DNA of 64,000 bases from Comamonas fluminis (GTDB taxonomy: Bacteria > Pseudomonadota > Gammaproteobacteria > Burkholderiales > Burkholderiaceae_C), in assembly GCF_019186805.1 (NCBI RefSeq), contig NZ_CP066783.1, forward strand, positions 4,725,501-4,789,500. Direction: 5' to 3'. Each line of letters begins with the position of its first letter. Position 1 is the stretch's first letter. Below are positions 1 through 64,000 of the stretch, in pieces. The position numbers and the translations under genes are program-made. Under the pieces are notes generated by a model. That model saw nothing but the letters and a program-made list of their open reading frames with translations. It was not told the origin of the DNA and made no database searches.

Positions 1-270
1 CCCTTTATTGCGCGGCGCATCATTGCGGAGTTGCAGCCCTCCACGCCAGCCGCACTGAAAGAGCTGCCGCCCGAGAGCGCTCTCAGCGTTCGAGAGGTAC
101 AGATTCTCAAGCTGGTGGCCGATGGCATGACCAATCGGGAAATCGCCGAGTCGCTGTTTCTGTCGCGCTACACGGTGGAGTGCCATATCAAGAACATCTA
201 CCGCAAGCTCTCGGTACCGTCACGCACCAAAGCCGTCATCGAAGCACGAGCGCGCGGCCTGCTGCCCTGA
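1..270 (+). CDS. LuxR/NarL-family response regulator, C-terminal part (5' end outside window)
   Basis: The reading frame is open from the first base, so the gene starts upstream and only its last 89 residues are seen. They hold a complete LuxR-type helix-turn-helix: LSVREVQILKLVADGMTNRE, then an IAESLFLSRYTVECHIKNIY recognition region, and they end in ARGLLP. The receiver domain is missing from the window. The stop lies 5 bp before a sensor kinase carrying a HisKA_3 histidine box, the usual partner of NarL-type regulators, so the two genes very probably form one operon and one signalling pair. Target genes cannot be inferred. Confidence 0.9.
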   Translation, partial: PFIARRIIAELQPSTPAALKELPPESALSVREVQILKLVADGMTNREIAESLFLSRYTVECHIKNIYRKLSVPSRTKAVIEARARGLLP

Positions 271-275
271 ACCGT

Positions 276-2213
276 ATGCGCCAGCCGCTTTCCGCCTCCA
301 TCTGTCTGCGTCTGCTGGCGATGTTCTGGCTGCTGGCATGCTCGGCAATTACAGCCCATGCGCAGGAAGCCACCAGCTGCCAGCCGCAGATCCTGAAAAT
401 TCAAGTCGCCAAGGCCGATGCACAGGGCCCCATTCCTGAAGGGCAGGCTCTGGACTGGAGCCCTGTGCCAAAGCTCAATGACTACTGGCGCAACCGCTGG
501 CCTGGCTATGTGGGCGCCGCCTGGTACCGGATTGACTGGCAACAACCCTGCGACAAGCAGCCAACGGCCCTGTTTCTTCATTCCATGATCATGGCTGGCG
601 AGGTCTATGCCGGTCAGGACGCGCTCTGGCGCGACAAGTACCTGAGCGAACCCCTGAGCCGCAGCTGGAACATGCCCCAGTACTGGCTGCTGCCACAAAC
701 CAGCCTGCAAGCGGGCACGCATCAGATCTGGATTCGCATTCACGGCCGTGCCGATGACAGTGCTGGGCTGGGACCGGTTTACATTGGAGACCCCAAAAAG
801 CTGATGGATCTCTTTGAGCAGGCAATGTGGGATCACCGCACCATGCTCTACATCAGCCTGATGGTTGCGCTCGTCATGTCGGTGCTGTTTGGCTTTGCCT
901 GGCTGCAAAACCGCCCTCAGACAACACTGGGCTGGTATGCCACTACCAATATGTTCTGGGCCTTGCTGATGGCCAGTGCACTGACCATCAGCGCCTGGCC
1001 TCTGCCTTCATCGCTGGCCTATGCGCGGGCAGGCGCGGTACTGTTCATCGGTTTTGCTACCAGTTACTGCATTTTTGTTGTTCGATTTGGCGATTTGCGC
1101 CTTCCTCGCCTGGAAAGAATGCTATGGGTTTTTTCAGGCACAGCGCTTGCACTCCATGTGTTCGCACCAGTTTCCTGGCGGACCATAGCCATAGCCATTG
1201 CCACCCATGCCATTCATGCGCTGCTGATCGTCGTCATCAGCCTGTGGTTTCCCTTCCATGCCTGGCGCACACGCAAGCCCGAGCATCTGATGTTTGCCAC
1301 CTGCATTCCCTTTGTCTTGCTCCCCGGCCTTCATGACCTGCTGTCGGTCAATGGCCTCATCGGGCCATCCATCTCGCTGCAGCCTTACTCCGTCCCCATC
1401 ACGACGATTGCACTGGCGCTGGTGCTGGGCCGACAGCTGGCCCTGAATATCCGGCGCATCGAGCAGTTCAATGTCGAGCTGACCGAAAGCGTCTCCCGCG
1501 CCTGTGATGACCTGAGCCTGACGCTGGAGCGCGAGCACTCTCTGGCCCTGCGCCACAGCTTGCTGCAAGAGCGCATGCAAATCTCTCATGACCTGCATGA
1601 CAGCCTGGGCGGCTCTCTGGTGCGCTCGATTGCCTATGTCGAGCAGTCGCGCGCGCCCCTGCCCAATACCCAGGTGCTGTCCATGCTCAAGCTCATGCGC
1701 GACGACCTGCGCCAGATGATTGACAACGGAGCCAGCATCACCCTGCAGGTTCCTGAAACCCCCGCCCAGTGGATTGCCCCGATACGCCACCGCTTCAGCC
1801 TGCTGTTTGAAGAGCTGGAACTGCAGGCCAGCTGGGTGCTGCCGCCCATCTGGATCACCTGCCCCAGCCCCATTCAGTGCCTGACGCTGACCCGGGTGCT
1901 GGAAGAGGCGCTGACCAATGTCATCAAACACAGCCGTGCCCGGCGCGTCTGCGTCTTTCTGGAGCAGCCCTCGCCCCAGGAATTGACGCTGCGCATCACC
2001 GACGACGGCGTAGGCTTTGATGTGCACAGCACCCAGGCCAATGGCATGGGCGTGGGCATGCGCAGCATGCAAGCCCGGGTGGAGCGCATCAACGGCACGC
2101 TGACGGTAGAGTCTTCCACCGGTACCACCGTGCTGCTGGCCCGCTTGCTGCTGAGTGAACGAACAGGAGCGTCCGCAGAAACGCCGTCGGGCTCGATGCC
2201 GCTGCAGCCATAG
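276..2213 (+). CDS. Membrane sensor histidine kinase (7TM-type sensor, HisKA_3)
   Basis: A 645-residue sensor kinase. The ATG at 276 was chosen because it begins a clear signal peptide (cleavage near AHAQ) 5 bp after the response regulator stop; starts further upstream lie inside that gene. Residues about 30-185 form an extracytoplasmic sensory domain, followed at about 190-400 by a run of roughly seven hydrophobic helices in the arrangement of 7TMR-DISM receptors. The cytoplasmic part has a HisKA_3 box (ISHDLHDSLGGSL, probable phospho-acceptor His441) and a HATPase_c domain with an N box (LEEALTNVIKH) and a G box (DDGVGFD). The signal sensed is unknown. Confidence 0.9.
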   Translation: MRQPLSASICLRLLAMFWLLACSAITAHAQEATSCQPQILKIQVAKADAQGPIPEGQALDWSPVPKLNDYWRNRWPGYVGAAWYRIDWQQPCDKQPTALFLHSMIMAGEVYAGQDALWRDKYLSEPLSRSWNMPQYWLLPQTSLQAGTHQIWIRIHGRADDSAGLGPVYIGDPKKLMDLFEQAMWDHRTMLYISLMVALVMSVLFGFAWLQNRPQTTLGWYATTNMFWALLMASALTISAWPLPSSLAYARAGAVLFIGFATSYCIFVVRFGDLRLPRLERMLWVFSGTALALHVFAPVSWRTIAIAIATHAIHALLIVVISLWFPFHAWRTRKPEHLMFATCIPFVLLPGLHDLLSVNGLIGPSISLQPYSVPITTIALALVLGRQLALNIRRIEQFNVELTESVSRACDDLSLTLEREHSLALRHSLLQERMQISHDLHDSLGGSLVRSIAYVEQSRAPLPNTQVLSMLKLMRDDLRQMIDNGASITLQVPETPAQWIAPIRHRFSLLFEELELQASWVLPPIWITCPSPIQCLTLTRVLEEALTNVIKHSRARRVCVFLEQPSPQELTLRITDDGVGFDVHSTQANGMGVGMRSMQARVERINGTLTVESSTGTTVLLARLLLSERTGASAETPSGSMPLQP

Positions 2214-2271
2214 GCACGACTCACATCTCACATAACATAGCCCTCTGCAAAAGAAGCCAGGGAGCTTAAAT

Positions 2272-3480
2272 ATGGGCATTGTGATCGACGGGGTGCTGCA
2301 CGAAGATGGCCGCTTTCCCCTGCCGCTGACGGCAGGCAAGCCCCATACGCTGACCACCAGCCCTGGCGTAGGCCGCCTCTCGCTGGGCCCGCGTGCCATG
2401 GGCAAGAAAGTTGATTTGTGGGTGGAGGCGGATGAACCCATTCACTGGCCCTGCTTTGATCCCTTCGCCACCATGGCGGGCTCGCCCTGGCCGCGCCATA
2501 TCGACTATCACGGCAATGACAGCGGCTTCTTTGCCTGGTCAGCCCAGCGCGACATCGAAGGCTTTACCTGGAAGCCCGCGCTGCCCCATGACGTCGAGGT
2601 AGATGCCAGCCTGTCCCGCATTGATGCGCTGTCACTGCACCTGCCTGCAGATGCTGCGGGCAATCTGCATATTCGCTTGCCCAGCACACCGCCGGGCAGA
2701 GTGCCGCGACTGGGTCTGCATGGTTCGCTGCACAAAGCGCAATTCAGCGGCGGCCTGCCGCAATACCTGAGCCTGAGCCCAGCCACCAGCAAGCGCAGCA
2801 GCGATGCGCCGCTGCAACTGCCCGACATGGGTGCGCTGCAGCAGGTTCAGCACCTGGAGCTGGGCAACGGCGCGGGCAAGCAGCCGATTTCGCTGCGCGG
2901 GCTGCGGCAGTTCCAGCAGCTCACCTCGCTATCGCTCTGGGGCCATTGTGTGGATCTGGAGGAGCTGGTGGCCCTGCAGGGGCTGACGTCTTTGCAACTG
3001 CGCTTCATGCCACAGCTCAGCGGCCTGCCAGCACTCGACAGCTGGCCCGCACTGGAAAGCTTTATCGCCTACAACGTGGAAGAAGCCACCGGCAAACGCC
3101 TGCGCCAGCAAATGAAGGCGCGTGAGAAACAGCGTGCCTGGGGCGGCTACAGCTCTGTCACCCAGCTGCGCAAACCCGAATGGTGGGCCAAGGAATATGG
3201 CCGCCCATTTGCAGGCTGGCCCGCCACCCGCGCCAAGCTGGCCCATGCGGCTTATGACGCGGTAGAGCTGGCTTTGCGCTCTGCCACCCAGCGCCAGCAG
3301 GCGCAGGCAGCGATTGAGGCATTTACCGTGCGCTTCAACAGCGTCAAAGGCATTGAAACCACCGAGCGCGAAGACCTGGGAGAAGCCGTGTGGCAGCTGG
3401 CGCAACGGCCCGAGGCGCAGGCGCTGGGCGTGACCGAAGAGCTGGCCCAGCAGTGGTTTGATGCGGTGAGGGACTATTGA
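2272..3480 (+). CDS. Uncharacterised protein with leucine-rich-repeat-like segment
   Basis: A 402-residue protein with no signal peptide or membrane segment. A GGGAG ribosome-binding site precedes the ATG. Residues about 180-265 show spaced leucine motifs (LQQVQHLELGN, QLTSLSLWGH, GLTSLQLRF), which resemble short leucine-rich repeats. The N-terminal third is rich in beta-type sequence and Gly/Pro; the C-terminal 120 residues are helical and charged. I do not recognise a named family. It lies 58 bp after the sensor kinase and converges on mnmA with 4 bp between the stops. Any functional link to the two-component system is speculation. Confidence 0.75.
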   Translation: MGIVIDGVLHEDGRFPLPLTAGKPHTLTTSPGVGRLSLGPRAMGKKVDLWVEADEPIHWPCFDPFATMAGSPWPRHIDYHGNDSGFFAWSAQRDIEGFTWKPALPHDVEVDASLSRIDALSLHLPADAAGNLHIRLPSTPPGRVPRLGLHGSLHKAQFSGGLPQYLSLSPATSKRSSDAPLQLPDMGALQQVQHLELGNGAGKQPISLRGLRQFQQLTSLSLWGHCVDLEELVALQGLTSLQLRFMPQLSGLPALDSWPALESFIAYNVEEATGKRLRQQMKAREKQRAWGGYSSVTQLRKPEWWAKEYGRPFAGWPATRAKLAHAAYDAVELALRSATQRQQAQAAIEAFTVRFNSVKGIETTEREDLGEAVWQLAQRPEAQALGVTEELAQQWFDAVRDY

Positions 3481-3484
3481 GAAA

Positions 3485-4615
3485 TTACTGAGCCGCTTCC
3501 GGATCCACCTGGGCAATGATGCCGCCGCCCAGACACACATCGCCGTCGTACAAAACGGCCGACTGGCCGGGCGTGACTGCCCATTGCGCTTCGGGGAAAT
3601 CCAGACGGAAGCCTGCCTCCGTCGCCTGCGAAATCAGCGCTGGTGAATCCGGCTGGCGGTAGCGGGTCTTGGAGCCGTACTGCGTGCCCTCGGCAGGTGC
3701 ATGGCCAGCCACCCAGCTGATCTGGTCGGCCACCAGCGCGTGCGACAGCAACATGGGGTGATCGTGCCCCTGCACTACGCGCAGAATGTTCTTGTCCATT
3801 TCCTTGGCCGCGACAAACCATGGAGCATGGTCGCCCGCGCCGCGCGCCGCACCTTTTTCCTTCACGCCGCCAATGCCCAGGCCGGAGCGCTGACCCAGCG
3901 TGTAAAACGACAGCCCCACATGCTTGCCCAGCTTGCGGTTGCGGTCGTCCAGAATCGGGCCCGGCTCCTTGCTGATGTAGCGGTTCAGGAAGTCGCGGAA
4001 GGGCCGCTCGCCAATAAAGCAGATGCCGGTCGAGTCTTTTTTCTTGGCGTTGGGCAGGCCAATTTCTTCGGCAATGCGGCGCACATCGGTCTTGCGCAGC
4101 TCGCCCACGGGGAACATGGCCTTGGACAGCTGCGCCTGGTTCAGGCGGTGCAGAAAATAGCTCTGGTCCTTGCTGTTATCCAGCCCCTTGAGCAGCTCGA
4201 ACAGCTGCGTCTCGGGGTTCTGGCGCACGCGCGCATAGTGGCCGGTGGCAATCTTGTCGGCCCCCAGGCGCATAGCGTGGTCCAGAAAGGCCTTGAACTT
4301 GATCTCGGCGTTGCACAGCACATCCGGGTTGGGTGTGCGGCCGGCCTGGTACTCGCGCAGAAACTCGGCAAAGACGCGGTCTTTGTAATCGGCGGCGAAG
4401 TTGACATGCTCGATCTCGATGCCGATCACATCGGCCACAGCGGCAGCGTCCACAAAATCGATATTGGACGAGCAAAACTCGCTGTCATCGTCATCTTCCC
4501 AGTTCTTCATGAAGATGCCGACGACCTCGTGGCCTTGCTGTTTGAGAAGGTGGGCCGTCACAGCGGAATCCACACCGCCCGACAAACCCACCACGACACG
4601 GTGCTTGTTGCTCAT
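3485..4615 (-). CDS. mnmA: tRNA-specific 2-thiouridylase MnmA
   Basis: MnmA makes the 2-thio group of wobble uridine in Lys, Glu and Gln tRNAs, using ATP and sulfur relayed from IscS and Tus proteins. The 376-residue product has the N-terminal PP-loop ([10 protein letters not shown]), the two catalytic cysteines in family context (VLCNAEIKF and [10 protein letters not shown]) and the GHYAR and [10 protein letters not shown] motifs. The frame stays open upstream to 5032, but [14 protein letters not shown] is the family start and the extension would run through the divergent LysR gene. The NudJ-like Nudix gene often found beside mnmA lies 7 kb away here. Confidence 0.97.
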
Positions 4616-4669
4616 AGGTGTGCGATTATCCCAGCGCCCGCTTTGCTGCTGCGGGCGTGAGGATTTGCC

Positions 4670-5605
4670 ATGGAACTGCGCCAGCTGCGCTACTTTGTAC
4701 GGATTGTTGAACTGGGCTCCATGAGCCGCGCCGCGCTGGACCTGGACATGGTGCAGTCCGCACTCAGCCAGCAGATCAGCCGGCTGGAGTCGGAACTCTC
4801 CACCCGGCTGCTGCAGCGCACACCACGCGGCGTCCTCCCCACGGAGGCGGGTCAGGCCTTTTTTCACGAGGCCCAGCTCACCCTGCGCCATGCCACGCAA
4901 GCCATTCACGCTGCCCAGCAGGCGCGGCTGTCGGGTGCCGTCAGCATGGGGCTCTCGCCCACCATCGCCAACGTGCTGGGCCTGCCACTGATGCGCGCCA
5001 TGCGCGAGCGCTACCCCGATGTGCGCCTGCACATGGTGTCGGCGCTTTCAGGGCATTTAACGAGTCTTCTCAACGCCAGACAATTGGATCTAGCTATTCT
5101 TTTTGACACCAATAGCGCCCGCCGCTGGAGCGTGATGCCGCTGCTGGAAGAAAAACTGTTCCTCATCCAGTCGCGCCGCCAGCCGGTAGCCGCGCAGATA
5201 CCGCACGACACGCCCATCCGCCTGGCGCAGCTGCAGCAGGTGCCGCTCATCCTGCCCTCGGGCAGTCACGGCCTGCGCAGCTCCATCATGACCTCATTCA
5301 CCAGTGCAGGCTTTCAGTCGCAAATGGCCATGGAAATCGACTCCCTGCCGCTGCTGATGGAAGCGGTAGACGCGGGCATGGGTGCTACCGTCCAACCCTG
5401 GTCTGCCGTGGGCATGTACCGCGACGCCACAGAGCGCTTTCAGTGGTCGCAGATCGCCGACGAATCCGTGCGGCGCAAAGCCGCGCTGTGCAGCTTGTCT
5501 GACGATGAACTTTCCCCTGCTGCGCTAGCTGCACGGGTGGTGTTGATGGATTGCGCGCGGCAGTTGGTAAAGTCAGGGGGATGGGTAGGGGCTGCGCTGG
5601 TGTAG
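4670..5605 (+). CDS. tcuR: LysR-family transcriptional regulator, probable TcuR
   Basis: A 311-residue LysR regulator with an N-terminal winged helix ([20 protein letters not shown], then [14 protein letters not shown]) and a C-terminal periplasmic-binding-like inducer domain. The N-terminus and the segment with [18 protein letters not shown] match my memory of TcuR, the activator of tricarballylate genes, and tcuA-tcuB begin about 1.1 kb downstream on the same strand. A DUF3883 gene separates them. The gene is divergent from mnmA with a 54-bp gap. A Nac-like LysR is the main alternative; location favours TcuR. Confidence 0.8.
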
Positions 5606-5686
5606 GGTCTAGAGAAACCAGCGGATGTTGGGAATGCCAGCGTAGGCACGCTGCCAGTACGGCACACAGCCTGGCAAGATAGCGGC

Positions 5687-6544
5687 ATGGTGCAAATCAA
5701 TCAAAACAGCGACTGGACGAGCCAAGAAATCACCACCATTGTTCGCTCTTATCTCGATATGCTGTCGTTGGAATTGGCTGGGCAGCGGTATAGCAAAACG
5801 GATTTCCGTAACTTGCTGCTTGAACAACTTCAGGGCAAACGATCCAAAGGCTCCATAGAGTTCAAACACTGCAATATCAGCGCAGCGATGAAATTGCTTG
5901 GATACCCGTCGATTCAAGGCTACAAACCGCGATCTAATTTTCAGAAAGACTTGCTGGACGAAGTCATCCGGCAGATCGCTACATACCCTTCTTTAGATCA
6001 GATTGTTGAGTCTGCTGTGATGCAACCAGCGCAAATGCCATTGCTACTCAGTTTCGACAATGTTCCCCAGCAAGCACCCCAAAAAAGTCACCGTGTCGCA
6101 GAACCGTTGGCCCAATATGTCGCGGGACATCCTTCAAAGCGCGACTTTCTGGCGCAAGAAGCACGCAATCAATCTTTAGGCTTGGCTGGCGAGCGCTTTG
6201 TCATCGCTTATGAATGCTGGAAGCTGGAGCAACACGGTTTGCATAATTTGGCGAATAAAGTTGAGCATGTCTCGCAAACGCAAGGAGATGGCCTTGGATT
6301 TGATGTGCGCTCTTTCGACTTGGATGGCCACGAACAGTTAATTGAAGTGAAGACCACCACCTTTGCCAAGGAAACCCCATTTTTCTTGAGCCACAACGAA
6401 CTAAAAGTGTCTCAGGCAGAGAGCCAAAAGTACCATCTTCGCCGTGTGTACAGCTTTCGCGCTCAACCCCGCTTCTTCACATTGCAAGGCGACATTGCCC
6501 AGCACTGTTGCCTTGACCCGGTGACTTACCGCGCCAGCTTCTAA
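5687..6544 (+). CDS. DUF3883 domain protein (possible nuclease-fold protein)
   Basis: A 285-residue protein. The N-terminal half (EFKHCNISAAMKLLGYPSIQ) is the region that commonly precedes DUF3883. The C-terminal half has the DUF3883 core: NQSLGLAGERFVIAYE, GDGLGFDVRSF and LIEVKTTTFAKETPFFLS. The spaced Asp and EVK resemble the D-(x)n-ExK arrangement of PD-(D/E)XK nucleases; catalysis is inferred only. Base composition is clearly AT-richer than the genes on both sides, and the gene sits between tcuR and tcuA, so recent acquisition is likely. DUF3883 proteins are often seen near restriction or defence genes, but none lies here. Confidence 0.85.
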   Translation: MVQINQNSDWTSQEITTIVRSYLDMLSLELAGQRYSKTDFRNLLLEQLQGKRSKGSIEFKHCNISAAMKLLGYPSIQGYKPRSNFQKDLLDEVIRQIATYPSLDQIVESAVMQPAQMPLLLSFDNVPQQAPQKSHRVAEPLAQYVAGHPSKRDFLAQEARNQSLGLAGERFVIAYECWKLEQHGLHNLANKVEHVSQTQGDGLGFDVRSFDLDGHEQLIEVKTTTFAKETPFFLSHNELKVSQAESQKYHLRRVYSFRAQPRFFTLQGDIAQHCCLDPVTYRASF

Positions 6545-6660
6545 AAGCTGTCGACCTAGCAAACATCACAAATCGTGATACCCCCATCCCCTCACCCCGC
6601 TGCACGGGTGAGGCGGCGCTCTCTACAGTGAGGTTCAACACTTGCCCACTTTCCCTGATG

Positions 6661-6681
6661 CACTCTGAAAAGAGTGTTTTT
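6661..6681 (+). terminator. Probable rho-independent terminator before tcuA
   Basis: CACTCT, loop GAAA, AGAGTG, then five T residues. It lies between the DUF3883 gene and tcuA, so tcuA is probably transcribed from its own start or is attenuated here. Confidence 0.6.
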
Positions 6682-6723
6682 CGGGATCAGAGGCAAGACA
6701 AGATTCACCCACGTTGAACCGCC

Positions 6724-8190
6724 ATGGGCCTGCGCGCATGGCAGCCCATCATGAAAACTGAAGCCTTTGACACCGATGTACTCGTCATCGGTGGTGGCAA
6801 TGCGGCCCTGTGCGCCGCACTCATGGCACGCGAAGCGGGCAGCCGCGTGCTGCTGCTTGAATCCGCGCCCCGCGAGTGGCGCGGCGGCAATTCCGGCCAC
6901 ACCCGCAATCTGCGCTGCATGCACGATGCGCCGCAGGATGTGCTGGTCGAAGCCTATCCCGAAGAAGAGTACTGGCAGGACTTGCTCAAAGTCACCGGCG
7001 GCATCACCAACGAGCATCTGGCCCGCATGGTGATCCGCGCCTCCTCCACCTGCCGCAACTGGATGCGCAAGCACGGCGTGCACTTTCAGCCGCCGCTGTC
7101 GGGCGCGTTGCATGTGGCACGCACCAATGCCTTTTTCATGGGCGGCGGCAAGGCGCTGGTGAATGCGTATTACCGCAGTGCCGAGAAACTGGGCGTGGAA
7201 ATTCGCTACGAATCACCCGTGGACCATATTGAAATCGACAACGGTCGGTTTTTGGCCGCCTGGGTCAAGGGCCAGCGCATCACCGCCAAAAGCTGCGTGC
7301 TGGCTGCAGGCGGCTTTGAATCCAACCGCGAATGGCTGCGTGAGGCCTGGGGCCAGAACGAGCGCGGCGAATGGCCTTCGGACAACTTTCTGATCCGTGG
7401 CACAGCTTTCAACAAGGGCGTGCTGCTGCGCCATATGCTCGACGAGCAGGGCGCAGACAGCATTGGCGACCCCACACAGGCCCACATGGTGGCGATTGAC
7501 GCCCGCGCCCCGCTGTATGACGGCGGTATCTGCACCCGCATCGATTGCGTGTCGCTGGGCGTGGTGGTCAACCGCGAGGCCAAGCGCTTTTACGACGAAG
7601 GCGAAGATTTCTGGCCCAAGCGCTATGCCATCTGGGGCCGCCTGGTGGCCCAGCAGCCGGGGCAGATTGCCTATTCGATCATCGACAGCAAGGCCATTGG
7701 CCGCTTTATGCCGCCGGTGTTCCCTGGTGTGAAGGCCGATTCGCTGCCCGAGCTGGCGCAGAAGCTGGGCCTGGATGTGGACACCTTTATGCAGACCCTG
7801 AATGCCTACAACGGCAACTGCAAGGTGGGCCACTTTGACCACACGGCGCTGGACGACTGCCATACCGAAGGCGTGACTCCCGCCAAAACCCACTGGGCAC
7901 GCCCGCTGGATACCGGGCCGTTCTATGGCTATGCGCTGCGCCCCGGCGTGACGTTTACCTATCTGGGCCTGAAGGTGGACGACACCGCCGCCGTGCGTTT
8001 TAACGACCAGCCCAGCCAGAACCTGTTTGTGGCGGGCGAAATGATGGCCGGCAATGTGCTGGGCAAGGGCTACACCGCGGGTGTGGGCATGTCGATTGGC
8101 ACGGCGTTTGGCCGGATTGCCGGGCGCAATGCGGCGCTGGCGGCCGCTGGTAAAGCCGCTATCCACGGCGCAGTAAAAGACGAGGTCTGA
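6724..8190 (+). CDS. tcuA: FAD-dependent tricarballylate dehydrogenase TcuA
   Basis: TcuA oxidises tricarballylate to cis-aconitate, which enters the TCA cycle. The 488-residue protein has an N-terminal FAD-binding Rossmann motif (VLVIGGGNAALCAALMARE), the TcuA-type segment GGNSGHTRNLRCMHD, and a C-terminal flavoprotein signature (FVAGEMMAGNVLGKGYTAGV). An in-frame ATG at 6751 (MKTEAFDT) is equally possible; neither start has a strong ribosome-binding site, and 6751 gives an N-terminus closer to the FAD motif. The stop touches the start of tcuB, which argues for one operon. Confidence 0.92.
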   Translation: MGLRAWQPIMKTEAFDTDVLVIGGGNAALCAALMAREAGSRVLLLESAPREWRGGNSGHTRNLRCMHDAPQDVLVEAYPEEEYWQDLLKVTGGITNEHLARMVIRASSTCRNWMRKHGVHFQPPLSGALHVARTNAFFMGGGKALVNAYYRSAEKLGVEIRYESPVDHIEIDNGRFLAAWVKGQRITAKSCVLAAGGFESNREWLREAWGQNERGEWPSDNFLIRGTAFNKGVLLRHMLDEQGADSIGDPTQAHMVAIDARAPLYDGGICTRIDCVSLGVVVNREAKRFYDEGEDFWPKRYAIWGRLVAQQPGQIAYSIIDSKAIGRFMPPVFPGVKADSLPELAQKLGLDVDTFMQTLNAYNGNCKVGHFDHTALDDCHTEGVTPAKTHWARPLDTGPFYGYALRPGVTFTYLGLKVDDTAAVRFNDQPSQNLFVAGEMMAGNVLGKGYTAGVGMSIGTAFGRIAGRNAALAAAGKAAIHGAVKDEV

Positions 8191-9408
8191 ATGAGCATCC
8201 AATCCCTGCAAGAACTGGGCAAGGAAGCCCAGACCCTGGCCACCGGCATCACGGGCAAAGTCATCCCCATCATCCCTGCACCCACGGAAACAGCGGCCGA
8301 GGGCGAAGTAGCCCGCGTAATGCAGATCTGCAATGCCTGCCGCTATTGCGAAGGCTTTTGCGCCGTGTTCCCGGCCATGACGCGCCGCCTGGAGTTCGGC
8401 AAGGCCGATGTGCACTATCTGGCCAATCTCTGCCACAACTGCGGCGCCTGCCTGCACGCCTGCCAGTACGCGCCGCCACATGAATTTGCCATCAACATCC
8501 CCAAGGCCATGGCCGAGGTGCGCGGCCAAACCTATGCCGACTACGCCTGGCCGCCTGCAATGGGCAAGCTGTATCAGAAAAATGGCCTGACGCTGTCTCT
8601 AGCACTGGTGGCGGGCCTGTTTATCTTCCTCGCGCTGGCTGTGGCCATGCAGGGCGGGCTGGGCCAGTTGTGGAACAGCAATCTGGGCAACAACTTCTAC
8701 AACCTGTTCCCGCACAACCTGCTGGTCAGCATTTTTGCGCCGGTGTTTCTGTTCGTGGTGTTTGCGCTGTTCATGGGCGTGCGTCGCTTCTGGAAGGACG
8801 TCAAACCCGCTACCAGCAATGTGGATGTGAGCGGCCCGGCCGCTGCCGAAGCCACGCACGACGTGCTGCGTCTGAAGTATCTGGATGGTGGCCACGGTGA
8901 CGGCTGCCACAACGAGGACGACGAGTACACCTTGAAGCGCCGCCGTTTCCACCACTTCACCTTCTACGGCTTCATGCTGTGCTTTGCGGCCACGGCACTG
9001 GCCACGGTGTACCACTACGTCTTCAACCTGCCTGCGCCGTATGAGCTGCCAAGCCTGCCCAAGATTCTGGGCGCTCTGGGTGGCGTGAGTCTGATGATCG
9101 GCACTGCTGGCTTGTGGCACCTGAACCGCACCCGCCATCCGCTGCATGGCGATGCCAAGCAAAAGCCCATGGACCTGGGTTTTATCGCCCTGCTGTTTGT
9201 GGTGGCTGCCAGCGGCCTGGCGCTGTGGCTGGGCCGGGGCACGCCTGCCCTTGCGCTGCTGCTGTGCCTGCATCTGGGCGCGGTGATTGCCCTGTTTGCC
9301 ACCTTGCCCTACGGCAAGTTTGCCCACGGCGTGTTCCGCACGGCCTCGCTGCTGCGCCACAACGCCGAAAAGCGCGAACCCAGCCCCATCGGCCTGGGCG
9401 CTGATTAA
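8191..9408 (+). CDS. tcuB: Tricarballylate utilisation 4Fe-4S membrane protein TcuB
   Basis: TcuB reoxidises the flavin of TcuA by passing electrons towards the membrane. The 405-residue protein has two N-terminal cysteine clusters ([11 protein letters not shown] and [11 protein letters not shown]) for iron-sulfur centres, followed by about six hydrophobic helices with histidines suited to haem or quinone contact. The start codon follows the tcuA stop directly. Alternatives such as the related citrate-utilisation protein CitB are less likely because tcuA is adjacent. Confidence 0.92.
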
Positions 9409-9417
9409 ACCAGCCGA

Positions 9418-9439
9418 CCCCGGGCTGAAAGACCCGGGG
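9418..9439 (+). other. Intercistronic hairpin between tcuB and the binding-protein gene
   Basis: CCCCGGG and CCCGGGG arms around an 8-base loop, with no T-run after it. It could stabilise or process the downstream mRNA so that the binding protein is made in excess; this is inference. Confidence 0.5.
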
Positions 9440-9471
9440 CGAATCAAAACATCCTCACAAGGAGACATCCC

Positions 9472-10455
9472 ATGATGAATAAACGCCATTTCCTGCGCGC
9501 CACTGCCGTGGCTGCATCCCTGCTGAGCCTGGGCTCTGCGGCGCTTGCTGCACCCGACTGGCTGCCCAACAAGCCCGTCACGCTGGTCGTGGGCTTTGCC
9601 GCTGGTGGCGCTGCCGATGCGGCTGCGCGCCTGATTGCCAAGAAGCTGGGCGAGAACATCGGCCAGACCGTGGTTGTGGACAACAAGGGCGGCGCGGGCG
9701 GCAACATCGCCCACCAGTTTGTGGCCAAGGCACCTGCTGACGGCACCGTGCTGCTGTTCGGCTCGGTCGGCCCGCTGACGATTGCGCCCCACATCATGAA
9801 GGTGGGCTACAACCCCTTCACCGATCTGGCACCCATCTCTGGCGGTGTGAATTTCCCCAATGTGCTGGTCGTGCACAAGGGCGCGGGCGTAAAGACGCTG
9901 GCCGAATTTGTGGCCAAGGCCAAGAAGGCGCCTGGCAGCGTGGATTACGCATCGACTGGTGCAGGCTCGGCCTCGCATCTGGCCGGTGAGCTGTTCAACC
10001 AGCGCGCAGGCGTGGAGATGGTGCATGTGCCCTACAAGGGCGGCGCCCCAGCGCTGCAGGACTTGCTGGGCGAGCGCGTGACTTCGTACTTTGCCGCGCC
10101 ACCCACGGCGCTGCCGCACATCGAGACCGGCAAGCTGATTCCGCTGGCCACCACCGGCCTGACGCGCCCGGCCTATATGCCCAATATTCCCACCGTGGCA
10201 GAAGCGGGCTACCCCGGCTTTGAAGCGCTGAACTGGTACGCCTTTGTCGCCCCCGGCAAGACACCCGCACCCGTGCTGGACCGCTGGAACGCCGAGATCA
10301 CCAAGGTGCTTAAGGACGCAGGTGTGGCAGAAGCCCTCAAGCAGCACGGCCTGACACCCCAGCCCACAACCCGCCCGGAATTTGCCGCCTTCATGAAGAA
10401 GGAATACGACCAGTGGGGCAAGGTGGTCAAGGAGCGCAAGATCAGCTCCAACTAA
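9472..10455 (+). CDS. Bug/TctC-family tripartite tricarboxylate transporter substrate-binding protein
   Basis: A 327-residue periplasmic binding protein. A good ribosome-binding site (AAGGAG) precedes the ATG pair at 9472. The N-terminus is an export signal ending near ALAAP, followed by the family features WLPNKPVTLVVGFAAGGAAD, DNKGGAGGNIA and the HVPYKGGAPALQDLLGERV segment. It lies 63 bp after tcuB on the same strand, so tricarballylate or a similar tricarboxylate is the likely ligand. No TctA or TctB membrane genes follow, so it is an orphan receptor that must work with a transporter encoded elsewhere. Salmonella instead has the MFS importer TcuC in this position. Confidence 0.92.
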   Translation: MMNKRHFLRATAVAASLLSLGSAALAAPDWLPNKPVTLVVGFAAGGAADAAARLIAKKLGENIGQTVVVDNKGGAGGNIAHQFVAKAPADGTVLLFGSVGPLTIAPHIMKVGYNPFTDLAPISGGVNFPNVLVVHKGAGVKTLAEFVAKAKKAPGSVDYASTGAGSASHLAGELFNQRAGVEMVHVPYKGGAPALQDLLGERVTSYFAAPPTALPHIETGKLIPLATTGLTRPAYMPNIPTVAEAGYPGFEALNWYAFVAPGKTPAPVLDRWNAEITKVLKDAGVAEALKQHGLTPQPTTRPEFAAFMKKEYDQWGKVVKERKISSN

Positions 10456-10500
10456 GCCCTTGGTTTCAGGTTTCGAGAAACTCCAAACTTCTCTTCTTTC

Positions 10501-10525
10501 AGGACTGCTCAGGCAGTCCTTTTTT
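10501..10525 (+). terminator. Rho-independent terminator of the tcu operon
   Basis: AGGACTGC, loop TCAG, GCAGTCCT, then a run of T. It lies 46 bp after the stop of the binding-protein gene. Confidence 0.85.
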
Positions 10526-10565
10526 CATAGCTGGAAGCGCTTTACCTATAAGCGAAGCAGTCATA
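10526..10565 (+). repeat. Short dispersed repeat (ATAGCT..AGCGCTT family)
   Basis: CATAGCTGGAAGCGCTTTAC followed by CTATAAGCGAAGCAG. It has the same core as copies near 12646, 23944, 35150 and 48486. It follows the terminator directly, as does the copy at 35150. Confidence 0.65.
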
Positions 10566-10573
10566 TTGGATGC

Positions 10574-11473
10574 TTATTTTTTAGCCGCAGGGCGCAGCAC
10601 CATCCACAGCGACAGCGCAATCAGGCCACCGCCCGCTGCATGGGCCAGACTCAGCGGCTCGCCCAGCAGCAGCCAGCCCCAGAGCACGGCAAACACTGGC
10701 ACGATAAATGTCACCGTGAGCGCTTTCTGCGGACCCTCATCGGCAATCAGACGGAAATACAGCACATAGGCCAGCGCGGTGCTCAGCAAGCCCAGCAGCG
10801 CCACATTGCCCCAGGCCAGCAGGGGTGCGGCCTGCAATTGCGCCAGACTTTGCGGCTGCAGCAGCACATCGACCAGCAAGGCAGGCAGCAACACCAGCAG
10901 CGCACCCAGCTGGCTGATGAATACGGCGGCTCGCATATCCACCGGCGCATTAGCCCCAGCCAGTTTCAAGGTCAGAAAGCTGGAAAACGCATAGCAGACC
11001 GTGGCCACAAAGCAGGCGGCCATGCCGCCCAGCACGGCAGGCGTGATGTGCAGCGGCCCCGCCTGCGCCAGCACTGCCACGCCGCAGATGCCCAGCAACA
11101 CCGCCGCCACACGCGCCGGGGTAATGCCCTCGGCAAACACCAGCGCGCCCACCACTGTGGCCACCAGTGGCGTGGTGGCGTTGAAGATGGCGCTATAGCC
11201 CGAAGGCAGCACCTGCGCCGCCAGCGAGTACATCAGAAAGGGAATGCCGGAGTTGATGACGCCCAGACCCAGCAGAGGCCACAGATAGCGCCCCAGCCGT
11301 GGCCGGTAGCCCATGGCGAACAATGCCGCGCCCAGCCCCAGCGTAGAAAACAGGCCGCGCCCCACGGCGGTGGGCACCGCGCCCAGATGCGGCACCGCCA
11401 CACGCATGAACAAAAAGCTGCCGCCCCAAAGGGCGGCCAGTGCAATCAGTCGAATCAGGCTGGACAGCGGCAT
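10574..11473 (-). CDS. EamA/DMT-family transporter
   Basis: A 299-residue integral membrane protein with ten predicted hydrophobic helices in two EamA repeats (about residues 5-135 and 150-285). Typical features are RLIALAALWGGSFLFMRVA at the N-terminus, STLGLGAALFAMG, and YSAIFNATTPLVATVVGALV at the end of the first repeat. Members export amino acids, nucleosides or other metabolites; the substrate cannot be read from sequence. It converges on the tcu operon, so the two are not co-transcribed. Confidence 0.9.
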   Translation of the reverse strand: MPLSSLIRLIALAALWGGSFLFMRVAVPHLGAVPTAVGRGLFSTLGLGAALFAMGYRPRLGRYLWPLLGLGVINSGIPFLMYSLAAQVLPSGYSAIFNATTPLVATVVGALVFAEGITPARVAAVLLGICGVAVLAQAGPLHITPAVLGGMAACFVATVCYAFSSFLTLKLAGANAPVDMRAAVFISQLGALLVLLPALLVDVLLQPQSLAQLQAAPLLAWGNVALLGLLSTALAYVLYFRLIADEGPQKALTVTFIVPVFAVLWGWLLLGEPLSLAHAAGGGLIALSLWMVLRPAAKK

Positions 11474-11532
11474 GACTGGGCATTGTGCACAGCCGCTGGC
11501 TGCGTGCCTGTCACAGCTGCTTTATTCAGCAC

Positions 11533-12090
11533 TCAGTGAATCTGCGCCAGCACGTCGTCCAGCGTGGCTCCGGCGTGCTTGGGCACGGCAGGCGTGGGCT
11601 GGGGTGGGCGGAAGATGCTGGCATCCGCATGGACCATGCCCAGATCATGGCGCTGCCCCGCCAGATAGTCACCAATCGACTCCAGCACGATGGGGCTGCG
11701 GTGCAGATGGGCCGTGGCCTTGAGCTCGTCCAGCGTCAGCCAGACGGCGCGCACAATGCCCTCATCCAGATGGCAGTGCGCGTGGTGCAGGCCCAGCTCG
11801 CCCGTGAAGGCAAAGCGCAGGTAGGTGATGTCGTCGCCCGTGCGGGTGCGCACAAAGCGATTCATGTAGATGCCGACCAGCGCCGTGGGCGTGAAGCTGT
11901 AGGCGGTCTCTTCCATGACCTCGCGCACGCAGGCGTCGATGGGTGTCTCGGCAGGGTCCAGATGGCCGGCTGGCGTATTCAGACGCAGTCCATCCGCCGT
12001 GCTTTCTTCGACCAGCAAAAAGCGGCCATCGCGCTCGATGATGGCCGAGACTGTCACATTGGGTTTCCAGCGATTGGGCATGGGCGGCAT
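11533..12090 (-). CDS. nudJ: NudJ-like Nudix hydrolase
   Basis: A 185-residue Nudix protein. Residues about 40-62 form the Nudix box GHLDPAETPIDACVREVMEE, which binds Mg2+ and cleaves nucleoside diphosphate-X substrates. The N-terminus (WKPNVTVSAIIERDGRFLLV) and the segment AGHLDPAETP closely follow E. coli NudJ, a thiamine-pyrophosphate and nucleotide phosphatase. The C-terminal 35 residues, which run to QIH, exceed the usual NudJ length. A second ATG at 12081 is possible. It is followed on the same strand by a DMT transporter and preceded by an acetyltransferase gene. Confidence 0.85.
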   Translation of the reverse strand: MPPMPNRWKPNVTVSAIIERDGRFLLVEESTADGLRLNTPAGHLDPAETPIDACVREVMEETAYSFTPTALVGIYMNRFVRTRTGDDITYLRFAFTGELGLHHAHCHLDEGIVRAVWLTLDELKATAHLHRSPIVLESIGDYLAGQRHDLGMVHADASIFRPPQPTPAVPKHAGATLDDVLAQIH

Positions 12091-12116
12091 TATCCTTGCC
12101 CAGCCCCCGGAACGTG

Positions 12117-12629
12117 TCAGACTAATCCCTCCATATAGACAGCGCCCCTGCCATAGCTGTCCAAATGTTGTTGCTGCGCAGCATTTTCCAGAAACACACA
12201 GTTATAGCCTTGACGTTCCCAATAAGCCTGTGAACCCTGCACCGAAACCAGTGCCGTGCGCGCAATGCCGCGTGCCCTGGCCTGCTGGCGCACGGCCTTC
12301 ACCATGCGAGAGGCCAGCCCCTGGCCCGCAGCTGCGGGCGAGACCGCCATATCGTGCAGATAGAGCACGCTGGCATCTGCGTACTGGGCAAAGTCGCCGT
12401 TGAGCGGCGTCACTGCCCCGGGGCGCGACCAGTAGGCCGCCAGGTACGCCATCACCTCATCGCCGCGCACTGCCGCCCAGGAGCAATGCCCTGCCCCCGC
12501 CAGCCGCCGCGCAAACACCTCACGGGGCTCCACAAAGCCTGCGCCGTAGCACTGCGCCTGTATACGCAGCACGGCATCCACATCGGCCACACCCAGCGGG
12601 CGCAGCGCAATATGCAAAAACTCCGTCAT
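12117..12629 (-). CDS. GNAT-family N-acetyltransferase
   Basis: A 170-residue acetyltransferase. The fold is shown by LHDMAVSPAAAGQGLASRMV, with the acetyl-CoA loop (Q/R-x-x-G-x-G/A) at AAAGQGLA, and by the C-terminal SQAYWERQGY motif typical of GNAT motif B. The ATG at 12629 (MTEFLHIALRP) is preferred over a TTG one codon upstream. It lies 26 bp before the Nudix gene on the same strand and is probably co-transcribed with it. The substrate is unknown. Confidence 0.88.
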   Translation of the reverse strand: MTEFLHIALRPLGVADVDAVLRIQAQCYGAGFVEPREVFARRLAGAGHCSWAAVRGDEVMAYLAAYWSRPGAVTPLNGDFAQYADASVLYLHDMAVSPAAAGQGLASRMVKAVRQQARARGIARTALVSVQGSQAYWERQGYNCVFLENAAQQQHLDSYGRGAVYMEGLV

Positions 12630-12645
12630 CAAATACTCATTAATT

Positions 12646-12690
12646 CATAGCTGCCAGCGCTTATACAGCAATGGCTAGCGGTCAATTTTT
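12646..12690 (+). repeat. Short dispersed repeat (ATAGCT..AGCGCTT family)
   Basis: CATAGCTGCCAGCGCTTATA then CAGCAATGGCTAGCGGTC and a T-run. It lies directly upstream of the acetyltransferase gene. Confidence 0.65.
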
Positions 12691-12753
12691 CTAAAACTCT
12701 GCAAGCGCCAGCTTAGCAAGAGCGCCAAAGCACAGCTGGCAAAGCCACTATCG

Positions 12754-12775
12754 CAATAGTAATAATTCTCAATTA
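12754..12775 (+). promoter_or_regulatory. Possible Fur box upstream of the DUF2061 gene
   Basis: CAATAGTAATAATTCTCAAT and its reverse complement (TTGAGAATTATTACTATTG) resemble known Fur operators built on GATAAT/ATTATC hexamers. It lies 53-74 bp before the ATG at 12828, where a promoter is expected. This is a visual match only. Confidence 0.35.
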
Positions 12776-12827
12776 GATCTTTAAGGCTATTTTCCATACC
12801 ATGAAGGCAATGCTTCTGGAGAACACC

Positions 12828-13082
12828 ATGACACGCCTGATTCAAGCCCTGCGCACCAACCGCCTGACCCTGACCAAGACCGCCAGCTACTACGTGATTC
12901 ACATCACCGTTGCCGCCTGCGTGGCCTATGCCGTCACCGGCAACCTGATCGCCTCGCTGACGCTGAGCCTGCTGGAGCCCACGGTACAGGCCTTCGCCTT
13001 CTTCTTCCACGAAAAAGCCTGGGAGCGCCGCCTGAAAAAGAAAGAACAGGCAGCACACCCCACCGAAGGCCTGCCAGCATGA
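12828..13082 (+). CDS. DUF2061 small membrane protein
   Basis: An 84-residue protein. GGAGA five bases before the ATG at 12828 decides the start over the ATG at 12801. It has the DUF2061 pattern: TRLIQALRTNRLTLTKTASY, then two hydrophobic helices (VIHITVAACVAYAVTG and LIASLTLSLLEPTVQAFAFF), a conserved FFFHEKAWER segment and a charged tail. The function of the family is not known. A possible Fur box lies upstream, and a 28-codon frame overlaps its stop by 4 bp. Confidence 0.85.
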   Translation: MTRLIQALRTNRLTLTKTASYYVIHITVAACVAYAVTGNLIASLTLSLLEPTVQAFAFFFHEKAWERRLKKKEQAAHPTEGLPA

Positions 13083-13165
13083 GCCAGAACACGCCCTCTC
13101 ACTTTCAGCAGTGGCTGATGCAGTCACTGGCGGCGATTGGCGACTGTGCAGGCCATCTGGACTGA
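13079..13165 (+). CDS. Candidate 28-residue peptide coupled to the DUF2061 gene
   Basis: An ATGA overlap joins this frame to the DUF2061 stop, the pattern of translational coupling. The peptide starts MSQNTPSHFQQWLMQSLAAI and ends in GHLD. I do not recognise it. Chance is a real possibility for so short a frame. Confidence 0.35.
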   Translation: MSQNTPSHFQQWLMQSLAAIGDCAGHLD

Positions 13166-13291
13166 GCACAACACTGTGCATAAGTCACCATGATCTCTGG
13201 TGAAAACTGCCGCTTTTCAGCTCAATCAATAATAACCAGTGAGCATTGAACAAGTCCGCCATTCTTTGCTGTGGATAACTAAGCATCCGCT

Positions 13292-13316
13292 GTCATCGAG
13301 ATGACAAACCATGGGT
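13292..13316 (+). promoter_or_regulatory. Two adjacent inverted repeats upstream of the transaminase gene
   Basis: GTCATC-GA-GATGAC is followed directly by AAACC-ATG-GGTTT. The pair ends about 61 bp before the transaminase start, where a dimeric regulator could bind. No regulator gene is adjacent, so this is only a candidate operator. Confidence 0.4.
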
Positions 13317-13377
13317 TTGCGGCTATTTCGCCCAAGCGGGCGCCGCCCAACAATGGGTGGGAATTCAAGGAGTTCCC

Positions 13378-14745
13378 ATGCAGATTGCAGACACTGAAGC
13401 CCAAAATGTCGCCAGCCAGCAAGATGCCCAGTGGCTGAACGCGCACTGGATGCCGTTTACCGGCAACCGCAACTTCAAGGCTCAGCCGCGCATCATCACG
13501 GCGGCCAAAGGCGCGTATTTCACCGATGCAGATGGGCGCCAGATTTTTGATGGCCTCTCTGGCCTGTGGTGCAGCGGTCTGGGCCATGGGCGCCAGGAAA
13601 TTGCCCAAGCCATTGGCAAAGCCGCCTTGCAGCTGGACTACTCGCCCGCGTTTCAGTTCGGCCACCCGGCATCGTTCGAGCTTGCCAACCGCATCGTGGG
13701 CCTGATGCCCAAGGGTCAGGATAGAAAGCTGGAACATGTGTTCTTCACCGGCTCAGGCTCCGAATCAGCCGATACCTCGCTCAAGATGGCCCGCGCCTAC
13801 TGGCGTGCCAAGGGCCAGGGCAGCAAAACCCGCTTGATTGGCCGCGAAAAAGGCTATCACGGCGTGAACTTTGGCGGCATTTCGGTAGGCGGCATGGTGG
13901 GCAACCGCAAAACCTTTGGCCAGGGCATAGAAGCCGATCACCTGCCCCATACCCAGCCGCCCATGGGCTCGTTTTGCAAAGGCGTGCCCCAGACGGATGG
14001 GAAGGCACTGGCCGACCGCCTGCTGGACCTGATTGCCCTGCATGACGCCAGCAATATCGCCGCCGTGATTGTGGAGCCCATGTCCGGCTCAGGCGGCGTA
14101 GTGATTCCGCCAGCGGGCTATCTGCAGCGATTGCGCGAGATCTGCACGCAAAACAATATCTTGCTGATTTTTGATGAGGTCATTACCGGCTTTGGCCGTC
14201 TGGGCGCCATGACGGCTGCCGAGGCCTTTGGCGTGACGCCAGACATCATGAATATCGCCAAGCAAGTCACCAACGGTGCGCAGCCGCTGGGCGCCTGCGT
14301 GGTGACGCCCGAGATCTACAACCAGTTCATGGATGCAGGCGGGCCCGAGTACATGCTGGAGTTTGCCCACGGCTATACCTATTCAGCCCACCCCGTGGCC
14401 TGCGCGGCAGGTATTGCGGCGCTGGATCTGCTGGAGAAAGAAGATGGCCCGGGCCGCGTGCGTGAACTGGCCCCGTTTTTCGAGCAGGCTGTGCACAGCC
14501 TCAAGGGCGCACGGCATGTGCTGGACATTCGCAATATCGGGCTGGCCGCCGGGTTGACGATTGAGCCCCTGCCCGGAGAGCCTGCCAGGCGCCCCTATGA
14601 AATCGCCATGAAGTGCTGGGACGCTGGATTTTATGTGCGCTACGGCGGCGACACGATTCAGTTGGCCCCGCCGTTTATCAGTGAGAAGGCCGAGATTGAG
14701 CGCCTGATCAACGCACTGGGTGATGCGCTGCAAGCGACCGCATAA
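13378..14745 (+). CDS. Class III aminotransferase, probable beta-alanine:pyruvate transaminase
   Basis: A 455-residue PLP enzyme of the omega-transaminase group. AAGGAG five bases upstream of the ATG at 13378 fixes the start. Family features are WMPFTGNRNFKAQPRIITAA, FFTGSGSESADTSLKMARAY, the PLP-aspartate region LLIFDEVITGFGRLG, and a lysine in MNIAKQVTNGAQPLGA that is the expected Schiff-base residue. The closest relatives I recall are Pseudomonas beta-alanine:pyruvate aminotransferases, which make malonate semialdehyde and alanine. No malonate-semialdehyde dehydrogenase gene lies beside it. Confidence 0.9.
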   Translation: MQIADTEAQNVASQQDAQWLNAHWMPFTGNRNFKAQPRIITAAKGAYFTDADGRQIFDGLSGLWCSGLGHGRQEIAQAIGKAALQLDYSPAFQFGHPASFELANRIVGLMPKGQDRKLEHVFFTGSGSESADTSLKMARAYWRAKGQGSKTRLIGREKGYHGVNFGGISVGGMVGNRKTFGQGIEADHLPHTQPPMGSFCKGVPQTDGKALADRLLDLIALHDASNIAAVIVEPMSGSGGVVIPPAGYLQRLREICTQNNILLIFDEVITGFGRLGAMTAAEAFGVTPDIMNIAKQVTNGAQPLGACVVTPEIYNQFMDAGGPEYMLEFAHGYTYSAHPVACAAGIAALDLLEKEDGPGRVRELAPFFEQAVHSLKGARHVLDIRNIGLAAGLTIEPLPGEPARRPYEIAMKCWDAGFYVRYGGDTIQLAPPFISEKAEIERLINALGDALQATA

Positions 14746-14756
14746 ACTATCAAATT

Positions 14757-14797
14757 AATAGCATGAAGTCATTTAAATATATAGACTTCATGCTATT
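14757..14797. terminator. Bidirectional terminator between the transaminase gene and rsmA
   Basis: AATAGCATGAAGTC and GACTTCATGCTATT form a perfect 14-bp stem around an AT-rich 13-base loop. It lies between convergent gene ends and is flanked by T-rich sequence on the right, so it can serve both strands. Confidence 0.6.
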
Positions 14798-14808
14798 TTG
14801 ACGTTTAT

Positions 14809-15570
14809 TCAGGAAAACTGCGCAGCCAGAGCCTCGTACTCGGCCACGGGCACTTCTTCGGCGCGGCGCTGTAGATCGAACTCGCCCGCAAAGCCTTTTT
14901 CTTCCAGCCACTTGCCCAGCGTGTTGCGCAGCATTTTGCGGCGCTGGCTGAAGGCCACGCGCACCAGCTCTTCCAGCAGCACGGAGTTGAGCTCGGCGGG
15001 CTTTTCACGCGGAATCATGCGCACCACGGCGCTATCGACCTTAGGCGGCGGGTTAAAGCTGCCTGGCGGCACAAACAGCACGTCTTCCATGGCATAGCGC
15101 CACTGCAGCATGACCGACAGGCGGCCATAGGCCGAGTTACCGGCATCGGCCACCATGCGGTCGATCACCTCTTTTTGCAGCATGAAGTGCTGATCCTGCA
15201 CCACATCGACCTGCTCCAGCAGATGGAACAGGATGGGGCTGGAGATGTTGTAGGGCAGGTTGCCCACCACGCGCAGCTTGGGCACACCCATACGGGCGGC
15301 CAGTGCGCGGAAATCGACCTTGAGCACGTCGGACTCGACCACATCGAGATCGTCGCGCAGGCGCAGGCGCGCGGCCAGGTCGCGGTCCAGCTCAATCACG
15401 GTGAGCTTGCCCAGACGCTCGACCAGCGGCTGGGACAGGGCCATCAGGCCGGGGCCAATCTCGACCATGGGCTCGCCCGCCTTGGGGTCAATGGCTTCAA
15501 CAATGTTGTCGATGATGGCGCCATCGGTCAGAAAATTCTGGCCAAAGCGCTTGCGGGGAATATGTTTCAT
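14809..15570 (-). CDS. rsmA: 16S rRNA dimethyladenosine transferase RsmA (KsgA)
   Basis: RsmA dimethylates A1518 and A1519 in helix 45 of 16S rRNA during late 30S assembly. The 253-residue protein has the family N-terminus [14 protein letters not shown], the SAM-binding motif [11 protein letters not shown], an acidic residue in [10 protein letters not shown], and the catalytic [10 protein letters not shown]. Length is normal. It lies downstream of surA on the same strand; the pdxA gene that often sits between them is absent. Confidence 0.97.
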
Positions 15571-15578
15571 GAATGCGA

Positions 15579-15600
15579 AAGCGGTGCCTGAGCACCGCTT
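15579..15600 (-). terminator. Hairpin between surA and rsmA
   Basis: AAGCGGTGC and GCACCGCTT arms around a 4-base loop. On the minus strand it is followed by a short TTTCGC stretch, so it may be a weak terminator after surA or a processing site. Confidence 0.45.
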
Positions 15601-15676
15601 GAAATGAGAGAGGGTGTCTTGTGTGCCCGATGCGCAATGATGACAGCAGCGGGCACTTCAAGCGAATTGCATGGAC

Positions 15677-17098
15677 TTATTGCGGTGGCTCGCGGTATTC
15701 CACAAAGGCCTTGCCGCGCAGTTCCTTGAGCCAGGTTTCGTAGTCCTGCTCGGCCTTGCGCTCACGCACGGCGTTGCGCACCATTTCGCGCTGCTCGCGG
15801 TCTGTCAGCTTTTCCTGGCGACGCTCGATCAGCTGAATCAGGTGCACGCCAAAGCGGGAAACCACGGGTTCACTGATCTGGCCGGGCTGCAGCGCATCCA
15901 GCACGCGCTCGAATTCAGGCACAAACTGGCCGGGCGAAGACCAGCCCAGATCGCCGCCGCTGCGGGCGCTGCCGTCCTTGGAAAATTCCTGCGCCAGTTG
16001 CTGGAAGGTGGCCTGGCCAGACTCCACACGGCGCTTGTAGTCCTGCAGGCGCTTGGCGGCCTGGGCTTCGCTCAGGTTCTTGTCCACCAGCAGCAGAATG
16101 TGGCGTCCATGGTTCTGCGTGACATAGGCTGGCGCACCCGACTGGGACTTGCCCAGCACCTTGATGACGTGAAAACCGGCATCCGAGCGGAAGGGACCCA
16201 CGATGGTGCCGGTGGCCGAGGAGCCCACCTGCTTGGCAAACAGTTCTGGGTACTCGCTCATGGGGCGCATGCCCATGGAGCCACCGCCCTGGCCATTGGG
16301 CACATCCGAGAACTCGCGCACGGAGGCGATGAAGTCGGGATTCTTGCGCGCTGCTTCTGCGGCCTGCTTGGCCTTGGCTTCGCGCTCGACCACCACCGCG
16401 GGGCTGGCGTTTTCCGGCACCAGAATCAGAATGTGACCCAGGTCCACCATGGCAGCGTTGGCGGCTTCACCGGGGCGCTTTTGCTCCTTAATGAAACGAT
16501 CGATATCAGCCTCGCTGACCTTCACTTTGCCATCCACATCGCGCTCTCGCACGCGCTGCATGGTCATCTGGTTGCGAATTTCCCCACGGAACTGCGCTTC
16601 AGACAGGCCATCGGCCTTCAAGCGGGCCAGCAGACCGGGCACGTCGGTATTGTTCTGACGAGCCACATTGGCCATGGCCTGGTTGACCGTCAGGTCGTCC
16701 ACCTTGACGCCGGTGTCCTGCGCTTCCTGCAGTTGCACACGCTCCAGAATCAGGCGCTCCAGCACCTGACGGGCCAGTTCGGCCTGGGGCGGCAACTGGC
16801 CACCCTGCTCCGTCACGTTCTGGGCCACGCGGGCCATGCGGGCACGCACATCGTTGTTGGTAATGGGCTCGGAATTGACCACAGCCACGATGTAGTCGGC
16901 GGCACGCGGACCGGCCGCTGGCAACTGACGGCCCGAAGACTGAACAGTTGCATCAAGTGCACGGGAAACAGAGGACTCTGCCCCCTTGGCCTTGCCAGCT
17001 GCAGGAGTTTTCAGGCCCTGAGCCTGAACGGCCGAGGCCATCATGAGCAAAGCAACGGCCACGCTGCAAGCGTTTGATGATTGAGGGAAAAAACGCAT
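15677..17098 (-). CDS. surA: Periplasmic chaperone and peptidyl-prolyl isomerase SurA
   Basis: SurA escorts outer-membrane beta-barrel proteins, including LptD, across the periplasm. The 473-residue product has a signal peptide ending near AVQAQ, a helical SurA N-domain (IVAVVNSEPITNNDVRARM at about residues 69-87 and LERLILERVQLQEA further on), and two parvulin domains at about 205-315 and 325-430; the second has the typical RHILLLV and GGDLGWSSPGQFVPEF segments. It starts 12 bp after the lptD stop, an operon arrangement shared by many proteobacteria. Confidence 0.96.
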   Translation of the reverse strand: MRFFPQSSNACSVAVALLMMASAVQAQGLKTPAAGKAKGAESSVSRALDATVQSSGRQLPAAGPRAADYIVAVVNSEPITNNDVRARMARVAQNVTEQGGQLPPQAELARQVLERLILERVQLQEAQDTGVKVDDLTVNQAMANVARQNNTDVPGLLARLKADGLSEAQFRGEIRNQMTMQRVRERDVDGKVKVSEADIDRFIKEQKRPGEAANAAMVDLGHILILVPENASPAVVVEREAKAKQAAEAARKNPDFIASVREFSDVPNGQGGGSMGMRPMSEYPELFAKQVGSSATGTIVGPFRSDAGFHVIKVLGKSQSGAPAYVTQNHGRHILLLVDKNLSEAQAAKRLQDYKRRVESGQATFQQLAQEFSKDGSARSGGDLGWSSPGQFVPEFERVLDALQPGQISEPVVSRFGVHLIQLIERRQEKLTDREQREMVRNAVRERKAEQDYETWLKELRGKAFVEYREPPQ

Positions 17099-17110
17099 GA
17101 AAAACCTTGA

Positions 17111-19603
17111 TCAATCGTAATTGGTGAAGCGGCTGGGCGGAGTCACCGCCTCACGCAGATATTGGTAACGCGGCACATTGCGCTTGAGACTGGCGGTCGG
17201 GTCAGCACCAAAGCTCAAGCGCGAGAAGCCCACAAATTCCATCTGGAACAGCAGGCGCAAATTGGACTGAATCACCGAACTTTGCAGACGCTCCAGCACG
17301 ACACGGCCAATCCAGCAGCAGCCATCGTATTCAAAGCCCACCACGGTATCGACCAGCTTGTTGTCCTTGATGGAGTAGTTCAGACGACCCACGGCATACC
17401 AGCGACCACCGCCCTGACCTCGGCCAGCGCCCAGATCCTTGCCCTTGTCGCCCCAGAGATCATTGATGGGCCATTGCCAGCCCACATCGACCAGCTCGCT
17501 CGATGGTTGCTTGGTCTGGGTATCAAGCTGTGTACGGTAGCCAATATTGAAGGTGCGATAGTTTCCGGGGCTGTAACGCGCTGTAGCGGTAGTGCGAACG
17601 GTACGCTTCAAGTCCTGGTTGTACTGGGTGGTTACTTCCGTGGACCACTTATCCGTCCAGTTGACAGCGCCGCCCAGCAGAATGTCAGACAAGCGGCTCG
17701 TTGCCGCCACTTCACCGGGCAGCAGTACTTTCTGGTCTGAAAAACGCACGCGCTGCGCCACTGCAAATTTGAGCTTCTCCGCGCCGCTTTCCGGGTCGAT
17801 AAAGCGGGATGTCGCCCCCAGCGTCATCAAGTGATTGTCAGCAATCCGGTCCTGACCCACATAGTCATTCTCGGAGAAGATACTGGCAAAGTTGAAGTCG
17901 CTGCGACCGGTGTCATACAGCGGCAGCATGCTTTGGTCACGGTAAGGCGTATAGGTGTAGAACGCACGCGGCTCAAACGTCTGCAGCAAATTCTTGCCAA
18001 ACCAGGACGTATCACGCTCAAACACCAGACCGCTGTCCAGACTGAAAGTGGGCAAGGTGCGGTTCGCCGTCTTGCTGCCATTGCTCATCATATTGTCCGT
18101 GTCATACATGGCGGTATGCAGCATGAGCTTGGGCGTGATGAATGCACCGGGAGACAGGAACGGGCGACTGAGTTGGGCCTGCACATAGCTGCGCTGGCCG
18201 TTGTTCACAGCCTGGCCGACCAATGGATTGAATACTTCAAAACGCGTAGTGTCCGCCACCAGCGAGAAGTCCAGACCGTGCGGCAGATCCTGTGGCGTAT
18301 AGCGATACTGCAGTTGCGGCACCATGCTGTATGGCGGCGCAATCAGCGCGTTCGGGTCCTGCAGGGTCTGATAACGCGTCATATTGAGGCTCAGCACCCC
18401 ATCGCCCTTGGCCCAACTCAGATTGGCCGTGCTGGGCAGCAGACGCTGGCGCAAAGCGACAGGCGCCAGACGGAAGTCACGCCAGTAATCATCATCACTG
18501 ACGCGGTTCAGATTCATGTTCAGACCCAGACCACCAATCGGCGTGTCAATGGTCGAGCGATGCTGCCAGGACAGACCCCAGCGATCACGATCGCGCAGAC
18601 GGTCGCTGGGCATGTAGCTGGCATAGGTCTCGCCGGAATAGCTGGGCTCCAGGTATCTGAACTGCCCCGCCACATTGATGCCACGCTTGGTCATCACGTT
18701 TGGTGTGACGGTCAAATCGCGGTTAGGCGCAATATTCCAGTAATACGGCTGGGAATATTCGATACCGCCCAGCTTATCCATGCCAATCATCGGCGGCAGC
18801 AAACCTGATTTGCGCTTGTCCGACAATGGAAAACTCATGCTGGGAACGGGCAGCACCGTCACGCCCTTGAACTGCAGCTTGGCGTTTCGGGCAACACCGA
18901 CTTCTTCGGCCATATCCAGCTCAATGGACTCGGCCTTGAGCATCCAGCTCGGTGTCCAGCTCTCTTCATCATCACGCTGGCAGGTGGTGTAAGTAGCGTT
19001 GTGCACCACGGCATGGTCTTTGTCCACAAAGTCCACCCGCGCGGCATCGCCGTAAGCGCCATTGGCCAGAAAGCGGTAGTTGGCGTCGTCGAACTGACCT
19101 TTGAAGGCATCGACCTGCAAGTCCAGCGCCGTCCCTTCATACACATTGCCCGCCTGGTTGATGTGCACCGAACCTACCGCGTTGACCTTGTCCTCGGGCA
19201 CGGCGTAATCCAGCTTGTCCGCACGGATTACGGTGTCGCCACGGCGCAGCTCGGCCTCGCCATGCACTGACGCCTTGATATCCGGCTGACCGGACAGGCT
19301 ATCCCCCTTGATATAGATGGGTTGCTGGTCGCGCACTTCCTGCGGATAGGTCTCCTGCAGCATCGGGCTGGTTTTGAGCTTCAGCGCAGGCAAACCATCG
19401 GCAGGAGTCTCTGCTGCAGGCACTGTGGATGCAGGTGCTGCCACTTCCTCGGCCTGAGCATGCAGGCCTGCGCCAGCCCAGGCCAGGGCCACAGCCCAGG
19501 CCAGGGGACGAATCACCGGCCGCGTCTGCACCACCCGTGAAGCGGGTCGAGAACGGTCAGCCAGGGAATCTTGCAGAGAATTTGGGGATTGCACGGTGGT
19601 CAT
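17111..19603 (-). CDS. lptD: LPS-assembly outer membrane protein LptD
   Basis: LptD, with LptE, inserts lipopolysaccharide into the outer leaflet. The ATG at 19603 gives 830 residues; the frame stays open to 19714 but that would run into the divergent amgK. A late signal-like helix (PLAWAVALAWAGAGLHAQAE) follows an unusually long basic leader of about 27 residues. Next come an OstA-type N-domain (IYIKGDSLSGQPDIKASV) and a long C-terminal barrel. Cysteines in TYTTCQRDDEE and the CC pair in YDGCCWIG match the disulfide sites needed for LptD assembly. It is co-directional with surA. Confidence 0.95.
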   Translation of the reverse strand: MTTVQSPNSLQDSLADRSRPASRVVQTRPVIRPLAWAVALAWAGAGLHAQAEEVAAPASTVPAAETPADGLPALKLKTSPMLQETYPQEVRDQQPIYIKGDSLSGQPDIKASVHGEAELRRGDTVIRADKLDYAVPEDKVNAVGSVHINQAGNVYEGTALDLQVDAFKGQFDDANYRFLANGAYGDAARVDFVDKDHAVVHNATYTTCQRDDEESWTPSWMLKAESIELDMAEEVGVARNAKLQFKGVTVLPVPSMSFPLSDKRKSGLLPPMIGMDKLGGIEYSQPYYWNIAPNRDLTVTPNVMTKRGINVAGQFRYLEPSYSGETYASYMPSDRLRDRDRWGLSWQHRSTIDTPIGGLGLNMNLNRVSDDDYWRDFRLAPVALRQRLLPSTANLSWAKGDGVLSLNMTRYQTLQDPNALIAPPYSMVPQLQYRYTPQDLPHGLDFSLVADTTRFEVFNPLVGQAVNNGQRSYVQAQLSRPFLSPGAFITPKLMLHTAMYDTDNMMSNGSKTANRTLPTFSLDSGLVFERDTSWFGKNLLQTFEPRAFYTYTPYRDQSMLPLYDTGRSDFNFASIFSENDYVGQDRIADNHLMTLGATSRFIDPESGAEKLKFAVAQRVRFSDQKVLLPGEVAATSRLSDILLGGAVNWTDKWSTEVTTQYNQDLKRTVRTTATARYSPGNYRTFNIGYRTQLDTQTKQPSSELVDVGWQWPINDLWGDKGKDLGAGRGQGGGRWYAVGRLNYSIKDNKLVDTVVGFEYDGCCWIGRVVLERLQSSVIQSNLRLLFQMEFVGFSRLSFGADPTASLKRNVPRYQYLREAVTPPSRFTNYD

Positions 19604-19701
19604 CAGCGCGCGTGCGCAGGCATACATCAACGGGTAAGACCGAGAGCCTAGCACCACTGTCCGGTAATGCAGCAGCATCGGTTTGTAAAATCCGATTATC
19701 C

Positions 19702-20817
19702 ATGACCGCTTCAAACCTCTCCTCCACCGGCGTTGTCTGGGCAGATTCTGCCCGCCACGCTGCTTTCGACGCCTGGCTGGCCCCTCTGGCTTCCCGCCTT
19801 CAGCTGCGCCCTGAAACCCTGCGCCCCGCCTCGGCTGATGCCAGCTTCCGCCGCTATCTGCGGCTGGACGGCACCAGCGGCAACAGCGGCAACAGCCTTA
19901 TCGTCATGGACGCGCCTCCCGACAAGGAAGACTGCGCACCTTTCGTCAAGGTTCAGGCGCTGATGGCCGAAGCAGGCCTTTGCGTGCCGCAGATTCTGGA
20001 CTGGGACGCCACCAACGGCTTCATGCTGCTCAACGACCTGGGCAGCAAAACCGTGATTGAGGCGCTGGACCCCGAAAAACCCCAGGATGCAGAAGCTTGG
20101 TACCGGTCTGCGCTGGAAACCCTGCTGGAATGGCAACTGGCCTCCAAATCAGGCAATGCAGGCAACCTGCCCCCCTATAGCGAAGCCCTGCTGCGCCGCG
20201 AACTGCAACTGTTTCCCGACTGGTACATTGCCCAGCACCGCCAGTTCACGCTGGATGACAAGCAGCAAGCCTTGCTGAGCAAGACCTTTGACCAGATCGT
20301 GGCCCACAACCTGCAGGCCCCCAGCGTCTATGTGCACCGTGACTTCATGATGCGCAACCTGATGCAGCCCGTGAACGAAGGCGCCCCCCTGGGCGTGCTG
20401 GACTTCCAGGATGCGGTCTACGGCCCCATCACCTATGACATTGCCAGCCTGCTGCGCGATGCCTTCATCACCTGGGAAGAGGACTTTGTCATCGACATCA
20501 CCATCCGCTACTGGGAAAAAGCCCGCAAGGCTGGCCTGGTGGGCGCCACCAGCGCCAGCGGCTGGGGTGATGACTTTGGCGAGTTCTACCGTGGGGTCGA
20601 ATGGATGGGCCTGCAGCGCCATCTCAAGGTTGCTGGTATCTTCGCCCGCCTGACACTGCGCGACGGCAAGCCCAAATACCTGGCCGATGCACCGCGCTTT
20701 ATCCACTACATCCGCACCACCTGCGACCGCTACCGCGCTCTGGGCCCCTTCCTGAAGTTGATCGATGAGATCGAGGGTATTCAGACGCAGGTTGGGTATG
20801 CCTACGGGCGGATGTAA
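19702..20817 (+). CDS. amgK: Anomeric N-acetylmuramate/N-acetylglucosamine kinase AmgK
   Basis: AmgK phosphorylates recycled MurNAc and GlcNAc at the anomeric carbon for peptidoglycan recycling. The 371-residue protein is an aminoglycoside-phosphotransferase-like kinase: DASFRRYLRLDG at the nucleotide loop, the catalytic motif VYVHRDFMMRNLMQ and the metal-binding VLDFQDAVYGPITYD. The ATG at 19702 is divergent from lptD, as in Pseudomonas. The partner murU, usually next to amgK, is not here; a dispersed repeat and rsmE follow instead. Confidence 0.92.
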   Translation: MTASNLSSTGVVWADSARHAAFDAWLAPLASRLQLRPETLRPASADASFRRYLRLDGTSGNSGNSLIVMDAPPDKEDCAPFVKVQALMAEAGLCVPQILDWDATNGFMLLNDLGSKTVIEALDPEKPQDAEAWYRSALETLLEWQLASKSGNAGNLPPYSEALLRRELQLFPDWYIAQHRQFTLDDKQQALLSKTFDQIVAHNLQAPSVYVHRDFMMRNLMQPVNEGAPLGVLDFQDAVYGPITYDIASLLRDAFITWEEDFVIDITIRYWEKARKAGLVGATSASGWGDDFGEFYRGVEWMGLQRHLKVAGIFARLTLRDGKPKYLADAPRFIHYIRTTCDRYRALGPFLKLIDEIEGIQTQVGYAYGRM

Positions 20818-20820
20818 ATA

Positions 20821-20920
20821 CACCCCCTGAGGCGCTTTGCGCCTTCCCCCTCTCTGGCGCTACGCGCCGGAGGGGGACAACACCTTCGCGGCGGGGCGGC
20901 CCTTGCTCGGTGTTTCTGGC
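20821..20920 (+). repeat. GC-rich structured repeat, copy A, behind amgK
   Basis: Begins ACCCCCTGAGGCGCTTTGCG and ends TTGCTCGGTGTTTCTGGC. It contains three nested or serial hairpins (GGCGC/GCGCC, CCCCC/GGGGG enclosing a variable arm, and a final GC-rich arm). The first base lies 4 bp after the amgK stop. Copies B-D lie at 38730, 42456 and 57807. Confidence 0.8.
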
Positions 20921-20960
20921 TTGAGCCACGCCCTATTTCAGACTATTGCTATCTATTCAA

Positions 20961-21701
20961 ATGCCGCGCTATCACTGCCCTATTCCACTGCATATTGGCA
21001 TCGAGCTGGACTTGCCTGCGGGCGCTGCTCGCCATGTGCAGGTGCTGCGTCACCAGCCCGGTGATGTCATCACCTTGTTCGAGGGCCAGACCGGCAATGG
21101 CTTCACGGGCGGCGAGTTCGATGCCGTCATCACCCATATGGGCCGCAGCGATGTGGGCGTGCGCATTGAGTCTCACCGCGCCACCGAGCGCGAAGCCGCC
21201 CGTGCCGTGCATCTGGTGGTGGGCATGCCCGCCAACGAGCGCATGGACTGGCTGGTGGAAAAAGCCACTGAGCTGGGCGTAGCCAGCATTCAGCCCGTGA
21301 TGGCGGCACGCAGCGTGCTCAAGCTCAAGGGCGACCGTGCGGACAAGAAGATCGAGCGCTGGCAGTCGATTGCCGTCTCGGCCTGCGAGCAATGCGGCCG
21401 TAACCAGGTGCCCGTCATTCACGCCCCTCAGTCGCTGGCCGACTGGCTGCGCAGCAGCGAAGCCCCTGGCACTGATGCCACCCGACTGGTGCTGTCCCTG
21501 CGCGAAGGCAACCAGCCACTGCGCGCCGCCACGGGCGATGCCCAGGCCGTCTGGGTGCTGCACGGCCCCGAAGGCGGCCTGACCGCGCAGGAAGAAGACT
21601 GGGCGCTGGAGCGCGGCTGGAAGCCCGCCAGTCTGGGCAACCGCGTTCTGCGCGCCGAAACGGCCTCTGTGGCCGCTCTTTCATTGCTGGCCCTGGAGTA
21701 A
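20961..21701 (+). CDS. rsmE: 16S rRNA m3U1498 methyltransferase RsmE
   Basis: RsmE methylates N3 of U1498 in 16S rRNA. The 246-residue protein has the N-terminal PUA-like region with ARHVQVLRHQPGDVITLFEG and the C-terminal SPOUT knot (VLHGPEGGLTAQEEDWA and SLGNRVLRAETAS), plus the family motif ERMDWLVEKATELGV. The ATG at 20961 (MPRYHCPIPL) is preferred to a TTG five codons upstream. It is separated from the next gene by only 3 bp, so the two are likely co-transcribed. Confidence 0.95.
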   Translation: MPRYHCPIPLHIGIELDLPAGAARHVQVLRHQPGDVITLFEGQTGNGFTGGEFDAVITHMGRSDVGVRIESHRATEREAARAVHLVVGMPANERMDWLVEKATELGVASIQPVMAARSVLKLKGDRADKKIERWQSIAVSACEQCGRNQVPVIHAPQSLADWLRSSEAPGTDATRLVLSLREGNQPLRAATGDAQAVWVLHGPEGGLTAQEEDWALERGWKPASLGNRVLRAETASVAALSLLALE

Positions 21702-21704
21702 ATC

Positions 21705-22439
21705 ATGAGCAGCTGTCACCTCTCCCTGGCCAAGGCCGAGTTCTACCCCCAGAATTTCCGCGTGGAAGCCCCCGAGCCTCTGCCCGAAAAAATCATCACC
21801 CCGCGCCGCACAGGCTGCATCATCGTCAATGCAGCCGCTGAATCCTCTGCAGCGCTTTTGGGTCGTACGTTTACAGCTCCTGAAGAAGGAGCGCCCCCCT
21901 CACCGGTAGAGCGCGTTCTGGTATCCGCCAGCTTTGGTCTGGTGCCGCACTGGGTCAAATCCGCCTCAGATGGCCGTTTGCGCGCCCTCAAGCTGGTCAA
22001 CGCAAAGATCGACAACCTGACCACAGGCACCGCGTTTCGGGACGCCTGGCTGGCTGGCCAGCGCTGCATCGTGCCGCTGCAGGCCTTTCAGGTCGATGAT
22101 CTGCGCCCCGGCAAGCCCGTGCCCACCCGCATCACCCGCGTGGACAACCAGCCCATGGGCGCCGCCGGCGTCTGGGCGCGCTGGGTGGGCGAAGACGGCG
22201 AAATCATCACCAGCTACGCCCTCATCACCATTAACGCCAACGCCCATGCGCTGATGAACCGCTACGGCCACGCAGGCAACGATAAGGCCATGCCCGCCAT
22301 CCTCAACGAAGGTGCGTATGACGCCTGGCTCAACGCCAAGGTCAACAAGGCCAAGGAATTTCTGCGCCCCTATCCTGCAGAAAAACTGCGCGCCAACCCC
22401 GTGGAAAAAGGCCGCAAGCAGCCGCCACCGCTGCTCTAA
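21705..22439 (+). CDS. SRAP-family (HMCES/YedK-like) protein with altered catalytic positions
   Basis: A 244-residue protein of the SOS-response-associated peptidase family, whose members crosslink to abasic sites through Cys2. The fold is shown by SFGLVPHWVK, LVNAKIDNL, AWLAGQRCIVPLQAF and DKAMPAILNEGAYDAWL. The catalytic set is not canonical: the N-terminus reads MSSCHLSL with no Cys at position 2, the usual Glu in the FYEW-type motif is replaced by QVDD, and the histidine motif before MPAIL reads GNDKA. Only the Asn of VNAK is clearly kept. It probably cannot form the standard thiazolidine link. It lies 3 bp after rsmE and its stop overlaps a convergent gene. Confidence 0.85.
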   Translation: MSSCHLSLAKAEFYPQNFRVEAPEPLPEKIITPRRTGCIIVNAAAESSAALLGRTFTAPEEGAPPSPVERVLVSASFGLVPHWVKSASDGRLRALKLVNAKIDNLTTGTAFRDAWLAGQRCIVPLQAFQVDDLRPGKPVPTRITRVDNQPMGAAGVWARWVGEDGEIITSYALITINANAHALMNRYGHAGNDKAMPAILNEGAYDAWLNAKVNKAKEFLRPYPAEKLRANPVEKGRKQPPPLL

Positions 22440-23317
22440 GACTCCAGAAACTGCAGATCCAGCCACTGCGCAAGCCGCGCAAGCACGGGCTCTGCCAGCT
22501 CGGGGCTTTCGTTGAAGATCTCGTGATAGGCCGCCTCAAAGCACTGGGCCTGCACCACGCTGCCCGGCGCCTGCTGTGCAAACTCGGCACTGCCTGCCGG
22601 GTTCACCAATTGGTCCTGCCCCGCCCATAGCAGCAGCGTGGGCACGCACCAGTTGCGCGCCTTGGCCTGCACGCGCAGGCCGCCTTCCGCCATATAGCGG
22701 GCCAGCCGTGCGCTGATGCGGTTGTGGTTCAGACCATCGCTGTCATAGGCCTTCACCACCGCAGCATCATGCGACAGGTGGCGCGACTGCACGCCGTTGG
22801 CCACGCGCAGATTGGGCAGCAGCCTGGGCAGGCCTGCCATCAAGGCTTTTTGCAAGCCCGACAAATGCAGAGCCAGCGCGGGCGATGACAGCACCAGCGC
22901 GTCCACATGTCGCAGGCCTGTTGCTACAAAATCTGCAGCTACCAGCCCACCCATGCTATGGCCTAGCAGCACAATTTGCTGTTTTTTGGGCAAGTCTGCC
23001 CGCAGGCCATCCAGCACCACGGCCAGATCATCGAGCAGCCGCATATCGCTGGTCAGCCCGCCTTGCGGCCCACCCGACAGGCCATGGCCGTACTGGTCGT
23101 AGGCACGCACGGCAAAGCCCCAGGCATTGAGACTGCGCGCCAGCGCGGCGTAGCGGCCGCTGTGTTCGCCCAGACCATGCACGAGCAGCACCGTTGCACG
23201 GCTTTTACGGCCCTCTTCCAGCGGCCAGTCGCGCAGCGCCAGCTGGGTGCCGTCGGGCGCGCTCATATGGCTGAGGCGGGCTTCTGCCCCAATATGCCCC
23301 TGAGTTGCTGTCTGCAT
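22436..23317 (-). CDS. Alpha/beta hydrolase, monoacylglycerol-lipase-like
   Basis: A 293-residue serine hydrolase of the Hydrolase_4 group. The oxyanion region is VLLVHGLGEHSGRY, followed by YDQYGHGLSGGPQG, the nucleophile elbow LGHSMGGL, the acid in WAGQDQLVNPAGS and the histidine in AYHEIFNE. All three triad residues are visible. The ATG at 23317, with a GGGGG run upstream, is preferred to a start 25 codons earlier. Monoacylglycerol or lysophospholipid is the usual substrate type. The stop overlaps that of the convergent SRAP gene in the four bases CTAA. Confidence 0.88.
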   Translation of the reverse strand: MQTATQGHIGAEARLSHMSAPDGTQLALRDWPLEEGRKSRATVLLVHGLGEHSGRYAALARSLNAWGFAVRAYDQYGHGLSGGPQGGLTSDMRLLDDLAVVLDGLRADLPKKQQIVLLGHSMGGLVAADFVATGLRHVDALVLSSPALALHLSGLQKALMAGLPRLLPNLRVANGVQSRHLSHDAAVVKAYDSDGLNHNRISARLARYMAEGGLRVQAKARNWCVPTLLLWAGQDQLVNPAGSAEFAQQAPGSVVQAQCFEAAYHEIFNESPELAEPVLARLAQWLDLQFLES

Positions 23318-23414
23318 ATGCGCCCCCTGCGTGCCTGATCTGGCGTCGAGAATGACGCTGACCGAGCCATCCGTCAACCCGGCGGGTGGCACTCAGACGT
23401 CTTCAGCAGCGTCA

Positions 23415-23915
23415 TCATTCCACTGCGCCAGATCGTCCACCGGGCGGTGGCATACGGTTTTGCAGCTCCTCGGCAATCCACGCCGGGTCGATGTAGTTGT
23501 ACTCAGACTCAATCACCCAGCACAGAAACTCGTGCGGGCCACCATTCAGATAGGGCGGTGGCGATACGGGCTTGAACACCGTGGGCAGCTTTTCGCTGAC
23601 CGAGACATCATTGAGCACATGGCCCAGCTCCTGCACCACGCTCCAGGCCAGCGGGTGGCGCAGATCAATCCGAAGCTTGACCCACCAGAAAGCATCCGCC
23701 GTCACCTGCGACGACAACAGCTGCACGCCGGGCAAGCGCTTCAAAAAGTCCACCAGTTGAGGCAAGCCGCGCTTGAGGGCCGCTTTATCCATGGTTTCCA
23801 CTGGCGGGGTGATGGCTTCCAGTTTTTGCACCAGATGCTCGTTGAGGCTGCGGCCAGCGTCCTGTGCTTCACGCTCCAGCGACTGCAGCAGCTCGGCAGG
23901 CAGATTCAGTTCCAT
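23415..23915 (-). CDS. Hypothetical protein with ribbon-helix-helix-like N-terminus
   Basis: A 166-residue soluble protein I do not recognise. The first 35 residues (LPAELLQSLEREAQDAGRSL, then NEHLVQKLEAI) resemble antitoxin-type ribbon-helix-helix domains. The rest contains FWWVKLRIDLRHPLAWSVVQ and a conserved-looking C-terminal segment with NYIDPAWIAEELQNRM. No toxin gene is adjacent: the neighbours are a hydrolase and an M20 peptidase on the same strand. Confidence 0.7.
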   Translation of the reverse strand: MELNLPAELLQSLEREAQDAGRSLNEHLVQKLEAITPPVETMDKAALKRGLPQLVDFLKRLPGVQLLSSQVTADAFWWVKLRIDLRHPLAWSVVQELGHVLNDVSVSEKLPTVFKPVSPPPYLNGGPHEFLCWVIESEYNYIDPAWIAEELQNRMPPPGGRSGAVE

Positions 23916-23943
23916 GACTACCCTTCCTAGTTGATATCAAAAA

Positions 23944-23990
23944 AATAGCTGCAAGCGCTTATCCATCAAGCGATTGCAGCTGATTTGACT
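23944..23990 (+). repeat. Short dispersed repeat (ATAGCT..AGCGCTT family)
   Basis: AATAGCTGCAAGCGCTTATC, then CATCAAGCGATTGCAGCTG. Inner arms GCTGCAA and TTGCAGC and AGCGCTT/AAGCG make this the most symmetrical copy; it can fold into a hairpin and may terminate the M20 peptidase transcript, which ends 10 bp to its right. Confidence 0.65.
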
Positions 23991-24000
23991 TAAAACCCCA

Positions 24001-25506
24001 TCAAGCCTGTGCCGGGTCTGCTTGCTCCGCTTGCTGGTTGCGCGCCATGGCCGCAATCACCTCGGCCACGCTGGCCGTGAGCTTCTTGGCATAAGGCACA
24101 TGCAGAAACTCATTCGGGCCATGGGCATTGCTCTTGGGGCCAAGCACGCCGCAGACCATCATTTGCGCCTTGGGAAAGCCCTGGCTCAGCTGGTTCATCA
24201 GCGGAATCGTGCCGCCCTGGCCGATATAGCCACAGCCCGCGCCAAAGTGGGTCTGGCTGGCGGCGTTGAGCGCGTTTTCAAACCAGTGGTCCATGCCCGG
24301 CGCATTCCAGCCGCTGGAGCTGGACATGCCTTCCCAGGTCACCCTGGCTTCATAAGGCGCGTTGTCTTCCAGCAGCGCCTTCATTTCCTGCACGCAGGCT
24401 GCAGCGTCCACCAGCGGGGGCAGGCGCAGGCTGAGCTTGAAGGCCGTGTAAGGGCGCAGCACATTGCCCGCGTTTTGCAGATTGGGGATGCCGTCCACAC
24501 CGGTTACGCTCAGCGTGGGCTCCCAGGTGCGGCGCACCAGCGCTTCGACCGGGTCGGTGGTGGTGGGCAGCGAAATGCGGGCCGAGCCGCCGCAGTCATA
24601 GTGCGCCCAGGGGAAGCGGGCATAGGCGTCCTCGCCCAATATCTGCGCCGTGGCGCGGATCTGCGTCATGCGCTCTGCCGGCACCTCGCAGTGAAAGCTC
24701 TGCGGCAGCAGGCGTCCGTTCTTGCTGTCTTCCAGGCGGTCCAGCACCTGGCGCATGATGCGAAACGACGAGGGCACGACACCCGAGGCATCACCTGAGT
24801 GCACGCCTTCGGTCAGAATCTGCACCTTCAGCGTGCCGCTGGCCATGCCGCGCAGGCTGGTGGTCAGCCACAGCTGGTCGTAGTTGCCTGCACCGCTGTC
24901 AAGGCAGATGACCAGACCCACATCGCCCAGACGCGGTCGCAGCAGCTCGATATAGGGCAGCAGGTCGGCAGAGCCGCTTTCCTCGCAGGTTTCGATGATG
25001 CCCACGATGCGCGGGTGCGCCACCTTCTGGCGCTTGAGCTCCTGAATGGCGGCAATGCTGGCGTACACCGCATAGCCGTCGTCGGCGCCGCCACGGCCAT
25101 AGAGCTTGCCGTCTTCGTACTTGGGTGTCCACGGGCCCAGGTCGCTGCGCCAGCCTTCAAATTCGGGTTGCTTGTCCAGGTGCCCATACATCAGCACCGT
25201 AGGGGCGGTGGCCGATTTTTCAGCCGTGCCAGCCACTTCAAAAAAGATCAGCGGCGTGCGGCCCGGCTGCTGAATCACTTCCAGCTTCAGGCCTTCGACC
25301 TTTTGCGCCTCCACCCAGGCGGCGGCATTGCGCACCACGGTGGCGATATAGCCCTGCTGCTCCCAGTCGGGCGCAAACATGGGCGATTTGGCGGGGATGG
25401 CGATGTAGTTCGTCAGCTCAGGGACGATGCTCTGATCCCAGACTTGGCTGATTTCACGCAAAGCCTGTTCTGGCTGCAGCGATTGGGGAGAGATTCGAGC
25501 ATTCAC
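24001..25506 (-). CDS. M20-family metallopeptidase (carnosinase-like)
   Basis: A 501-residue di-zinc peptidase. Metal ligands are visible in order: MYGHLDKQPE (His), YGRGGADDGYA (bridging Asp), IETCEESGSAD (catalytic Glu pair), CLDSGAGNYD (Asp) and NEFLHVPYAKK (His) near the C-terminus. A dimerisation (lid) domain occupies about residues 215-390. The start is a GTG at 25506 supported by AAGGAG seven bases upstream. There is no signal peptide, so it is probably a cytoplasmic dipeptidase or deacylase. Substrate unknown. Confidence 0.9.
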   Translation of the reverse strand: MNARISPQSLQPEQALREISQVWDQSIVPELTNYIAIPAKSPMFAPDWEQQGYIATVVRNAAAWVEAQKVEGLKLEVIQQPGRTPLIFFEVAGTAEKSATAPTVLMYGHLDKQPEFEGWRSDLGPWTPKYEDGKLYGRGGADDGYAVYASIAAIQELKRQKVAHPRIVGIIETCEESGSADLLPYIELLRPRLGDVGLVICLDSGAGNYDQLWLTTSLRGMASGTLKVQILTEGVHSGDASGVVPSSFRIMRQVLDRLEDSKNGRLLPQSFHCEVPAERMTQIRATAQILGEDAYARFPWAHYDCGGSARISLPTTTDPVEALVRRTWEPTLSVTGVDGIPNLQNAGNVLRPYTAFKLSLRLPPLVDAAACVQEMKALLEDNAPYEARVTWEGMSSSSGWNAPGMDHWFENALNAASQTHFGAGCGYIGQGGTIPLMNQLSQGFPKAQMMVCGVLGPKSNAHGPNEFLHVPYAKKLTASVAEVIAAMARNQQAEQADPAQA

Positions 25507-25674
25507 GGTGCGACTCCTTCAGAGGCTGTGCGCAGCGCCGCTGCGCGATTCTGGTCATGCCCGCATTGTGCGGCAGCCTTGCCATCCATGGCTGCGGTGG
25601 TGAATTCAGCGGGTCTGCGCGGATCTGCAGTGTGAACCCGCTTCCAGAATCAGAGCTTGCTGCGCCCTTCATTC

Positions 25675-25708
25675 AAGCATTTGATGGTGTTTTTCATCTC
25701 AAATGCTT
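25675..25708. other. Inverted repeat downstream of metW
   Basis: AAGCATTTGA and TCAAATGCTT arms, 10 bp perfect, around a T-rich centre. It lies 39 bp past the metW stop and could end the metX-metW transcript, although a clear T-run on the minus strand is missing. Confidence 0.45.
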
Positions 25709-25746
25709 AATAAACCAGCGCAACAAGCTTCTCAATCAATAGCAAA

Positions 25747-26331
25747 TCAGGCGTGCTCGAAGTGAAAGACCGCTGTGGTTGCCATCAGATTGGGCAGGCT
25801 GCGCACCACTTCTCCGCCCTGCAGACCGAAGGAGTCGAGAATGCGCAGGCGGTTCTTGGTGGCCAGCACCTCAAAGTCCTTGTACGTGCCCACGCGAATA
25901 TTCGGTGTGTCGTACCACTGGTAGGGCAGGCGGCGCGTGACCGGCATGCGCCCCCTCAGCACGGACAAGCGGTTGTGCCAGTGCGCAAAATTGGGGAAGG
26001 CCACCACGCCCTGTTTGCCGATGCGGGCCGTCTCCTGCAGCATCACCTCGGCATTGCGCAGATGCTGCAGCGTGTCGATCTGCAGCACCACATCAAAGCT
26101 GTTGTCGCCGAAGATGGCCAGACCGTCTTCCAGATTGAGCTGCAGCACGTTCACGCCGCGCCGCGTGCAGGCCAGCACATTGGCGTCGTCCAGTTCCACA
26201 CCGTAGCCCGTACAGCCGCGCTCGCGCACCAGATGCTCGAGCAACGCGCCGTCGCCGCAACCCAAGTCCAGCACGCGCGAGCCCTGGGGCACCAGCTGGG
26301 CAATGGCTTTCATGGTGGTCAGCTCGGTCAT
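25747..26331 (-). CDS. metW: Methionine biosynthesis protein MetW
   Basis: A 194-residue class I SAM-dependent methyltransferase-fold protein. Motif I is [20 protein letters not shown], followed by [20 protein letters not shown] and [20 protein letters not shown]. MetW accompanies MetX in many proteobacteria and is reported to be needed for, or to activate, homoserine acylation. The ATG overlaps the metX stop in ATGA, so the two are translationally coupled. A methyltransferase substrate is not established. Confidence 0.95.
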
Positions 26332-27482
26332 GCGACTTCTCCTGCGCGTTGGGTGGTGTTCAGTTCTTTGGCAATGCCCTCAAAATAGGAGCGCATCACG
26401 CCCATATAACGCGGGTCGTCGAGCAAAAACGCATCATGTCCGTGCGGCGCATCGATCTCGGCATAGCTCACGTCGCGATTGTTTTCCAGCAGCGATTTGA
26501 CGATCTCCCGGCTGCGATCTGGGGCAAAGCGCCAGTCCGTCGTAAAACTCACCAGCAGGTACTTGGCCTTGGCCACTGCCAGCGCCTGGGTCAGGTCGCC
26601 TCCGTGGTTGCGGGCCGGGTCAAAGTAATCCAGCGCACGGGTGATGAGCAGATAGGTGTTGGCATCGAAATAGCCGCTGAACTTCTCGCCCTGGTAGCGC
26701 AGATAGCTCTCAATTTCGAACTCCACATCCTGCGTGCTGTACTTGAGGTCCATGCCATCACGCAGCTGACGGCCGAACTTCTGGTTCATCACGTCGTCGC
26801 TCAGATAGGTGATATGGCCAATCATTCGCGCAATGCGCAGGCCGCGTGCAGGCACCACGCCGTGCTCATAAAAATGACCGCCGTTGAAGTCCGGGTCCGT
26901 CACGATGGCACGGCGTGCCACCTCGTTGAAGGCAATGTTCTCGGCGTTCAGGTTGGGCGCACTGGCCACCACCACGGCGTGGGCCATGCGCTCGGGGTAG
27001 CGCAGCGACCAGGACAGCGCCTGCATGCCGCCCAGACTGCCGCCCAGCACGGCCGCCAGCTTCTGAATGCCCAGACGGTCAAGCAAACGCGCCTGTGCAT
27101 CCACCCAGTCTTCCACCGTCACGACAGGGAAGTCTGCGCCATACGGTTTGCCCGTGGCCGGGTTGGTGTGCATGGGGCCGGTCGAGCCGAAACAGGAGCC
27201 CAGGTTGTTGATGCCAATGACAAAGAACTTGTTGGTATCAACCGCCTTGCCCGGGCCAATCATGTTGTCCCACCAGCCCTCGCTCTTGGGCTGGCCCTCG
27301 TAGCTACCGGCAACGTGGTGGGACGCATTGAGCGCATGGCAGACCACGATGGCGTTGCTCTTGTCGGCATTGAGCTGGCCATAGGTCTCGAAAGCGAGGT
27401 CGTAATTGGCGATGGAGCCACCACCCTGCAAGGGCAGCGCCTCATCAAAATGCATGAACTGCGGTGTGGCGATGAAGGACAT
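26328..27482 (-). CDS. metX: Homoserine O-acyltransferase MetX
   Basis: MetX activates the homoserine hydroxyl for sulfhydrylation to homocysteine. The 384-residue alpha/beta-hydrolase-fold protein has the nucleophile elbow [13 protein letters not shown], an acid in [14 protein letters not shown] and the histidine in [13 protein letters not shown]. Many proteobacterial MetX enzymes use succinyl-CoA rather than acetyl-CoA; sequence alone does not decide here. The ATG at 27482 ([10 protein letters not shown]) is preferred; a GTG at 27533 would start inside the leader terminator. The leader holds a SAM-II riboswitch followed by a terminator hairpin, so methionine surplus should switch metX-metW off. 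Confidence 0.96.
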
Positions 27483-27485
27483 ATG

Positions 27486-27519
27486 AAAAAACCCGGCATC
27501 GCTAAAAACGAGGCCGGGT
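27486..27519 (-). terminator. metX leader terminator (expression platform)
   Basis: Read on the minus strand: ACCCGGC, a 15-base loop, GCCGGGT, and six T residues, ending 3 bases before the metX ATG. Lying between the SAM-II aptamer and the start codon, it is the obvious switch for transcription termination. Confidence 0.8.
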
Positions 27520-27540
27520 CGGTGTACTGTCACTTCGCGG

Positions 27541-27597
27541 ACGGGTCTTTAGCTGGATTTATAAAGCGCCCGCAAGCTTTGGCAAATCGGCGCGTGA
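27541..27597 (-). promoter_or_regulatory. SAM-II riboswitch of metX
   Basis: Read on the minus strand, ACGCGCCGATTTG is followed by GCTTGCGGGCGCTTTATAAA and TCCAGCTAAAG. This matches, block by block, the SAM-II aptamer known from metX leaders: the P1 arm GCGCC pairs with GGCGC, the TTTATAAAT stretch follows, and the AGCTAAA block forms the pseudoknot side. Its location about 65 bp upstream of metX agrees. A covariance-model search was not possible here. Confidence 0.85.
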
Positions 27598-27698
27598 AAG
27601 TGCAGTGTACTCCATCCACCGCACCCCACTCAGATTGAGATGGCTGCAGCACTCAAGCCCATGAAAATCAAGCGTCAGCAGCTATATTTTCAATAGCA

Positions 27699-28268
27699 TC
27701 AAACCTTGGTTACCAAGGCTGCTATGCCCAGCACCAGGAAAATCACGGCACACACACGGTGAATCGTCTTGATCGGCAGGCGCTTGGTGATCTTGTCGCC
27801 AAACCACACCACCGGCGCATTGGCCAGCATCATGCCCAGCGTCGTACCGGCCACCACCCAGTAATAAGACAGCGGGTACTTGGCCGCCAGCCCCACTGTG
27901 GCCAGCTGCGTCTTGTCACCCATCTCCGCCAGAAAGAACAGCACCAGCGTCGTGCCGAACACGCCCCAGCGGCCAGGCCCCTTCTCGGCCTCATCGTCAT
28001 CGAGCTTGTCGGGAATCAGCATCCAGCCCGCCATCAGGATGAAGGAAATACCCAGAATCCAGCGCAGCACATCCGGCCCCAACACCGTGGTGATCCAGTT
28101 GCCTACGGCACCCGCCAGCGCATGGTTGACGACTGTTGCCGCAAAAATGCCCGCAACAATGGGTAAAGGTTTGCGGTATTTCGCGGCCAGCACCAGCGAC
28201 AGCAACTGCGTCTTGTCTCCCATCTCAGCCAGGGCAACGATGGAGGTGGATATGAGAAAGGCTTCCAT
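27699..28268 (-). CDS. TMEM165/GDT1-family manganese exporter
   Basis: A 189-residue inner-membrane protein with six helices in two halves, each with the signature E-x-G-D-K-T (ALAEMGDKTQL at about residues 12-22 and LAEMGDKTQLATVG in the second half). Bacterial members such as MneA export Mn2+. The ATG at 28268 (MEAFLISTSIVAL) is favoured; a GTG at 28310 lies inside the leader hairpin. The yybP-ykoY Mn2+ riboswitch in the leader strongly supports the manganese role. It is a single-gene unit. Confidence 0.93.
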   Translation of the reverse strand: MEAFLISTSIVALAEMGDKTQLLSLVLAAKYRKPLPIVAGIFAATVVNHALAGAVGNWITTVLGPDVLRWILGISFILMAGWMLIPDKLDDDEAEKGPGRWGVFGTTLVLFFLAEMGDKTQLATVGLAAKYPLSYYWVVAGTTLGMMLANAPVVWFGDKITKRLPIKTIHRVCAVIFLVLGIAALVTKV

Positions 28269-28279
28269 GATGTGGGTGA

Positions 28280-28325
28280 GGCCGGAGTCGCCTAAGAACG
28301 CATTGACCACGCACCGACTCCGGCC
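28280..28325 (-). other. Leader hairpin between Mn2+ riboswitch and start codon
   Basis: GGCCGGAGTCG and CGACTCCGGCC form a perfect 11-bp stem with a 24-base loop; the stem ends 11 bp before the ATG. There is no T-run, so the likely role is control of ribosome access. Confidence 0.65.
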
Positions 28326-28357
28326 TATTTGTCCATAGGTTTATTCGGTACGCAATC

Positions 28358-28497
28358 AATGGTCTCGGCCAGTCACAAGCGGTGTTGCACCGCGCTTGCC
28401 GCATACGCCATAGATCTCAAAGATCCAAGTCTGTTGACGCATGCATCCGGCAGATGGTTGCCGAACGGCCTACTCCCCAAAGAGTAGGCGTGAATTC
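28358..28497 (-). promoter_or_regulatory. yybP-ykoY (Mn2+) riboswitch
   Basis: On the minus strand the hallmark blocks appear in order: CTCTTTGGGGAGTAG (28470-28478 core), GTCAACA (28432-28438) and CGAGACC (28361-28367), with GC-rich stems between. These are the conserved loop sequences of the manganese riboswitch, and the gene behind it is of the GDT1 manganese-exporter family. Confidence 0.85.
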
Positions 28498-28764
28498 TAG
28501 CATTTAGTCCATGTAAGACAAAAGGAGATTTAGATATTCCAAATTTCGTATTTGAGGGTAATTCCCATCTGAGGAATGTTGTTACAAGCATGAAATTTGA
28601 CGCAATCGTAATACGAGCGAGCCTCTTGTGACTCATAATGCTTGAGTCTTTGTTTAGAGAGCAATTTCTGGATGAGGGCAAGTGCGTTTGCGTCTCTAAT
28701 GTTGTCATCGAAGGCTGACTCCCTAGGGCTCCATCGCGTTTTCAAGTTTTTTCAGGAGTCCACC
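28498..28764 (+). other. AT-rich leader region of the first RNA-binding protein gene
   Basis: No convincing gene. Two inverted repeats are visible: GACTCA-TAATGCT-TGAGTC at 28630-28648, and TTAGAGA near 28655 pairing with TCTCTAA near 28697. A CAGGAG ribosome-binding site lies just before the ATG at 28765. A long structured leader is common for cold-inducible genes; no promoter could be fixed by eye. Confidence 0.4.
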
Positions 28765-29145
<381 letters not shown>

Positions 29146-29169
29146 TTAGTTATTTAATATAGCTAATGC

Positions 29170-29197
29170 AAAAAAGGATCTTCGGATCCTTTTTTTG
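29170..29197 (+). terminator. Rho-independent terminator of RRM copy 1
   Basis: A-run, GGATC, UUCG-type loop TTCG, GATCC, then seven T residues. A very stable tetraloop hairpin. Confidence 0.93.
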
Positions 29198-29392
29198 TTG
29201 CTAAACGTTATCAGCTCCGTGTTTTGGAGCATTTATTTTTTTCAGTGTTCTGATTCATAATCCCGCATTCGGGAATCCCGTTCACACGCGAATAGGTATT
29301 TGGGGTTTGGGCAAGTCTCTTGTATAGGCATTTGTTGCGAACATCCAGAGTCGATCGCCATATTGAAAGCATTGAGGAGCTAGGAGTTATTA

Positions 29393-29923
29393 ATGGGCAA
29401 TAAGCTGTATGTCGGCAACCTTCCTTATGGTGTGCGCGACAATGACCTGGAGCAGGCATTCGGCCAGTTTGGTGCAGTCACCAGTGCGCGTGTCATGATG
29501 GAACGCGACACCGGCCGCTCCAAGGGCTTCGGCTTTGTGGAAATGGGCAGCGAAGCAGAAGCACAAGCGGCTATTCAGGGCATGAACGGCCAGCCTCTGG
29601 GTGGTCGCAGCCTGGTGGTCAATGAAGCACGTCCCATGGAACCCCGTCCTCCTCGCTCTGGTGGCTTTGGCGGCGGCTATCGCAATGAAGGCGGTGGCTA
29701 CGGTGGCGGTAACCGCGAAGGCGGCTACGGCGGTGGCAATCGCGAAGGTGGATATGGCGGCGGTGGTGGCTATGGCCGTGGCGGCGACCGTGATGGCGGT
29801 GGCGGCGGTTATGGTCGTGGTGATGGCCGTGGCGACGGCGGCTTCCGCAGCCCCTATGGCTCTGGCCCCCGTAACGGCGGCCGCGGCGGTTATGGCGGCG
29901 GTGGCAATAACCACGGCGAATAA
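29393..29923 (+). CDS. Glycine-rich RNA-binding protein (RRM), copy 2
   Basis: A 176-residue paralogue of the upstream gene. The RRM (KLYVGNLPYG, KGFGFVEMGSEAEAQAAIQG) and the linker VVNEARPMEPRPPRSGGFGG are nearly the same, while the tail is longer, with GGGNREGGYGGGN-type repeats and RGD/RGG-like units that usually bind RNA non-specifically. CTAGGAG precedes the ATG. A 247-bp gap holding a terminator separates the copies, so each is likely to have its own promoter. Confidence 0.93.
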   Translation: MGNKLYVGNLPYGVRDNDLEQAFGQFGAVTSARVMMERDTGRSKGFGFVEMGSEAEAQAAIQGMNGQPLGGRSLVVNEARPMEPRPPRSGGFGGGYRNEGGGYGGGNREGGYGGGNREGGYGGGGGYGRGGDRDGGGGGYGRGDGRGDGGFRSPYGSGPRNGGRGGYGGGGNNHGE

Positions 29924-29940
29924 TTCAGCGCTGCAGTAAT

Positions 29941-29968
29941 AAAGGCACCATATGGTGCCTTTATTTTT
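29941..29968 (+). terminator. Rho-independent terminator of RRM copy 2
   Basis: AAAGGCACCA-TA-TGGTGCCTTT, a perfect palindrome, then ATTTTTT. It can also serve the convergent SDR gene that ends at 29975. Confidence 0.9.
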
Positions 29969-29974
29969 TCCGGC

Positions 29975-30787
29975 TTATTCTGGAGTACCCAAATGCCGAG
30001 GCTTTCCTTTACGCCCGGCCACCATGCGATCCCAGACAAATGCGGGGAAAAGCCGCATGACTCTGCCAACAATGCCCATCTGCCACGGAATAATCGCATA
30101 GCGTGCATTTCTCTCTATCACGCGGTATGCGCGCATAGCAAATTCCTGCGGCGTCATCAAAAATGGCATGGGATAGGGATTATTTCGCGTCAGCGGAGTA
30201 TCTACATAACCTGGCAATAAGGTCACAACAGCGATGCCCGATTGCTGCAACTCATTGCGCAGGCTTTCACAATAAGCAATCACAGCCGCCTTGCTTGCGC
30301 AATATGCGCCATGGCCCGGTAAACCCCGAATACCTGCGACGCTGGCAATACCCACTAAACGCCCCGAACCACGTGCCACCATAGGTGCGATAAATGGCTG
30401 AAAGCTTGCGGCCAGACCCATTGTGTTGCTGGCCAGCACCTGCTGCATGGCCCGCAGATCTTCCTTGTGTGATGTGTCCACCCCCCAGCTGATGCCGGCA
30501 TTGGCAATCACGACATCGGGCAGCCCCTGCTTTTCCAGGCAGGCCTGCCCTGCAGCGCAGGCGCTGTCGATGTCCGCCACATCGGCCTGGTAAACCGCGT
30601 AGCGGCCGGCACTGATTTGCTTGTCCTCTGCCCATTGCTCAATGACTTGCACCCGCCGCGCCACCAAGGCGAGTGTCCAGCCACGGTCGTAGTAGTACTG
30701 GGCCATTGCCTGCCCAATTCCACTTGAAGCCCCTGTTATATATACGAGAGGCGCTTTTGAATTGATAGCAGCAGGGTTTGCGGTCAT
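29975..30787 (-). CDS. Short-chain dehydrogenase/reductase (SDR)
   Basis: A 270-residue classical SDR. The cofactor motif TGASSGIG is at about residues 19-26, NAGISWG follows, and the active site has Ser in GIASVAGI and the YCASK tetrad. The C-terminus is basic and amphipathic (FPAFVWDRMVAGRKGKPR), so it may touch the membrane. Its ATG overlaps the lptC stop in ATGA, which places it in the kdsD-kdsC-lptC operon where lptA would be expected. Substrate unknown. Confidence 0.9.
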   Translation of the reverse strand: MTANPAAINSKAPLVYITGASSGIGQAMAQYYYDRGWTLALVARRVQVIEQWAEDKQISAGRYAVYQADVADIDSACAAGQACLEKQGLPDVVIANAGISWGVDTSHKEDLRAMQQVLASNTMGLAASFQPFIAPMVARGSGRLVGIASVAGIRGLPGHGAYCASKAAVIAYCESLRNELQQSGIAVVTLLPGYVDTPLTRNNPYPMPFLMTPQEFAMRAYRVIERNARYAIIPWQMGIVGRVMRLFPAFVWDRMVAGRKGKPRHLGTPE

Positions 30788-31401
30788 TGCGTCTTTGTGG
30801 GCTGAATCACACCTTTGACGCGCCCTTGCATCTGCAAAATCTGATCCAGGTGGGTGTACTGCATGCTGTCGCCCGTGAACCTGTCCGGGCCGCGCGTCAT
30901 GATGACGGGCTTGTTGGTGCTGACGCGCTCATCATTGGGCCAGATCTGCAGGAATTCGCTCTCGATCTGCAGGGCTGGCAATGCCTTTTGCCCAGCCGTA
31001 GCCGCCATGGGCTCACGGTGAATCACGGCTTCGCCAAACATCTGCACTTCAGAGCCATCCGCATTGCTCAAGGCGCGCAGAGACTGGCCTCTGGTACGCC
31101 GTCCGTCGGGTGCCAGGCTGAGCATGCGAGGGGCGTCAATTTCCATCGTATCGGTGTCTGGAAAGTGCTCGCCCGTCTTGCCTGCAAGCCGGTTTTTCAG
31201 GCGCCCATTGGCCTCAAAGCTCTTGATGACAAAGTCCTTGAGAAAGTAGTCAGGCTCGTGCTTGAGGACTTTTTGCTGCGCATCAGCCACGGGCTTGGGT
31301 GCGTTGCGCACCAGCCACCAGGTTCCCAGGGCCAGCAGGCCCATGATGAGCACAGGCAGATACAGCGAGGCTTTGTCGCTCATGCGGCGCCATTGAATCA
31401 T
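30784..31401 (-). CDS. lptC: LPS export periplasmic protein LptC
   Basis: LptC links the LptB2FG transporter to LptA in the LPS bridge. The 205-residue protein has one N-terminal membrane helix (LYLPVLIMGLLALGTWWLV) and a periplasmic beta-jellyroll with EPDYFLKDFVIKSFEANGRL, the usual opening of the LptC domain. The ATG at 31401 overlaps the kdsC stop in ATGA. Downstream, lptA and lptB are replaced by an SDR gene, so the remaining Lpt genes must lie elsewhere. Confidence 0.92.
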   Translation of the reverse strand: MIQWRRMSDKASLYLPVLIMGLLALGTWWLVRNAPKPVADAQQKVLKHEPDYFLKDFVIKSFEANGRLKNRLAGKTGEHFPDTDTMEIDAPRMLSLAPDGRRTRGQSLRALSNADGSEVQMFGEAVIHREPMAATAGQKALPALQIESEFLQIWPNDERVSTNKPVIMTRGPDRFTGDSMQYTHLDQILQMQGRVKGVIQPTKTQ

Positions 31402-31958
31402 GTTCCATACCCCGCCAACAAAGCTGCATAGGCGCCATTGGCCGCCAGCAGCAGATCGCAAAGCTGGCGCACCGCGCCCTCGCCCCCACATCGGGAGCTG
31501 ACCCAGTCTGCCGTGTGCAGAACTTCTTCATGCGCATTGGCGGGCGCTGCCGCAAAGCAGGTGCGGCGCAGCATGGGCAGGTCGGGCCAGTCGTCGCCCA
31601 TGGCGGCGGCCTGACTCCACTGCAGGCCCAGCTCAGCCAGAATGGATTCGGCAGCGGGCACCTTGTCCTCGGTACCGAATCGCGCGTGCTCTATGCCCAG
31701 TTGCTTGAGACGCAAGCGCAGCGGCGCGGAGTCGCGTCCAGTCACTACTGCCGGGGTAATGCCCGCTTTTTGCAGCATCTTGAGCCCGTGACCATCCAGC
31801 GTGTGAAAGCGCTTGAGCGATTCACCTTCGGCCGAGAAGTACAGGCCGCCATCCGTGAGCACGCCATCCACATCCAGAAACACCACGCGCACGCCCTGCG
31901 CCTGAAGCAGCAGTTGCGCATCCCATTGCTGGCAAGGGGTCAAAGCAGGTCTTGGCAT
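31398..31958 (-). CDS. kdsC: KDO 8-phosphate phosphatase KdsC
   Basis: KdsC removes phosphate from KDO-8-P to give KDO for the LPS core. The 186-residue HAD protein has motif I VVFLDVDGVLTDGGLYFS, motif II in AVVTGRDSAPL, and motif IV in AAMGDDWPDLPML. It is a stand-alone C0-type HAD of normal length. Its start shares one base with the kdsD stop and its stop overlaps lptC, giving a tightly packed operon in pathway order. Confidence 0.95.
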   Translation of the reverse strand: MPRPALTPCQQWDAQLLLQAQGVRVVFLDVDGVLTDGGLYFSAEGESLKRFHTLDGHGLKMLQKAGITPAVVTGRDSAPLRLRLKQLGIEHARFGTEDKVPAAESILAELGLQWSQAAAMGDDWPDLPMLRRTCFAAAPANAHEEVLHTADWVSSRCGGEGAVRQLCDLLLAANGAYAALLAGYGT

Positions 31959-32959
31959 CAGATCACCTTGGCGCGCATCAGATCGCGGATATGCACCACG
32001 CCCTGCAGGCGCTGCTGTTCGTCGGTCACCAGAATGGCTGTCACGCCGCGCTCTTCCATCATGTGCGCAGCGGCAACGGCCAGCATATCGGCCTTGATGG
32101 TCAGAGGGTTGGCATGCATGACATCCTTGGCGTGGGCCTGGCGCAGGTCCATTCCGGCCTCCACGCAGCGGCGCAAGTCACCATCGGTGAAGATGCCCAG
32201 CAATTGCTGGTTCCCGTCAACGATGGCCGAGCAGCCCAGCCCCTTGGCGCTCATCTCGCGCATCAGGTCCACACAGCTCACGCCCTGCTCTACATGAGGC
32301 ACATCGGCACCGCTGCGCATCACATCACGCACATGGGTCAGCAGGCGCCGACCCAGAGAGCCGCCGGGGTGAGAGCGCGCAAAGTCTTCCGCGCCAAAGC
32401 CTCGCGCATCCAGCAACGCTACGGCCAGCGCATCACCCATGGCCAGTTGCGCGGTGGTGCTGGCAGTAGGCGCCAGATTGAGCGGGCAGGCTTCCTTGGC
32501 CACATGGGTGTCCAGCACCCAGTCTGCATGCCTTGCCAGTGTGGACTGCAAGCCCCCTGTGACCGCCACCAGCGGCACGCCCATGCGCTTGATGGGAGAC
32601 AAGACACCGGTCAGCTCATCGGTCTCGCCGCTATTGGACAAGGCCAGCACCAGATCGTCTGGCGTCAGCATGCCCAGATCACCATGGCTGGCTTCTGCAG
32701 GGTGTACAAAGAATGCCGGCGTGCCGGTGGAAGCCAGCGTGGCCGCCACTTTGCGCCCTACATGCCCGCTTTTGCCCATGCCCATGACGACCACGCGCCC
32801 CGGCAATTGCAGGATGCGCTGCACGACAGCGGTAAAGTCGCCATTGAGGCGCTCCGACATGGCGTAGAGGGCCTGCGCCTCAATATCCAGGGCTTCACGG
32901 GCCAGGTGCAAGGCGCGTGGCGCGTCGATCGAGGGCGAAGAGGCTGCATCAGAATTCAT
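31958..32959 (-). CDS. kdsD: Arabinose-5-phosphate isomerase KdsD
   Basis: KdsD converts ribulose 5-phosphate to arabinose 5-phosphate, the first step of KDO synthesis. The 333-residue protein has an SIS sugar-isomerase domain (VVVMGMGKSGHVGRKVAATL, LALSNSGETDEL, and SHPGGSLGRRLL) at about residues 40-190 and two CBS domains at about 210-333 (GIFTDGDLRRC and VHIRDLMRAK). It is the first gene of the operon and is divergent from apt. Confidence 0.95.
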   Translation of the reverse strand: MNSDAASSPSIDAPRALHLAREALDIEAQALYAMSERLNGDFTAVVQRILQLPGRVVVMGMGKSGHVGRKVAATLASTGTPAFFVHPAEASHGDLGMLTPDDLVLALSNSGETDELTGVLSPIKRMGVPLVAVTGGLQSTLARHADWVLDTHVAKEACPLNLAPTASTTAQLAMGDALAVALLDARGFGAEDFARSHPGGSLGRRLLTHVRDVMRSGADVPHVEQGVSCVDLMREMSAKGLGCSAIVDGNQQLLGIFTDGDLRRCVEAGMDLRQAHAKDVMHANPLTIKADMLAVAAAHMMEERGVTAILVTDEQQRLQGVVHIRDLMRAKVI

Positions 32960-33058
32960 GCATTGATTTTAGCCAGCCATGGCCTGAACATCCCTTCCCG
33001 GCACATATGACAAGCGGGCTAATACACTGACAGCCCCATTCGAGACTCAGGCACCGCA

Positions 33059-33616
33059 ATGCATACCTCCACCAGCGTCAACGACTATCTGCGCGACCAT
33101 ATCCGTACCGTGCCGGACTGGCCGGCTCCCGGCGTGCAGTTTCGCGACATCACCCCGCTGCTGCAGGATCCCAAGGTCTTTCGCGTGATGACCGATGCCT
33201 TTGTGCACCGCTATATGGACCGCAACCTGCGCCCTGATGTCGTTGCCGGGCTGGATGCACGCGGTTTCATTCTGGGTGCGGTGATCGCTCATGAACTCAA
33301 CGTTGGCTTTGTACCCATCCGCAAAAAAGGCAAGCTGCCTTTCACCACAGTGGAAGAAACCTATGAGCTGGAGTACGGCAGCGCAACAGTGGAGCTGCAC
33401 ACCGATGCCGTAAAACCCGGCGACCGCGTGCTGCTGATTGACGACCTGATTGCCACAGGTGGCACCATGATGGCGGGCAAGAAGCTGCTGGAAAAGCTGG
33501 GCGCCACGGTGGTGGAAGGCGCAGCCATTGTGGATCTGCCAGAGCTGGGCGGCTCCAAACACCTCAGAGACAGCGGCCTGCCCTTGTTCACACTGGTGGA
33601 CTTTGCCGGGCACTGA
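33059..33616 (+). CDS. apt: Adenine phosphoribosyltransferase
   Basis: Apt salvages adenine to AMP with PRPP. The 185-residue type I phosphoribosyltransferase has the N-terminal [20 protein letters not shown] hood, the GLDARGF loop, [19 protein letters not shown], and the PRPP motif [14 protein letters not shown]. Length is typical. It stands alone on the plus strand, divergent from kdsD with about 100 bp between. Confidence 0.96.
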
Positions 33617-33654
33617 CCCCAAAGTCAGCGTCACAAAACGGGGAAGAAAAGGGC

Positions 33655-34338
33655 TTAACGCAGCTCGCCGTACTGGGTCACACCCAGCGAACCCAGACCA
33701 GAGACGGCAAATTCCCCGCCCTCTTCGGAACCCGAGCCCGGGCCCAGCAGTGGCCCACGGGCTGCACGCAGCGGCGCAGGCCTGCTGGCCGGGCCAGAGG
33801 CGGCCACAGCCTGCTTGAAAGCATCCATTTCCAGCGCATCAATGGGATCGAACCCGCTGCCAGCAGGGGCTGCAGCAACCGGGCGTGATACATGCTGCGC
33901 CGCAGCCCACTCGGCAGGCGCACTGTGCTGCGGTGCCTGCGCTGGGGCAGCATGAATCTGGCCATTCACCCGCCAGTAAACCGCGTGAACGACAACACCC
34001 AGTCGCAAACGAGCCAGCTCGGCAATCAGGTTTTCAATATTTCTTTGCTGGGCGGCATCCGCTGCGTAAGCGGGCGCCAGATCGACCATGACGACAAAGC
34101 GCTGGCCACCGCTGTCCAGAGACAGTACCTTGAACTTGTAACCCGCAGAGAGGATGCCGACGCGCACCATGGCTTCGCGCACCATGCCATAGAGCTGCTC
34201 ACGACGCACCGATCTTTCACTGCGGGGAGGGCGGCTGGCACCTGCCTCTAGCTCATGGCGCGCTCCACGCGGGGCGACCGGCACATCCGGGGCGCTGTCT
34301 TGGCGTGGTGAGCGAGAGAACCATCGAAACAGGGACAT
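33655..34338 (-). CDS. Uncharacterised protein with low-complexity C-terminal half
   Basis: A 227-residue protein I do not recognise. It starts with a basic segment (MSLFRWFSRSPRQDS), has a compact middle region at about residues 40-130 (EQLYGMVREAMVRVGILSAG, FKVLSLDSGGQRFVVMVDLA, NIENLIAELARLRLGVVVHA) that looks folded, and then an Ala/Pro/Gly-rich tail ending in GVTQYGELR. No membrane segment. Its upstream neighbour on the same strand encodes a cyclic-nucleotide-binding domain. Confidence 0.75.
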   Translation of the reverse strand: MSLFRWFSRSPRQDSAPDVPVAPRGARHELEAGASRPPRSERSVRREQLYGMVREAMVRVGILSAGYKFKVLSLDSGGQRFVVMVDLAPAYAADAAQQRNIENLIAELARLRLGVVVHAVYWRVNGQIHAAPAQAPQHSAPAEWAAAQHVSRPVAAAPAGSGFDPIDALEMDAFKQAVAASGPASRPAPLRAARGPLLGPGSGSEEGGEFAVSGLGSLGVTQYGELR

Positions 34339-34493
34339 CAGAGAACTCTATTCATCAATATTACAAGATGACACATTCTGCACCCTGCACCTTGTCTTAT
34401 CGCCGTTTTTGTCTCAAAACGAGCGTTTGTCCGACATACATCAAGCTCAAGCAAACACAATGGAGCTAGAAAAAACCATTCTGCAATACAAAA

Positions 34494-34973
34494 TCAGGTG
34501 CTGGCCACGCGCCTGCGGCTATCGCTGGCACGGCGTGCCAGCACTTGGCCTGCCATGGTGACCAGCGCTAGTGCCAGCGCAGGCTGCCGATTGGCCAGTT
34601 CAGAGTAGCGCAGCGCCGTCAGGCACCAGAGCCGACTGGGCGCCGCCGCCTGCACCGTGGCGCGGCGCGGGCGGTGCGCAAAGAAAGCGCCTTCGCCAAC
34701 CAGCGAGCCCGGCCCGACCAGTGCAAGGCGGATGCGCTCCTTGGAGTCCTGGTAGTGCACGCTGAGGGAACCCGCCTCCACCATGTAGAGGTTTCGGTCC
34801 AGCGTGCCTTCGGCAAACAGAATCTCGCTGCTGCTCAGATTGACTGGCACCAGATATGGCGCCAGCAACTCCCACTGGCTGGCAGTGAGCAAGTTTTGCG
34901 CGTTATCAGAGGCAACAGACGAGGTCATGGCCTGGATCAGCGCCGACAGATCCTGAGGTGTTGAGGCAGACAT
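34494..34973 (-). CDS. Single-domain cyclic-nucleotide-binding protein
   Basis: A 159-residue protein with one cNMP-binding domain (residues about 25-140): VNLSSSEILFAEGTLDRNLY, GSLSVHYQDSKERIRLALVG and GSLVGEGAFFAHRPRRATVQ, the last being the phosphate-binding cassette region. There is no helix-turn-helix behind it, unlike Crp/Fnr regulators, so it is probably a partner or sensor subunit. The ATG at 34973 (MSASTPQDLS) was chosen; earlier in-frame starts lack a ribosome-binding site and domain similarity. Confidence 0.8.
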   Translation of the reverse strand: MSASTPQDLSALIQAMTSSVASDNAQNLLTASQWELLAPYLVPVNLSSSEILFAEGTLDRNLYMVEAGSLSVHYQDSKERIRLALVGPGSLVGEGAFFAHRPRRATVQAAAPSRLWCLTALRYSELANRQPALALALVTMAGQVLARRASDSRRRVAST

Positions 34974-35120
34974 AAGCAGCAAAGAAGGCGGGCTCATGCC
35001 CGACATGAATAAACAAGAATCACCGTCCAGGCAAAAAATTGAGCCTGGCAACGCGCATGCTAAGCGACTCTGGCCCTCTCGCCAATGACCTGGGCCATAC
35101 GCAACACACACCTCATCATG

Positions 35121-35149
35121 AAAAAAGGATCGCCCAGCGATCCTTTTTT
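35121..35149 (-). terminator. Rho-independent terminator of pgk
   Basis: AAAAAAGGATCGC, loop CCA, GCGATCCTTTTTT. It lies 53 bp past the pgk stop; symmetrical A and T runs let it act on both strands. Confidence 0.88.
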
Positions 35150-35184
35150 CATAGCTTGAAGCGCTTTATCCATGAAGGGAAAGC
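35150..35184 (+). repeat. Short dispersed repeat (ATAGCT..AGCGCTT family)
   Basis: CATAGCTTGAAGCGCTTTAT followed by CCATGAAGGGAAAGC. As at 10526, it begins where a terminator T-run ends. Confidence 0.65.
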
Positions 35185-35201
35185 ACCAAATTTACTGCCA
35201 A

Positions 35202-36395
35202 TCAGCCGTTGGCGCGCTTTTCCAGAATCTCGAACGCGGGCAGCTTCTTGCCTTCCAGCACTTCCAGGAACGCGCCGCCGCCGGTGGAGATGTAGCCCAC
35301 GTCTTTTTCGATGCCGTACTTGGCAATGGCGGCCAGGGTGTCGCCACCGCCGGCAATGCTGAAAGCGGGGGATTCGGCAATCGCCTGGGCCACCACCTTG
35401 GTGCCGTTGGCAAACTGGTCGAACTCGAACACGCCCACGGGGCCGTTCCAGACGATGGTGCCGGCCTTCTTCAGCATCTCGGCCAGCTTGGCAGCAGTTT
35501 CTGGGCCAATGTCCAGAATCATGTCGTCATCTTCGACTTCAGTGGCCTTCTTGACGGTGGCCACGGCGTCGGCGGCAAAAGTCTTGGCGCAGACCACATC
35601 GGTGGGCACGGGCACGGCAGCGCCACGCGCGGCCATGGCGTCGATCACGGCCTTGGCTTCGGCCACCAGATCGGGCTCGGCCAGAGACTTACCGATCTTC
35701 AGGCCAGCAGCCAGCATGAAGGTGTTGGCAATGCCGCCGCCCACGATCAACTGGTCCACCTTGTCGGCCAGCGACTTGAGGATGGTCAGCTTGGTGGACA
35801 CCTTGGAGCCGGCCACGATGGCGGCCAGCGGGCGTGCGGGGGCGGCCAACGCCTTGTTCAGTGCGTCAATTTCGGCCGACAGCAGCGGACCGGCGCAGGC
35901 AATGGGGGCGTATTCGGCAATGCCGTAGGTTGTGCCTTCGGCGCGGTGTGCGGTGCCAAACGCGTCGTTCACAAAGATGTCGCACAGCTTGGCCATCTTC
36001 TGGGCCAGCTCGGGCTTGTTCTTCTTCTCGCCCACGTTCACGCGGCAGTTTTCCAGCAGCACGACCTGGCCGGGAGCGACTTGCACGCCGTCCACCCAGT
36101 TGGCGACCAGGGGCACATCACGGCCCAGCAGCTCGGACAGGCGCTTGGCCACAGCGGCCAGCGAGTCTTCGGGCTTGAATTCACCTTCCGTGGGGCGGCC
36201 CAGGTGGCTGGTGACCATCACGGCGGCGCCGGCCTTCAGGGCCATTTCGATGGCGGGCACCGAGGCGCGCACGCGGGTGTCTTCGGTGATTTCACCGGCG
36301 TCGTTCAGGGGAACGTTCAGGTCGGCGCGGATGAAAACACGTTGGCCCTGGGCCTTGCCCTGAGCGCACAGATCGGAGAAGCGGATGATGTTCAT
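35202..36395 (-). CDS. pgk: Phosphoglycerate kinase
   Basis: Pgk transfers phosphate from 1,3-bisphosphoglycerate to ADP in glycolysis and runs in reverse in gluconeogenesis. The 397-residue monomer shows [36 protein letters not shown], the hinge-side [11 protein letters not shown], and the C-terminal nucleotide motif [12 protein letters not shown] and [14 protein letters not shown]. Length is normal. No gap or fba gene is adjacent. A small hairpin with a T-run lies just before the ATG. Confidence 0.97.
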
Positions 36396-36400
36396 GCAGC

Positions 36401-36422
36401 AAAAAGCGACTCCGAAAGTCGC
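36401..36422 (-). terminator. Small hairpin with T-run in the pgk leader
   Basis: Minus strand: GCGACT, 5-base loop, AGTCGC, then TTTTT, ending 5 bp before the pgk ATG. It may be an attenuator or the end of an upstream transcript. Confidence 0.45.
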
Positions 36423-36576
36423 CCATACAAAGGTTGGAAAACAAAAAATCTGCCTGCATTTTAGGGCGACAGCCCTTGCCAGGGGGGAGCTTTATGCGCT
36501 TACTCGACTCAAAAACAGGAGCATCACCCGCGCTCTGTAACTGGGTTTCAAGGTTGTTTCAGGCCACCCATATGAA

Positions 36577-36599
36577 AACAGGAGCACGCAGCTCCTGTT
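36577..36599 (-). terminator. Probable terminator of azlC-azlD
   Basis: AACAGGAGC, loop ACGCA, GCTCCTGTT; on the minus strand it runs into TTTTC. It lies 17 bp after the azlD stop. Confidence 0.65.
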
Positions 36600-36615
36600 G
36601 CCTCTAGCGCTGGGG

Positions 36616-36948
36616 CTACCAGCCCAGACCGATGTGCAGCGGCAGATAAATCGCCATGCCCAAAGCAATGGTGCCAAGAATGCTGCGCTTGTAAAAAAAA
36701 TACACCACAGCAGCGACCACGGCAGGCAGGCGGGCATCGGCCAAAGTGCTGATGAGCTGGCCATTGCTCATCACAATCTCGGGGGCGATCACCGCCGCCA
36801 AGGCGGCCAGCGGGGCGTATTTGAGCCCGCGCTTGAGCCAGCTGGGCAAAGGCAGCTCACGTTCGGGAATCAGGAAAAATGCGCGCGTCAGCAGTGTGAT
36901 GACGGCCAGACCGAGGCAGACCACAATGACCCAGAAGCTGTTCATCAT
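36616..36948 (-). CDS. azlD: AzlD-family branched-chain amino acid transport subunit
   Basis: A 110-residue membrane protein with four hydrophobic helices. The N-terminus (SFWVIVVCLGLAVITLLTRA) and the segment KYAPLAALAAVIAPEIVM are typical of AzlD (YgaH-like), the small partner of AzlC in export of branched-chain amino acids or analogues. Its ATG overlaps the azlC stop in ATGA. Confidence 0.92.
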   Translation of the reverse strand: MMNSFWVIVVCLGLAVITLLTRAFFLIPERELPLPSWLKRGLKYAPLAALAAVIAPEIVMSNGQLISTLADARLPAVVAAVVYFFYKRSILGTIALGMAIYLPLHIGLGW

Positions 36949-37715
36949 GATTGCTCATCCTTGCCGCCGATGCGGGGCAGCTGCTGGGCCTGCTTTTGCA
37001 GTTGTTCTGCCGTCAGGCCCACCGCCACAGCGGCCGCAATCGCCACCAGAATATTGAGCTTGAGCGGCAGCGCAAACGCAGCCACCGCCGCCGTGCAGGC
37101 CACGATGGATGCCGTCCAGGTGGCGCAATCCCTGAGCATGGACAGCAGCACGCCCACCAGCGCCAGCACGCCCGCAAAGCCCAGACCCCAGGACAGCGGA
37201 ATCTGGTCGGCCAGAAAAATGCCCAGCGTGGACGGAATCTGCCAGGCCAGCCAGTTCGTCAGCGCCGCGCCCCAGAAGTAGGGCAGTTGCTCGGCCTGCG
37301 GCCTGGCGTCCGGGTAGCGGCGCATGAAATTGACAAAGATCACGTCACCACTGAAGTAAGCCACGCCCAGACGGTGGCGCAGGCTCAGCCGCTCGAAATA
37401 GCTGCGCCACATGCTGGACAGAATCACAAAGCGCAGATTCACGCAGATGGCGGTGAACCAGATCACCCACAGCGGTGCGCCCACCGTCATCAGGGGCAGC
37501 ACCGCCAGTTGTGCGCTGCCGGCATAGACCGTGAAGCCCATGAACAGCGCCAGAGGCACGGACAGGCCACTTTTGACCATGGCCACGCCTGTTACCAGCC
37601 CCCAGGCGGCAATGCCTAAAGCCGTGCCGCCCATCTCTTTGGAACCAACCCAGAAAAACGGATCCCAGACTATCGATTTCGCACGCTGCCCCAGCGTGAG
37701 CACCATATCCGTCAT
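36945..37715 (-). CDS. azlC: AzlC-family branched-chain amino acid transport subunit
   Basis: A 256-residue membrane protein of the AzlC (YgaZ-like) family: [20 protein letters not shown], the conserved [16 protein letters not shown], and [16 protein letters not shown]. With AzlD it forms an exporter for branched-chain amino acids. Its start overlaps the fmt stop, so it is read from the same transcript as fmt and def, although the link between these functions is not obvious. Confidence 0.93.
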
Positions 37716-38677
37716 ACCTCGCCGGCACCCTCTCCCAGCAAGGCCCCCGAGGGTATTTCAAAACCACGCAGAAAGTCGCCAGCCGCCAGGCGCTTGCCAC
37801 CTGCACGCTGCAGCAGCGTCAGGTTAAGCACGCCACTGCCGCAAGCCACGCGCACGCCCTGCGCATCGGCTGACAGCACCGTACCGGGTACGCCGGAACC
37901 AGCCTCAGCACTGGCCTCCCAGATCTTGATGGCTTCGCTGCCCAGGTGGGTTGCACCACCGGGAAAGGGGTTGAAGGCGCGCAGGCGGCGGGCAATGACC
38001 TCGGCGCTTTCGCGCCAGTCAATGGTGCTTTCGGCCTTCTCAATTTTGTGAGCATAGGTCACACCATCGGCGGGCTGTGGCGTGCGATTGAGGCCACCGC
38101 AGGCCGCCATTTCCAGCGCTTCCACAATCATGCGACCGCCCAGCACAGCCAGCTTGTCGTGCAGGCTGGCCGTGGTGTCATCGGCGGCAATCGGCAGACG
38201 CTCGATCACGCACATATCGCCAGTGTCCAGACCCGCATCCATCTGCATGATGGTGACGCCGGTTTCGGCATCACCCGCCTCAATGGCGCGATGAATAGGC
38301 GCCGCACCGCGCCAACGTGGCAGCAGCGAGGCGTGGATGTTCAGGCAGCCCAGACGCGGCGTATCCAGCACCCACTGCGGCAGGATCAGGCCGTAGGCAG
38401 CCACCACCATCACGTCTGCCTGCGCCGCATCAATGGCGGCCTTGGCGGCAGCAGCTTCCTCGGGGTACTTGCCGTCCAGGCGCAGACTCATGGGCTGGGC
38501 CACGGCAATGCCATGCTCCAGCGCACATTGCTTGACGGGAGAGGCCTGCAGCTTCATGCCACGGCCCGCAGGGCGGTCCGGCTGGGTCAGCACCAGCGGA
38601 ACTTCAAAGCCCGCAGCCAGCAAGCGCTCCAAAGCCACACGCGCAAATTCGGGCGTGCCCGCAAAAATAACTTTCAT
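37712..38677 (-). CDS. fmt: Methionyl-tRNA formyltransferase
   Basis: Fmt formylates the initiator Met-tRNA. The ATG at 38677 gives 321 residues starting [20 protein letters not shown]. The catalytic centre is visible in [20 protein letters not shown] and [10 protein letters not shown] (Asn, His and Asp), and a C-terminal OB-like domain follows from about residue 205. It lies in the def-lipoprotein-fmt-azlC-azlD unit, a variant of the common def-fmt pair. Confidence 0.97.
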
Positions 38678-38729
38678 GCTTTCTATCTCAATGATTTCGC
38701 GCAAGACAGGAAACCGGCGCGATTCAAGT

Positions 38730-38810
38730 CAGTGACGCCGAGCAAGAGCCGCCTCGCGGCGAGGGCGTCGTCCCCCTTCTAGGGGGAGGCCGCGCAGCGG
38801 CTCAGGGGGT
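38730..38810 (-). repeat. GC-rich structured repeat, copy B, behind the lipoprotein gene
   Basis: Minus strand: ACCCCCTGAGCCGCTGCGCG, a short CCCCC/GGGGG hairpin, then GACGCCCTCGCCGCGAGGCG and a GGCGTC end. It starts 3 bp after the stop of the lipoprotein gene. Confidence 0.8.
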
Positions 38811-38812
38811 AT

Positions 38813-39307
38813 TCACCGCCTCGGCTCGCGCAAATACATGCTCTCGTCGGTGAACATCACCTTCTGCACAATGCCTTGCGGGTCGATGTGCACATGGGCA
38901 CGCCGGGCAAAAGTATTGTCCATGAACCGGTAGGTCCAGATGTCGCCTTTGAAGCTGTAAACCCCCTCGACTTTCGCAGGCGGGCCAAACAGGCGGTAAA
39001 CATCGTCGCGGGTGTCTATGCCATTGCGCAGCGCAAAGAAGTGGGCACTATCCAGCACCTGTTCCACACGGGTCAGCTTGTGCTGGGCATCAAAGTCCAT
39101 GTGATAGACCTGCTGGCCTGCGGGCTGCTGGCTGTAGACGAGACGTGTTCCGCCATCCGGCAATGGCACCACCACCGTGGGCTTGCCCATGCCTTTTTCC
39201 ACCTCGGCCTGAGGCATGCCCGGCTTTTGCCACTGGGGCACCATGCATCCTGTCAGGGCAAGAGCCAGCACACTGGCGGCAATGCTTGTGGACAGGAGTC
39301 TAGGCAT
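38813..39307 (-). CDS. BamE/SmpA-like lipoprotein
   Basis: A 164-residue lipoprotein: the signal peptide ends in the lipobox LTGC (Cys about residue 20). The mature part, with PGMPQAEVEKGMGKPTVVVP and RNGIDTRDDVYRLFGPPAKV, contains two copies of the short helix-turn-beta pattern of BamE/SmpA-type domains. AAGGAA upstream of the ATG at 39307 fixes the start. It sits between def and fmt on the same strand. True BamE is normally shorter (about 110-120 residues), so this is a family relative, not bamE itself. Confidence 0.8.
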   Translation of the reverse strand: MPRLLSTSIAASVLALALTGCMVPQWQKPGMPQAEVEKGMGKPTVVVPLPDGGTRLVYSQQPAGQQVYHMDFDAQHKLTRVEQVLDSAHFFALRNGIDTRDDVYRLFGPPAKVEGVYSFKGDIWTYRFMDNTFARRAHVHIDPQGIVQKVMFTDESMYLREPRR

Positions 39308-39329
39308 GGTGAGTTCCTTGGGAGGCTTG

Positions 39330-39842
39330 TCAGCCCTTGGCCGCAGCCTTCTGAGCCTTGACCATCTTGGTCTTGATGCGGTTGCGCTTGAGTGGCGAGA
39401 GGTATTCAACGAAGACCTTGCCCATCAGGTGGTCCATCTCATGCTGCATGCAGATGGCCAGCAGGCCCTCGCCTTCGATCTCACGGCTGTTGCCGTTCTC
39501 GTCCAGCGCCTTGACCTTGACCGAGGTGGAGCGTTCCACGCCGTCATAGATACCGGGCACGGACAGGCAGCCTTCGTCGCCAATCTGCTTTTCTTCGCTG
39601 GCCCAGGTGATCTCGGGGTTGATGAGAACCAGAGGCTCGTTACGCTCTTCCGATACGTCGATCACGATCACACGCTCATGCGCATCCACCTGTGTGGCGG
39701 CCAGGCCAATGCCTTGCGCGTCATACATGGTTTCGAACATGTTTTTCACCAGCGTCTGGATGCGCTCATCCACCTTCGCCACGGGCTGGGCGACTTTGTG
39801 AAGACGGGGATCGGGATAGCAGAGAATGGGAAGAATGGCCAT
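39330..39842 (-). CDS. def: Peptide deformylase
   Basis: Def removes the formyl group from nascent proteins. The 170-residue metalloenzyme has all three family motifs: [16 protein letters not shown] (metal-binding Cys) and [10 protein letters not shown] (metal-binding His pair and catalytic Glu). It starts the unit leading to fmt and is divergent from the LysM gene. Confidence 0.97.
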
Positions 39843-40045
39843 GGCTTATCGGTAAATCTGTCGCTATTGTCCCCACTTTTGTCCGAAATCGCTTTGTACA
39901 AGACCAATAAGCGTTGATCTATCAAGGCCTTGCATCGAGAATTTGCGCAATTTGTAAGACTTGTGCGGCCGCTTATGCCAAGATCAGGTGCAGAGCAGCG
40001 ACTAGAGGGACGCTGCAGCAAACGAATCCCGCCAGAAGGAATTTC

Positions 40046-41236
40046 ATGACCGCATTTGCCACAGCACGTGCCTGGAGTCTCGGGGCCACGCTGGTCGCCG
40101 CTCTGACCTCTGTCTACGCCCAGAATTACCCCGTCACGTCCACCCAGCGCTCCACCGCTCAGCAGGTGGCGCAGCAGGGCATTCCGGAGGACCAGCTCTC
40201 GCCCAATGCGCCGGCTCAGTACACCGTCAAGCGCGGCGACACGCTGTGGGGCATCTCTGGCATGTACCTGCGCCAGCCCTGGCGCTGGCCAGAACTGTGG
40301 GGCATGAACCTCTCCAGCATCGCCAACCCCCACCTGATCTACCCCGGTCAAGTGCTGTATCTGGTGCGCAGCAATGGCTATGCCCGCCTGTCCACCACAG
40401 CGCCGGGCGGCGAGCCAGGTGTGGTGCGTCTGTCGCCGCACACCCGCGAGTCGTCGCTGTCTGATCTGGCGCTGCCCACACTGCCGCCGCACCTGATCGA
40501 GCCCTTCCTGGCCGAGCCGCTGGTGGTCGATGCCCAGACCCTGAACCTGGCCCCCCGCATCATTGCCACCACGGACAAGCGCGTTCTCATGGCCAGTGGC
40601 GACCGCGCCTATGTGCGCAGCTCTGGCGGCCCGTTGCTGACCACCGGCCCCGGCAAGCCCTTGAGCTATCGCCTCTTCCGCGACGCCATCCCGCTCAAGG
40701 ACCCTGTCACCGGTGAAATCCTGGGCTACGAAGCCAAATATCTGGGCAGCGCCAATGTTGCCCAGGGCGAAACGCAGGTGCTCAATGCCGAAGGTCAGGT
40801 CGTGCAGGCCTCGCCTGCCACCATTGACATCGTCAAGTCCAAGAACGAGATTCGTGCAGGCGACCACCTGCTGCCCTCGCCTGCACCGCAGTATCTGAAT
40901 TACGCCCCTCATGCACCAGGCAAGCCTGTGGATGGCGCCGTGGTCTCCATCTATGGCGACGCGGCTGTGAGCTATGCCGCCGTCAATCAGGTCATCGCCA
41001 TCAACAAGGGCGCGCAGGACGGCATGGAAATCGGCACCGTGCTGGAGCTGATCAGCAAAGGCGCCACCATTGTGGACAAAACCAGCGCCAAGCGTGACAC
41101 AGTGAAACTGCCCGACGAGTTCAACGGCTACGCCATGGTCTTCAAGACCTTTGATCGCGTCTCCTACGTGCTCATCACCGCTGCCGCCCGCGGCGTTCAG
41201 GTGGGTGACCGCCTGCAGGCCCCTCAGCCGCGCTAG
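40046..41236 (+). CDS. LysM-domain envelope protein
   Basis: A 396-residue exported protein. AAGGAA precedes the ATG at 40046; a signal peptide ends near SVYAQ. One LysM peptidoglycan-binding domain (YTVKRGDTLWGISGMYLRQP to YPGQVLYLV) is at about residues 55-110. The rest has a repeated strand-rich region and ends RGVQVGDRLQAPQP. This gene commonly stands between def and dprA in betaproteobacteria. It probably holds to the cell wall; enzymatic activity is not apparent. dprA follows after 21 bp. Confidence 0.88.
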   Translation: MTAFATARAWSLGATLVAALTSVYAQNYPVTSTQRSTAQQVAQQGIPEDQLSPNAPAQYTVKRGDTLWGISGMYLRQPWRWPELWGMNLSSIANPHLIYPGQVLYLVRSNGYARLSTTAPGGEPGVVRLSPHTRESSLSDLALPTLPPHLIEPFLAEPLVVDAQTLNLAPRIIATTDKRVLMASGDRAYVRSSGGPLLTTGPGKPLSYRLFRDAIPLKDPVTGEILGYEAKYLGSANVAQGETQVLNAEGQVVQASPATIDIVKSKNEIRAGDHLLPSPAPQYLNYAPHAPGKPVDGAVVSIYGDAAVSYAAVNQVIAINKGAQDGMEIGTVLELISKGATIVDKTSAKRDTVKLPDEFNGYAMVFKTFDRVSYVLITAAARGVQVGDRLQAPQPR

Positions 41237-41257
41237 CCTTCCTCAAGGACTCGCATC

Positions 41258-42436
41258 ATGGTGACCTCTTCAGCGCTGAACGCTCACCATGATGCAGAGG
41301 GCGCCGCCTGGCTCCGGCTGCTGATGACTCCCGGCCTCAGTCGCAGCGCAGCAAGGCGCTTGCTGGCAAAGGCCGGCAGCGCCCAGCAAGTCTGGCTGCT
41401 GTCAGACACCGATCTCCGCGAATGCGTCACGCAGGTGCAGGCTCAGGCATTTGCCGCCCTGCCGCCGAAATGGCCAGAGCCTGTGGAACGCCTGCAGCAA
41501 TGGCTGAGCACGCCTGCGGCCGACTGCTTTCACGCCATGGTGCCGCTGGGGCACGCGCAATACCCCGAAGCCCTACTGCAGACCGAAGACCCACCGCTGC
41601 TGCTGTTTGTGCAGGGGCCGCTGTCGCTGCAGCAGTCTGGCCAGCCCTGGTTCCCCTACCCGCAATCGCTGGCCATGGTGGGCAGCCGCAACCCCTCCGC
41701 GCAGGGCATCGTCAACGCCCGTGAAATGGCACAGGCACTGGCCCAGCAAGGGCTGTGCATCGTCTCCGGCCTCGCACTGGGCATTGATGCTGCCGCCCAT
41801 GAAGGGGCGCTGAAAGCCTCGTACAGCGGCACAGCACCGCTGACCATTGCCGTGGTGGGCACAGGGCTGGACCAGGTCTACCCACGCGCCCATCAGGCGC
41901 TGGCCGGGCAGATTGCACGAAATGGCCTGGTCATCAGCGAATACCCACTGGGCAGCGAGCCCCGGCCCCACCATTTTCCGCAGCGCAACCGCATCATCTC
42001 GGGCCTGTCGCAAGGCACGCTGGTGGTGGAGGCAACTTTGAAATCCGGCTCGCTCATCACTGCCCGCCTGGCCAGCGAACAGGGCCGCGAAGTCTTTGCC
42101 ATCCCCGGCTCCATACACGCGCCGCAGGCCAAGGGCTGCCACGCACTGCTGCGCCAGGGAGCCAAACTGGTAGAAACAGCAGCCGACATTCTGGAAGAGC
42201 TTCAAGGCATAAAACAGCCTGTAGCACCGACCCACAAAGCGCAAGCAGCTATAAATACAGAAGCTAAAAATCCATTAATCCAAGCCCTGGGCCACGACCC
42301 CATGACCCTGGAAACCTTGAGCGAACGCACCGGATGGGACGCTGCGCAATTGCAAGCACAGCTAATGGAGCTAGAGCTGGATGGCCTAGTCGCCCGCCTG
42401 CCCGGCGGCTTCTACCAGCACATCACCCGCAGCTAA
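41258..42436 (+). CDS. dprA: DNA-processing protein DprA
   Basis: DprA loads RecA on incoming single-stranded DNA in transformation. The 392-residue protein has the Rossmann-like core: MVGSRNPSAQG, GLALGIDAAAHEGAL, VVGTGLDQVYPRAH and FPQRNRIISGLSQGTLVVEA, and a C-terminal winged helix (MTLETLSERTGWDAAQLQAQ). The linker at about residues 325-342 is encoded by sequence resembling the dispersed ATAGCT repeat (42235-42270). Confidence 0.95.
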   Translation: MVTSSALNAHHDAEGAAWLRLLMTPGLSRSAARRLLAKAGSAQQVWLLSDTDLRECVTQVQAQAFAALPPKWPEPVERLQQWLSTPAADCFHAMVPLGHAQYPEALLQTEDPPLLLFVQGPLSLQQSGQPWFPYPQSLAMVGSRNPSAQGIVNAREMAQALAQQGLCIVSGLALGIDAAAHEGALKASYSGTAPLTIAVVGTGLDQVYPRAHQALAGQIARNGLVISEYPLGSEPRPHHFPQRNRIISGLSQGTLVVEATLKSGSLITARLASEQGREVFAIPGSIHAPQAKGCHALLRQGAKLVETAADILEELQGIKQPVAPTHKAQAAINTEAKNPLIQALGHDPMTLETLSERTGWDAAQLQAQLMELELDGLVARLPGGFYQHITRS

Positions 42437-42455
42437 AAACTGGCGCACCCCAAAA

Positions 42456-42558
42456 CCAGAGACGCCAAGCAAGAGCCGCCTCGCGGCGATGGCGTCGTCC
42501 CCCTTCCATAGCGCGCAGCGCGTAGAGAAAGGGGGAAGCGGCGCAGCCGCTCAGGGGG
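42456..42558 (-). repeat. GC-rich structured repeat, copy C, behind the DUF1631 gene
   Basis: Minus strand: CCCCCTGAGCGGCTGCGCCG, then a CCCCC/GGGGG hairpin with an inserted arm (TACGCGCTGCGCGCTA), then GACGCCATCGCCGCGAGGCG and a GGCGTCTCTGG end. It abuts the stop of the DUF1631 gene without a gap. Confidence 0.8.
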
Positions 42559-44934
42559 TTAGGCGAGCCTTTCCGGGTTCGCTTGAATCTTCTGCAGCGC
42601 ATCGCGCGTAGCACGCACCGTCAGCGCTTCCTCGTCATGCACAGCCAGCAGGCCCGACTGCAGATAGACAGCCATGCGCTGCAACTGCAGCAGGTGGCAG
42701 TGGCCATCCAGCGAGGCAAACAGATGCAGCTGTTTGCGGCGACTGCGCCAAACATATTGCACCTGCGTGCGCTGGCCGTTGTGGTCCAGCGTGAACCAAC
42801 GCCCGGTCTCCAGCGCCTGCGCCCATTCCAGCATGGCGGGTTCGGCCACGGCTTCGGTATTGGGAATCACATGCAGGCCTTCGGTATCCACACCCAGCAT
42901 CATTTCAATGCTTTCGGTGGACAAAGGCATATCGTCCAGCGAACCATCGTCGCTGATGTAATTTTCCAGCTCCGACAGGCGTTTGGCCATGCCTTCGATG
43001 CGGGCAGGCGCAATGGCCGCCGTCTTGGAGACAAAGGCCTCGGCCAGCGTATCCGTCAGCTTCTTGATCTGGGCCGATTGCTCATCGCCCGTTACGCTGA
43101 TCAGTTCCAGCCCCTGACGCAGCGTCTGCAGCAGCGCAGGCAGCCCCTGAATGACGCGGGCGCGCTCCTGGCGGGAAGGCTTGGCACTGGCAGACCAGAC
43201 CAACTCGCTGGCGGCCTGCTTGAAACGCATGGCCTGCGCATCCTTGGCGCCATAGCGCACCGTCGCCATGGCCAGCACATCGGCCCAGGACTTGAACAAA
43301 AAGTCCCGCACCTCTTCGCGCACCGGCATGTCTGCCAGCATATTGCGCAGCTCGATGGTGTACTGAATCGCCAGCGTTTCCTTTTGCTCCACCTGCTGAG
43401 CCACGCTGGTGATCTTGGCCGTGGACTGGCTCTGCGCCAGGTTCTTGGTGAGGAAGTCCTCGAACTCTTTCAGCACCAGCGCAAAGACCTTCTGGCCCGT
43501 CTCTGGGTACTGCTCAATCACCTGCACCACACGGCGGATTTCCACCTCCAGCGCGTTGCCGCTGATGCTGCTGGCATCAAAACCCATGACGCAGGAACCC
43601 ATGCGGTCGATCAGCTTGCGTGCCGGATGGTTGAGATCGCTGAAAAACTGCGGCTCTGCCAGCGCCACGCGCAGCACAGGAACCTGCAGGCGCGCAAACC
43701 AGACACGAATCGATGGCGGCAGTCTGTCCTCCGACAGAATGCTCTGGAACATCAGGGCGACCACCTCGATCGTGGCTTTTTCGCCCTTGGTTTCGGCCTT
43801 TTGCTTCCACTCGGCCGAGCGTTCACTGAGCAAATTGGCCAGTTGCCCCAGCGCTGCAGGGCTGTAATCCATCACAGGCATGCCCATGACAGTGCCTGCA
43901 GCCATTGTGTACTGCGTCTGCAGCTGCGTGACTGACAGCTGCTGCTCCTGCAGGGCCTGAGCCAGTGCAGCAGAAGCCGGAGGCATGGGAACTGCCGCAG
44001 CACCGGGCATCAGCCCCTGCAGGCCAATGGAGGGCTGGCTCAGCAACTGACGCAGCTGATTCATGGCATCCATCGCACGATGGCGCGCACGCGCCAGCAT
44101 GCTCACGCCCATCTGCGCAACCGCCTGAGAAGGCACACCCATGCCTGCACCATGCACCATGGGCAGTTGCGCCCCTGTGACCATGCCCTGCGGGTGGTAG
44201 CCGGTAAAGCCCGTAAAGCCGCTGAGCCCGCCCTGGTCCAGATTCATCGAGGCCGATGGCGCCGCGCTTTCTGTGCGGCGCACGCGCAGCGGTGCATCCT
44301 CGGCCTTGCTCACGCCCTTGGCATCGAGCAGCTTGTGCAGAATGTCAAACTCCGCAAGCATCAGCGGTGACAGGGCGTTCTGTAGCGGCTCCAGAGCACG
44401 CAGCAAGTGGCTGCGCTGCAAGCCGCAGCTCAGCCACTGTTCAACCAGATGCAGGCAGATGGTTTCGGCGCGAAACATGTCCCTGGAGGGCAGCTCTTGC
44501 CCCTCCAGTTGCTGAATGCGCCGGCGCATGGATTCAAAGCTGGGCTGCAGCGTCTCGCCCATGGCCAGCGCCATGCGAGAGGACAGAATCTTGTTCTCCA
44601 CCACCTCATCGTCCACCAGCTCGAAAGTCAGTGGCGCCGCCGCAGAGCTGCGCCCTTCAGCCAGCGGAGGTTTGCGCGCCGCCTGCTGCAAGACCTGCAC
44701 GCAGGCCTTCACCCAGGCTTCGCGGTGTTGCTGAAAGCTGGCCCAGGCCTCGCGGCATTCCTGCATATCACCCTGGGCTGTCACGGATGTGGTCTGACTG
44801 GTGAAAAACTGGTCAAGCTGCTCAGCCACGGCAGGCAGACCCTGGCAAATGCCATGGGTCCAACGCAAACGCGCCTGCCAACCCAGTTGTTGCTGGGTGA
44901 CAGGCGCGTTGGAGGAAGACTGCGGAGGAGTCAT
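42559..44934 (-). CDS. DUF1631 domain protein
   Basis: A 791-residue protein of the DUF1631 family, whose function is unknown. It is mainly helical, without a signal peptide or membrane segment. Typical segments are LSEDRLPPSIRVWFARLQVP, LAEPQFFSDLNHPARKLIDR and the C-terminal PilZ-like stretch with GRWFTLDHNGQRTQVQYVWR, RSRRKQLHLFASLDG and a hydrophobic run. The PilZ-like end suggests possible cyclic-di-GMP contact, but the RxxxR motif is not clear. The ATG at 44934 follows GGAGGAG. It lies just after secF on the same strand. Confidence 0.88.
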   Translation of the reverse strand: MTPPQSSSNAPVTQQQLGWQARLRWTHGICQGLPAVAEQLDQFFTSQTTSVTAQGDMQECREAWASFQQHREAWVKACVQVLQQAARKPPLAEGRSSAAAPLTFELVDDEVVENKILSSRMALAMGETLQPSFESMRRRIQQLEGQELPSRDMFRAETICLHLVEQWLSCGLQRSHLLRALEPLQNALSPLMLAEFDILHKLLDAKGVSKAEDAPLRVRRTESAAPSASMNLDQGGLSGFTGFTGYHPQGMVTGAQLPMVHGAGMGVPSQAVAQMGVSMLARARHRAMDAMNQLRQLLSQPSIGLQGLMPGAAAVPMPPASAALAQALQEQQLSVTQLQTQYTMAAGTVMGMPVMDYSPAALGQLANLLSERSAEWKQKAETKGEKATIEVVALMFQSILSEDRLPPSIRVWFARLQVPVLRVALAEPQFFSDLNHPARKLIDRMGSCVMGFDASSISGNALEVEIRRVVQVIEQYPETGQKVFALVLKEFEDFLTKNLAQSQSTAKITSVAQQVEQKETLAIQYTIELRNMLADMPVREEVRDFLFKSWADVLAMATVRYGAKDAQAMRFKQAASELVWSASAKPSRQERARVIQGLPALLQTLRQGLELISVTGDEQSAQIKKLTDTLAEAFVSKTAAIAPARIEGMAKRLSELENYISDDGSLDDMPLSTESIEMMLGVDTEGLHVIPNTEAVAEPAMLEWAQALETGRWFTLDHNGQRTQVQYVWRSRRKQLHLFASLDGHCHLLQLQRMAVYLQSGLLAVHDEEALTVRATRDALQKIQANPERLA

Positions 44935-44990
44935 TCCGCTAGTGTAAAGCGGCAATGGGCTTCACAGACATTGCCGCACCACGATATGGA

Positions 44991-45947
44991 TCAGACGACC
45001 GCTCCGGCGTTGGGATCGTTGGGGTCTTGCGACGAAGACTTGGAAGGTCCCTTGACCAGATCTTCACGCTTGACGCCCAGCCACATGGCAATGGCTGCCG
45101 CCACGAACACGGACGAGTAGATACCGAACAAGATACCAATCGTCAGGGCCAGCGCAAAGTAGTGCAGGCTGGGGCCGCCAAAGAAGAACATGGACAGCAC
45201 CATGGCTTCGGTCGAAGCGTGGGTGATGATGGTACGGCTCATGGTCGAGGTGATGGCGTGGTCGATCACCTCATGCGTGTTGAGCTTGCGGAACTTGCGG
45301 AAAGCTTCGCGGATCCGGTCAAAAATCACCACCGACTCGTTGACCGAGTAACCCAGCACGGCCAGCACGCCCGCCAGCACGGAGAGCGAGAACTCCCACT
45401 GGAAGAAGGCGAAGAAGCCCAGAATGATGATCACGTCGTGCAAGTTGGCAATGATGGCCGCCACACCGAACTTCCACTCGAAGCGGAAGGCCAGATAGAT
45501 GATGATGCCCAGCACCACCATGCCCAGGGCCATCAGGCCGTTGTGCATCAGCTCGTCACCCACCTGCGGGCCGACAAACTCGGTACGGCGCAGCGTCACC
45601 TCGGCGTCCTGCGTCTTCAATGCAGAAAGTACTTGCTCACTTTGCTGCGCAGAAGTCACGCCTTTTTGCACGGGCAAGCGAATCATCACATCCTTGGATG
45701 TGCCGAAGTTCTGCACGATCACATCCTGGTAGCCCAGTTTGGAGACCGTATCCCGCACCTTGCCGATATCAGCTGGCTGGGTGTAGGCCACTTCCATGAC
45801 CGTACCGCCCGTGAACTCCACAGACAGATGCAGGCCGCGAGAGAACAGGAAGAAGACGGCCAGAGCAAAGGTGATGAAGGAGATCGCGTTGAAAACCAAC
45901 GCGTACTTCATGAACGGGATGTCTTTTTTGATGCGGAAGAATTCCAT
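44991..45947 (-). CDS. secF: Protein translocase subunit SecF
   Basis: SecF works with SecD and YajC to use the proton gradient in late steps of protein export. The 318-residue protein has six helices, the periplasmic P1 region after helix 1 (LHLSVEFTGGTVMEVAY), and the conserved GYSVNESVVIFDRIREAFRK near helix 5. It lies 11 bp after secD in the yajC-secD-secF operon. Confidence 0.97.
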   Translation of the reverse strand: MEFFRIKKDIPFMKYALVFNAISFITFALAVFFLFSRGLHLSVEFTGGTVMEVAYTQPADIGKVRDTVSKLGYQDVIVQNFGTSKDVMIRLPVQKGVTSAQQSEQVLSALKTQDAEVTLRRTEFVGPQVGDELMHNGLMALGMVVLGIIIYLAFRFEWKFGVAAIIANLHDVIIILGFFAFFQWEFSLSVLAGVLAVLGYSVNESVVIFDRIREAFRKFRKLNTHEVIDHAITSTMSRTIITHASTEAMVLSMFFFGGPSLHYFALALTIGILFGIYSSVFVAAAIAMWLGVKREDLVKGPSKSSSQDPNDPNAGAVV

Positions 45948-45958
45948 GATCTTCCCCC

Positions 45959-47860
45959 TTAGTTGTTGCTGCCGCGGTTAGCCACGGAGCGGTGACCATC
46001 ACCTTCGGCAGGCTTCCAGACCTGACCGATGGAAAGCGACTTGAGCTTCTTCTTGCCGCCGTACCAGAGGTTGACCAGACCGCGCGAGAAGAACACGGCC
46101 GAGAACATGCTGGTCAGAATACCGATGCAGTGCACCACGGCAAAACCGCGCACCACGCCCGAGCCAAAGGCCAGCAGGGCCAGACCGGCGATCAGCGTGG
46201 TCACGTTCGAGTCCAGAATCGTGTGCCAGGCGTTTTCGTAACCCGCATGGATAGCCGCCTGAGGCGAAGCACCTGCACGCAGCTCTTCACGAATACGCTC
46301 ATTGATCAGCACGTTCGAGTCAATGGCCACACCCAGCGCCAGCGCCATGGCGGCAATACCGGGCAGAGTCAGCGTGGCCTGCAGCATGGACAAGATGGCC
46401 AGCAGCAGCAGCACGTTCACCGACAGCGCAATCGTGGAGAACACGCCAAACAGCATGTAGTACACGCACATGAAAGCTGCAATCGCCACCATGCCCCAGA
46501 CCACGGAATGAATACCGCGGCTGATATTGTCTGCACCCAGGCTTGGGCCAATGGTGTATTCCTCAATGATTTCCATGGGTGCCGCCAGCGAACCGGCACG
46601 CAGCAGCAGCGAGGTGTCGTTGGCTTCCTGGGTCGTCATACGGCCCGAGATCTGCACACGGCCACCGCCGATTTCGCCACGAATCACAGGCGCCGTCACC
46701 ACCTCACCCTTGCCCTTTTCGAACAGGATGATGGCCATGCGCTTGCCCACGTTCTCGCGGGTCACTTCCTTGAAGATGCGTGCGCCCTTGGCGTCCAACG
46801 TCAGATTGACGGTGGGCTCCTGGGTCTGACCATCAAAGCCAGGCTGGGCGTCCGTCAGGTTTTCACCGGTCAGCGTCACCTGCTTTTGCACAATCACGGG
46901 CTGGCTGTTGCGGTCCAGATACTTTTCAGAGCCAAAAGGCACAGGGCCTGTGCCCAGTTCGGCAGAGCGCGCTTCAGCAGACTCGTCCACCATGCGCACT
47001 TCCAGCGTGGCGGTACGGCCCAGAATGTCCTTGGCCTTAGCCGTGTCCTGCACGCCGGGCAGTTGCACCACGATGCGGTCCAGACCCTGCTGCTGAATCA
47101 CCGGCTCGGCCACGCCCAGCTCGTTGATACGGTTGTGCAGCGTCACGATGTTCTGCTTGAGGGCCTGCTCCTGCACCTTGCGCAGCGCTTCGGGCTTGAT
47201 GGCAGCCACCAGCTTGAAGCCCGTGCCATCCGGCTGGGAAGTGCTGGTCAGATCAGGGAACTGGTCTGTAATCAGGTTACGCGCAGCAGTCTGCGTGGCT
47301 TCATCACGCACGCGAATGGTGATGTTGTTGCCATCGCGGCTGATGCCGCCGTGGCGAATATTCTTGTCGCGCATGGTAGTGCGCAGGTCGCTGGCGTAGC
47401 TTTCAGCCTTCTTGGTCAGGGCCGCAGCCATGTCCACCTGCAGCATGAAGTGCACACCGCCGCGCAGGTCCAGACCCAGATACATGGGCTTGGCGCCGAT
47501 GGAGGTCAGCCAGTCAGGCGAGCGCGACACCAGATTCAGCGCCACGATGTAAGCAGGGTCAGAGGGGTCTGTCACCAGCGCCTTCTGAATCACGTCCTTG
47601 GCTTTGAGCTGCTCGTCAGGCGTGTTGAAGCGGGCGCGCACCGAGGTGCCTTCCAGCGACAGAGAGTCCGGCTTGAGGCTTGCCGCGCTCAAGGCGGATT
47701 CCACCTTTTGCAGCACAGCGTTATCCACCTTGATAGTGGACTTGCCCGAAGACACCTGCACAGCAGGCGCTTCACCGAAGAAATTGGGCAGGGTGTAGAG
47801 CACCCCCACCAACAGCGCGATCACCAGGATCGCGTACTTCCAGACCGGGTAACGGTTCAT
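45959..47860 (-). CDS. secD: Protein translocase subunit SecD
   Basis: A 633-residue membrane protein. The first helix is PVWKYAILVIALLVGVLYTL; the conserved LGLDLRGGVHFMLQVDM and the large P1 domain follow, and the C-terminal five helices include LALGVAIDSNVLINERIREE, the proton-relay region. The ATG at 47860 is preferred over a start ten codons upstream. Order yajC-secD-secF is the standard one. Confidence 0.97.
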   Translation of the reverse strand: MNRYPVWKYAILVIALLVGVLYTLPNFFGEAPAVQVSSGKSTIKVDNAVLQKVESALSAASLKPDSLSLEGTSVRARFNTPDEQLKAKDVIQKALVTDPSDPAYIVALNLVSRSPDWLTSIGAKPMYLGLDLRGGVHFMLQVDMAAALTKKAESYASDLRTTMRDKNIRHGGISRDGNNITIRVRDEATQTAARNLITDQFPDLTSTSQPDGTGFKLVAAIKPEALRKVQEQALKQNIVTLHNRINELGVAEPVIQQQGLDRIVVQLPGVQDTAKAKDILGRTATLEVRMVDESAEARSAELGTGPVPFGSEKYLDRNSQPVIVQKQVTLTGENLTDAQPGFDGQTQEPTVNLTLDAKGARIFKEVTRENVGKRMAIILFEKGKGEVVTAPVIRGEIGGGRVQISGRMTTQEANDTSLLLRAGSLAAPMEIIEEYTIGPSLGADNISRGIHSVVWGMVAIAAFMCVYYMLFGVFSTIALSVNVLLLLAILSMLQATLTLPGIAAMALALGVAIDSNVLINERIREELRAGASPQAAIHAGYENAWHTILDSNVTTLIAGLALLAFGSGVVRGFAVVHCIGILTSMFSAVFFSRGLVNLWYGGKKKLKSLSIGQVWKPAEGDGHRSVANRGSNN

Positions 47861-47947
47861 GATCGCGCTCTTTGTATTACAGCAACGCACAACAGGGCAC
47901 GAGCGCCGTCATCCAGCGCGCGTGCCCTTCGCAAAACATCAGTCCAA

Positions 47948-48280
47948 TTACTTGGCTGTGCCCTTGGGCAGCACTTGCACCACGGCAGAGCGCTGGATCT
48001 GGACTTCAACACCAGAAGCGATTTCGATGAACAGGAACTGCTCAGCCATGCGAGTCACGGTGCCGATGATGCCGCCAGCAGTTGCCACCTCGTCGCCCTT
48101 GGCCAGCGCGTCGATCATGGAGCGGTGTTCCTTCTGGCGCTTCATCTGGGGACGAATCATCACGAAGTACAGCACCACGAACATCAGCACCAAAGGCAGC
48201 ATGCCGGTGAGCTGCCCCATGAAGCCGCCTTCAGCAGCGGCGGCAGGAGCGGTCTGGGCGAAAGCAGAAGAAATAAACAC
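47948..48280 (-). CDS. yajC: Preprotein translocase subunit YajC
   Basis: A 110-residue single-span protein: short N-terminal segment, one helix (LPLVLMFVVLYFVMI), then the conserved RPQMKRQKEHRSMIDALAKG and DEVATAGGIIGTVTRM. The start is a GTG at 48280 with CGGAGT eight bases upstream. It is first in the yajC-secD-secF operon; the tgt gene usually found before it is not present. Confidence 0.95.
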   Translation of the reverse strand: MFISSAFAQTAPAAAAEGGFMGQLTGMLPLVLMFVVLYFVMIRPQMKRQKEHRSMIDALAKGDEVATAGGIIGTVTRMAEQFLFIEIASGVEVQIQRSAVVQVLPKGTAK

Positions 48281-48485
48281 GAAAAAGACTCCGAAAGAGT
48301 GAATTTGTCAGAACCGGGCTGGGTCGGCATGCAAGGCTTGCGGGCCGTCCAGGTCAGCGGGACATTGTATTCGGCTGAGTCGTTCCCAACCCTGGCAGGG
48401 GAAGTCACAGCGCACAGGCATTCCCTGATGTCTGCCCAATTCAGGATATGAATACCTGCAGAGCGCTGCCACGAATCCACAAATT

Positions 48486-48520
48486 CATAGCTGCCATCGC
48501 TTGATACGTCTTGATTTTTC
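48486..48520 (+). repeat. Short dispersed repeat (ATAGCT..AGCGCTT family)
   Basis: CATAGCTGCCATCGCTTGAT followed by ACGTCTTGATTTTTC; a diverged copy. Confidence 0.55.
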
Positions 48521-48617
48521 GATGTTTTATTTATGAATATCAGCGATGGATTGCGCAAGCCGCTATCAAAACCAGAACGCCCCGATAGCCCTACACCCAC
48601 AGCGCCATGCCCAATAC

Positions 48618-48641
48618 AAAGGCCGGGTTACCCCGGCCTTT
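48618..48641 (-). terminator. Terminator hairpin of iorAB
   Basis: AAAGGCCGGG, 4-base loop, CCCGGCCTTT. It lies 21 bp past the iorAB stop; the T-run is short. Confidence 0.7.
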
Positions 48642-48662
48642 GTCTGATGCAGCTGCCTGTAA

Positions 48663-51600
48663 TTAGTTCACTGCCGCAGGCTGTGCGGCTGCGGGCGCTG
48701 CCACTTGCGGAGCATTCCAGCGCTGCATCAGGCCCTGCCACTTGGTGCGGGCCGCTGCCAGATTGCGCTCCTTCACATGGCCATAGCCGCGAATATCTTC
48801 AGGGATGGAGGCGATTTCCACCGCCAGCGCCAGCTTGTCGGCACTCAAGTCCTTGAGCAGTATCTCGATGCACTGACGGTATTCGCCAATCAGCGCACGT
48901 TCTGTCTTACGCTCTTCAGTACGACCAAACGGGTCCAGTGCCGTGCCGCGCAGGCCCTTCATGCTCGCCAGCACGCCCATGGCCTTGCGCATCCAGGGGC
49001 CGTAGGACTTCTTGGTCAGATGGCCCTTGTCGTCCTTCTTGGCCGTGGCGGGTGGCGCCAGATGGTGAACGATCTTGAAGTCACCCTCAAACATCTCGCT
49101 GATCTTGCTGGTGAACGCCGCATCGGTGTGCAGACGGGCCACTTCGTACTCGTCCTTATAGGCCATCAGCTTGAACAGATAGCGCGCCACAGCCTGCGAC
49201 AGACGGGTGCCCTGGCCCAGAGGCTCCTCCACCGCACGCACCTTGGCCACAAAGTCCTGGTACTGCTGGGCGTAGGCGGCGTTCTGGTAGCCGGTCAAAA
49301 ACTCCACGCGCTTGGCCAGCATCTCTTGCAGCGATGGCTTTTTGACGATCTGAATGACTTGCGAGGCCTGGTACAGCGCCCGCACTGCTGCCAGGTCATG
49401 GGCGCAGCGGCGGCCCCATTCAAACGCGGCCTTGTTGTTGTCAATCTGCACGCCATTGAGCTCCATGGCCCGCATCAGCGCGGCATAGCTCAGCGGCACG
49501 CGGCCTTTTTGCCAGGCGTAGCCCAGCATCATGGGGTTGGCGTAAATGCTGTCGCCCAGCAGCGCGGTTGCGGCTTTTTCGGCATCAAAGCTGCCAATGC
49601 CGTCCACGCCCACGGCATCGGCCAGAGACTGCACGCAGCGTGCATCAGGCGATTGCCAGTCGGGGTTGCCCACAAAAGCTGCCGTGGGCGATGCGTGGGT
49701 ATTGAGCGCGATAAAGGTGCGCCCGGGCTGCATCACCGCCATGGTGGTGGGCGTGGCCGCCACGATGGGGTCGCAGCCAATGACCAGATCAGCCTTGGCC
49801 ATGTCCACCTTGGTGGTGTAGATGGCATCGGCACGGTTGGCAATCTGAATATGGCTCCAGGTGGAGCCGCCCTTTTGCGCCAGCCCGGCGGCATCCTGCG
49901 TAATCACGCCCTTGCCTTCCAGGTGCGCTGCCATACCCAGCAGCGAACCGATGGTGATGACGCCCGTGCCGCCCACGCCCGCCACCACAATGCCCCAGGC
50001 CTGCTCAGCCACGGGCAGCACGGGGTCGGGAATGCTGGGCAGGGAGTCCAGATTGCCCTTTTTCTCTTTCTTGGGCTTCTTCAGTGCACCGCCTTCCACC
50101 GTCACAAAGCTGGGGCAGAAGCCGTTGACGCAGGAGTAATCCTTATTGCAGCTGTTCTGGTTGATGCGGCGCTTGCGGCCAAATTCGGTCTCGACCGGCT
50201 CCACCGACAGGCAGTTGGACTTGACCGAGCAGTCACCGCAGCCCTCGCACACCAGTTCGTTGATGACGACGGTCTTGTCCGGTGTGCTCATGGTGCCGCG
50301 CTTGCGGCGGCGGCGCTTTTCAGTGGCGCAGGTCTGGTCGTAGATGATGGCGGTGCAGCCCTTGAGCTCGCGGAACTGGCGCTGAATCGCGTCCAGTTCA
50401 TCGCGGTGGTGCACGGTTACGCCGTCGCCCAGCTTCACGCCGTCATACTTCTGTGGCTCATCGGTGACGATGACCAGTTTCTTGACGCCTTCAGAAAGCA
50501 GGCTGCTCATGATCTGCAGCACCGAATGGCCTTCGGGGCGCTCACCCACGCGCTGGCCACCCGTCATGGCTACGGCATCGTTGTACAGCACCTTGTAGGT
50601 GATGTTGGTACCGGCCGCAATGCTCTGGCGAATGGCCAGCAAGCCGCTATGGAAGTAGGTGCCATCGCCCAGGTTGGCAAAGACATGCGGCTCTTTGGTG
50701 AACGGTGCCTGCCCCACCCAGGTCACGCCCTCGCCGCCCATTTGCGTGAAGGTGCTGGTGTTGCGGTCGGGCATCCAGGTCGTCATGTAGTGGCAACCAA
50801 TGCCGGCCACGGCGCGGCTGCCTTCGGGCACGCGGGTACTGGTGTTGTGCGGGCAGCCGCTGCAGAACCAGGGCGTGCGGTCGCCGGTTGAGGCTTCCTT
50901 GGCCGCCTTCAGCGCGGCTTCGCGGGCATCCAGCACCACCAGGCGCTGCTGCATGCGCTCTTCGATATGCGCGGGCACACCCAGCTTTTTCAGGCGCTGG
51001 GCAATGGCGCGGGCGATCAGCGCGGGCGTCAGATCGGCCGTGGGGCGCAGCAGCCAGTCGGTAGACGGGTTGGGCAGCGACCATTCGCCACCGTGTTCGT
51101 CACCAAACTTGCCCACTACATTGGGGCGAGCGTCTTCGCGCCAGTTGTACAGCTCTTCCTTGATCTGATATTCAATGACCTGGCGCTTTTCTTCGACCAC
51201 CAGAATCTCTTGCAAGCCACGTGCAAAGTCGCGGGTAATGGTCGCTTCCAGCGGCCAGACCACGTTGACCTTGTGCAGGCGAATACCCAGCTGGCGGCAG
51301 GTGTCGTTGTCCAGCCCCAGATCGGCCAGTGCCTGGCGCGTGTCGTTATAGGCCTTGCCGCTGGAGATGATGCCGAAGCGGTCGTTCGGCCCTTCAATCA
51401 CGTTGTGGTTGAGCTTGTTGGCCCGCACATAGGCCAGGGCCGCGTACCACTTGTAGTTCATCAGCCGCGCTTCCTGCTCCAGTGGCGGGTCGGGCCAGCG
51501 GATGTGCAGGCCGCCGGACGGCATGACAAAGTCTTCAGGAATGATGATGTTGACGCGATCGGGATCGACTTCCACGGAGGCAGACGACTCCACCACCTCC

Positions 51601-52241
51601 TGAATCGTCTTCATGCCCGACCACAGGCCCGAAAAGCGGCTCATGGCAAAGGCGTGCAAGCCCATATCCAGAATGTCCTGCACATTGCTGGGAAAGAACA
51701 CCGGCGTGCCGCAGGCCTTGAAGATGTGATCGCTCTGGTGCGCTGCGGTGCTGGATTTGCTGATGTGGTCATCGCCCGCAATCGCAATCACGCCGCCGTG
51801 CCTGGAGGTACCGGCCATATTGGCGTGCTTGAACACGTCAGAGCAGCGGTCCACACCCGGCCCCTTGCCGTACCAGATGCCGAAAACGCCATCGAACTTC
51901 TTGGTTTCGGGGTACAGATCCAGCTGCTGCGTGCCCCAGACCGCTGTAGCCCCCAGCTCCTCATTCACGCCGGGCTGGAAGACGATGTTGTTCGCCTCCA
52001 TGTACTTCTTGGCCGCCCACAGCGACTGGTCATACGTGCCCAGTGGCGAGCCACGGTAGCCGCTGATAAAGCCTGCGGTGTTCAGCCCCGCCTGCGCATC
52101 GCGCAAGCGCTGCAGCATGGGCAGCCGGACCAGCGCCTGCACGCCACTCATAAAGGCGCGGCCGTGATCCAGCGAATATTTGTCGTCCAGAGTCACAGAC
52201 TCCAGGGCGCGACGGACTTCATCGGGCAAAGGGGCATTCAT
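48663..52241 (-). CDS. Fused indolepyruvate ferredoxin oxidoreductase (IorA-IorB)
   Basis: A 1192-residue 2-oxoacid oxidoreductase that would convert aryl-pyruvates or branched 2-oxoacids to acyl-CoA. The N-terminal part is IorA-like (LNTAGFISGYRGSPLGTYDQ for the pyrimidine domain, then a thiamine-diphosphate region with GEGVTWVGQ, FANLGDGTYFHSG and YNDAVAMTGGQ). Next come iron-sulfur cysteines (FCSGCPHNT, VCEGCGDCSVKSNC) and a C-terminal gamma-type domain (VVAGVGGTGVITIGSLLGMA). The ATG at 52241 follows GGAGA. Many betaproteobacteria have this single-chain form. An Lrp-type regulator is divergent. Confidence 0.93.
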   Translation of the reverse strand: MNAPLPDEVRRALESVTLDDKYSLDHGRAFMSGVQALVRLPMLQRLRDAQAGLNTAGFISGYRGSPLGTYDQSLWAAKKYMEANNIVFQPGVNEELGATAVWGTQQLDLYPETKKFDGVFGIWYGKGPGVDRCSDVFKHANMAGTSRHGGVIAIAGDDHISKSSTAAHQSDHIFKACGTPVFFPSNVQDILDMGLHAFAMSRFSGLWSGMKTIQEVVESSASVEVDPDRVNIIIPEDFVMPSGGLHIRWPDPPLEQEARLMNYKWYAALAYVRANKLNHNVIEGPNDRFGIISSGKAYNDTRQALADLGLDNDTCRQLGIRLHKVNVVWPLEATITRDFARGLQEILVVEEKRQVIEYQIKEELYNWREDARPNVVGKFGDEHGGEWSLPNPSTDWLLRPTADLTPALIARAIAQRLKKLGVPAHIEERMQQRLVVLDAREAALKAAKEASTGDRTPWFCSGCPHNTSTRVPEGSRAVAGIGCHYMTTWMPDRNTSTFTQMGGEGVTWVGQAPFTKEPHVFANLGDGTYFHSGLLAIRQSIAAGTNITYKVLYNDAVAMTGGQRVGERPEGHSVLQIMSSLLSEGVKKLVIVTDEPQKYDGVKLGDGVTVHHRDELDAIQRQFRELKGCTAIIYDQTCATEKRRRRKRGTMSTPDKTVVINELVCEGCGDCSVKSNCLSVEPVETEFGRKRRINQNSCNKDYSCVNGFCPSFVTVEGGALKKPKKEKKGNLDSLPSIPDPVLPVAEQAWGIVVAGVGGTGVITIGSLLGMAAHLEGKGVITQDAAGLAQKGGSTWSHIQIANRADAIYTTKVDMAKADLVIGCDPIVAATPTTMAVMQPGRTFIALNTHASPTAAFVGNPDWQSPDARCVQSLADAVGVDGIGSFDAEKAATALLGDSIYANPMMLGYAWQKGRVPLSYAALMRAMELNGVQIDNNKAAFEWGRRCAHDLAAVRALYQASQVIQIVKKPSLQEMLAKRVEFLTGYQNAAYAQQYQDFVAKVRAVEEPLGQGTRLSQAVARYLFKLMAYKDEYEVARLHTDAAFTSKISEMFEGDFKIVHHLAPPATAKKDDKGHLTKKSYGPWMRKAMGVLASMKGLRGTALDPFGRTEERKTERALIGEYRQCIEILLKDLSADKLALAVEIASIPEDIRGYGHVKERNLAAARTKWQGLMQRWNAPQVAAPAAAQPAAVN

Positions 52242-52437
52242 GGCTTGTCTCCATGTGGGTTGCATCTCTGGCAGCTAGTGGCGGCCAGAGCAGCTATTGC
52301 TTTGGGCATTGCTGCGCCATTTGCAGCAAACACCCGTTGTTTTGCCAAAGTTTACGGAAAACCGTCTGAATAGAGCTTTCTTTTTATTGCCGGGATTTAC
52401 CTAGTTTTTGAAAGAATCTTGCTGTAAATTCATCAAT

Positions 52438-52932
52438 ATGAATCAGCTTGATAGATTTGACTGGGCAATCCTGAATGAGCTGCAAAACAATGCACGCCTC
52501 ACCAATGCCGAACTGGCCCAGCGCGTAGGCCTGTCTGCCGCACCCTGCTGGCGGCGCGTGCGGGCGCTGGAAGAATCTGGCTACATCACCGGCTACCACG
52601 CCACGCTGGATCGCCACAAGCTGGGCCTGGGCGTGCTGGCCTTTGTCCGCGTGGATGCGGCGCAGAACACGGCCGACATCACCGAGCGCATGGAAGAAGC
52701 CATACGCCTGCTGCCCGAAGTCACCTCCTGCCACTACATCAGCGGCGCGGGCACGTTTGAATTGCAGGTGGTGACCAGCGACCTGGAGAGCTTTTCCACC
52801 TTTGTGCGCAACGTGCTGCTGCGGCTGCCCAACGTCAAGGATGTGCACACGATTTTTTCGCTGGGCGAAGTCAAATCCAGCAGCTCCCTGCCCTTGCCCC
52901 ATACACTGACCGGCACAAAAAACAACGCATAA
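52438..52932 (+). CDS. Lrp/AsnC-family transcriptional regulator
   Basis: A 164-residue regulator: winged helix at residues 1-60 (LDRFDWAILNELQNNARLTN, AELAQRVGLSAAPCWRRVRA) and a RAM ligand domain (LGVLAFVRVDAAQ and VTSCHYISGAGTFELQVVTS). It is transcribed away from iorAB with about 196 bp between the starts. Lrp-type proteins often control the divergent neighbour in response to an amino acid, so aromatic or branched amino acids are plausible effectors. The ATG at 52438 gives the family N-terminus. Confidence 0.92.
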   Translation: MNQLDRFDWAILNELQNNARLTNAELAQRVGLSAAPCWRRVRALEESGYITGYHATLDRHKLGLGVLAFVRVDAAQNTADITERMEEAIRLLPEVTSCHYISGAGTFELQVVTSDLESFSTFVRNVLLRLPNVKDVHTIFSLGEVKSSSSLPLPHTLTGTKNNA

Positions 52933-52968
52933 GCCAGTCGCACGCGGCATTCAAAAGAGAGGGAGACA

Positions 52969-53457
52969 ATGAGTTCAGATCAAAAACGCCTGATGCCTAT
53001 ATCCATCAAGCGCAGCAAGCTATTGTTTTTGATGAGTCTGGCTGGTGCATCCATGCTGCTCAGCACGCAGTCGCATTCGGCCACCATCTACCAGTGCAAG
53101 CAGCCCAACGGGCAAGTGGCATTCCAGCAGGTTCCCTGTGCGCACAGCGATGCACAAACCCAGCTTCGCCAGGCACCGAGCACGCCTTCTGCACAGCCAT
53201 CCACACCCGCCAAGCCTGCTGCAAAAGAAGCCGTACCCACGCCCAGCAAAGCGGAAATCAAAGTACCCGGCGGCAGCGACCGCCAGTCCTGTAACGATGC
53301 AGGCGTGGCCGTGCTGGAGCGCAAGCTCAACCACCCGCAAGCCGTGTACCAGGCCTGCAAAAAAGAGCTACCCAGCCGCCAGACCGATCAGGCCTGCATG
53401 GAAGCCTGCATTCACACCTGGCTGCGTGGCTACGAGAAGAGCTTGAAAAGCCAGTAA
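52969..53457 (+). CDS. DUF4124 domain exported protein
   Basis: A 162-residue exported protein. A long basic leader and hydrophobic core (KLLFLMSLAGASMLLSTQSH) end near SHSAT, followed by the DUF4124 core (IYQCKQPNGQVAFQQVPC), a Pro/Ala-rich linker and a C-terminal region with four cysteines (SCNDAG, YQACKKEL, ACMEACIHTW). The first 25 codons include 52998-53032, which matches the reverse complement of the dispersed ATAGCT repeat, so part of the signal peptide seems to come from a repeat. It starts 36 bp after the Lrp gene. Confidence 0.85.
   Translation: MSSDQKRLMPISIKRSKLLFLMSLAGASMLLSTQSHSATIYQCKQPNGQVAFQQVPCAHSDAQTQLRQAPSTPSAQPSTPAKPAAKEAVPTPSKAEIKVPGGSDRQSCNDAGVAVLERKLNHPQAVYQACKKELPSRQTDQACMEACIHTWLRGYEKSLKSQ
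52998..53032 (-). repeat. Dispersed ATAGCT-family repeat inside a signal peptide
   Basis: Reverse complement reads AACAATAGCTTGCTGCGCTT then GATGGATATA, the same core and GATGGATA arm as intergenic copies. It is in frame within the DUF4124 gene and leaves no stop codon. Confidence 0.6.
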
Positions 53458-53514
53458 GCGTGGCGCCAGTGCTGCGACCTGGACTGCTTCAAAAAACAAA
53501 GCATATCCCGCATG

Positions 53515-53600
53515 TTTTCAAACAGTTTCAGGACCAATCAGCACCGAAACCTTGATATGACATACACCCGCAGCTCATGACTTGATAGTGCACTCCGCAG
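53515..53600. repeat. Candidate third repeat type (GTTTCAGG..GAAACC)
   Basis: CAGTTTCAGGACCAATCAGC then ACCGAAACCTTGATATGAC. It resembles sequence at 55430-55462 and at 36541-36565. There is no gene between 53458 and 53669. Confidence 0.35.
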
Positions 53601-53669
53601 CACCACAGGGCCAGCGCCCCGCCCCGCCAGCGGAACTACGTATTTGTCAGATCAAGTTCCTCCGCCAGA

Positions 53670-55385
53670 ATGGGCCTTATGGCCCATGAAGACCCCCCAG
53701 ATCGCGCAGCCCCCTCTCCTGTTTCAGAGCCGGGTTTCGCCCCTGAGGGCAAGCTGCTGGAAGACCCCTCCGGTATGAGCAGCGGCGGGCCGCAGCCCGC
53801 ATCGGCCACGCCCGGCGTCTGGACGCCGCTGGCCACACCCACTTTCCGCATGCTGTGGCTGATCTGGATGGCGGCCAATATCTGCATGTGGATGAACGAT
53901 GTGGCAGCCGCCTGGCTGATGACATCGCTGACCACATCGCCCGTGCTGGTGGCGCTGGTGCAGTCGGCCTCCACCATGCCGGTCATGCTGCTGGCCCTGC
54001 CCAGCGGAGCGCTGGCCGATATTCTGGATCGTCGCCGCTATTTCATCGTCACCCAGTTCTGGGTGGCTGCCGTGGCGCTGCTGCTGTGCCTGGCGGTGCT
54101 GTCGGGCCAACTCACACCCTATCTGCTGCTGGCCCTGGTGTTTGCCAACGGCATCGGTCTGGCCATGCGCTGGCCGGTGTTTTCGGCGCTGATTCCCGAG
54201 CTGGTGCCCAAGCACCATCTGCCCTTTGCCATGGCGCTCAACGGCGTGGCCATGAATGCCTCGCGCATCATCGGCCCGCTGGTAGCGGGCGCCATCATTG
54301 CCAGCCTGGGCAGCGCCTGGGTGTTTGTGCTGAATGCGGCGCTGTCCATCATCTCGGGCTTTGTGCTGCTGCGCTGGAAGCGCCAGCAACCCGACAACCC
54401 GCTGGGCCGCGAGCGCCTGGGCTCGGCCATGCGCGTGGGCCTGCAATTCATCAAAGAGTCGCCGCGCATGCATGCCGTGCTGCTGCGCACCATCTGCTAC
54501 TTTCTGCAGGCCGCCTCCATCATGGCGCTGCTGCCACTCACAGCCCAGCGCCTGGACCATGGCACAGCCGCCAGCGGCAGTGCAGGCACCTTCACAGTGC
54601 TGCTGGCATCCATGGGCGCAGGTGCGATTCTGGGCGCCATGCTGATGCCGCGCATACGCCAGATGCTGTCGGGCGAGCGCACGGTGCTGGCCGGCGTCGC
54701 CGCGCAAAGCCTGGCCACGCTCACTGTGGCCTTCGCCCCCCATATTGCCGTTGCCGTACTGGGCATGATGCTGTCTGGCGTGGCCCTGCTGGCCACGGCC
54801 AACACGCTGGGCGTGGCCGCGCAGATGGCGCTGCCCAACTGGGTGCGGGCACGCGGCATGTCGATTTATCAGATGTCCATCATGGGCAGCACGGCCATTG
54901 GCGCAGCCATCTGGGGCAAGCTGGCCAGCCTTGCCACGGTGCAGATTAGCATGGCCGTGGCCGCCATCAGCGGGCTGACCGCGCTGGTTATCGTGCAGCG
55001 TCTGAACCCTGACCGCGATATTGAAGAAGACCTGAGCCCCTCACGCGCCTTCCCGCCGCCTGCGCACAGCCAGCCCGAACAGGGCAGGGTGGTGGTAACC
55101 ATCGAGTACGAAATCGACCCGGCCCGGGCCGATGCATTCCGCGAGCTGATGCAGCTGAGCCGGCGCAGCCGCCTGCGCCAAGGCGCGCTGTCCTGGAAGC
55201 TGCTGCACAGCATGAGCCACCCTGAGCGCTTTGTGGAGCAGATTACCGATGAGTCCTGGACCGAGCACCTGCGCCGCTTTGAGCGAGTGACCGCCGACGA
55301 CGTGGCCCTGCGCGACCGCAAGCTGGCCTTTCACAAGGGCAAGGAGCCGCCCGCAGTGCAGCGCTTTTTTACGGATGCGGTCTGA
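53670..55385 (+). CDS. MFS transporter with C-terminal soluble domain
   Basis: A 571-residue protein. Residues about 50-455 form a 12-helix major facilitator of the MFS_3/EntS type (TFRMLWLIWMAANICMWMND, ALPSGALADILDRRRYFIVT, GRERLGSAMRVGLQFIKESP). After it, residues about 470-571 form a soluble domain (GRVVVTIEYEIDPARADAFR, ELMQLSRRSRLRQGALSWKL, FVEQITDESWTEHLRRFERV) that resembles antibiotic-biosynthesis-monooxygenase dimeric ferredoxin-like folds. This fused arrangement recurs in proteobacteria; the substrate is unknown. Starts at 53670, 53679 or 53775 are possible; the first lies in a short hairpin. Confidence 0.88.
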   Translation: MGLMAHEDPPDRAAPSPVSEPGFAPEGKLLEDPSGMSSGGPQPASATPGVWTPLATPTFRMLWLIWMAANICMWMNDVAAAWLMTSLTTSPVLVALVQSASTMPVMLLALPSGALADILDRRRYFIVTQFWVAAVALLLCLAVLSGQLTPYLLLALVFANGIGLAMRWPVFSALIPELVPKHHLPFAMALNGVAMNASRIIGPLVAGAIIASLGSAWVFVLNAALSIISGFVLLRWKRQQPDNPLGRERLGSAMRVGLQFIKESPRMHAVLLRTICYFLQAASIMALLPLTAQRLDHGTAASGSAGTFTVLLASMGAGAILGAMLMPRIRQMLSGERTVLAGVAAQSLATLTVAFAPHIAVAVLGMMLSGVALLATANTLGVAAQMALPNWVRARGMSIYQMSIMGSTAIGAAIWGKLASLATVQISMAVAAISGLTALVIVQRLNPDRDIEEDLSPSRAFPPPAHSQPEQGRVVVTIEYEIDPARADAFRELMQLSRRSRLRQGALSWKLLHSMSHPERFVEQITDESWTEHLRRFERVTADDVALRDRKLAFHKGKEPPAVQRFFTDAV

Positions 55386-55418
55386 AATAGAAGGAGCCGC
55401 TTGCGCTTGTCAGCTAAC

Positions 55419-55480
55419 GGTTTCAGGCATGAATCACCTTGAAACCTTTGAACAACAAGTGCTAGCAGCTCCTGTTTTTG
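55419..55480. repeat. Composite dispersed repeat between the MFS gene and mltA
   Basis: GGTTTCAGGCATGAATCACC and TTGAAACCTTTGAAC, followed by CAAGTGCTAGCAGCTCCTGT and a T-run. The right part also occurs near azlD (AACAGGAGC), the left part near 53520. Confidence 0.45.
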
Positions 55481-55498
55481 CAGTTCGATGAGCGCAAA

Positions 55499-56674
55499 TT
55501 AGCGCAGATGCGGTGCCGACCCCGCCAGAGCCTTGGGCCAGAAAGCCCAGAGCTTGAGCGGCTGCTTGACGCGGCCCGCCACATCACCGGCCTCGGGGCC
55601 CCAGCCCATGAAATAGTCAGCGCGCACCGCGCCCAGAATGGCGCTGCCCGTGTCCTGCGCAAACACCAGGCGGTTCAGCGCAATCGTCGGGCCTGGGGTG
55701 GACAGCCAGACAGGCGTGCCGTAGGGAATGCTGTTGCGGTCCACGGCGATGGAGCGACCGGGCGTCAGCGCCACGCCCTGCGCGCCCTTGGGGCCGAACT
55801 GTGCGTCGAACTCGTTGAGTTCCTCTTCCTTGAAGAACACATAGCGCGGGTTGCTCCACAGCATCTCGTTCACACGGCCAGGGTTGGCCGCAATCCAGGC
55901 GCTGATGCCGGGCCAGGTCGCGTCGCGCACCAGGTTCTGGTCCAGCAGCCACTTGCCCACGCTCTTGTAAGGCTGGTCATTGGTGCCTGCAAAGGCCACA
56001 CGAATCATGCGCTGCGTGCCATTGGCCTCAGTCAGCATCAGGCGGCCCGAGCCCTGAATGTGCAGCACCAGCATGTCCACCGGGTCACGCAGCCAGGCAA
56101 TCACGCGGCCAGACAGCGCGGCCTGCGCGTCGGCATTGGTGTCGATCTGCTGGCGCGTGTACCAGGGCTTGCGTTTGCCAAAGCCCATGGGGGTCTGATA
56201 AATCGGCACATTGAAGCCATTGCCCTGCACGCGGCGCGCCTCGTACATGGGTTCGTAGTACGAGGTCAGCATGCCGTCCGGGCTGCCCGTGGTCGCCTCG
56301 ATGCGGTAGGGCTGCAACTGGCTCATCATCCAGCTGCGCTGCTCATCCTCGCCCGCAATGCTCAGGCGACGCACATCGCTGCACAGGCTGGCAAATACGG
56401 TGCTGGGGCGCTCGCAGTTCTTGATCCAGGCGTTCCAGGCTTCGTTGAGCGAATCGGTGGAGACACCGGGTAAATCCCCCCAGTCCACCGGCACCCAGCG
56501 ACTCTTTGTGGGTACATTGGCAGTGAACGGAGGTTTCTGGACAACGGCCCCGCCGCCATGGGGCTTGAGCTCCGGCACGGAAGAAGGATCGTTTTGCTGC
56601 TTGGTGGTGGTGCAAGCCACCAGGGTTCCGACAATCAGCGCCAGCGAAGCGCGGCGCAGGAGATGGACATTCAT
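55499..56674 (-). CDS. mltA: Membrane-bound lytic murein transglycosylase A
   Basis: MltA cleaves peptidoglycan to 1,6-anhydro-MurNAc products, which feed recycling enzymes such as AmgK (19702). The 391-residue lipoprotein has the lipobox LVACT (Cys about residue 21), the MltA insert domain (MLTSYYEPMYEARR, VDMLVLHIQGSGRLML) and a C-terminal 3D domain (GRSIAVDRNSIPYGTPVWLS, FAQDTGSAILGAVRADYFMG) with the catalytic Asp residues. The ATG at 56674 overlaps the start codon of a divergent small frame. Confidence 0.95.
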   Translation of the reverse strand: MNVHLLRRASLALIVGTLVACTTTKQQNDPSSVPELKPHGGGAVVQKPPFTANVPTKSRWVPVDWGDLPGVSTDSLNEAWNAWIKNCERPSTVFASLCSDVRRLSIAGEDEQRSWMMSQLQPYRIEATTGSPDGMLTSYYEPMYEARRVQGNGFNVPIYQTPMGFGKRKPWYTRQQIDTNADAQAALSGRVIAWLRDPVDMLVLHIQGSGRLMLTEANGTQRMIRVAFAGTNDQPYKSVGKWLLDQNLVRDATWPGISAWIAANPGRVNEMLWSNPRYVFFKEEELNEFDAQFGPKGAQGVALTPGRSIAVDRNSIPYGTPVWLSTPGPTIALNRLVFAQDTGSAILGAVRADYFMGWGPEAGDVAGRVKQPLKLWAFWPKALAGSAPHLR

Positions 56675-56813
56675 GGGTCTGATTTTGCTTGAAGCATTGC
56701 TGGCATTGGCAATTCTGGTCGCTATTGTGTGGTGGACCATGTTCTCAGGCCGTCAAAAGGGTGAGATCCCTTCCAACGCAAGGGCTCACTCCACAGACGA
56801 AAACACAGATTGA
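56673..56813 (+). CDS. Candidate 46-residue single-span membrane protein
   Basis: Starts MGLILLEALLALAILVAIVW, one strong transmembrane helix, followed by WTMFSGRQKGEIPSNA and a polar tail. Its ATG shares two bases with the divergent mltA start codon (CATG). Upstream in-frame starts would run into mltA. Helix and tail composition look protein-like, and codon choice is normal for this genome. I do not recognise the family. Confidence 0.5.
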   Translation: MGLILLEALLALAILVAIVWWTMFSGRQKGEIPSNARAHSTDENTD

Positions 56814-57027
56814 CATCGCCTCTGTTGCCATTGCGCCAATCGATCCCTCCCTACAAGCCAGTTCGCTCTTGGCTGTAGTGACAAACTTTTGCATCCGCAA
56901 TAGGCTGTACGAGTGCGTCCTACGTTTTTTACCCTTCCAGACGCAGTACGCTCACTGCCTTGCTGCTTTGACATCAAAGCGCGGCTATCAGACCCCAAGA
57001 TTGGGGCAATCATCTAAGGAGTTTTCT

Positions 57028-57696
57028 ATGCGCAAGCAAATGGCTGTGACGGCCGCTCTGGCCTCTGCCCTGTTGATCACTGGCTGTGCCACAACCGATG
57101 GCATGTCCGACACCACCCGTCGCACTGCCACCGGTGCAGGCATTGGTGCCCTTGGCGGTGCAGCCATCGGCGCCATCGCTGGCGGTCACGCAGGCTCTGG
57201 CGCCCTGATCGGCGCTGGCGTGGGCGCCCTGGGCTCCTACATCTGGTCCCAGAACCTGGAAAAGCAAAAGCGTGAAATGGAGGCCGCTACCCAGGGTACC
57301 GGCGTGGGCGTGAGCCAGACTGCCGACAACCAGCTGAAGCTGGACATCCCCAGCGACGTGTCCTTCGCGACCGGCAAGGCTGACATTCAGTCCAACTTCG
57401 CTCCTATCCTGGACCGTTTCGCTGAAGGCCTGCGCAACAACCCCAACGCAGAAGTGCGCGTCATCGGTCACACCGACAGCACGGGCTCTGACGCCATCAA
57501 CGACCCCCTGTCGCTGCGCCGCGCTGAAGCCACCCGCAACTACCTGACAGCCCGTGGCGTCAACGGTGCCCGCGTGCAAGTTCAGGGCATGGGCTCGCGC
57601 CAGCCCGTGGCCTCCAACGACACCAACGAAGGCCGCGCCCGCAACCGCCGCGTGGAAATCTTCGTGGGCGAGCGCGCTCCCCAGCAAGCTCGTTAA
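57028..57696 (+). CDS. OmpA-family lipoprotein with glycine zipper
   Basis: A 222-residue outer-membrane lipoprotein: the signal peptide ends in the lipobox LITGC, then a glycine-zipper segment (GAGIGALGGAAIGAIAGGHA, GALIGAGVGALGSYI), and an OmpA C-terminal peptidoglycan-binding domain (FATGKADIQSNFAPILDRFA, VIGHTDSTGSDAIND, EGRARNRRVEIFV). It tethers the outer membrane to peptidoglycan. AAGGAG precedes the ATG. It is a single-gene unit with a strong terminator. Confidence 0.95.
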   Translation: MRKQMAVTAALASALLITGCATTDGMSDTTRRTATGAGIGALGGAAIGAIAGGHAGSGALIGAGVGALGSYIWSQNLEKQKREMEAATQGTGVGVSQTADNQLKLDIPSDVSFATGKADIQSNFAPILDRFAEGLRNNPNAEVRVIGHTDSTGSDAINDPLSLRRAEATRNYLTARGVNGARVQVQGMGSRQPVASNDTNEGRARNRRVEIFVGERAPQQAR

Positions 57697-57713
57697 TCAG
57701 GTCTGACCTGAAC

Positions 57714-57741
57714 AAAAAGCCTCGCATCGCGAGGCTTTTTT
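57714..57741 (+). terminator. Rho-independent terminator of the OmpA-family gene
   Basis: AAAAAGCCTCGC, loop ATC, GCGAGGCTTTTTT. Confidence 0.95.
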
Positions 57742-57806
57742 GCGTCTGAAACTGGCACACCCCATCGCCGCGATGGATACAACAGCTCCATGCACCGTCT
57801 CTTCCG

Positions 57807-57889
57807 CCAGAGACGCCAAGCAAGAGCCGCCTCGCGGCGAGGGCGTCGTCCCCCCTTGGGGGAAGGCGCGACAGCGCCTCAGGGGGTAC
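57807..57889 (-). repeat. GC-rich structured repeat, copy D, overlapping the dctR stop
   Basis: Minus strand: ACCCCCTGAGGCGCTGTCGC, a CCCCC/GGGGG hairpin without an extra arm, then GACGCCCTCGCCGCGAGGCG and a GGCGTCTCTGGC end. The first nine bases encode the last two residues and the stop of the dctR gene. Confidence 0.82.
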
Positions 57890-58508
57890 GTAAAAGATTC
57901 GCCAGCTCCACCGCCGACTTGACCTGCATCTTGTCAAACACACGGGCACGGTGCACTTCCACCGTGCGCACGCTGATGTCGAGCTGATCGGCAATGAGCT
58001 TGTTGGGCACGCCCTCCACCACAAGCCGCATCACGTCTTTCTCACGGTCGGTCAGCTCATCCAGTCGTCCGCGCACGGCTTCGCGGGCACGGTCGCTGGC
58101 CAGATGCTGCGCTGATTTTTCCAGCGCCTGCTCGATGCGGTCCACCAGCACATTGTCCGAAAACGGTTTCTCGCAGAAGTCGAAAGCACCGCGCTTGACC
58201 GTGTCCACCGCCGTGGGAACGTCGGCATGGCCCGTCAAAAAGATCACGGGAATGGCATCGATTTCGCCGCGCTCCAGCATGCGGTTGAACAGCGACAGGC
58301 CGCTCATGCCCGTCATGCGCATGTCCAGCAACAGGCAGCTGGGGCGTCGCACCACTGGCGGCGTCTTGAGGACTGCGGCTTCGAAATCTTCTGCGCTGCT
58401 ATAGCACTCACTCAGCAATCTGCGTGAACGCAGCAGCCATGCCAAGGCCTCTCGGACATCGGCATCGTCGTCCACGATATAGACGGTAGCGTCGGTTACG
58501 GGTTCCAT
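57879..58508 (-). CDS. dctR: FixJ/DctR-type response regulator
   Basis: A 209-residue response regulator. The receiver has the acidic pair in YIVDDDADVREAL, the phospho-acceptor Asp in SCLLLDMRMTGMSG, the Thr in FLTGHADVPTAV and the Lys in FCEKPFSDN. The output domain is a LuxR-type helix (LTDREKDVMRLVVEGVPNKL). It follows its sensor kinase by 6 bp. The C4-dicarboxylate role is by family analogy with DctS/DctR. The C-terminal RTP and stop lie in dispersed repeat copy D. Confidence 0.88.
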   Translation of the reverse strand: MEPVTDATVYIVDDDADVREALAWLLRSRRLLSECYSSAEDFEAAVLKTPPVVRRPSCLLLDMRMTGMSGLSLFNRMLERGEIDAIPVIFLTGHADVPTAVDTVKRGAFDFCEKPFSDNVLVDRIEQALEKSAQHLASDRAREAVRGRLDELTDREKDVMRLVVEGVPNKLIADQLDISVRTVEVHRARVFDKMQVKSAVELANLLRTP

Positions 58509-58514
58509 GAAAAC

Positions 58515-60599
58515 TCAGTTCTCCCTCGATTCCCTGTGGGCAGGCAATGTGAATAGGAATTGCGTGCCCGAAGGGCGGTGCGGGCGATAGTCGAGGTGAC
58601 CACCATGTTGCTCCACCACGGTGCGGCACAGACTCAGGCCCAGGCCCATGCCTTCTGCGCGCGTGGTGAAAAAAGGAGTGAACAGCTGCAAGGCCACTTC
58701 CTCGGAAATGCCTGCTCCACAGTCCATGACGGAAAATTCTACCCAACGCTGGCCGCTCAGATCCTGTTGCCCTCGCTGAACGCTCAGGGTTAATACACGC
58801 TCTTTGATATCGGGCTGGTCCATGGCCTGCATTCCGTTGCGCGCCAGATTGAGCAGCACCTGCTCCACCATGGTCGGGTCGCACAGAACGCCGGGCAGGT
58901 CTTGTGCGACTTCTACCTGCACCTTGACGCGCAGCTTGTGCGCCTGCAATTGCACCAGTGGCATCACGGCATCAACCAGCTCGGCCGGAGCCACCACTTC
59001 GCGTGATTTGTCGCGCCTGCGCACAAAGTCGCGCACGCTTTTGATGACTCTGCCCGCCCTCTCGGCCTGATCGCCAATGCGCGTCATGGCCATGCTCAGG
59101 TCCTTGAGCTGGCGCTCTGCGCTGCCAGCACCCGCATCATGCTTGAGCATATTGAGCGAGCCCGTGGCGTAGCTGGAAATGGCCACCAGCGGCTGCGTCA
59201 GCTCATGGCTGAGCATGGAGGCCATCTCGCCCACCGTTGCAAGGCGCGCTGTGGCCTGCAGGCGCTCCTGCGAAGCGCGGGAGACTTCTTCCATGCGGCG
59301 CTGCTCGCTGATGTCGATGAACGCGCTCATCCAGCCGGTGTGCATGCCCTGGGCATTGATCAGCGGGGCTTCGAAAATCAGCACCGGGAAACGTGAGCCA
59401 TCCTTGCGCATGAAGACGCTCTCATGCCCTTGCCGGGGCGGTGGCGATGCGCCAGACAGGCGGCTGTCACGGCGCTGGGTGTATTCCTCCGCCAGCTCCG
59501 GCGGCCAGTAAGGCGCCACGTTCAGCCCCAGAAGCTCGTCGGCGGAAAAACCCACCATATTGCAAAACGCCGGGTTCACATAGGTGATGCGGCCCTGCAG
59601 ATCACGCGCGCGCATGCCGGTGACCAGAGAATCCTCCATGGCTTTGCGAAACGCCAGTGCATCGCCCAGATCGCGCTCGGCGCTCAGGCGGCGGCGGTTA
59701 TCGCGCACCAGCACCACCAGCACCGACATCAGCGCAATCGACATGGCCGTTACCAGCGCAGTCATCACATTGGGGAAGACGCTGGGCGCGTGGTGCCAGC
59801 TGTCCATGCGCAGCACCAGCGTATTGCCCGGCAAGTCCAGCAACTGCTGGGCGGTGAACATACGCGAGCCACGCCAGGCTGCGCCCACCAGCGCAAGGCG
59901 CGTGCCATCAGGCTCGGTAAACGAGACCTCCTGCGTGCGCGGCAACGCCTTGCCCACGTGGTTGACCAGAATGCCGTGCAGGCTGTAAGTGCCCAGCAGA
60001 TAGCCGGTGACATGGCCGTTTTCCGTCAGCGGCATGCACACCAGCATGGTCTCGGTGCCCAGCCCGTCGCCCAGCAGCTGAAAGCGGCTGGGCGAATAGC
60101 TGGGGCCGTTGACGCGGCGCGCCTGGGTACAGGTCAGCACCTCGGCCGAATGCAGATCCGTGCCGTTTTTTTCATCCTCCCAGGGAACGGTGCGATAAGG
60201 CGTTTCCGCATGTGCCTTCAAGCGCATATCCATGCCGCGCCACTCAACGCGCATCAGTTCGCGGCGCTGCTGCAGCAGCTCTGCAGCGTGCTGGCGCCAG
60301 ACGCCAGCGCCATCGCCCTGCGCCTGCAGCGCCAGCAAATCCTGCAGATTGCGGCTCAGCGCCGCACGCACATCCCCCACGGCATTGGCCGTGTCTCGCT
60401 CCAGCTTTTCCTGAACCTGCGAAGCCTCATAGCGGCCTGCCAGCCACACCATGGTGACCAGCATGCTGACGACCAGCGCCACCAGCACCGTCCATAGCGA
60501 CCAGCGCCGCCAAGCCAGACGCCAGCGGCGCCAGGGCCAGCGGGCGGGATGTCGCTCAAGCAGGTCTGAGGAAGAATGGGTTTCGGAAGAGGGGTTCAC
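58515..60599 (-). CDS. dctS: PAS-domain sensor histidine kinase (DctS/FixL type)
   Basis: A 694-residue kinase with two membrane helices (LWTVLVALVVSMLVTMVWLA at about residues 34-53 and VMTALVTAMSIALMSVLVVL near 280) around a periplasmic sensor, then a PAS domain (RITYVNPAFCNMVGFSADEL), a histidine box of FixL type (MASMLSHELTQPLVAISSYA) and HATPase_c motifs (QVLLNLARNGMQAMD, GLGLSLCRTVVEQHGG). The GTG at 60599 overlaps the nitrilase stop. No dctPQM transport genes are nearby, so the dicarboxylate assignment is tentative. Confidence 0.85.
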   Translation of the reverse strand: MNPSSETHSSSDLLERHPARWPWRRWRLAWRRWSLWTVLVALVVSMLVTMVWLAGRYEASQVQEKLERDTANAVGDVRAALSRNLQDLLALQAQGDGAGVWRQHAAELLQQRRELMRVEWRGMDMRLKAHAETPYRTVPWEDEKNGTDLHSAEVLTCTQARRVNGPSYSPSRFQLLGDGLGTETMLVCMPLTENGHVTGYLLGTYSLHGILVNHVGKALPRTQEVSFTEPDGTRLALVGAAWRGSRMFTAQQLLDLPGNTLVLRMDSWHHAPSVFPNVMTALVTAMSIALMSVLVVLVRDNRRRLSAERDLGDALAFRKAMEDSLVTGMRARDLQGRITYVNPAFCNMVGFSADELLGLNVAPYWPPELAEEYTQRRDSRLSGASPPPRQGHESVFMRKDGSRFPVLIFEAPLINAQGMHTGWMSAFIDISEQRRMEEVSRASQERLQATARLATVGEMASMLSHELTQPLVAISSYATGSLNMLKHDAGAGSAERQLKDLSMAMTRIGDQAERAGRVIKSVRDFVRRRDKSREVVAPAELVDAVMPLVQLQAHKLRVKVQVEVAQDLPGVLCDPTMVEQVLLNLARNGMQAMDQPDIKERVLTLSVQRGQQDLSGQRWVEFSVMDCGAGISEEVALQLFTPFFTTRAEGMGLGLSLCRTVVEQHGGHLDYRPHRPSGTQFLFTLPAHRESREN

Positions 60600-61411
60600 A
60601 GCACGCGATGAGTCAGAGCAGGCAATTGTTGCCGCACTTGATACATCCGTTCACGATTGAGGTCTCCCAGCACCACACCCATGCCGCTGGCCTGCAGCGC
60701 CAGCACCTCTCCCCAGGGGTCTATCAGCAGGCTATGGCCCCAGGTTCTGCGGCCATTTTCATGAACACCGCCCTGCCCGGGGGCAAGCACATAAGCCTGG
60801 TTTTCAATGGCCCGCGCCCGCAGTAGCACCTCCCAGTGCGCCTGCCCCGTGGTGTAGGTAAAGGCGCTGGGCACCAAAAGCAGATCCGCCCCCTTGGCGC
60901 TGAGCTGCCGGTACAGCTCGGGAAAGCGAAGGTCATAGCAGACACTCAAGCCCAGACGCCAGGTTTCGCCATTTTGGGCCTGTACATCGCAGACCACGGG
61001 CTGCGTGCCTGCCTGCACCACATCCGACTCTGCGTAATGCTCGCGCCCGTTGTCGAAGCAAAACAGATGAATCTTGTCGTAGCGCGCCACGCACTCGCCC
61101 TGCGGGGAATAGACCAGACTGGTGTTGAGCACATGCTGCGCATCATCAGCCTGCAGCGGCAAGGTGCCAGCCACCACCCATAGCTGCAGTTCTCTGGCGG
61201 CTTGGCGCATGAAATCCTGAATGGGGCCGCTGCCATAGGCCTCGCGATAGGCGATCTTGTCGGTGTCTCTGGCGCCCATGGCGCAGAAATATTCGGGCAG
61301 CACCACCAGTTCGGCCCCCAGACGGGCGGCCTGCTCCATCAGTTGACGGGCCTGGGCCAGATTGGCCTCGGGCTGCAAACCCGAAACCATTTGCAGGGCA
61401 GCAATCTTCAT
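60596..61411 (-). CDS. Nitrilase-superfamily amidase (Nit-like)
   Basis: A 271-residue carbon-nitrogen hydrolase. The Glu-Lys-Cys triad is in LVVLPEYFCAMG, VARYDKIHLFCF and LGLSVCYDLRFPELYRQL. The set matches Nit1/YbeM-type enzymes, which deaminate side products such as deaminated glutathione or act as omega-amidases. Start and stop overlap the flanking genes by 4 bp, so it belongs to the yhdP-nit-dctS-dctR operon. Confidence 0.92.
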   Translation of the reverse strand: MKIAALQMVSGLQPEANLAQARQLMEQAARLGAELVVLPEYFCAMGARDTDKIAYREAYGSGPIQDFMRQAARELQLWVVAGTLPLQADDAQHVLNTSLVYSPQGECVARYDKIHLFCFDNGREHYAESDVVQAGTQPVVCDVQAQNGETWRLGLSVCYDLRFPELYRQLSAKGADLLLVPSAFTYTTGQAHWEVLLRARAIENQAYVLAPGQGGVHENGRRTWGHSLLIDPWGEVLALQASGMGVVLGDLNRERMYQVRQQLPALTHRVL

Positions 61412-64000
61412 GGTGTTTCCTCCTTGGGGGCGGCCGGTGCAGGAGTCGCAGCAGGCTCAGCAGCGGCAGGTCCATCCCCTGCGGCCTTGCCGCTGCTGGC
61501 GTCCTTCGGCGTTTTGCGGCGCGGCAGCTCGGTAACCTGCGGGTCTTCCCAGCTGCCATGCAGATGAAATTCCTTGGTGGTGGCAGCAATCAGCGGGCCA
61601 CGCAGCAGCACCTGGGCCAGAAAGCTGCTCAAACCCACCAGCGGGTTGATGGCCGTGGCCACCAGCGAGGCCGACAGCGCATTGATCTCGGGCACCACCA
61701 CCACATGCAGGTCCTGGGTTTCCTTGTCGATGTCGGCAGAGCCCTCCATCAGCACGGCGGCATTCACGCCCTTCATCTGCATATTGTTGGTCCGGGCAAC
61801 GCCCCGGCTGATGGCCACGTCCCCCCGCATGAAGTCAAACGAGAAGCCGTTGCTGAACACATCGCGGAAGTCCAGCGTCAGACGTCTGGGCAGCGACTGC
61901 AGGCTGAGCACGCCCAGCAGCTTGGCCAGACCCGGCTCTGCCTTCAGAAACTGGCCTTTTTGCACATCCAGATGCAATGCGCCGCTCAGCGTCTTGAAAT
62001 CCGGCGTCACCGGCGAGCCTGTCCAGCTGATGTCACCCTGCATGCTGCCCCGGCCATTGGCCACGACGCCAGGCATCTCGAAACGGTCCAGCAGCTTGCC
62101 CACATCACGCAGATTCAGCTGAAACTGCAGCTGTGTCTGGCCTGGGTGCTTGTGGTCGGCAGAGCTGATGCTCCACGCGCCCTTGGCTGTGAGCACGGCC
62201 TCAGGCGTGGTGATATTGAAGCGAGACAGCTCCCACTCACGCAGACCCGGCCCGGCCGTCAGCCAGCGGTTGCGCGCCTGCACATCCACACTGCCCAGAG
62301 AGCGCTTGCCCAGCTGGAAGTTCTCCACGCTGATCTGCAGCGCGGGCAGCTCCCGCACCGAGCTGTCCGGGGAAGCCGTGGCGTTGTCCAGGCCGTTGTC
62401 GGGGCCATCGGGCACGGTCAGCCGTGAAAGCTTGGCAACCACCAAGCCGCCAGGCTCTTGAGGCGATGCTTCGTGATAGTCAATACGGCCCGCCAGCTCA
62501 CGCGCCTGCAGCTGGTTTGTCCAGACCTTGCCCGCCCGGTTGAGCTGCATGCTCACATCGTGCAGGGTTCGGCCATGGCGCTTGACCTCGGCTGCCTTCA
62601 ACGTCAGCTGCTGAGGCAGCCATTCGGTCCATGACGAGCTGGCCGCAGCATTGCCGCTGGCCGCTGGTTCAGGCTCCGGGCCATCCGGCAGCAAGCTGGC
62701 CCATGCATCCAGATCCAGCACCGGCAGTTGCACACGGGCCTGCAGCCCCGATGCGGGCAAGACAGGGGCTGCCCCCACATCGCCCACATGAATCTGGCCG
62801 CGCAGCAGGCGCGCGCTGGCGCCGCTGATATCACGCTCCAGCAAGGCTGTGGCCGCGCCACCTAACTGAAAATTGATAGCATCAATCTGTGGCTTGGCGC
62901 CTGTAGCCACGGTGCGACTGATACGCAGAGGCAGTGCCACATCCGCCGCTTTGCCCAGCGGGGCTGGAAGCTGCACGCTCATGCCCTGCAGGTCGGATTG
63001 CAGATGAATCTCTGGCACATCGTGCTGCACCTTGATCTGCAGCCCATAGCGCGCCTGGCCCTGCAGGTGCTGGGCCAGCAGGGGCAGACCCTCCAGCTCT
63101 CTGGCATCACGCAGGCCCTGGGCGGTGGCCACACCGTCAACACGAATCAACACAGGGTCGGGGCCCGCCTTCATGCCACCCTCTACGCGAATATCGCCGC
63201 CCAGCGCCCTGGCCTGCACGTTCTGCAGCTGAAAACCGCCTTCGGAAAAATGCACGCTGCCACGCGCGTTGCTCAGCAGCGGCACTTCGGGCATGAGCTG
63301 CAGGCTGTTGCCCGCCAGCGTGACTTCACCCTGCACCTTGCTGCGATCCATGTGCAGCGTGGGCAGATGCAGATGAAGCTTGAGCCGAGCCTCGCCCGTG
63401 GCTTTACTGCTATCCAAAACATGAGCAGTCAGCGCAGACAGGGCGGAGGTTTGCACCACTTTCAGTATTTCGTTGAGAGGGCCATGGGCCTGGGCGGAAA
63501 CTTCCACATTGGTCTGATTCCAGTCGGCCACGCCTGCCTGCGCCTCTTCCACCACGATGGGGGTATGACCCAGAAAGCCCTTGGCCTTGCGCACCGTCAT
63601 GGAGTTGCGGTCAAACACCAGCTCGCCAGACAGGCGCGTCAAGGGCGGCCAGGGCTTTTCACCGGCGCTGAGCAGGTAGTCAGGCACAAACTGGTAGTTC
63701 ACATCGTGCACCTGCGCGCTAATGTGGAATTCGCCCTGTCCGGGCTTTTCAAACGGTACGTGGTCCAGCTCGCCCTTGACGCGGAAGTTCACCGCACTGG
63801 CCTGCCCCGAGGTGATGGACTCGCGCACATAGCGCAGCGCATCCGGCCCCAGGTCCTTGGCCAGATAACGGTGAATGCGCGCGCCATTGGCACGGCTGAG
63901 CTGGCCCTGCAAATCCAGCAGCCCCGGAAAATGGGGCTGCGCCGCTGTGCCAGCACCCGTCTGCCAGCTGGCCTGCGCCTGGCCTGCCGTGTCCTCGTTG
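61408..64000 (-). CDS. yhdP: YhdP-family AsmA-like envelope protein (5' end outside window)
   Basis: The frame is open to the window end, so the N-terminus is missing; 863 residues are seen. The protein is a long beta-rich repeat of the AsmA/TamB type. Recognisable are LDFRDVFSNGFSFDFMRGDV, ARTNNMQMKGVNAAVLMEGS, ADIDKETQDLHVVVVPEINA and ALSASLVATAINPLVGLSSF near the C-terminus, typical of YhdP (TIGR02099). Family members move phospholipid to the outer membrane. The last 35 residues are an Ala/Pro-rich tail. The stop overlaps the nitrilase start. Confidence 0.9.
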   Translation of the reverse strand, partial: NEDTAGQAQASWQTGAGTAAQPHFPGLLDLQGQLSRANGARIHRYLAKDLGPDALRYVRESITSGQASAVNFRVKGELDHVPFEKPGQGEFHISAQVHDVNYQFVPDYLLSAGEKPWPPLTRLSGELVFDRNSMTVRKAKGFLGHTPIVVEEAQAGVADWNQTNVEVSAQAHGPLNEILKVVQTSALSALTAHVLDSSKATGEARLKLHLHLPTLHMDRSKVQGEVTLAGNSLQLMPEVPLLSNARGSVHFSEGGFQLQNVQARALGGDIRVEGGMKAGPDPVLIRVDGVATAQGLRDARELEGLPLLAQHLQGQARYGLQIKVQHDVPEIHLQSDLQGMSVQLPAPLGKAADVALPLRISRTVATGAKPQIDAINFQLGGAATALLERDISGASARLLRGQIHVGDVGAAPVLPASGLQARVQLPVLDLDAWASLLPDGPEPEPAASGNAAASSSWTEWLPQQLTLKAAEVKRHGRTLHDVSMQLNRAGKVWTNQLQARELAGRIDYHEASPQEPGGLVVAKLSRLTVPDGPDNGLDNATASPDSSVRELPALQISVENFQLGKRSLGSVDVQARNRWLTAGPGLREWELSRFNITTPEAVLTAKGAWSISSADHKHPGQTQLQFQLNLRDVGKLLDRFEMPGVVANGRGSMQGDISWTGSPVTPDFKTLSGALHLDVQKGQFLKAEPGLAKLLGVLSLQSLPRRLTLDFRDVFSNGFSFDFMRGDVAISRGVARTNNMQMKGVNAAVLMEGSADIDKETQDLHVVVVPEINALSASLVATAINPLVGLSSFLAQVLLRGPLIAATTKEFHLHGSWEDPQVTELPRRKTPKDASSGKAAGDGPAAAEPAATPAPAAPKEETP

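Follow-up and report, generated by a model that had tools for sequence, protein, structure and literature searches.

Four copies of a GC-rich hairpin repeat lie in the window (the whole 64-kb stretch of DNA that was analysed), each behind the 3′ end of a different gene. The blocks that the sequence-only reading had described as common to the four are all present in the sequence, and a covariance model finds all four cores. The copies and the genes upstream of them are as follows.

20821..20919, + strand: element copy 1 (core), 67.2 bits with the covariance model, tail to about 20938
38729..38811, − strand: element copy 2 (core), 96.2 bits, tail to about 38709
42456..42560, − strand: element copy 3 (core, long arm in hairpin 2), 72 bits
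57807..57888, − strand: element copy 4 (core), 99.2 bits, tail to about 57785
19702..20817, + strand: gene upstream of copy 1, APH-type kinase, AmgK-like (longest ORF from 19429)
38813..39244, − strand: gene upstream of copy 2, BamE-domain protein (Pfam)
42559..44955, − strand: gene upstream of copy 3, DUF1631 protein (Pfam)
57879..58508, − strand: gene upstream of copy 4, response regulator with LuxR-type domain, DctR/FixJ-like (Pfam, NCBIfam)

The first C of the CCCCC run lies 5 nt past the stop codon of the AmgK-like kinase gene in copy 1 and 3 nt past that of the BamE-domain gene in copy 2. Copy 3 lies directly 3′ of the TAA of the DUF1631 gene (0 nt), and its tail extends as far as the stop codon of dprA, a convergent gene. 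For copy 4, the response-regulator gene has its own stop codon inside the element, as the TGA within CCCCCTGA. This overlap had been noted before and stands; the distance given with it, 0–4 bp, becomes 0–5 nt on recounting. Pfam identifies the four host genes as an APH-type kinase, a BamE domain protein, a DUF1631 protein and a response regulator with a LuxR-type domain, in agreement with the earlier BamE-like and DUF1631 labels. The top NCBIfam model for the kinase is AmgK (357 bits, below the cut-off of 550), and the name amgK is plausible. For the response regulator FixJ ranks first (197 bits, below the cut-off of 255), and the name dctR is not confirmed. The only fifth match of the covariance model in the window (57802–57883, + strand, E 0.0076) is the antisense of copy 4. 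Rfam has no match in the window at the gathering score; four sub-threshold matches surround one copy (best E 0.016).

Placement and polarity across the genome

The covariance model search gives at least 150 copies in the 4.9 Mb genome; three copies beyond the 150 listed (L046, L057 and L089) enter no context count. In 138 of the 150 listed copies the CCCCCTG end is turned towards the stop codon of a gene on the same strand, and in tandem gaps the correct orientation is found 104 times and the reversed one 7 times. With corrected element starts, 133 of 137 copies are located at −8 to +15 nt from the stop codon (median 4). Uniform placement within the same gaps predicts 32.8 of 138 copies where 123 are observed (uncorrected starts). 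Operon-like tandem gaps of 30 nt or less are avoided (6/104 with the element versus 103/281). Two neighbouring pairs within 500 nt occur among the 150 listed copies, and one further close pair is in L046. Immediately ahead of the element, C is preferred at −2 and A at −1; no other fixed sequence precedes it. Gene calls, those for the other species included, come from a script trained on the 64-kb window rather than from standard gene-finding software. Errors in them may account for part of the 11 copies facing no sense stop codon and of the one or two located within an ORF.

The observation that hairpin repeats abut stop codons is confirmed and is stronger than first stated. The sequence-only reading had predicted for copies elsewhere in the genome a preference for gene 3′ ends and for one orientation, and compensatory changes in the hairpins. 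Both were found, the former throughout the genome and the latter in part of the structure, as described below. The position near the stop codon, together with the polarity, suggests that the elements work as mRNA tails of the upstream genes.

Extent and folding of the repeat

Similarity between copies often continues about 17–22 nt past the end first described: in the best 200 pairs, it starts at model position 0 to +2 in 83 and ends at +17 to +22 in 67. A GCCAGTT-like motif is found within 30 nt past the core in 62 of 150 copies. On these two observations the dispersed unit measures about 100–125 nt. It is predicted to contain three hairpins: H1, with a GCSGC stem; H2, in which a C-run pairs with a G-run and which often carries an extra arm; and H3, with a six-base-pair outer stem and an inner capped hairpin. 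A three-way H3 proposed by RNAalifold was replaced by a bulged hairpin because the R of GCGR covaries strongly with the Y of CYCTT (65 GC, 45 AT and 11 CG of 123 listed).

The six column pairs with the highest mutual information are all stem pairs. The H3 stem occurs in 21 distinct, fully Watson–Crick versions, and 107 of 137 copies are fully paired there. Paired cells, compensatory cells and the covariation score are higher than in any of the 500 shuffles or any slid version of the structure; these covariation counts are of non-independent events, as paralogous copies are kin. One measure, further pair types, does not rise above the shuffles, 391 and 395 of 500 being at least as high. Compensatory changes are many in two of the three stem regions. 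The third, the C-run/G-run helix, is nearly invariant, has no compensatory pair in alignment A3 and is little informative on covariation. A strand test comparing G·U with A·C favours the sense RNA for H1 (18:2) and the C-run/G-run helix (22:12), but not for H3 (6:16).

An exact CCCCCTG start is present in 125 of the 150 copies; excluding 7 without a second C-run and 14 without a G-run, 104 were folded to compare the two C-runs as partners of the G-run. In the 52 copies without the long arm, the G-run prefers the first C-run in 27 and the second in 25. In the 52 with the arm it always prefers the second, and H1 becomes the first firm hairpin. A ribosome-gated switch, with two C-runs competing for one G-run, is not general, since the arm-bearing copies all use the second.

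Integron attC sites are likewise structured, located behind the stop codon of an ORF and fixed in orientation. The element differs in that it does not occur in arrays and in that the pairing partner of its 5′ C-run lies mid-element rather than at the 3′ end. Kinship with attC was rejected, as the genome has no integron integrase over the cut-off (five weaker matches). The integrase model also gives sub-cut-off matches in 14 of 14 control genomes.

Hairpins located under or just ahead of a ribosome at the stop codon could stall it and reduce the output of the upstream gene. The spacing of 133 of 137 copies is compatible with such a brake, and E. coli REPs within 15 nt of the stop codon are, in the available part of PMC12306157, cited as reducing upstream gene output. 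Against it, the first firm hairpin varies, being H1 in the 52 arm-bearing copies of the 104 folded. We regard such a brake as rather improbable.

Occurrence, turnover and dispersal

The placement rule recurs in other genomes. In contigs from the scan of named genomes, 118 of 121 copies face a stop codon, with no tandem reversal, and 109 of the 118 are at −8 to +15; this set was found by an exact pattern, which favours well-kept copies. In six other genera, all 39 classifiable copies (of 40) face a stop codon, 38 of them at −8 to +13; the 40 are part of 82 matches counted for six genomes, and this set too favours well-kept copies. The element has so far been observed only in Comamonadaceae and close kin. 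Across 37 genomes of the same genus, the copies among the matches listed range from 0 to at least 76. Any function would be dispensable, as 13 of the 37 are nearly without copies (0–5 among the matches listed).

Sister species differ in the presence of the element at the same gene, and 3 of 21 element sites of G019 are without it in G028. Such turnover would also fit a non-autonomous, selfish mobile element that is directed to gene ends and does nothing for the host, its polarity reflecting target recognition by a putative transposase. The high copy number, the preferred ends of similarity between copies and the wide range of copy number within one genus are also in its favour. However, no clean empty site was found among the element-less sites inspected, where the DNA past the stop codon differs more widely; target duplication was likewise not found, these sites differing too widely past the stop codon. 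The ends, CCCCCTGAG and about GCCAGTTTT, are by eye not inverted repeats, the C and A preference is the only sequence fixed ahead of the element, and plasmids and phages gave no match. The best 45 copy pairs are 78–96% alike, with no sign of a recent burst among those. A RAYT as mobiliser is not supported: the genome's only Y1_Tnp gene has no copy within 1.5 kb on either side, and Y1_Tnp genes occur independently of copy number, in 34 of the 37 same-genus genomes, element-poor ones included. For the mobile element targeting gene ends that had been put forward as one option, dispersal of the copies is clear, but no mobiliser, target duplication or clean empty site was found. It stays a candidate, and we consider a purely selfish element unlikely.

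A proposed transcript tail, the terminator alternative and known repeats

A 3′-UTR RNA element, the other option put forward, is supported as the best fit by placement, orientation, replication in other genomes and two covarying stem regions. We propose, at a little less than an even chance, a REP-like, polar, dispersed 3′-UTR RNA element that protects or tunes the mRNA of the upstream gene. The element would be transcribed together with that gene, and its row of GC-rich hairpins would fold directly past the stop codon. Most likely the hairpins would block 3′-to-5′ exonucleases, so that the mRNA 3′ end is fixed and protected just past the last codon; an extra effect on the ribosome at the stop codon is possible. 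The copies would derive from an old dispersal and now be mostly inherited vertically, and they seem to swap sequence among themselves. The mixed strand test, the one null covariation measure, the C-run/G-run helix with no compensatory pair, the 13 copy-poor genomes of the genus, the turnover and the rarer terminators past elements were counted against the 3′-UTR reading.

The last of these bears on whether the element itself, by itself or together with its T-rich tail, terminates transcription of the upstream gene. A terminator-like signature in the element plus 35 nt is found in the sense direction in 32 of 138 copies and in the antisense in 1 of 138, and elements occupy the wider gaps. Past the tail, separate signatures of this kind are less frequent than at gene ends without an element (30/138 versus 91/251, p 0.003), mainly in tandem gaps (15/104 versus 36/143). 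We regard this comparison as rough, since the two windows start at unequal distances from the stop codon. With the search begun 12, 25 or 30 nt past the core, the counts are 33, 32 and 30 of 138 (p 0.013, 0.009 and 0.003); with the element tail included, the count is 42 of 138 versus the same 91 of 251 (p 0.27). On the other side, 106 of the 138 copies carry no terminator-like signature. In 54 of 150 copies a TTTT begins 10–19 nt past the model end, and in 65 of 150 the first 60 nt contain none; the T-run thus does not adjoin the last strong stem. Where genes converge, separate terminators are hardly less frequent than elsewhere (15/34 versus 55/108). At two loci inspected a native terminator is kept downstream of the element, which was counted for the 3′-UTR reading. 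Of the loci compared between genomes, 10 of 24 for DUF1631 and 3 of 29 for the response regulator were set aside, since the end of a wrong frame had been read there. We judge it improbable that the element is the terminator of the upstream gene, though it may have a part in termination.

For the 3′-UTR reading, a bolder form is conceivable but doubtful: a genome-wide class of element that is brought to stop codons, or retained there, with almost no exception in position or polarity, in many genera of one family. It would serve as an mRNA-tail module coupled to translation termination, its hairpin arms coming and going and its loci exchanging sequence at an unchanged distance from the stop codon. 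The element bears on what hairpins close to a stop codon do: whether they stabilise mRNA, terminate transcription, slow translation or have no effect. With well over a hundred near-equivalent copies, one polarity and one distance rule, it offers a clean natural experiment, for which stem-keeping variants, and genes that carry the element in one sister species and lack it in another, are further material.

No description of the element was found in the literature, including a search by stretches of its sequence. The Beta-proteobacterial repeat element BRE, compared by description only, is similar in being GC-rich, in length (about 90 bp) and in the bacteria it is reported from, Bordetella and members of the Comamonadaceae, Delftia and Acidovorax among them (Hot et al. 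2011, PMC3110155). In the available part of that paper, BREs are variable-number tandem repeats, some of them intragenic; their copy number in the Comamonadaceae listed there is 1–29, and no rule on stop codons is described. Against these tandem arrays, again by description only, the element forms nearly all single units in G000, with one close pair in L046. The Bor repeats of Bordetella, likened to REPs, are also palindromes near coding regions but, as the accessible text gives it, measure only 26–30 bp (Petrillo et al. 2006, PMC1590033).

Of the known kinds of repeat, REPs come closest, the element being larger, polar, mostly single-unit and stricter in position. The available text describes REPs, or GTAG- and CGTC-tagged palindromes, as stem-loops present in many copies, for the most part downstream of genes (Di Nocera et al. 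2013, PMC3733652), with uni-REPs and convergent REPs near ORF 3′ ends (<20 bp in the plotted families); they have been proposed to act in mRNA stability, termination and the control of translation, and to be of selfish origin (PMC3733652, PMC12306157). The same part of PMC3733652 does not mention Acidovorax, Comamonas, Delftia, Variovorax or Polaromonas in its REP text. On these descriptions, REPs are single palindromes of 20–40 bp that form dimers and clusters, and those of the GTAG type flank a RAYT gene, whereas the element has three hairpins in about 100–125 nt, is nearly always single and strongly polar, and is without a linked RAYT. No unpaired GTAG or CGTC end tag is conserved in the 139 aligned copies checked for tag motifs (alignment A4, fitted to the covariance model), CGTC occurring only inside the paired, variable H3 stem. 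The two are alike as high-copy stem-loops near gene 3′ ends whose stems show complementary changes. REP termini, as described there, can also supply the stop codon of the gene, TAG in REPs and TGA in the element here.

Placement and polarity of the element

The element is a real, strongly polar, structured repeat family that abuts stop codons and is seen in Comamonadaceae. The four window copies with common blocks described by the sequence-only reading are all present where it had placed them, behind genes for an AmgK-like kinase, a BamE-domain protein, a DUF1631 protein and a dctR-like response regulator. The covariance model of the element core (R1, 81 positions) was built on 27 copies out of 30 for which an initial BLAST search gave loci; that search scored 40 of 137 candidates. 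In the window, R1 picks out these four and, weakly, the antisense of copy 4; the genome-wide search that the same reading had suggested gives at least 150 matches in the 4.9 Mb of its own genome, the weakest listed having an E value of 5e-5. Three further copies beyond the listed 150 were met in fetched stretches of this genome. The tail (the stretch reaching about 17–22 nt past the core) of copy 3 shares bases with the stop codon of dprA, a convergent gene (window 42434–42560).

For each of the 150 listed copies the flanking DNA was fetched, and genes were called by a script trained on the window. The preference for gene 3′ ends and for one orientation, as claimed earlier, holds genome-wide: the CCCCCTG end faces a same-strand stop codon in 138 of the 150 listed copies (104 in tandem and 34 in convergent gaps), the exceptions being 7 reversed in tandem gaps, 4 in divergent gaps and 1 that falls in a called ORF. 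Once starts are corrected, 133 of 137 sense-facing copies begin at −8 to +15 nt relative to the stop (median 4), and the other four begin at 16, 28, 109 and 113 nt. Where it begins at −8 (11 copies), the stop codon is the TGA within CCCCCTGA. With uncorrected starts, 123 of 138 copies lie within 15 nt of the stop versus 32.8 expected from uniform placement in the same gaps; the highest count in 100,000 simulations was 53. Just 4 of 149 copies have their opposite end 15 nt or less from the following gene boundary. Elements shun tandem gaps no longer than 30 nt (6/104, versus 103/281 among element-free gaps); above 30 nt, the background tandem gaps are longer than those with an element (median 123.5 versus 84).

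A pattern scan of named genomes gave at least 120 contig pieces with the element, 80 of them with listed titles. The genera named are Acidovorax, Comamonas, Delftia, Paracidovorax, Simplicispira, Diaphorobacter, Verminephrobacter, Hylemonella, Rhodoferax, Giesbergeria and Oryzisolibacter, all Comamonadaceae in the NCBI taxonomy; the other listed titles read Burkholderiales bacterium or Burkholderiaceae bacterium, and one Proteobacteria bacterium. The 120 listed pieces hold 124 copies, in 121 of which the CCCCC side borders a called gene: a same-strand stop in 118 (109 within −8 to +15 nt) and a divergent start in 3. Their tandem copies are correctly oriented in 85 cases and reversed in none. 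Six other genera, with one genome each, contributed 40 of their 82 counted matches to the context analysis. One lies inside a called ORF, and all 39 classifiable copies face a sense stop, 38 of them within −8 to +13 nt; the 39th reads 35 nt, since its model match begins only at the second C-run. In one compared genome (G076, L386–L395), 7 of 10 copies carry a common tail with its own hairpin, GGCCTGCTCCGCGGCC, in place of the GCCAGTTTT tail.

Hairpins and transcript ends

The element is predicted to fold into a GCSGC stem (H1), a C-run/G-run hairpin often with an extra arm (H2) and a six-base-pair outer stem with an inner capped hairpin (H3). For the RNAalifold structure of 27 copies, paired cells, compensatory cells and covariation score exceed all 500 shuffles and all slid versions; the count of further pair types in these copies does not surpass the shuffles. 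A version of this structure in which the inner hairpin of H3 is bulged has 47 compensatory cells versus 36. The compensatory changes expected by the sequence-only reading are found in H1 and H3, which covary across 137 copies (139 were aligned and the two weakest left out), but the C-run/G-run helix is nearly invariant and gives little support either way for its pairing. By mutual information, the six top-ranked column pairs are partners in the H3 and H1 stems; those ranked 7, 8 and 10 are not. Twenty-one different, entirely Watson–Crick forms of the H3 stem are seen, and the stem pairs throughout in 107 of the 137 copies; by eye, copies of other genera show additional compensatory forms. Counts of G·U versus A·C cells are 18:2 for H1, 22:12 for the C-run/G-run helix and 6:16 for H3, a mixed signal that points to the sense strand in the first two but not in the third. 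The long arm of H2 is present in 52 and absent in 52 of 104 folded copies. Folded singly, five copies lie 1.3 to 2.6 standard deviations below shuffles.

An intrinsic-terminator signature follows within about 150 nt of 42/138 elements when the tail is included and of 30–33/138 when the search begins 12–30 nt further on, against 91/251 comparable element-free gene ends. The shortfall is chiefly tandem (15/104 versus 36/143 element-free) and small in convergent gaps (15/34 versus 55/108). Within the element plus 35 nt, the signature occurs in 32/138 on the sense strand and 1/138 on the antisense strand. At some loci, therefore, an ordinary terminator follows and the element lies in the 3′ UTR; at others, its tail may be involved in ending transcription.

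Distribution, turnover and a candidate mobiliser

Searched against 61 genomes, R1 matches 33 of the 37 that belong to its own genus, the window's genome among them (0 to at least 76 copies per genome), and none of the 24 that represent the order's other families. Of 110 genomes sampled from the family, 14 match at E 1e-6 or better, again counting the window's genome.

The dctR-like gene ends on the element's TGA in the window and in G003. In eight element-free near relatives (G002, G013, G017, G019, G021, G028, G030 and G035) the protein has the same length, its gene ends on a native stop, and a terminator lies some 17–32 nt beyond; in more distant relatives the protein is a few residues longer. 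In G022 (L307), ACCCCCTGAG stands at the stop codon with no element behind it, perhaps a relic or a pre-insertion sequence. Behind the DUF1631 gene, intact or decayed copies occupy the same place in several relatives.

G019 (21 copies) and G028 (16 copies) share 95.4% identity across their 397 kb of aligned blocks, a figure that includes repeats. G028 has the element or a related remnant at 18 of the 21 G019 sites and lacks it at three (213862, 169994 and 241618), where agreement between the coding sequences lasts until roughly the final five codons or the stop codon. At the 18 common sites, identity reaches 93% or more in 10 elements and ranges from 44 to 85% in 8, below that of their own flanks. 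Arms of about 15 nt are gained or lost within otherwise identical copies; at site 248030, 88/88 aligned positions are identical and two arms differ, one partly outside the counted span. The same block change at two G019 loci, 228450 and 357799, suggests that copies exchange sequence among themselves. In G028 (L354; L357–L358), two gene ends that hold the element in G019 are followed by different DNA, about 1.8 kb in one case and 8.7 kb in the other.

As a possible mobiliser we considered the REP-associated transposase (RAYT), with its Y1_Tnp domain. The window's own genome (G000) has a single such gene, on fetched stretch L031:

L031 1501–1782 (G000:C2:768992–769273): Y1_Tnp (RAYT-like) gene, single, with a TCTGACCCCAATT motif after it

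No element copy occurs in the 1.5 kb read on either side, and the gene is not linked to the element. Y1_Tnp genes turn up in 34 of the genus's 37 genomes, and element-poor genomes are among these. A search for the element on plasmids or phages gave no match. In the 200 best copy pairs, similarity starts at model position 0 to +2 in 83 and stops 17–22 nt past the model end in 67.

Known and neighbouring repeats

A literature search for the element found no description. Its nearest kind is the REP element, found mostly downstream of genes near their 3′ ends and with termini able to supply stop codons (PMC3733652). Escherichia coli REPs within 15 nt of a stop have been reported to stall ribosomes and lower translation (as cited in PMC12306157), and REP-bearing mRNAs are said to be acted on by RNase R together with PNPase (PMC12320835). 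The nearest named repeat in these bacteria is BRE (PMC3110155), likened to the element by description, not sequence. Most likely the element is an mRNA 3′-UTR element of REP-like kind, with a putative function and a putative ability to spread.

A second dispersed short repeat, ATAGCTGCNNGCGCTT, occurs at window positions 10527, 12647, 23945, 27670, 42237, 48487 and others (12 matches with up to 2 mismatches versus 1.15 expected); by eye, similar strings stand downstream of some elements. The window also holds a direct repeat at 28754–29678 (297 nt, 76% identical, spacing 628), beside GGCGGC-type short repeats.
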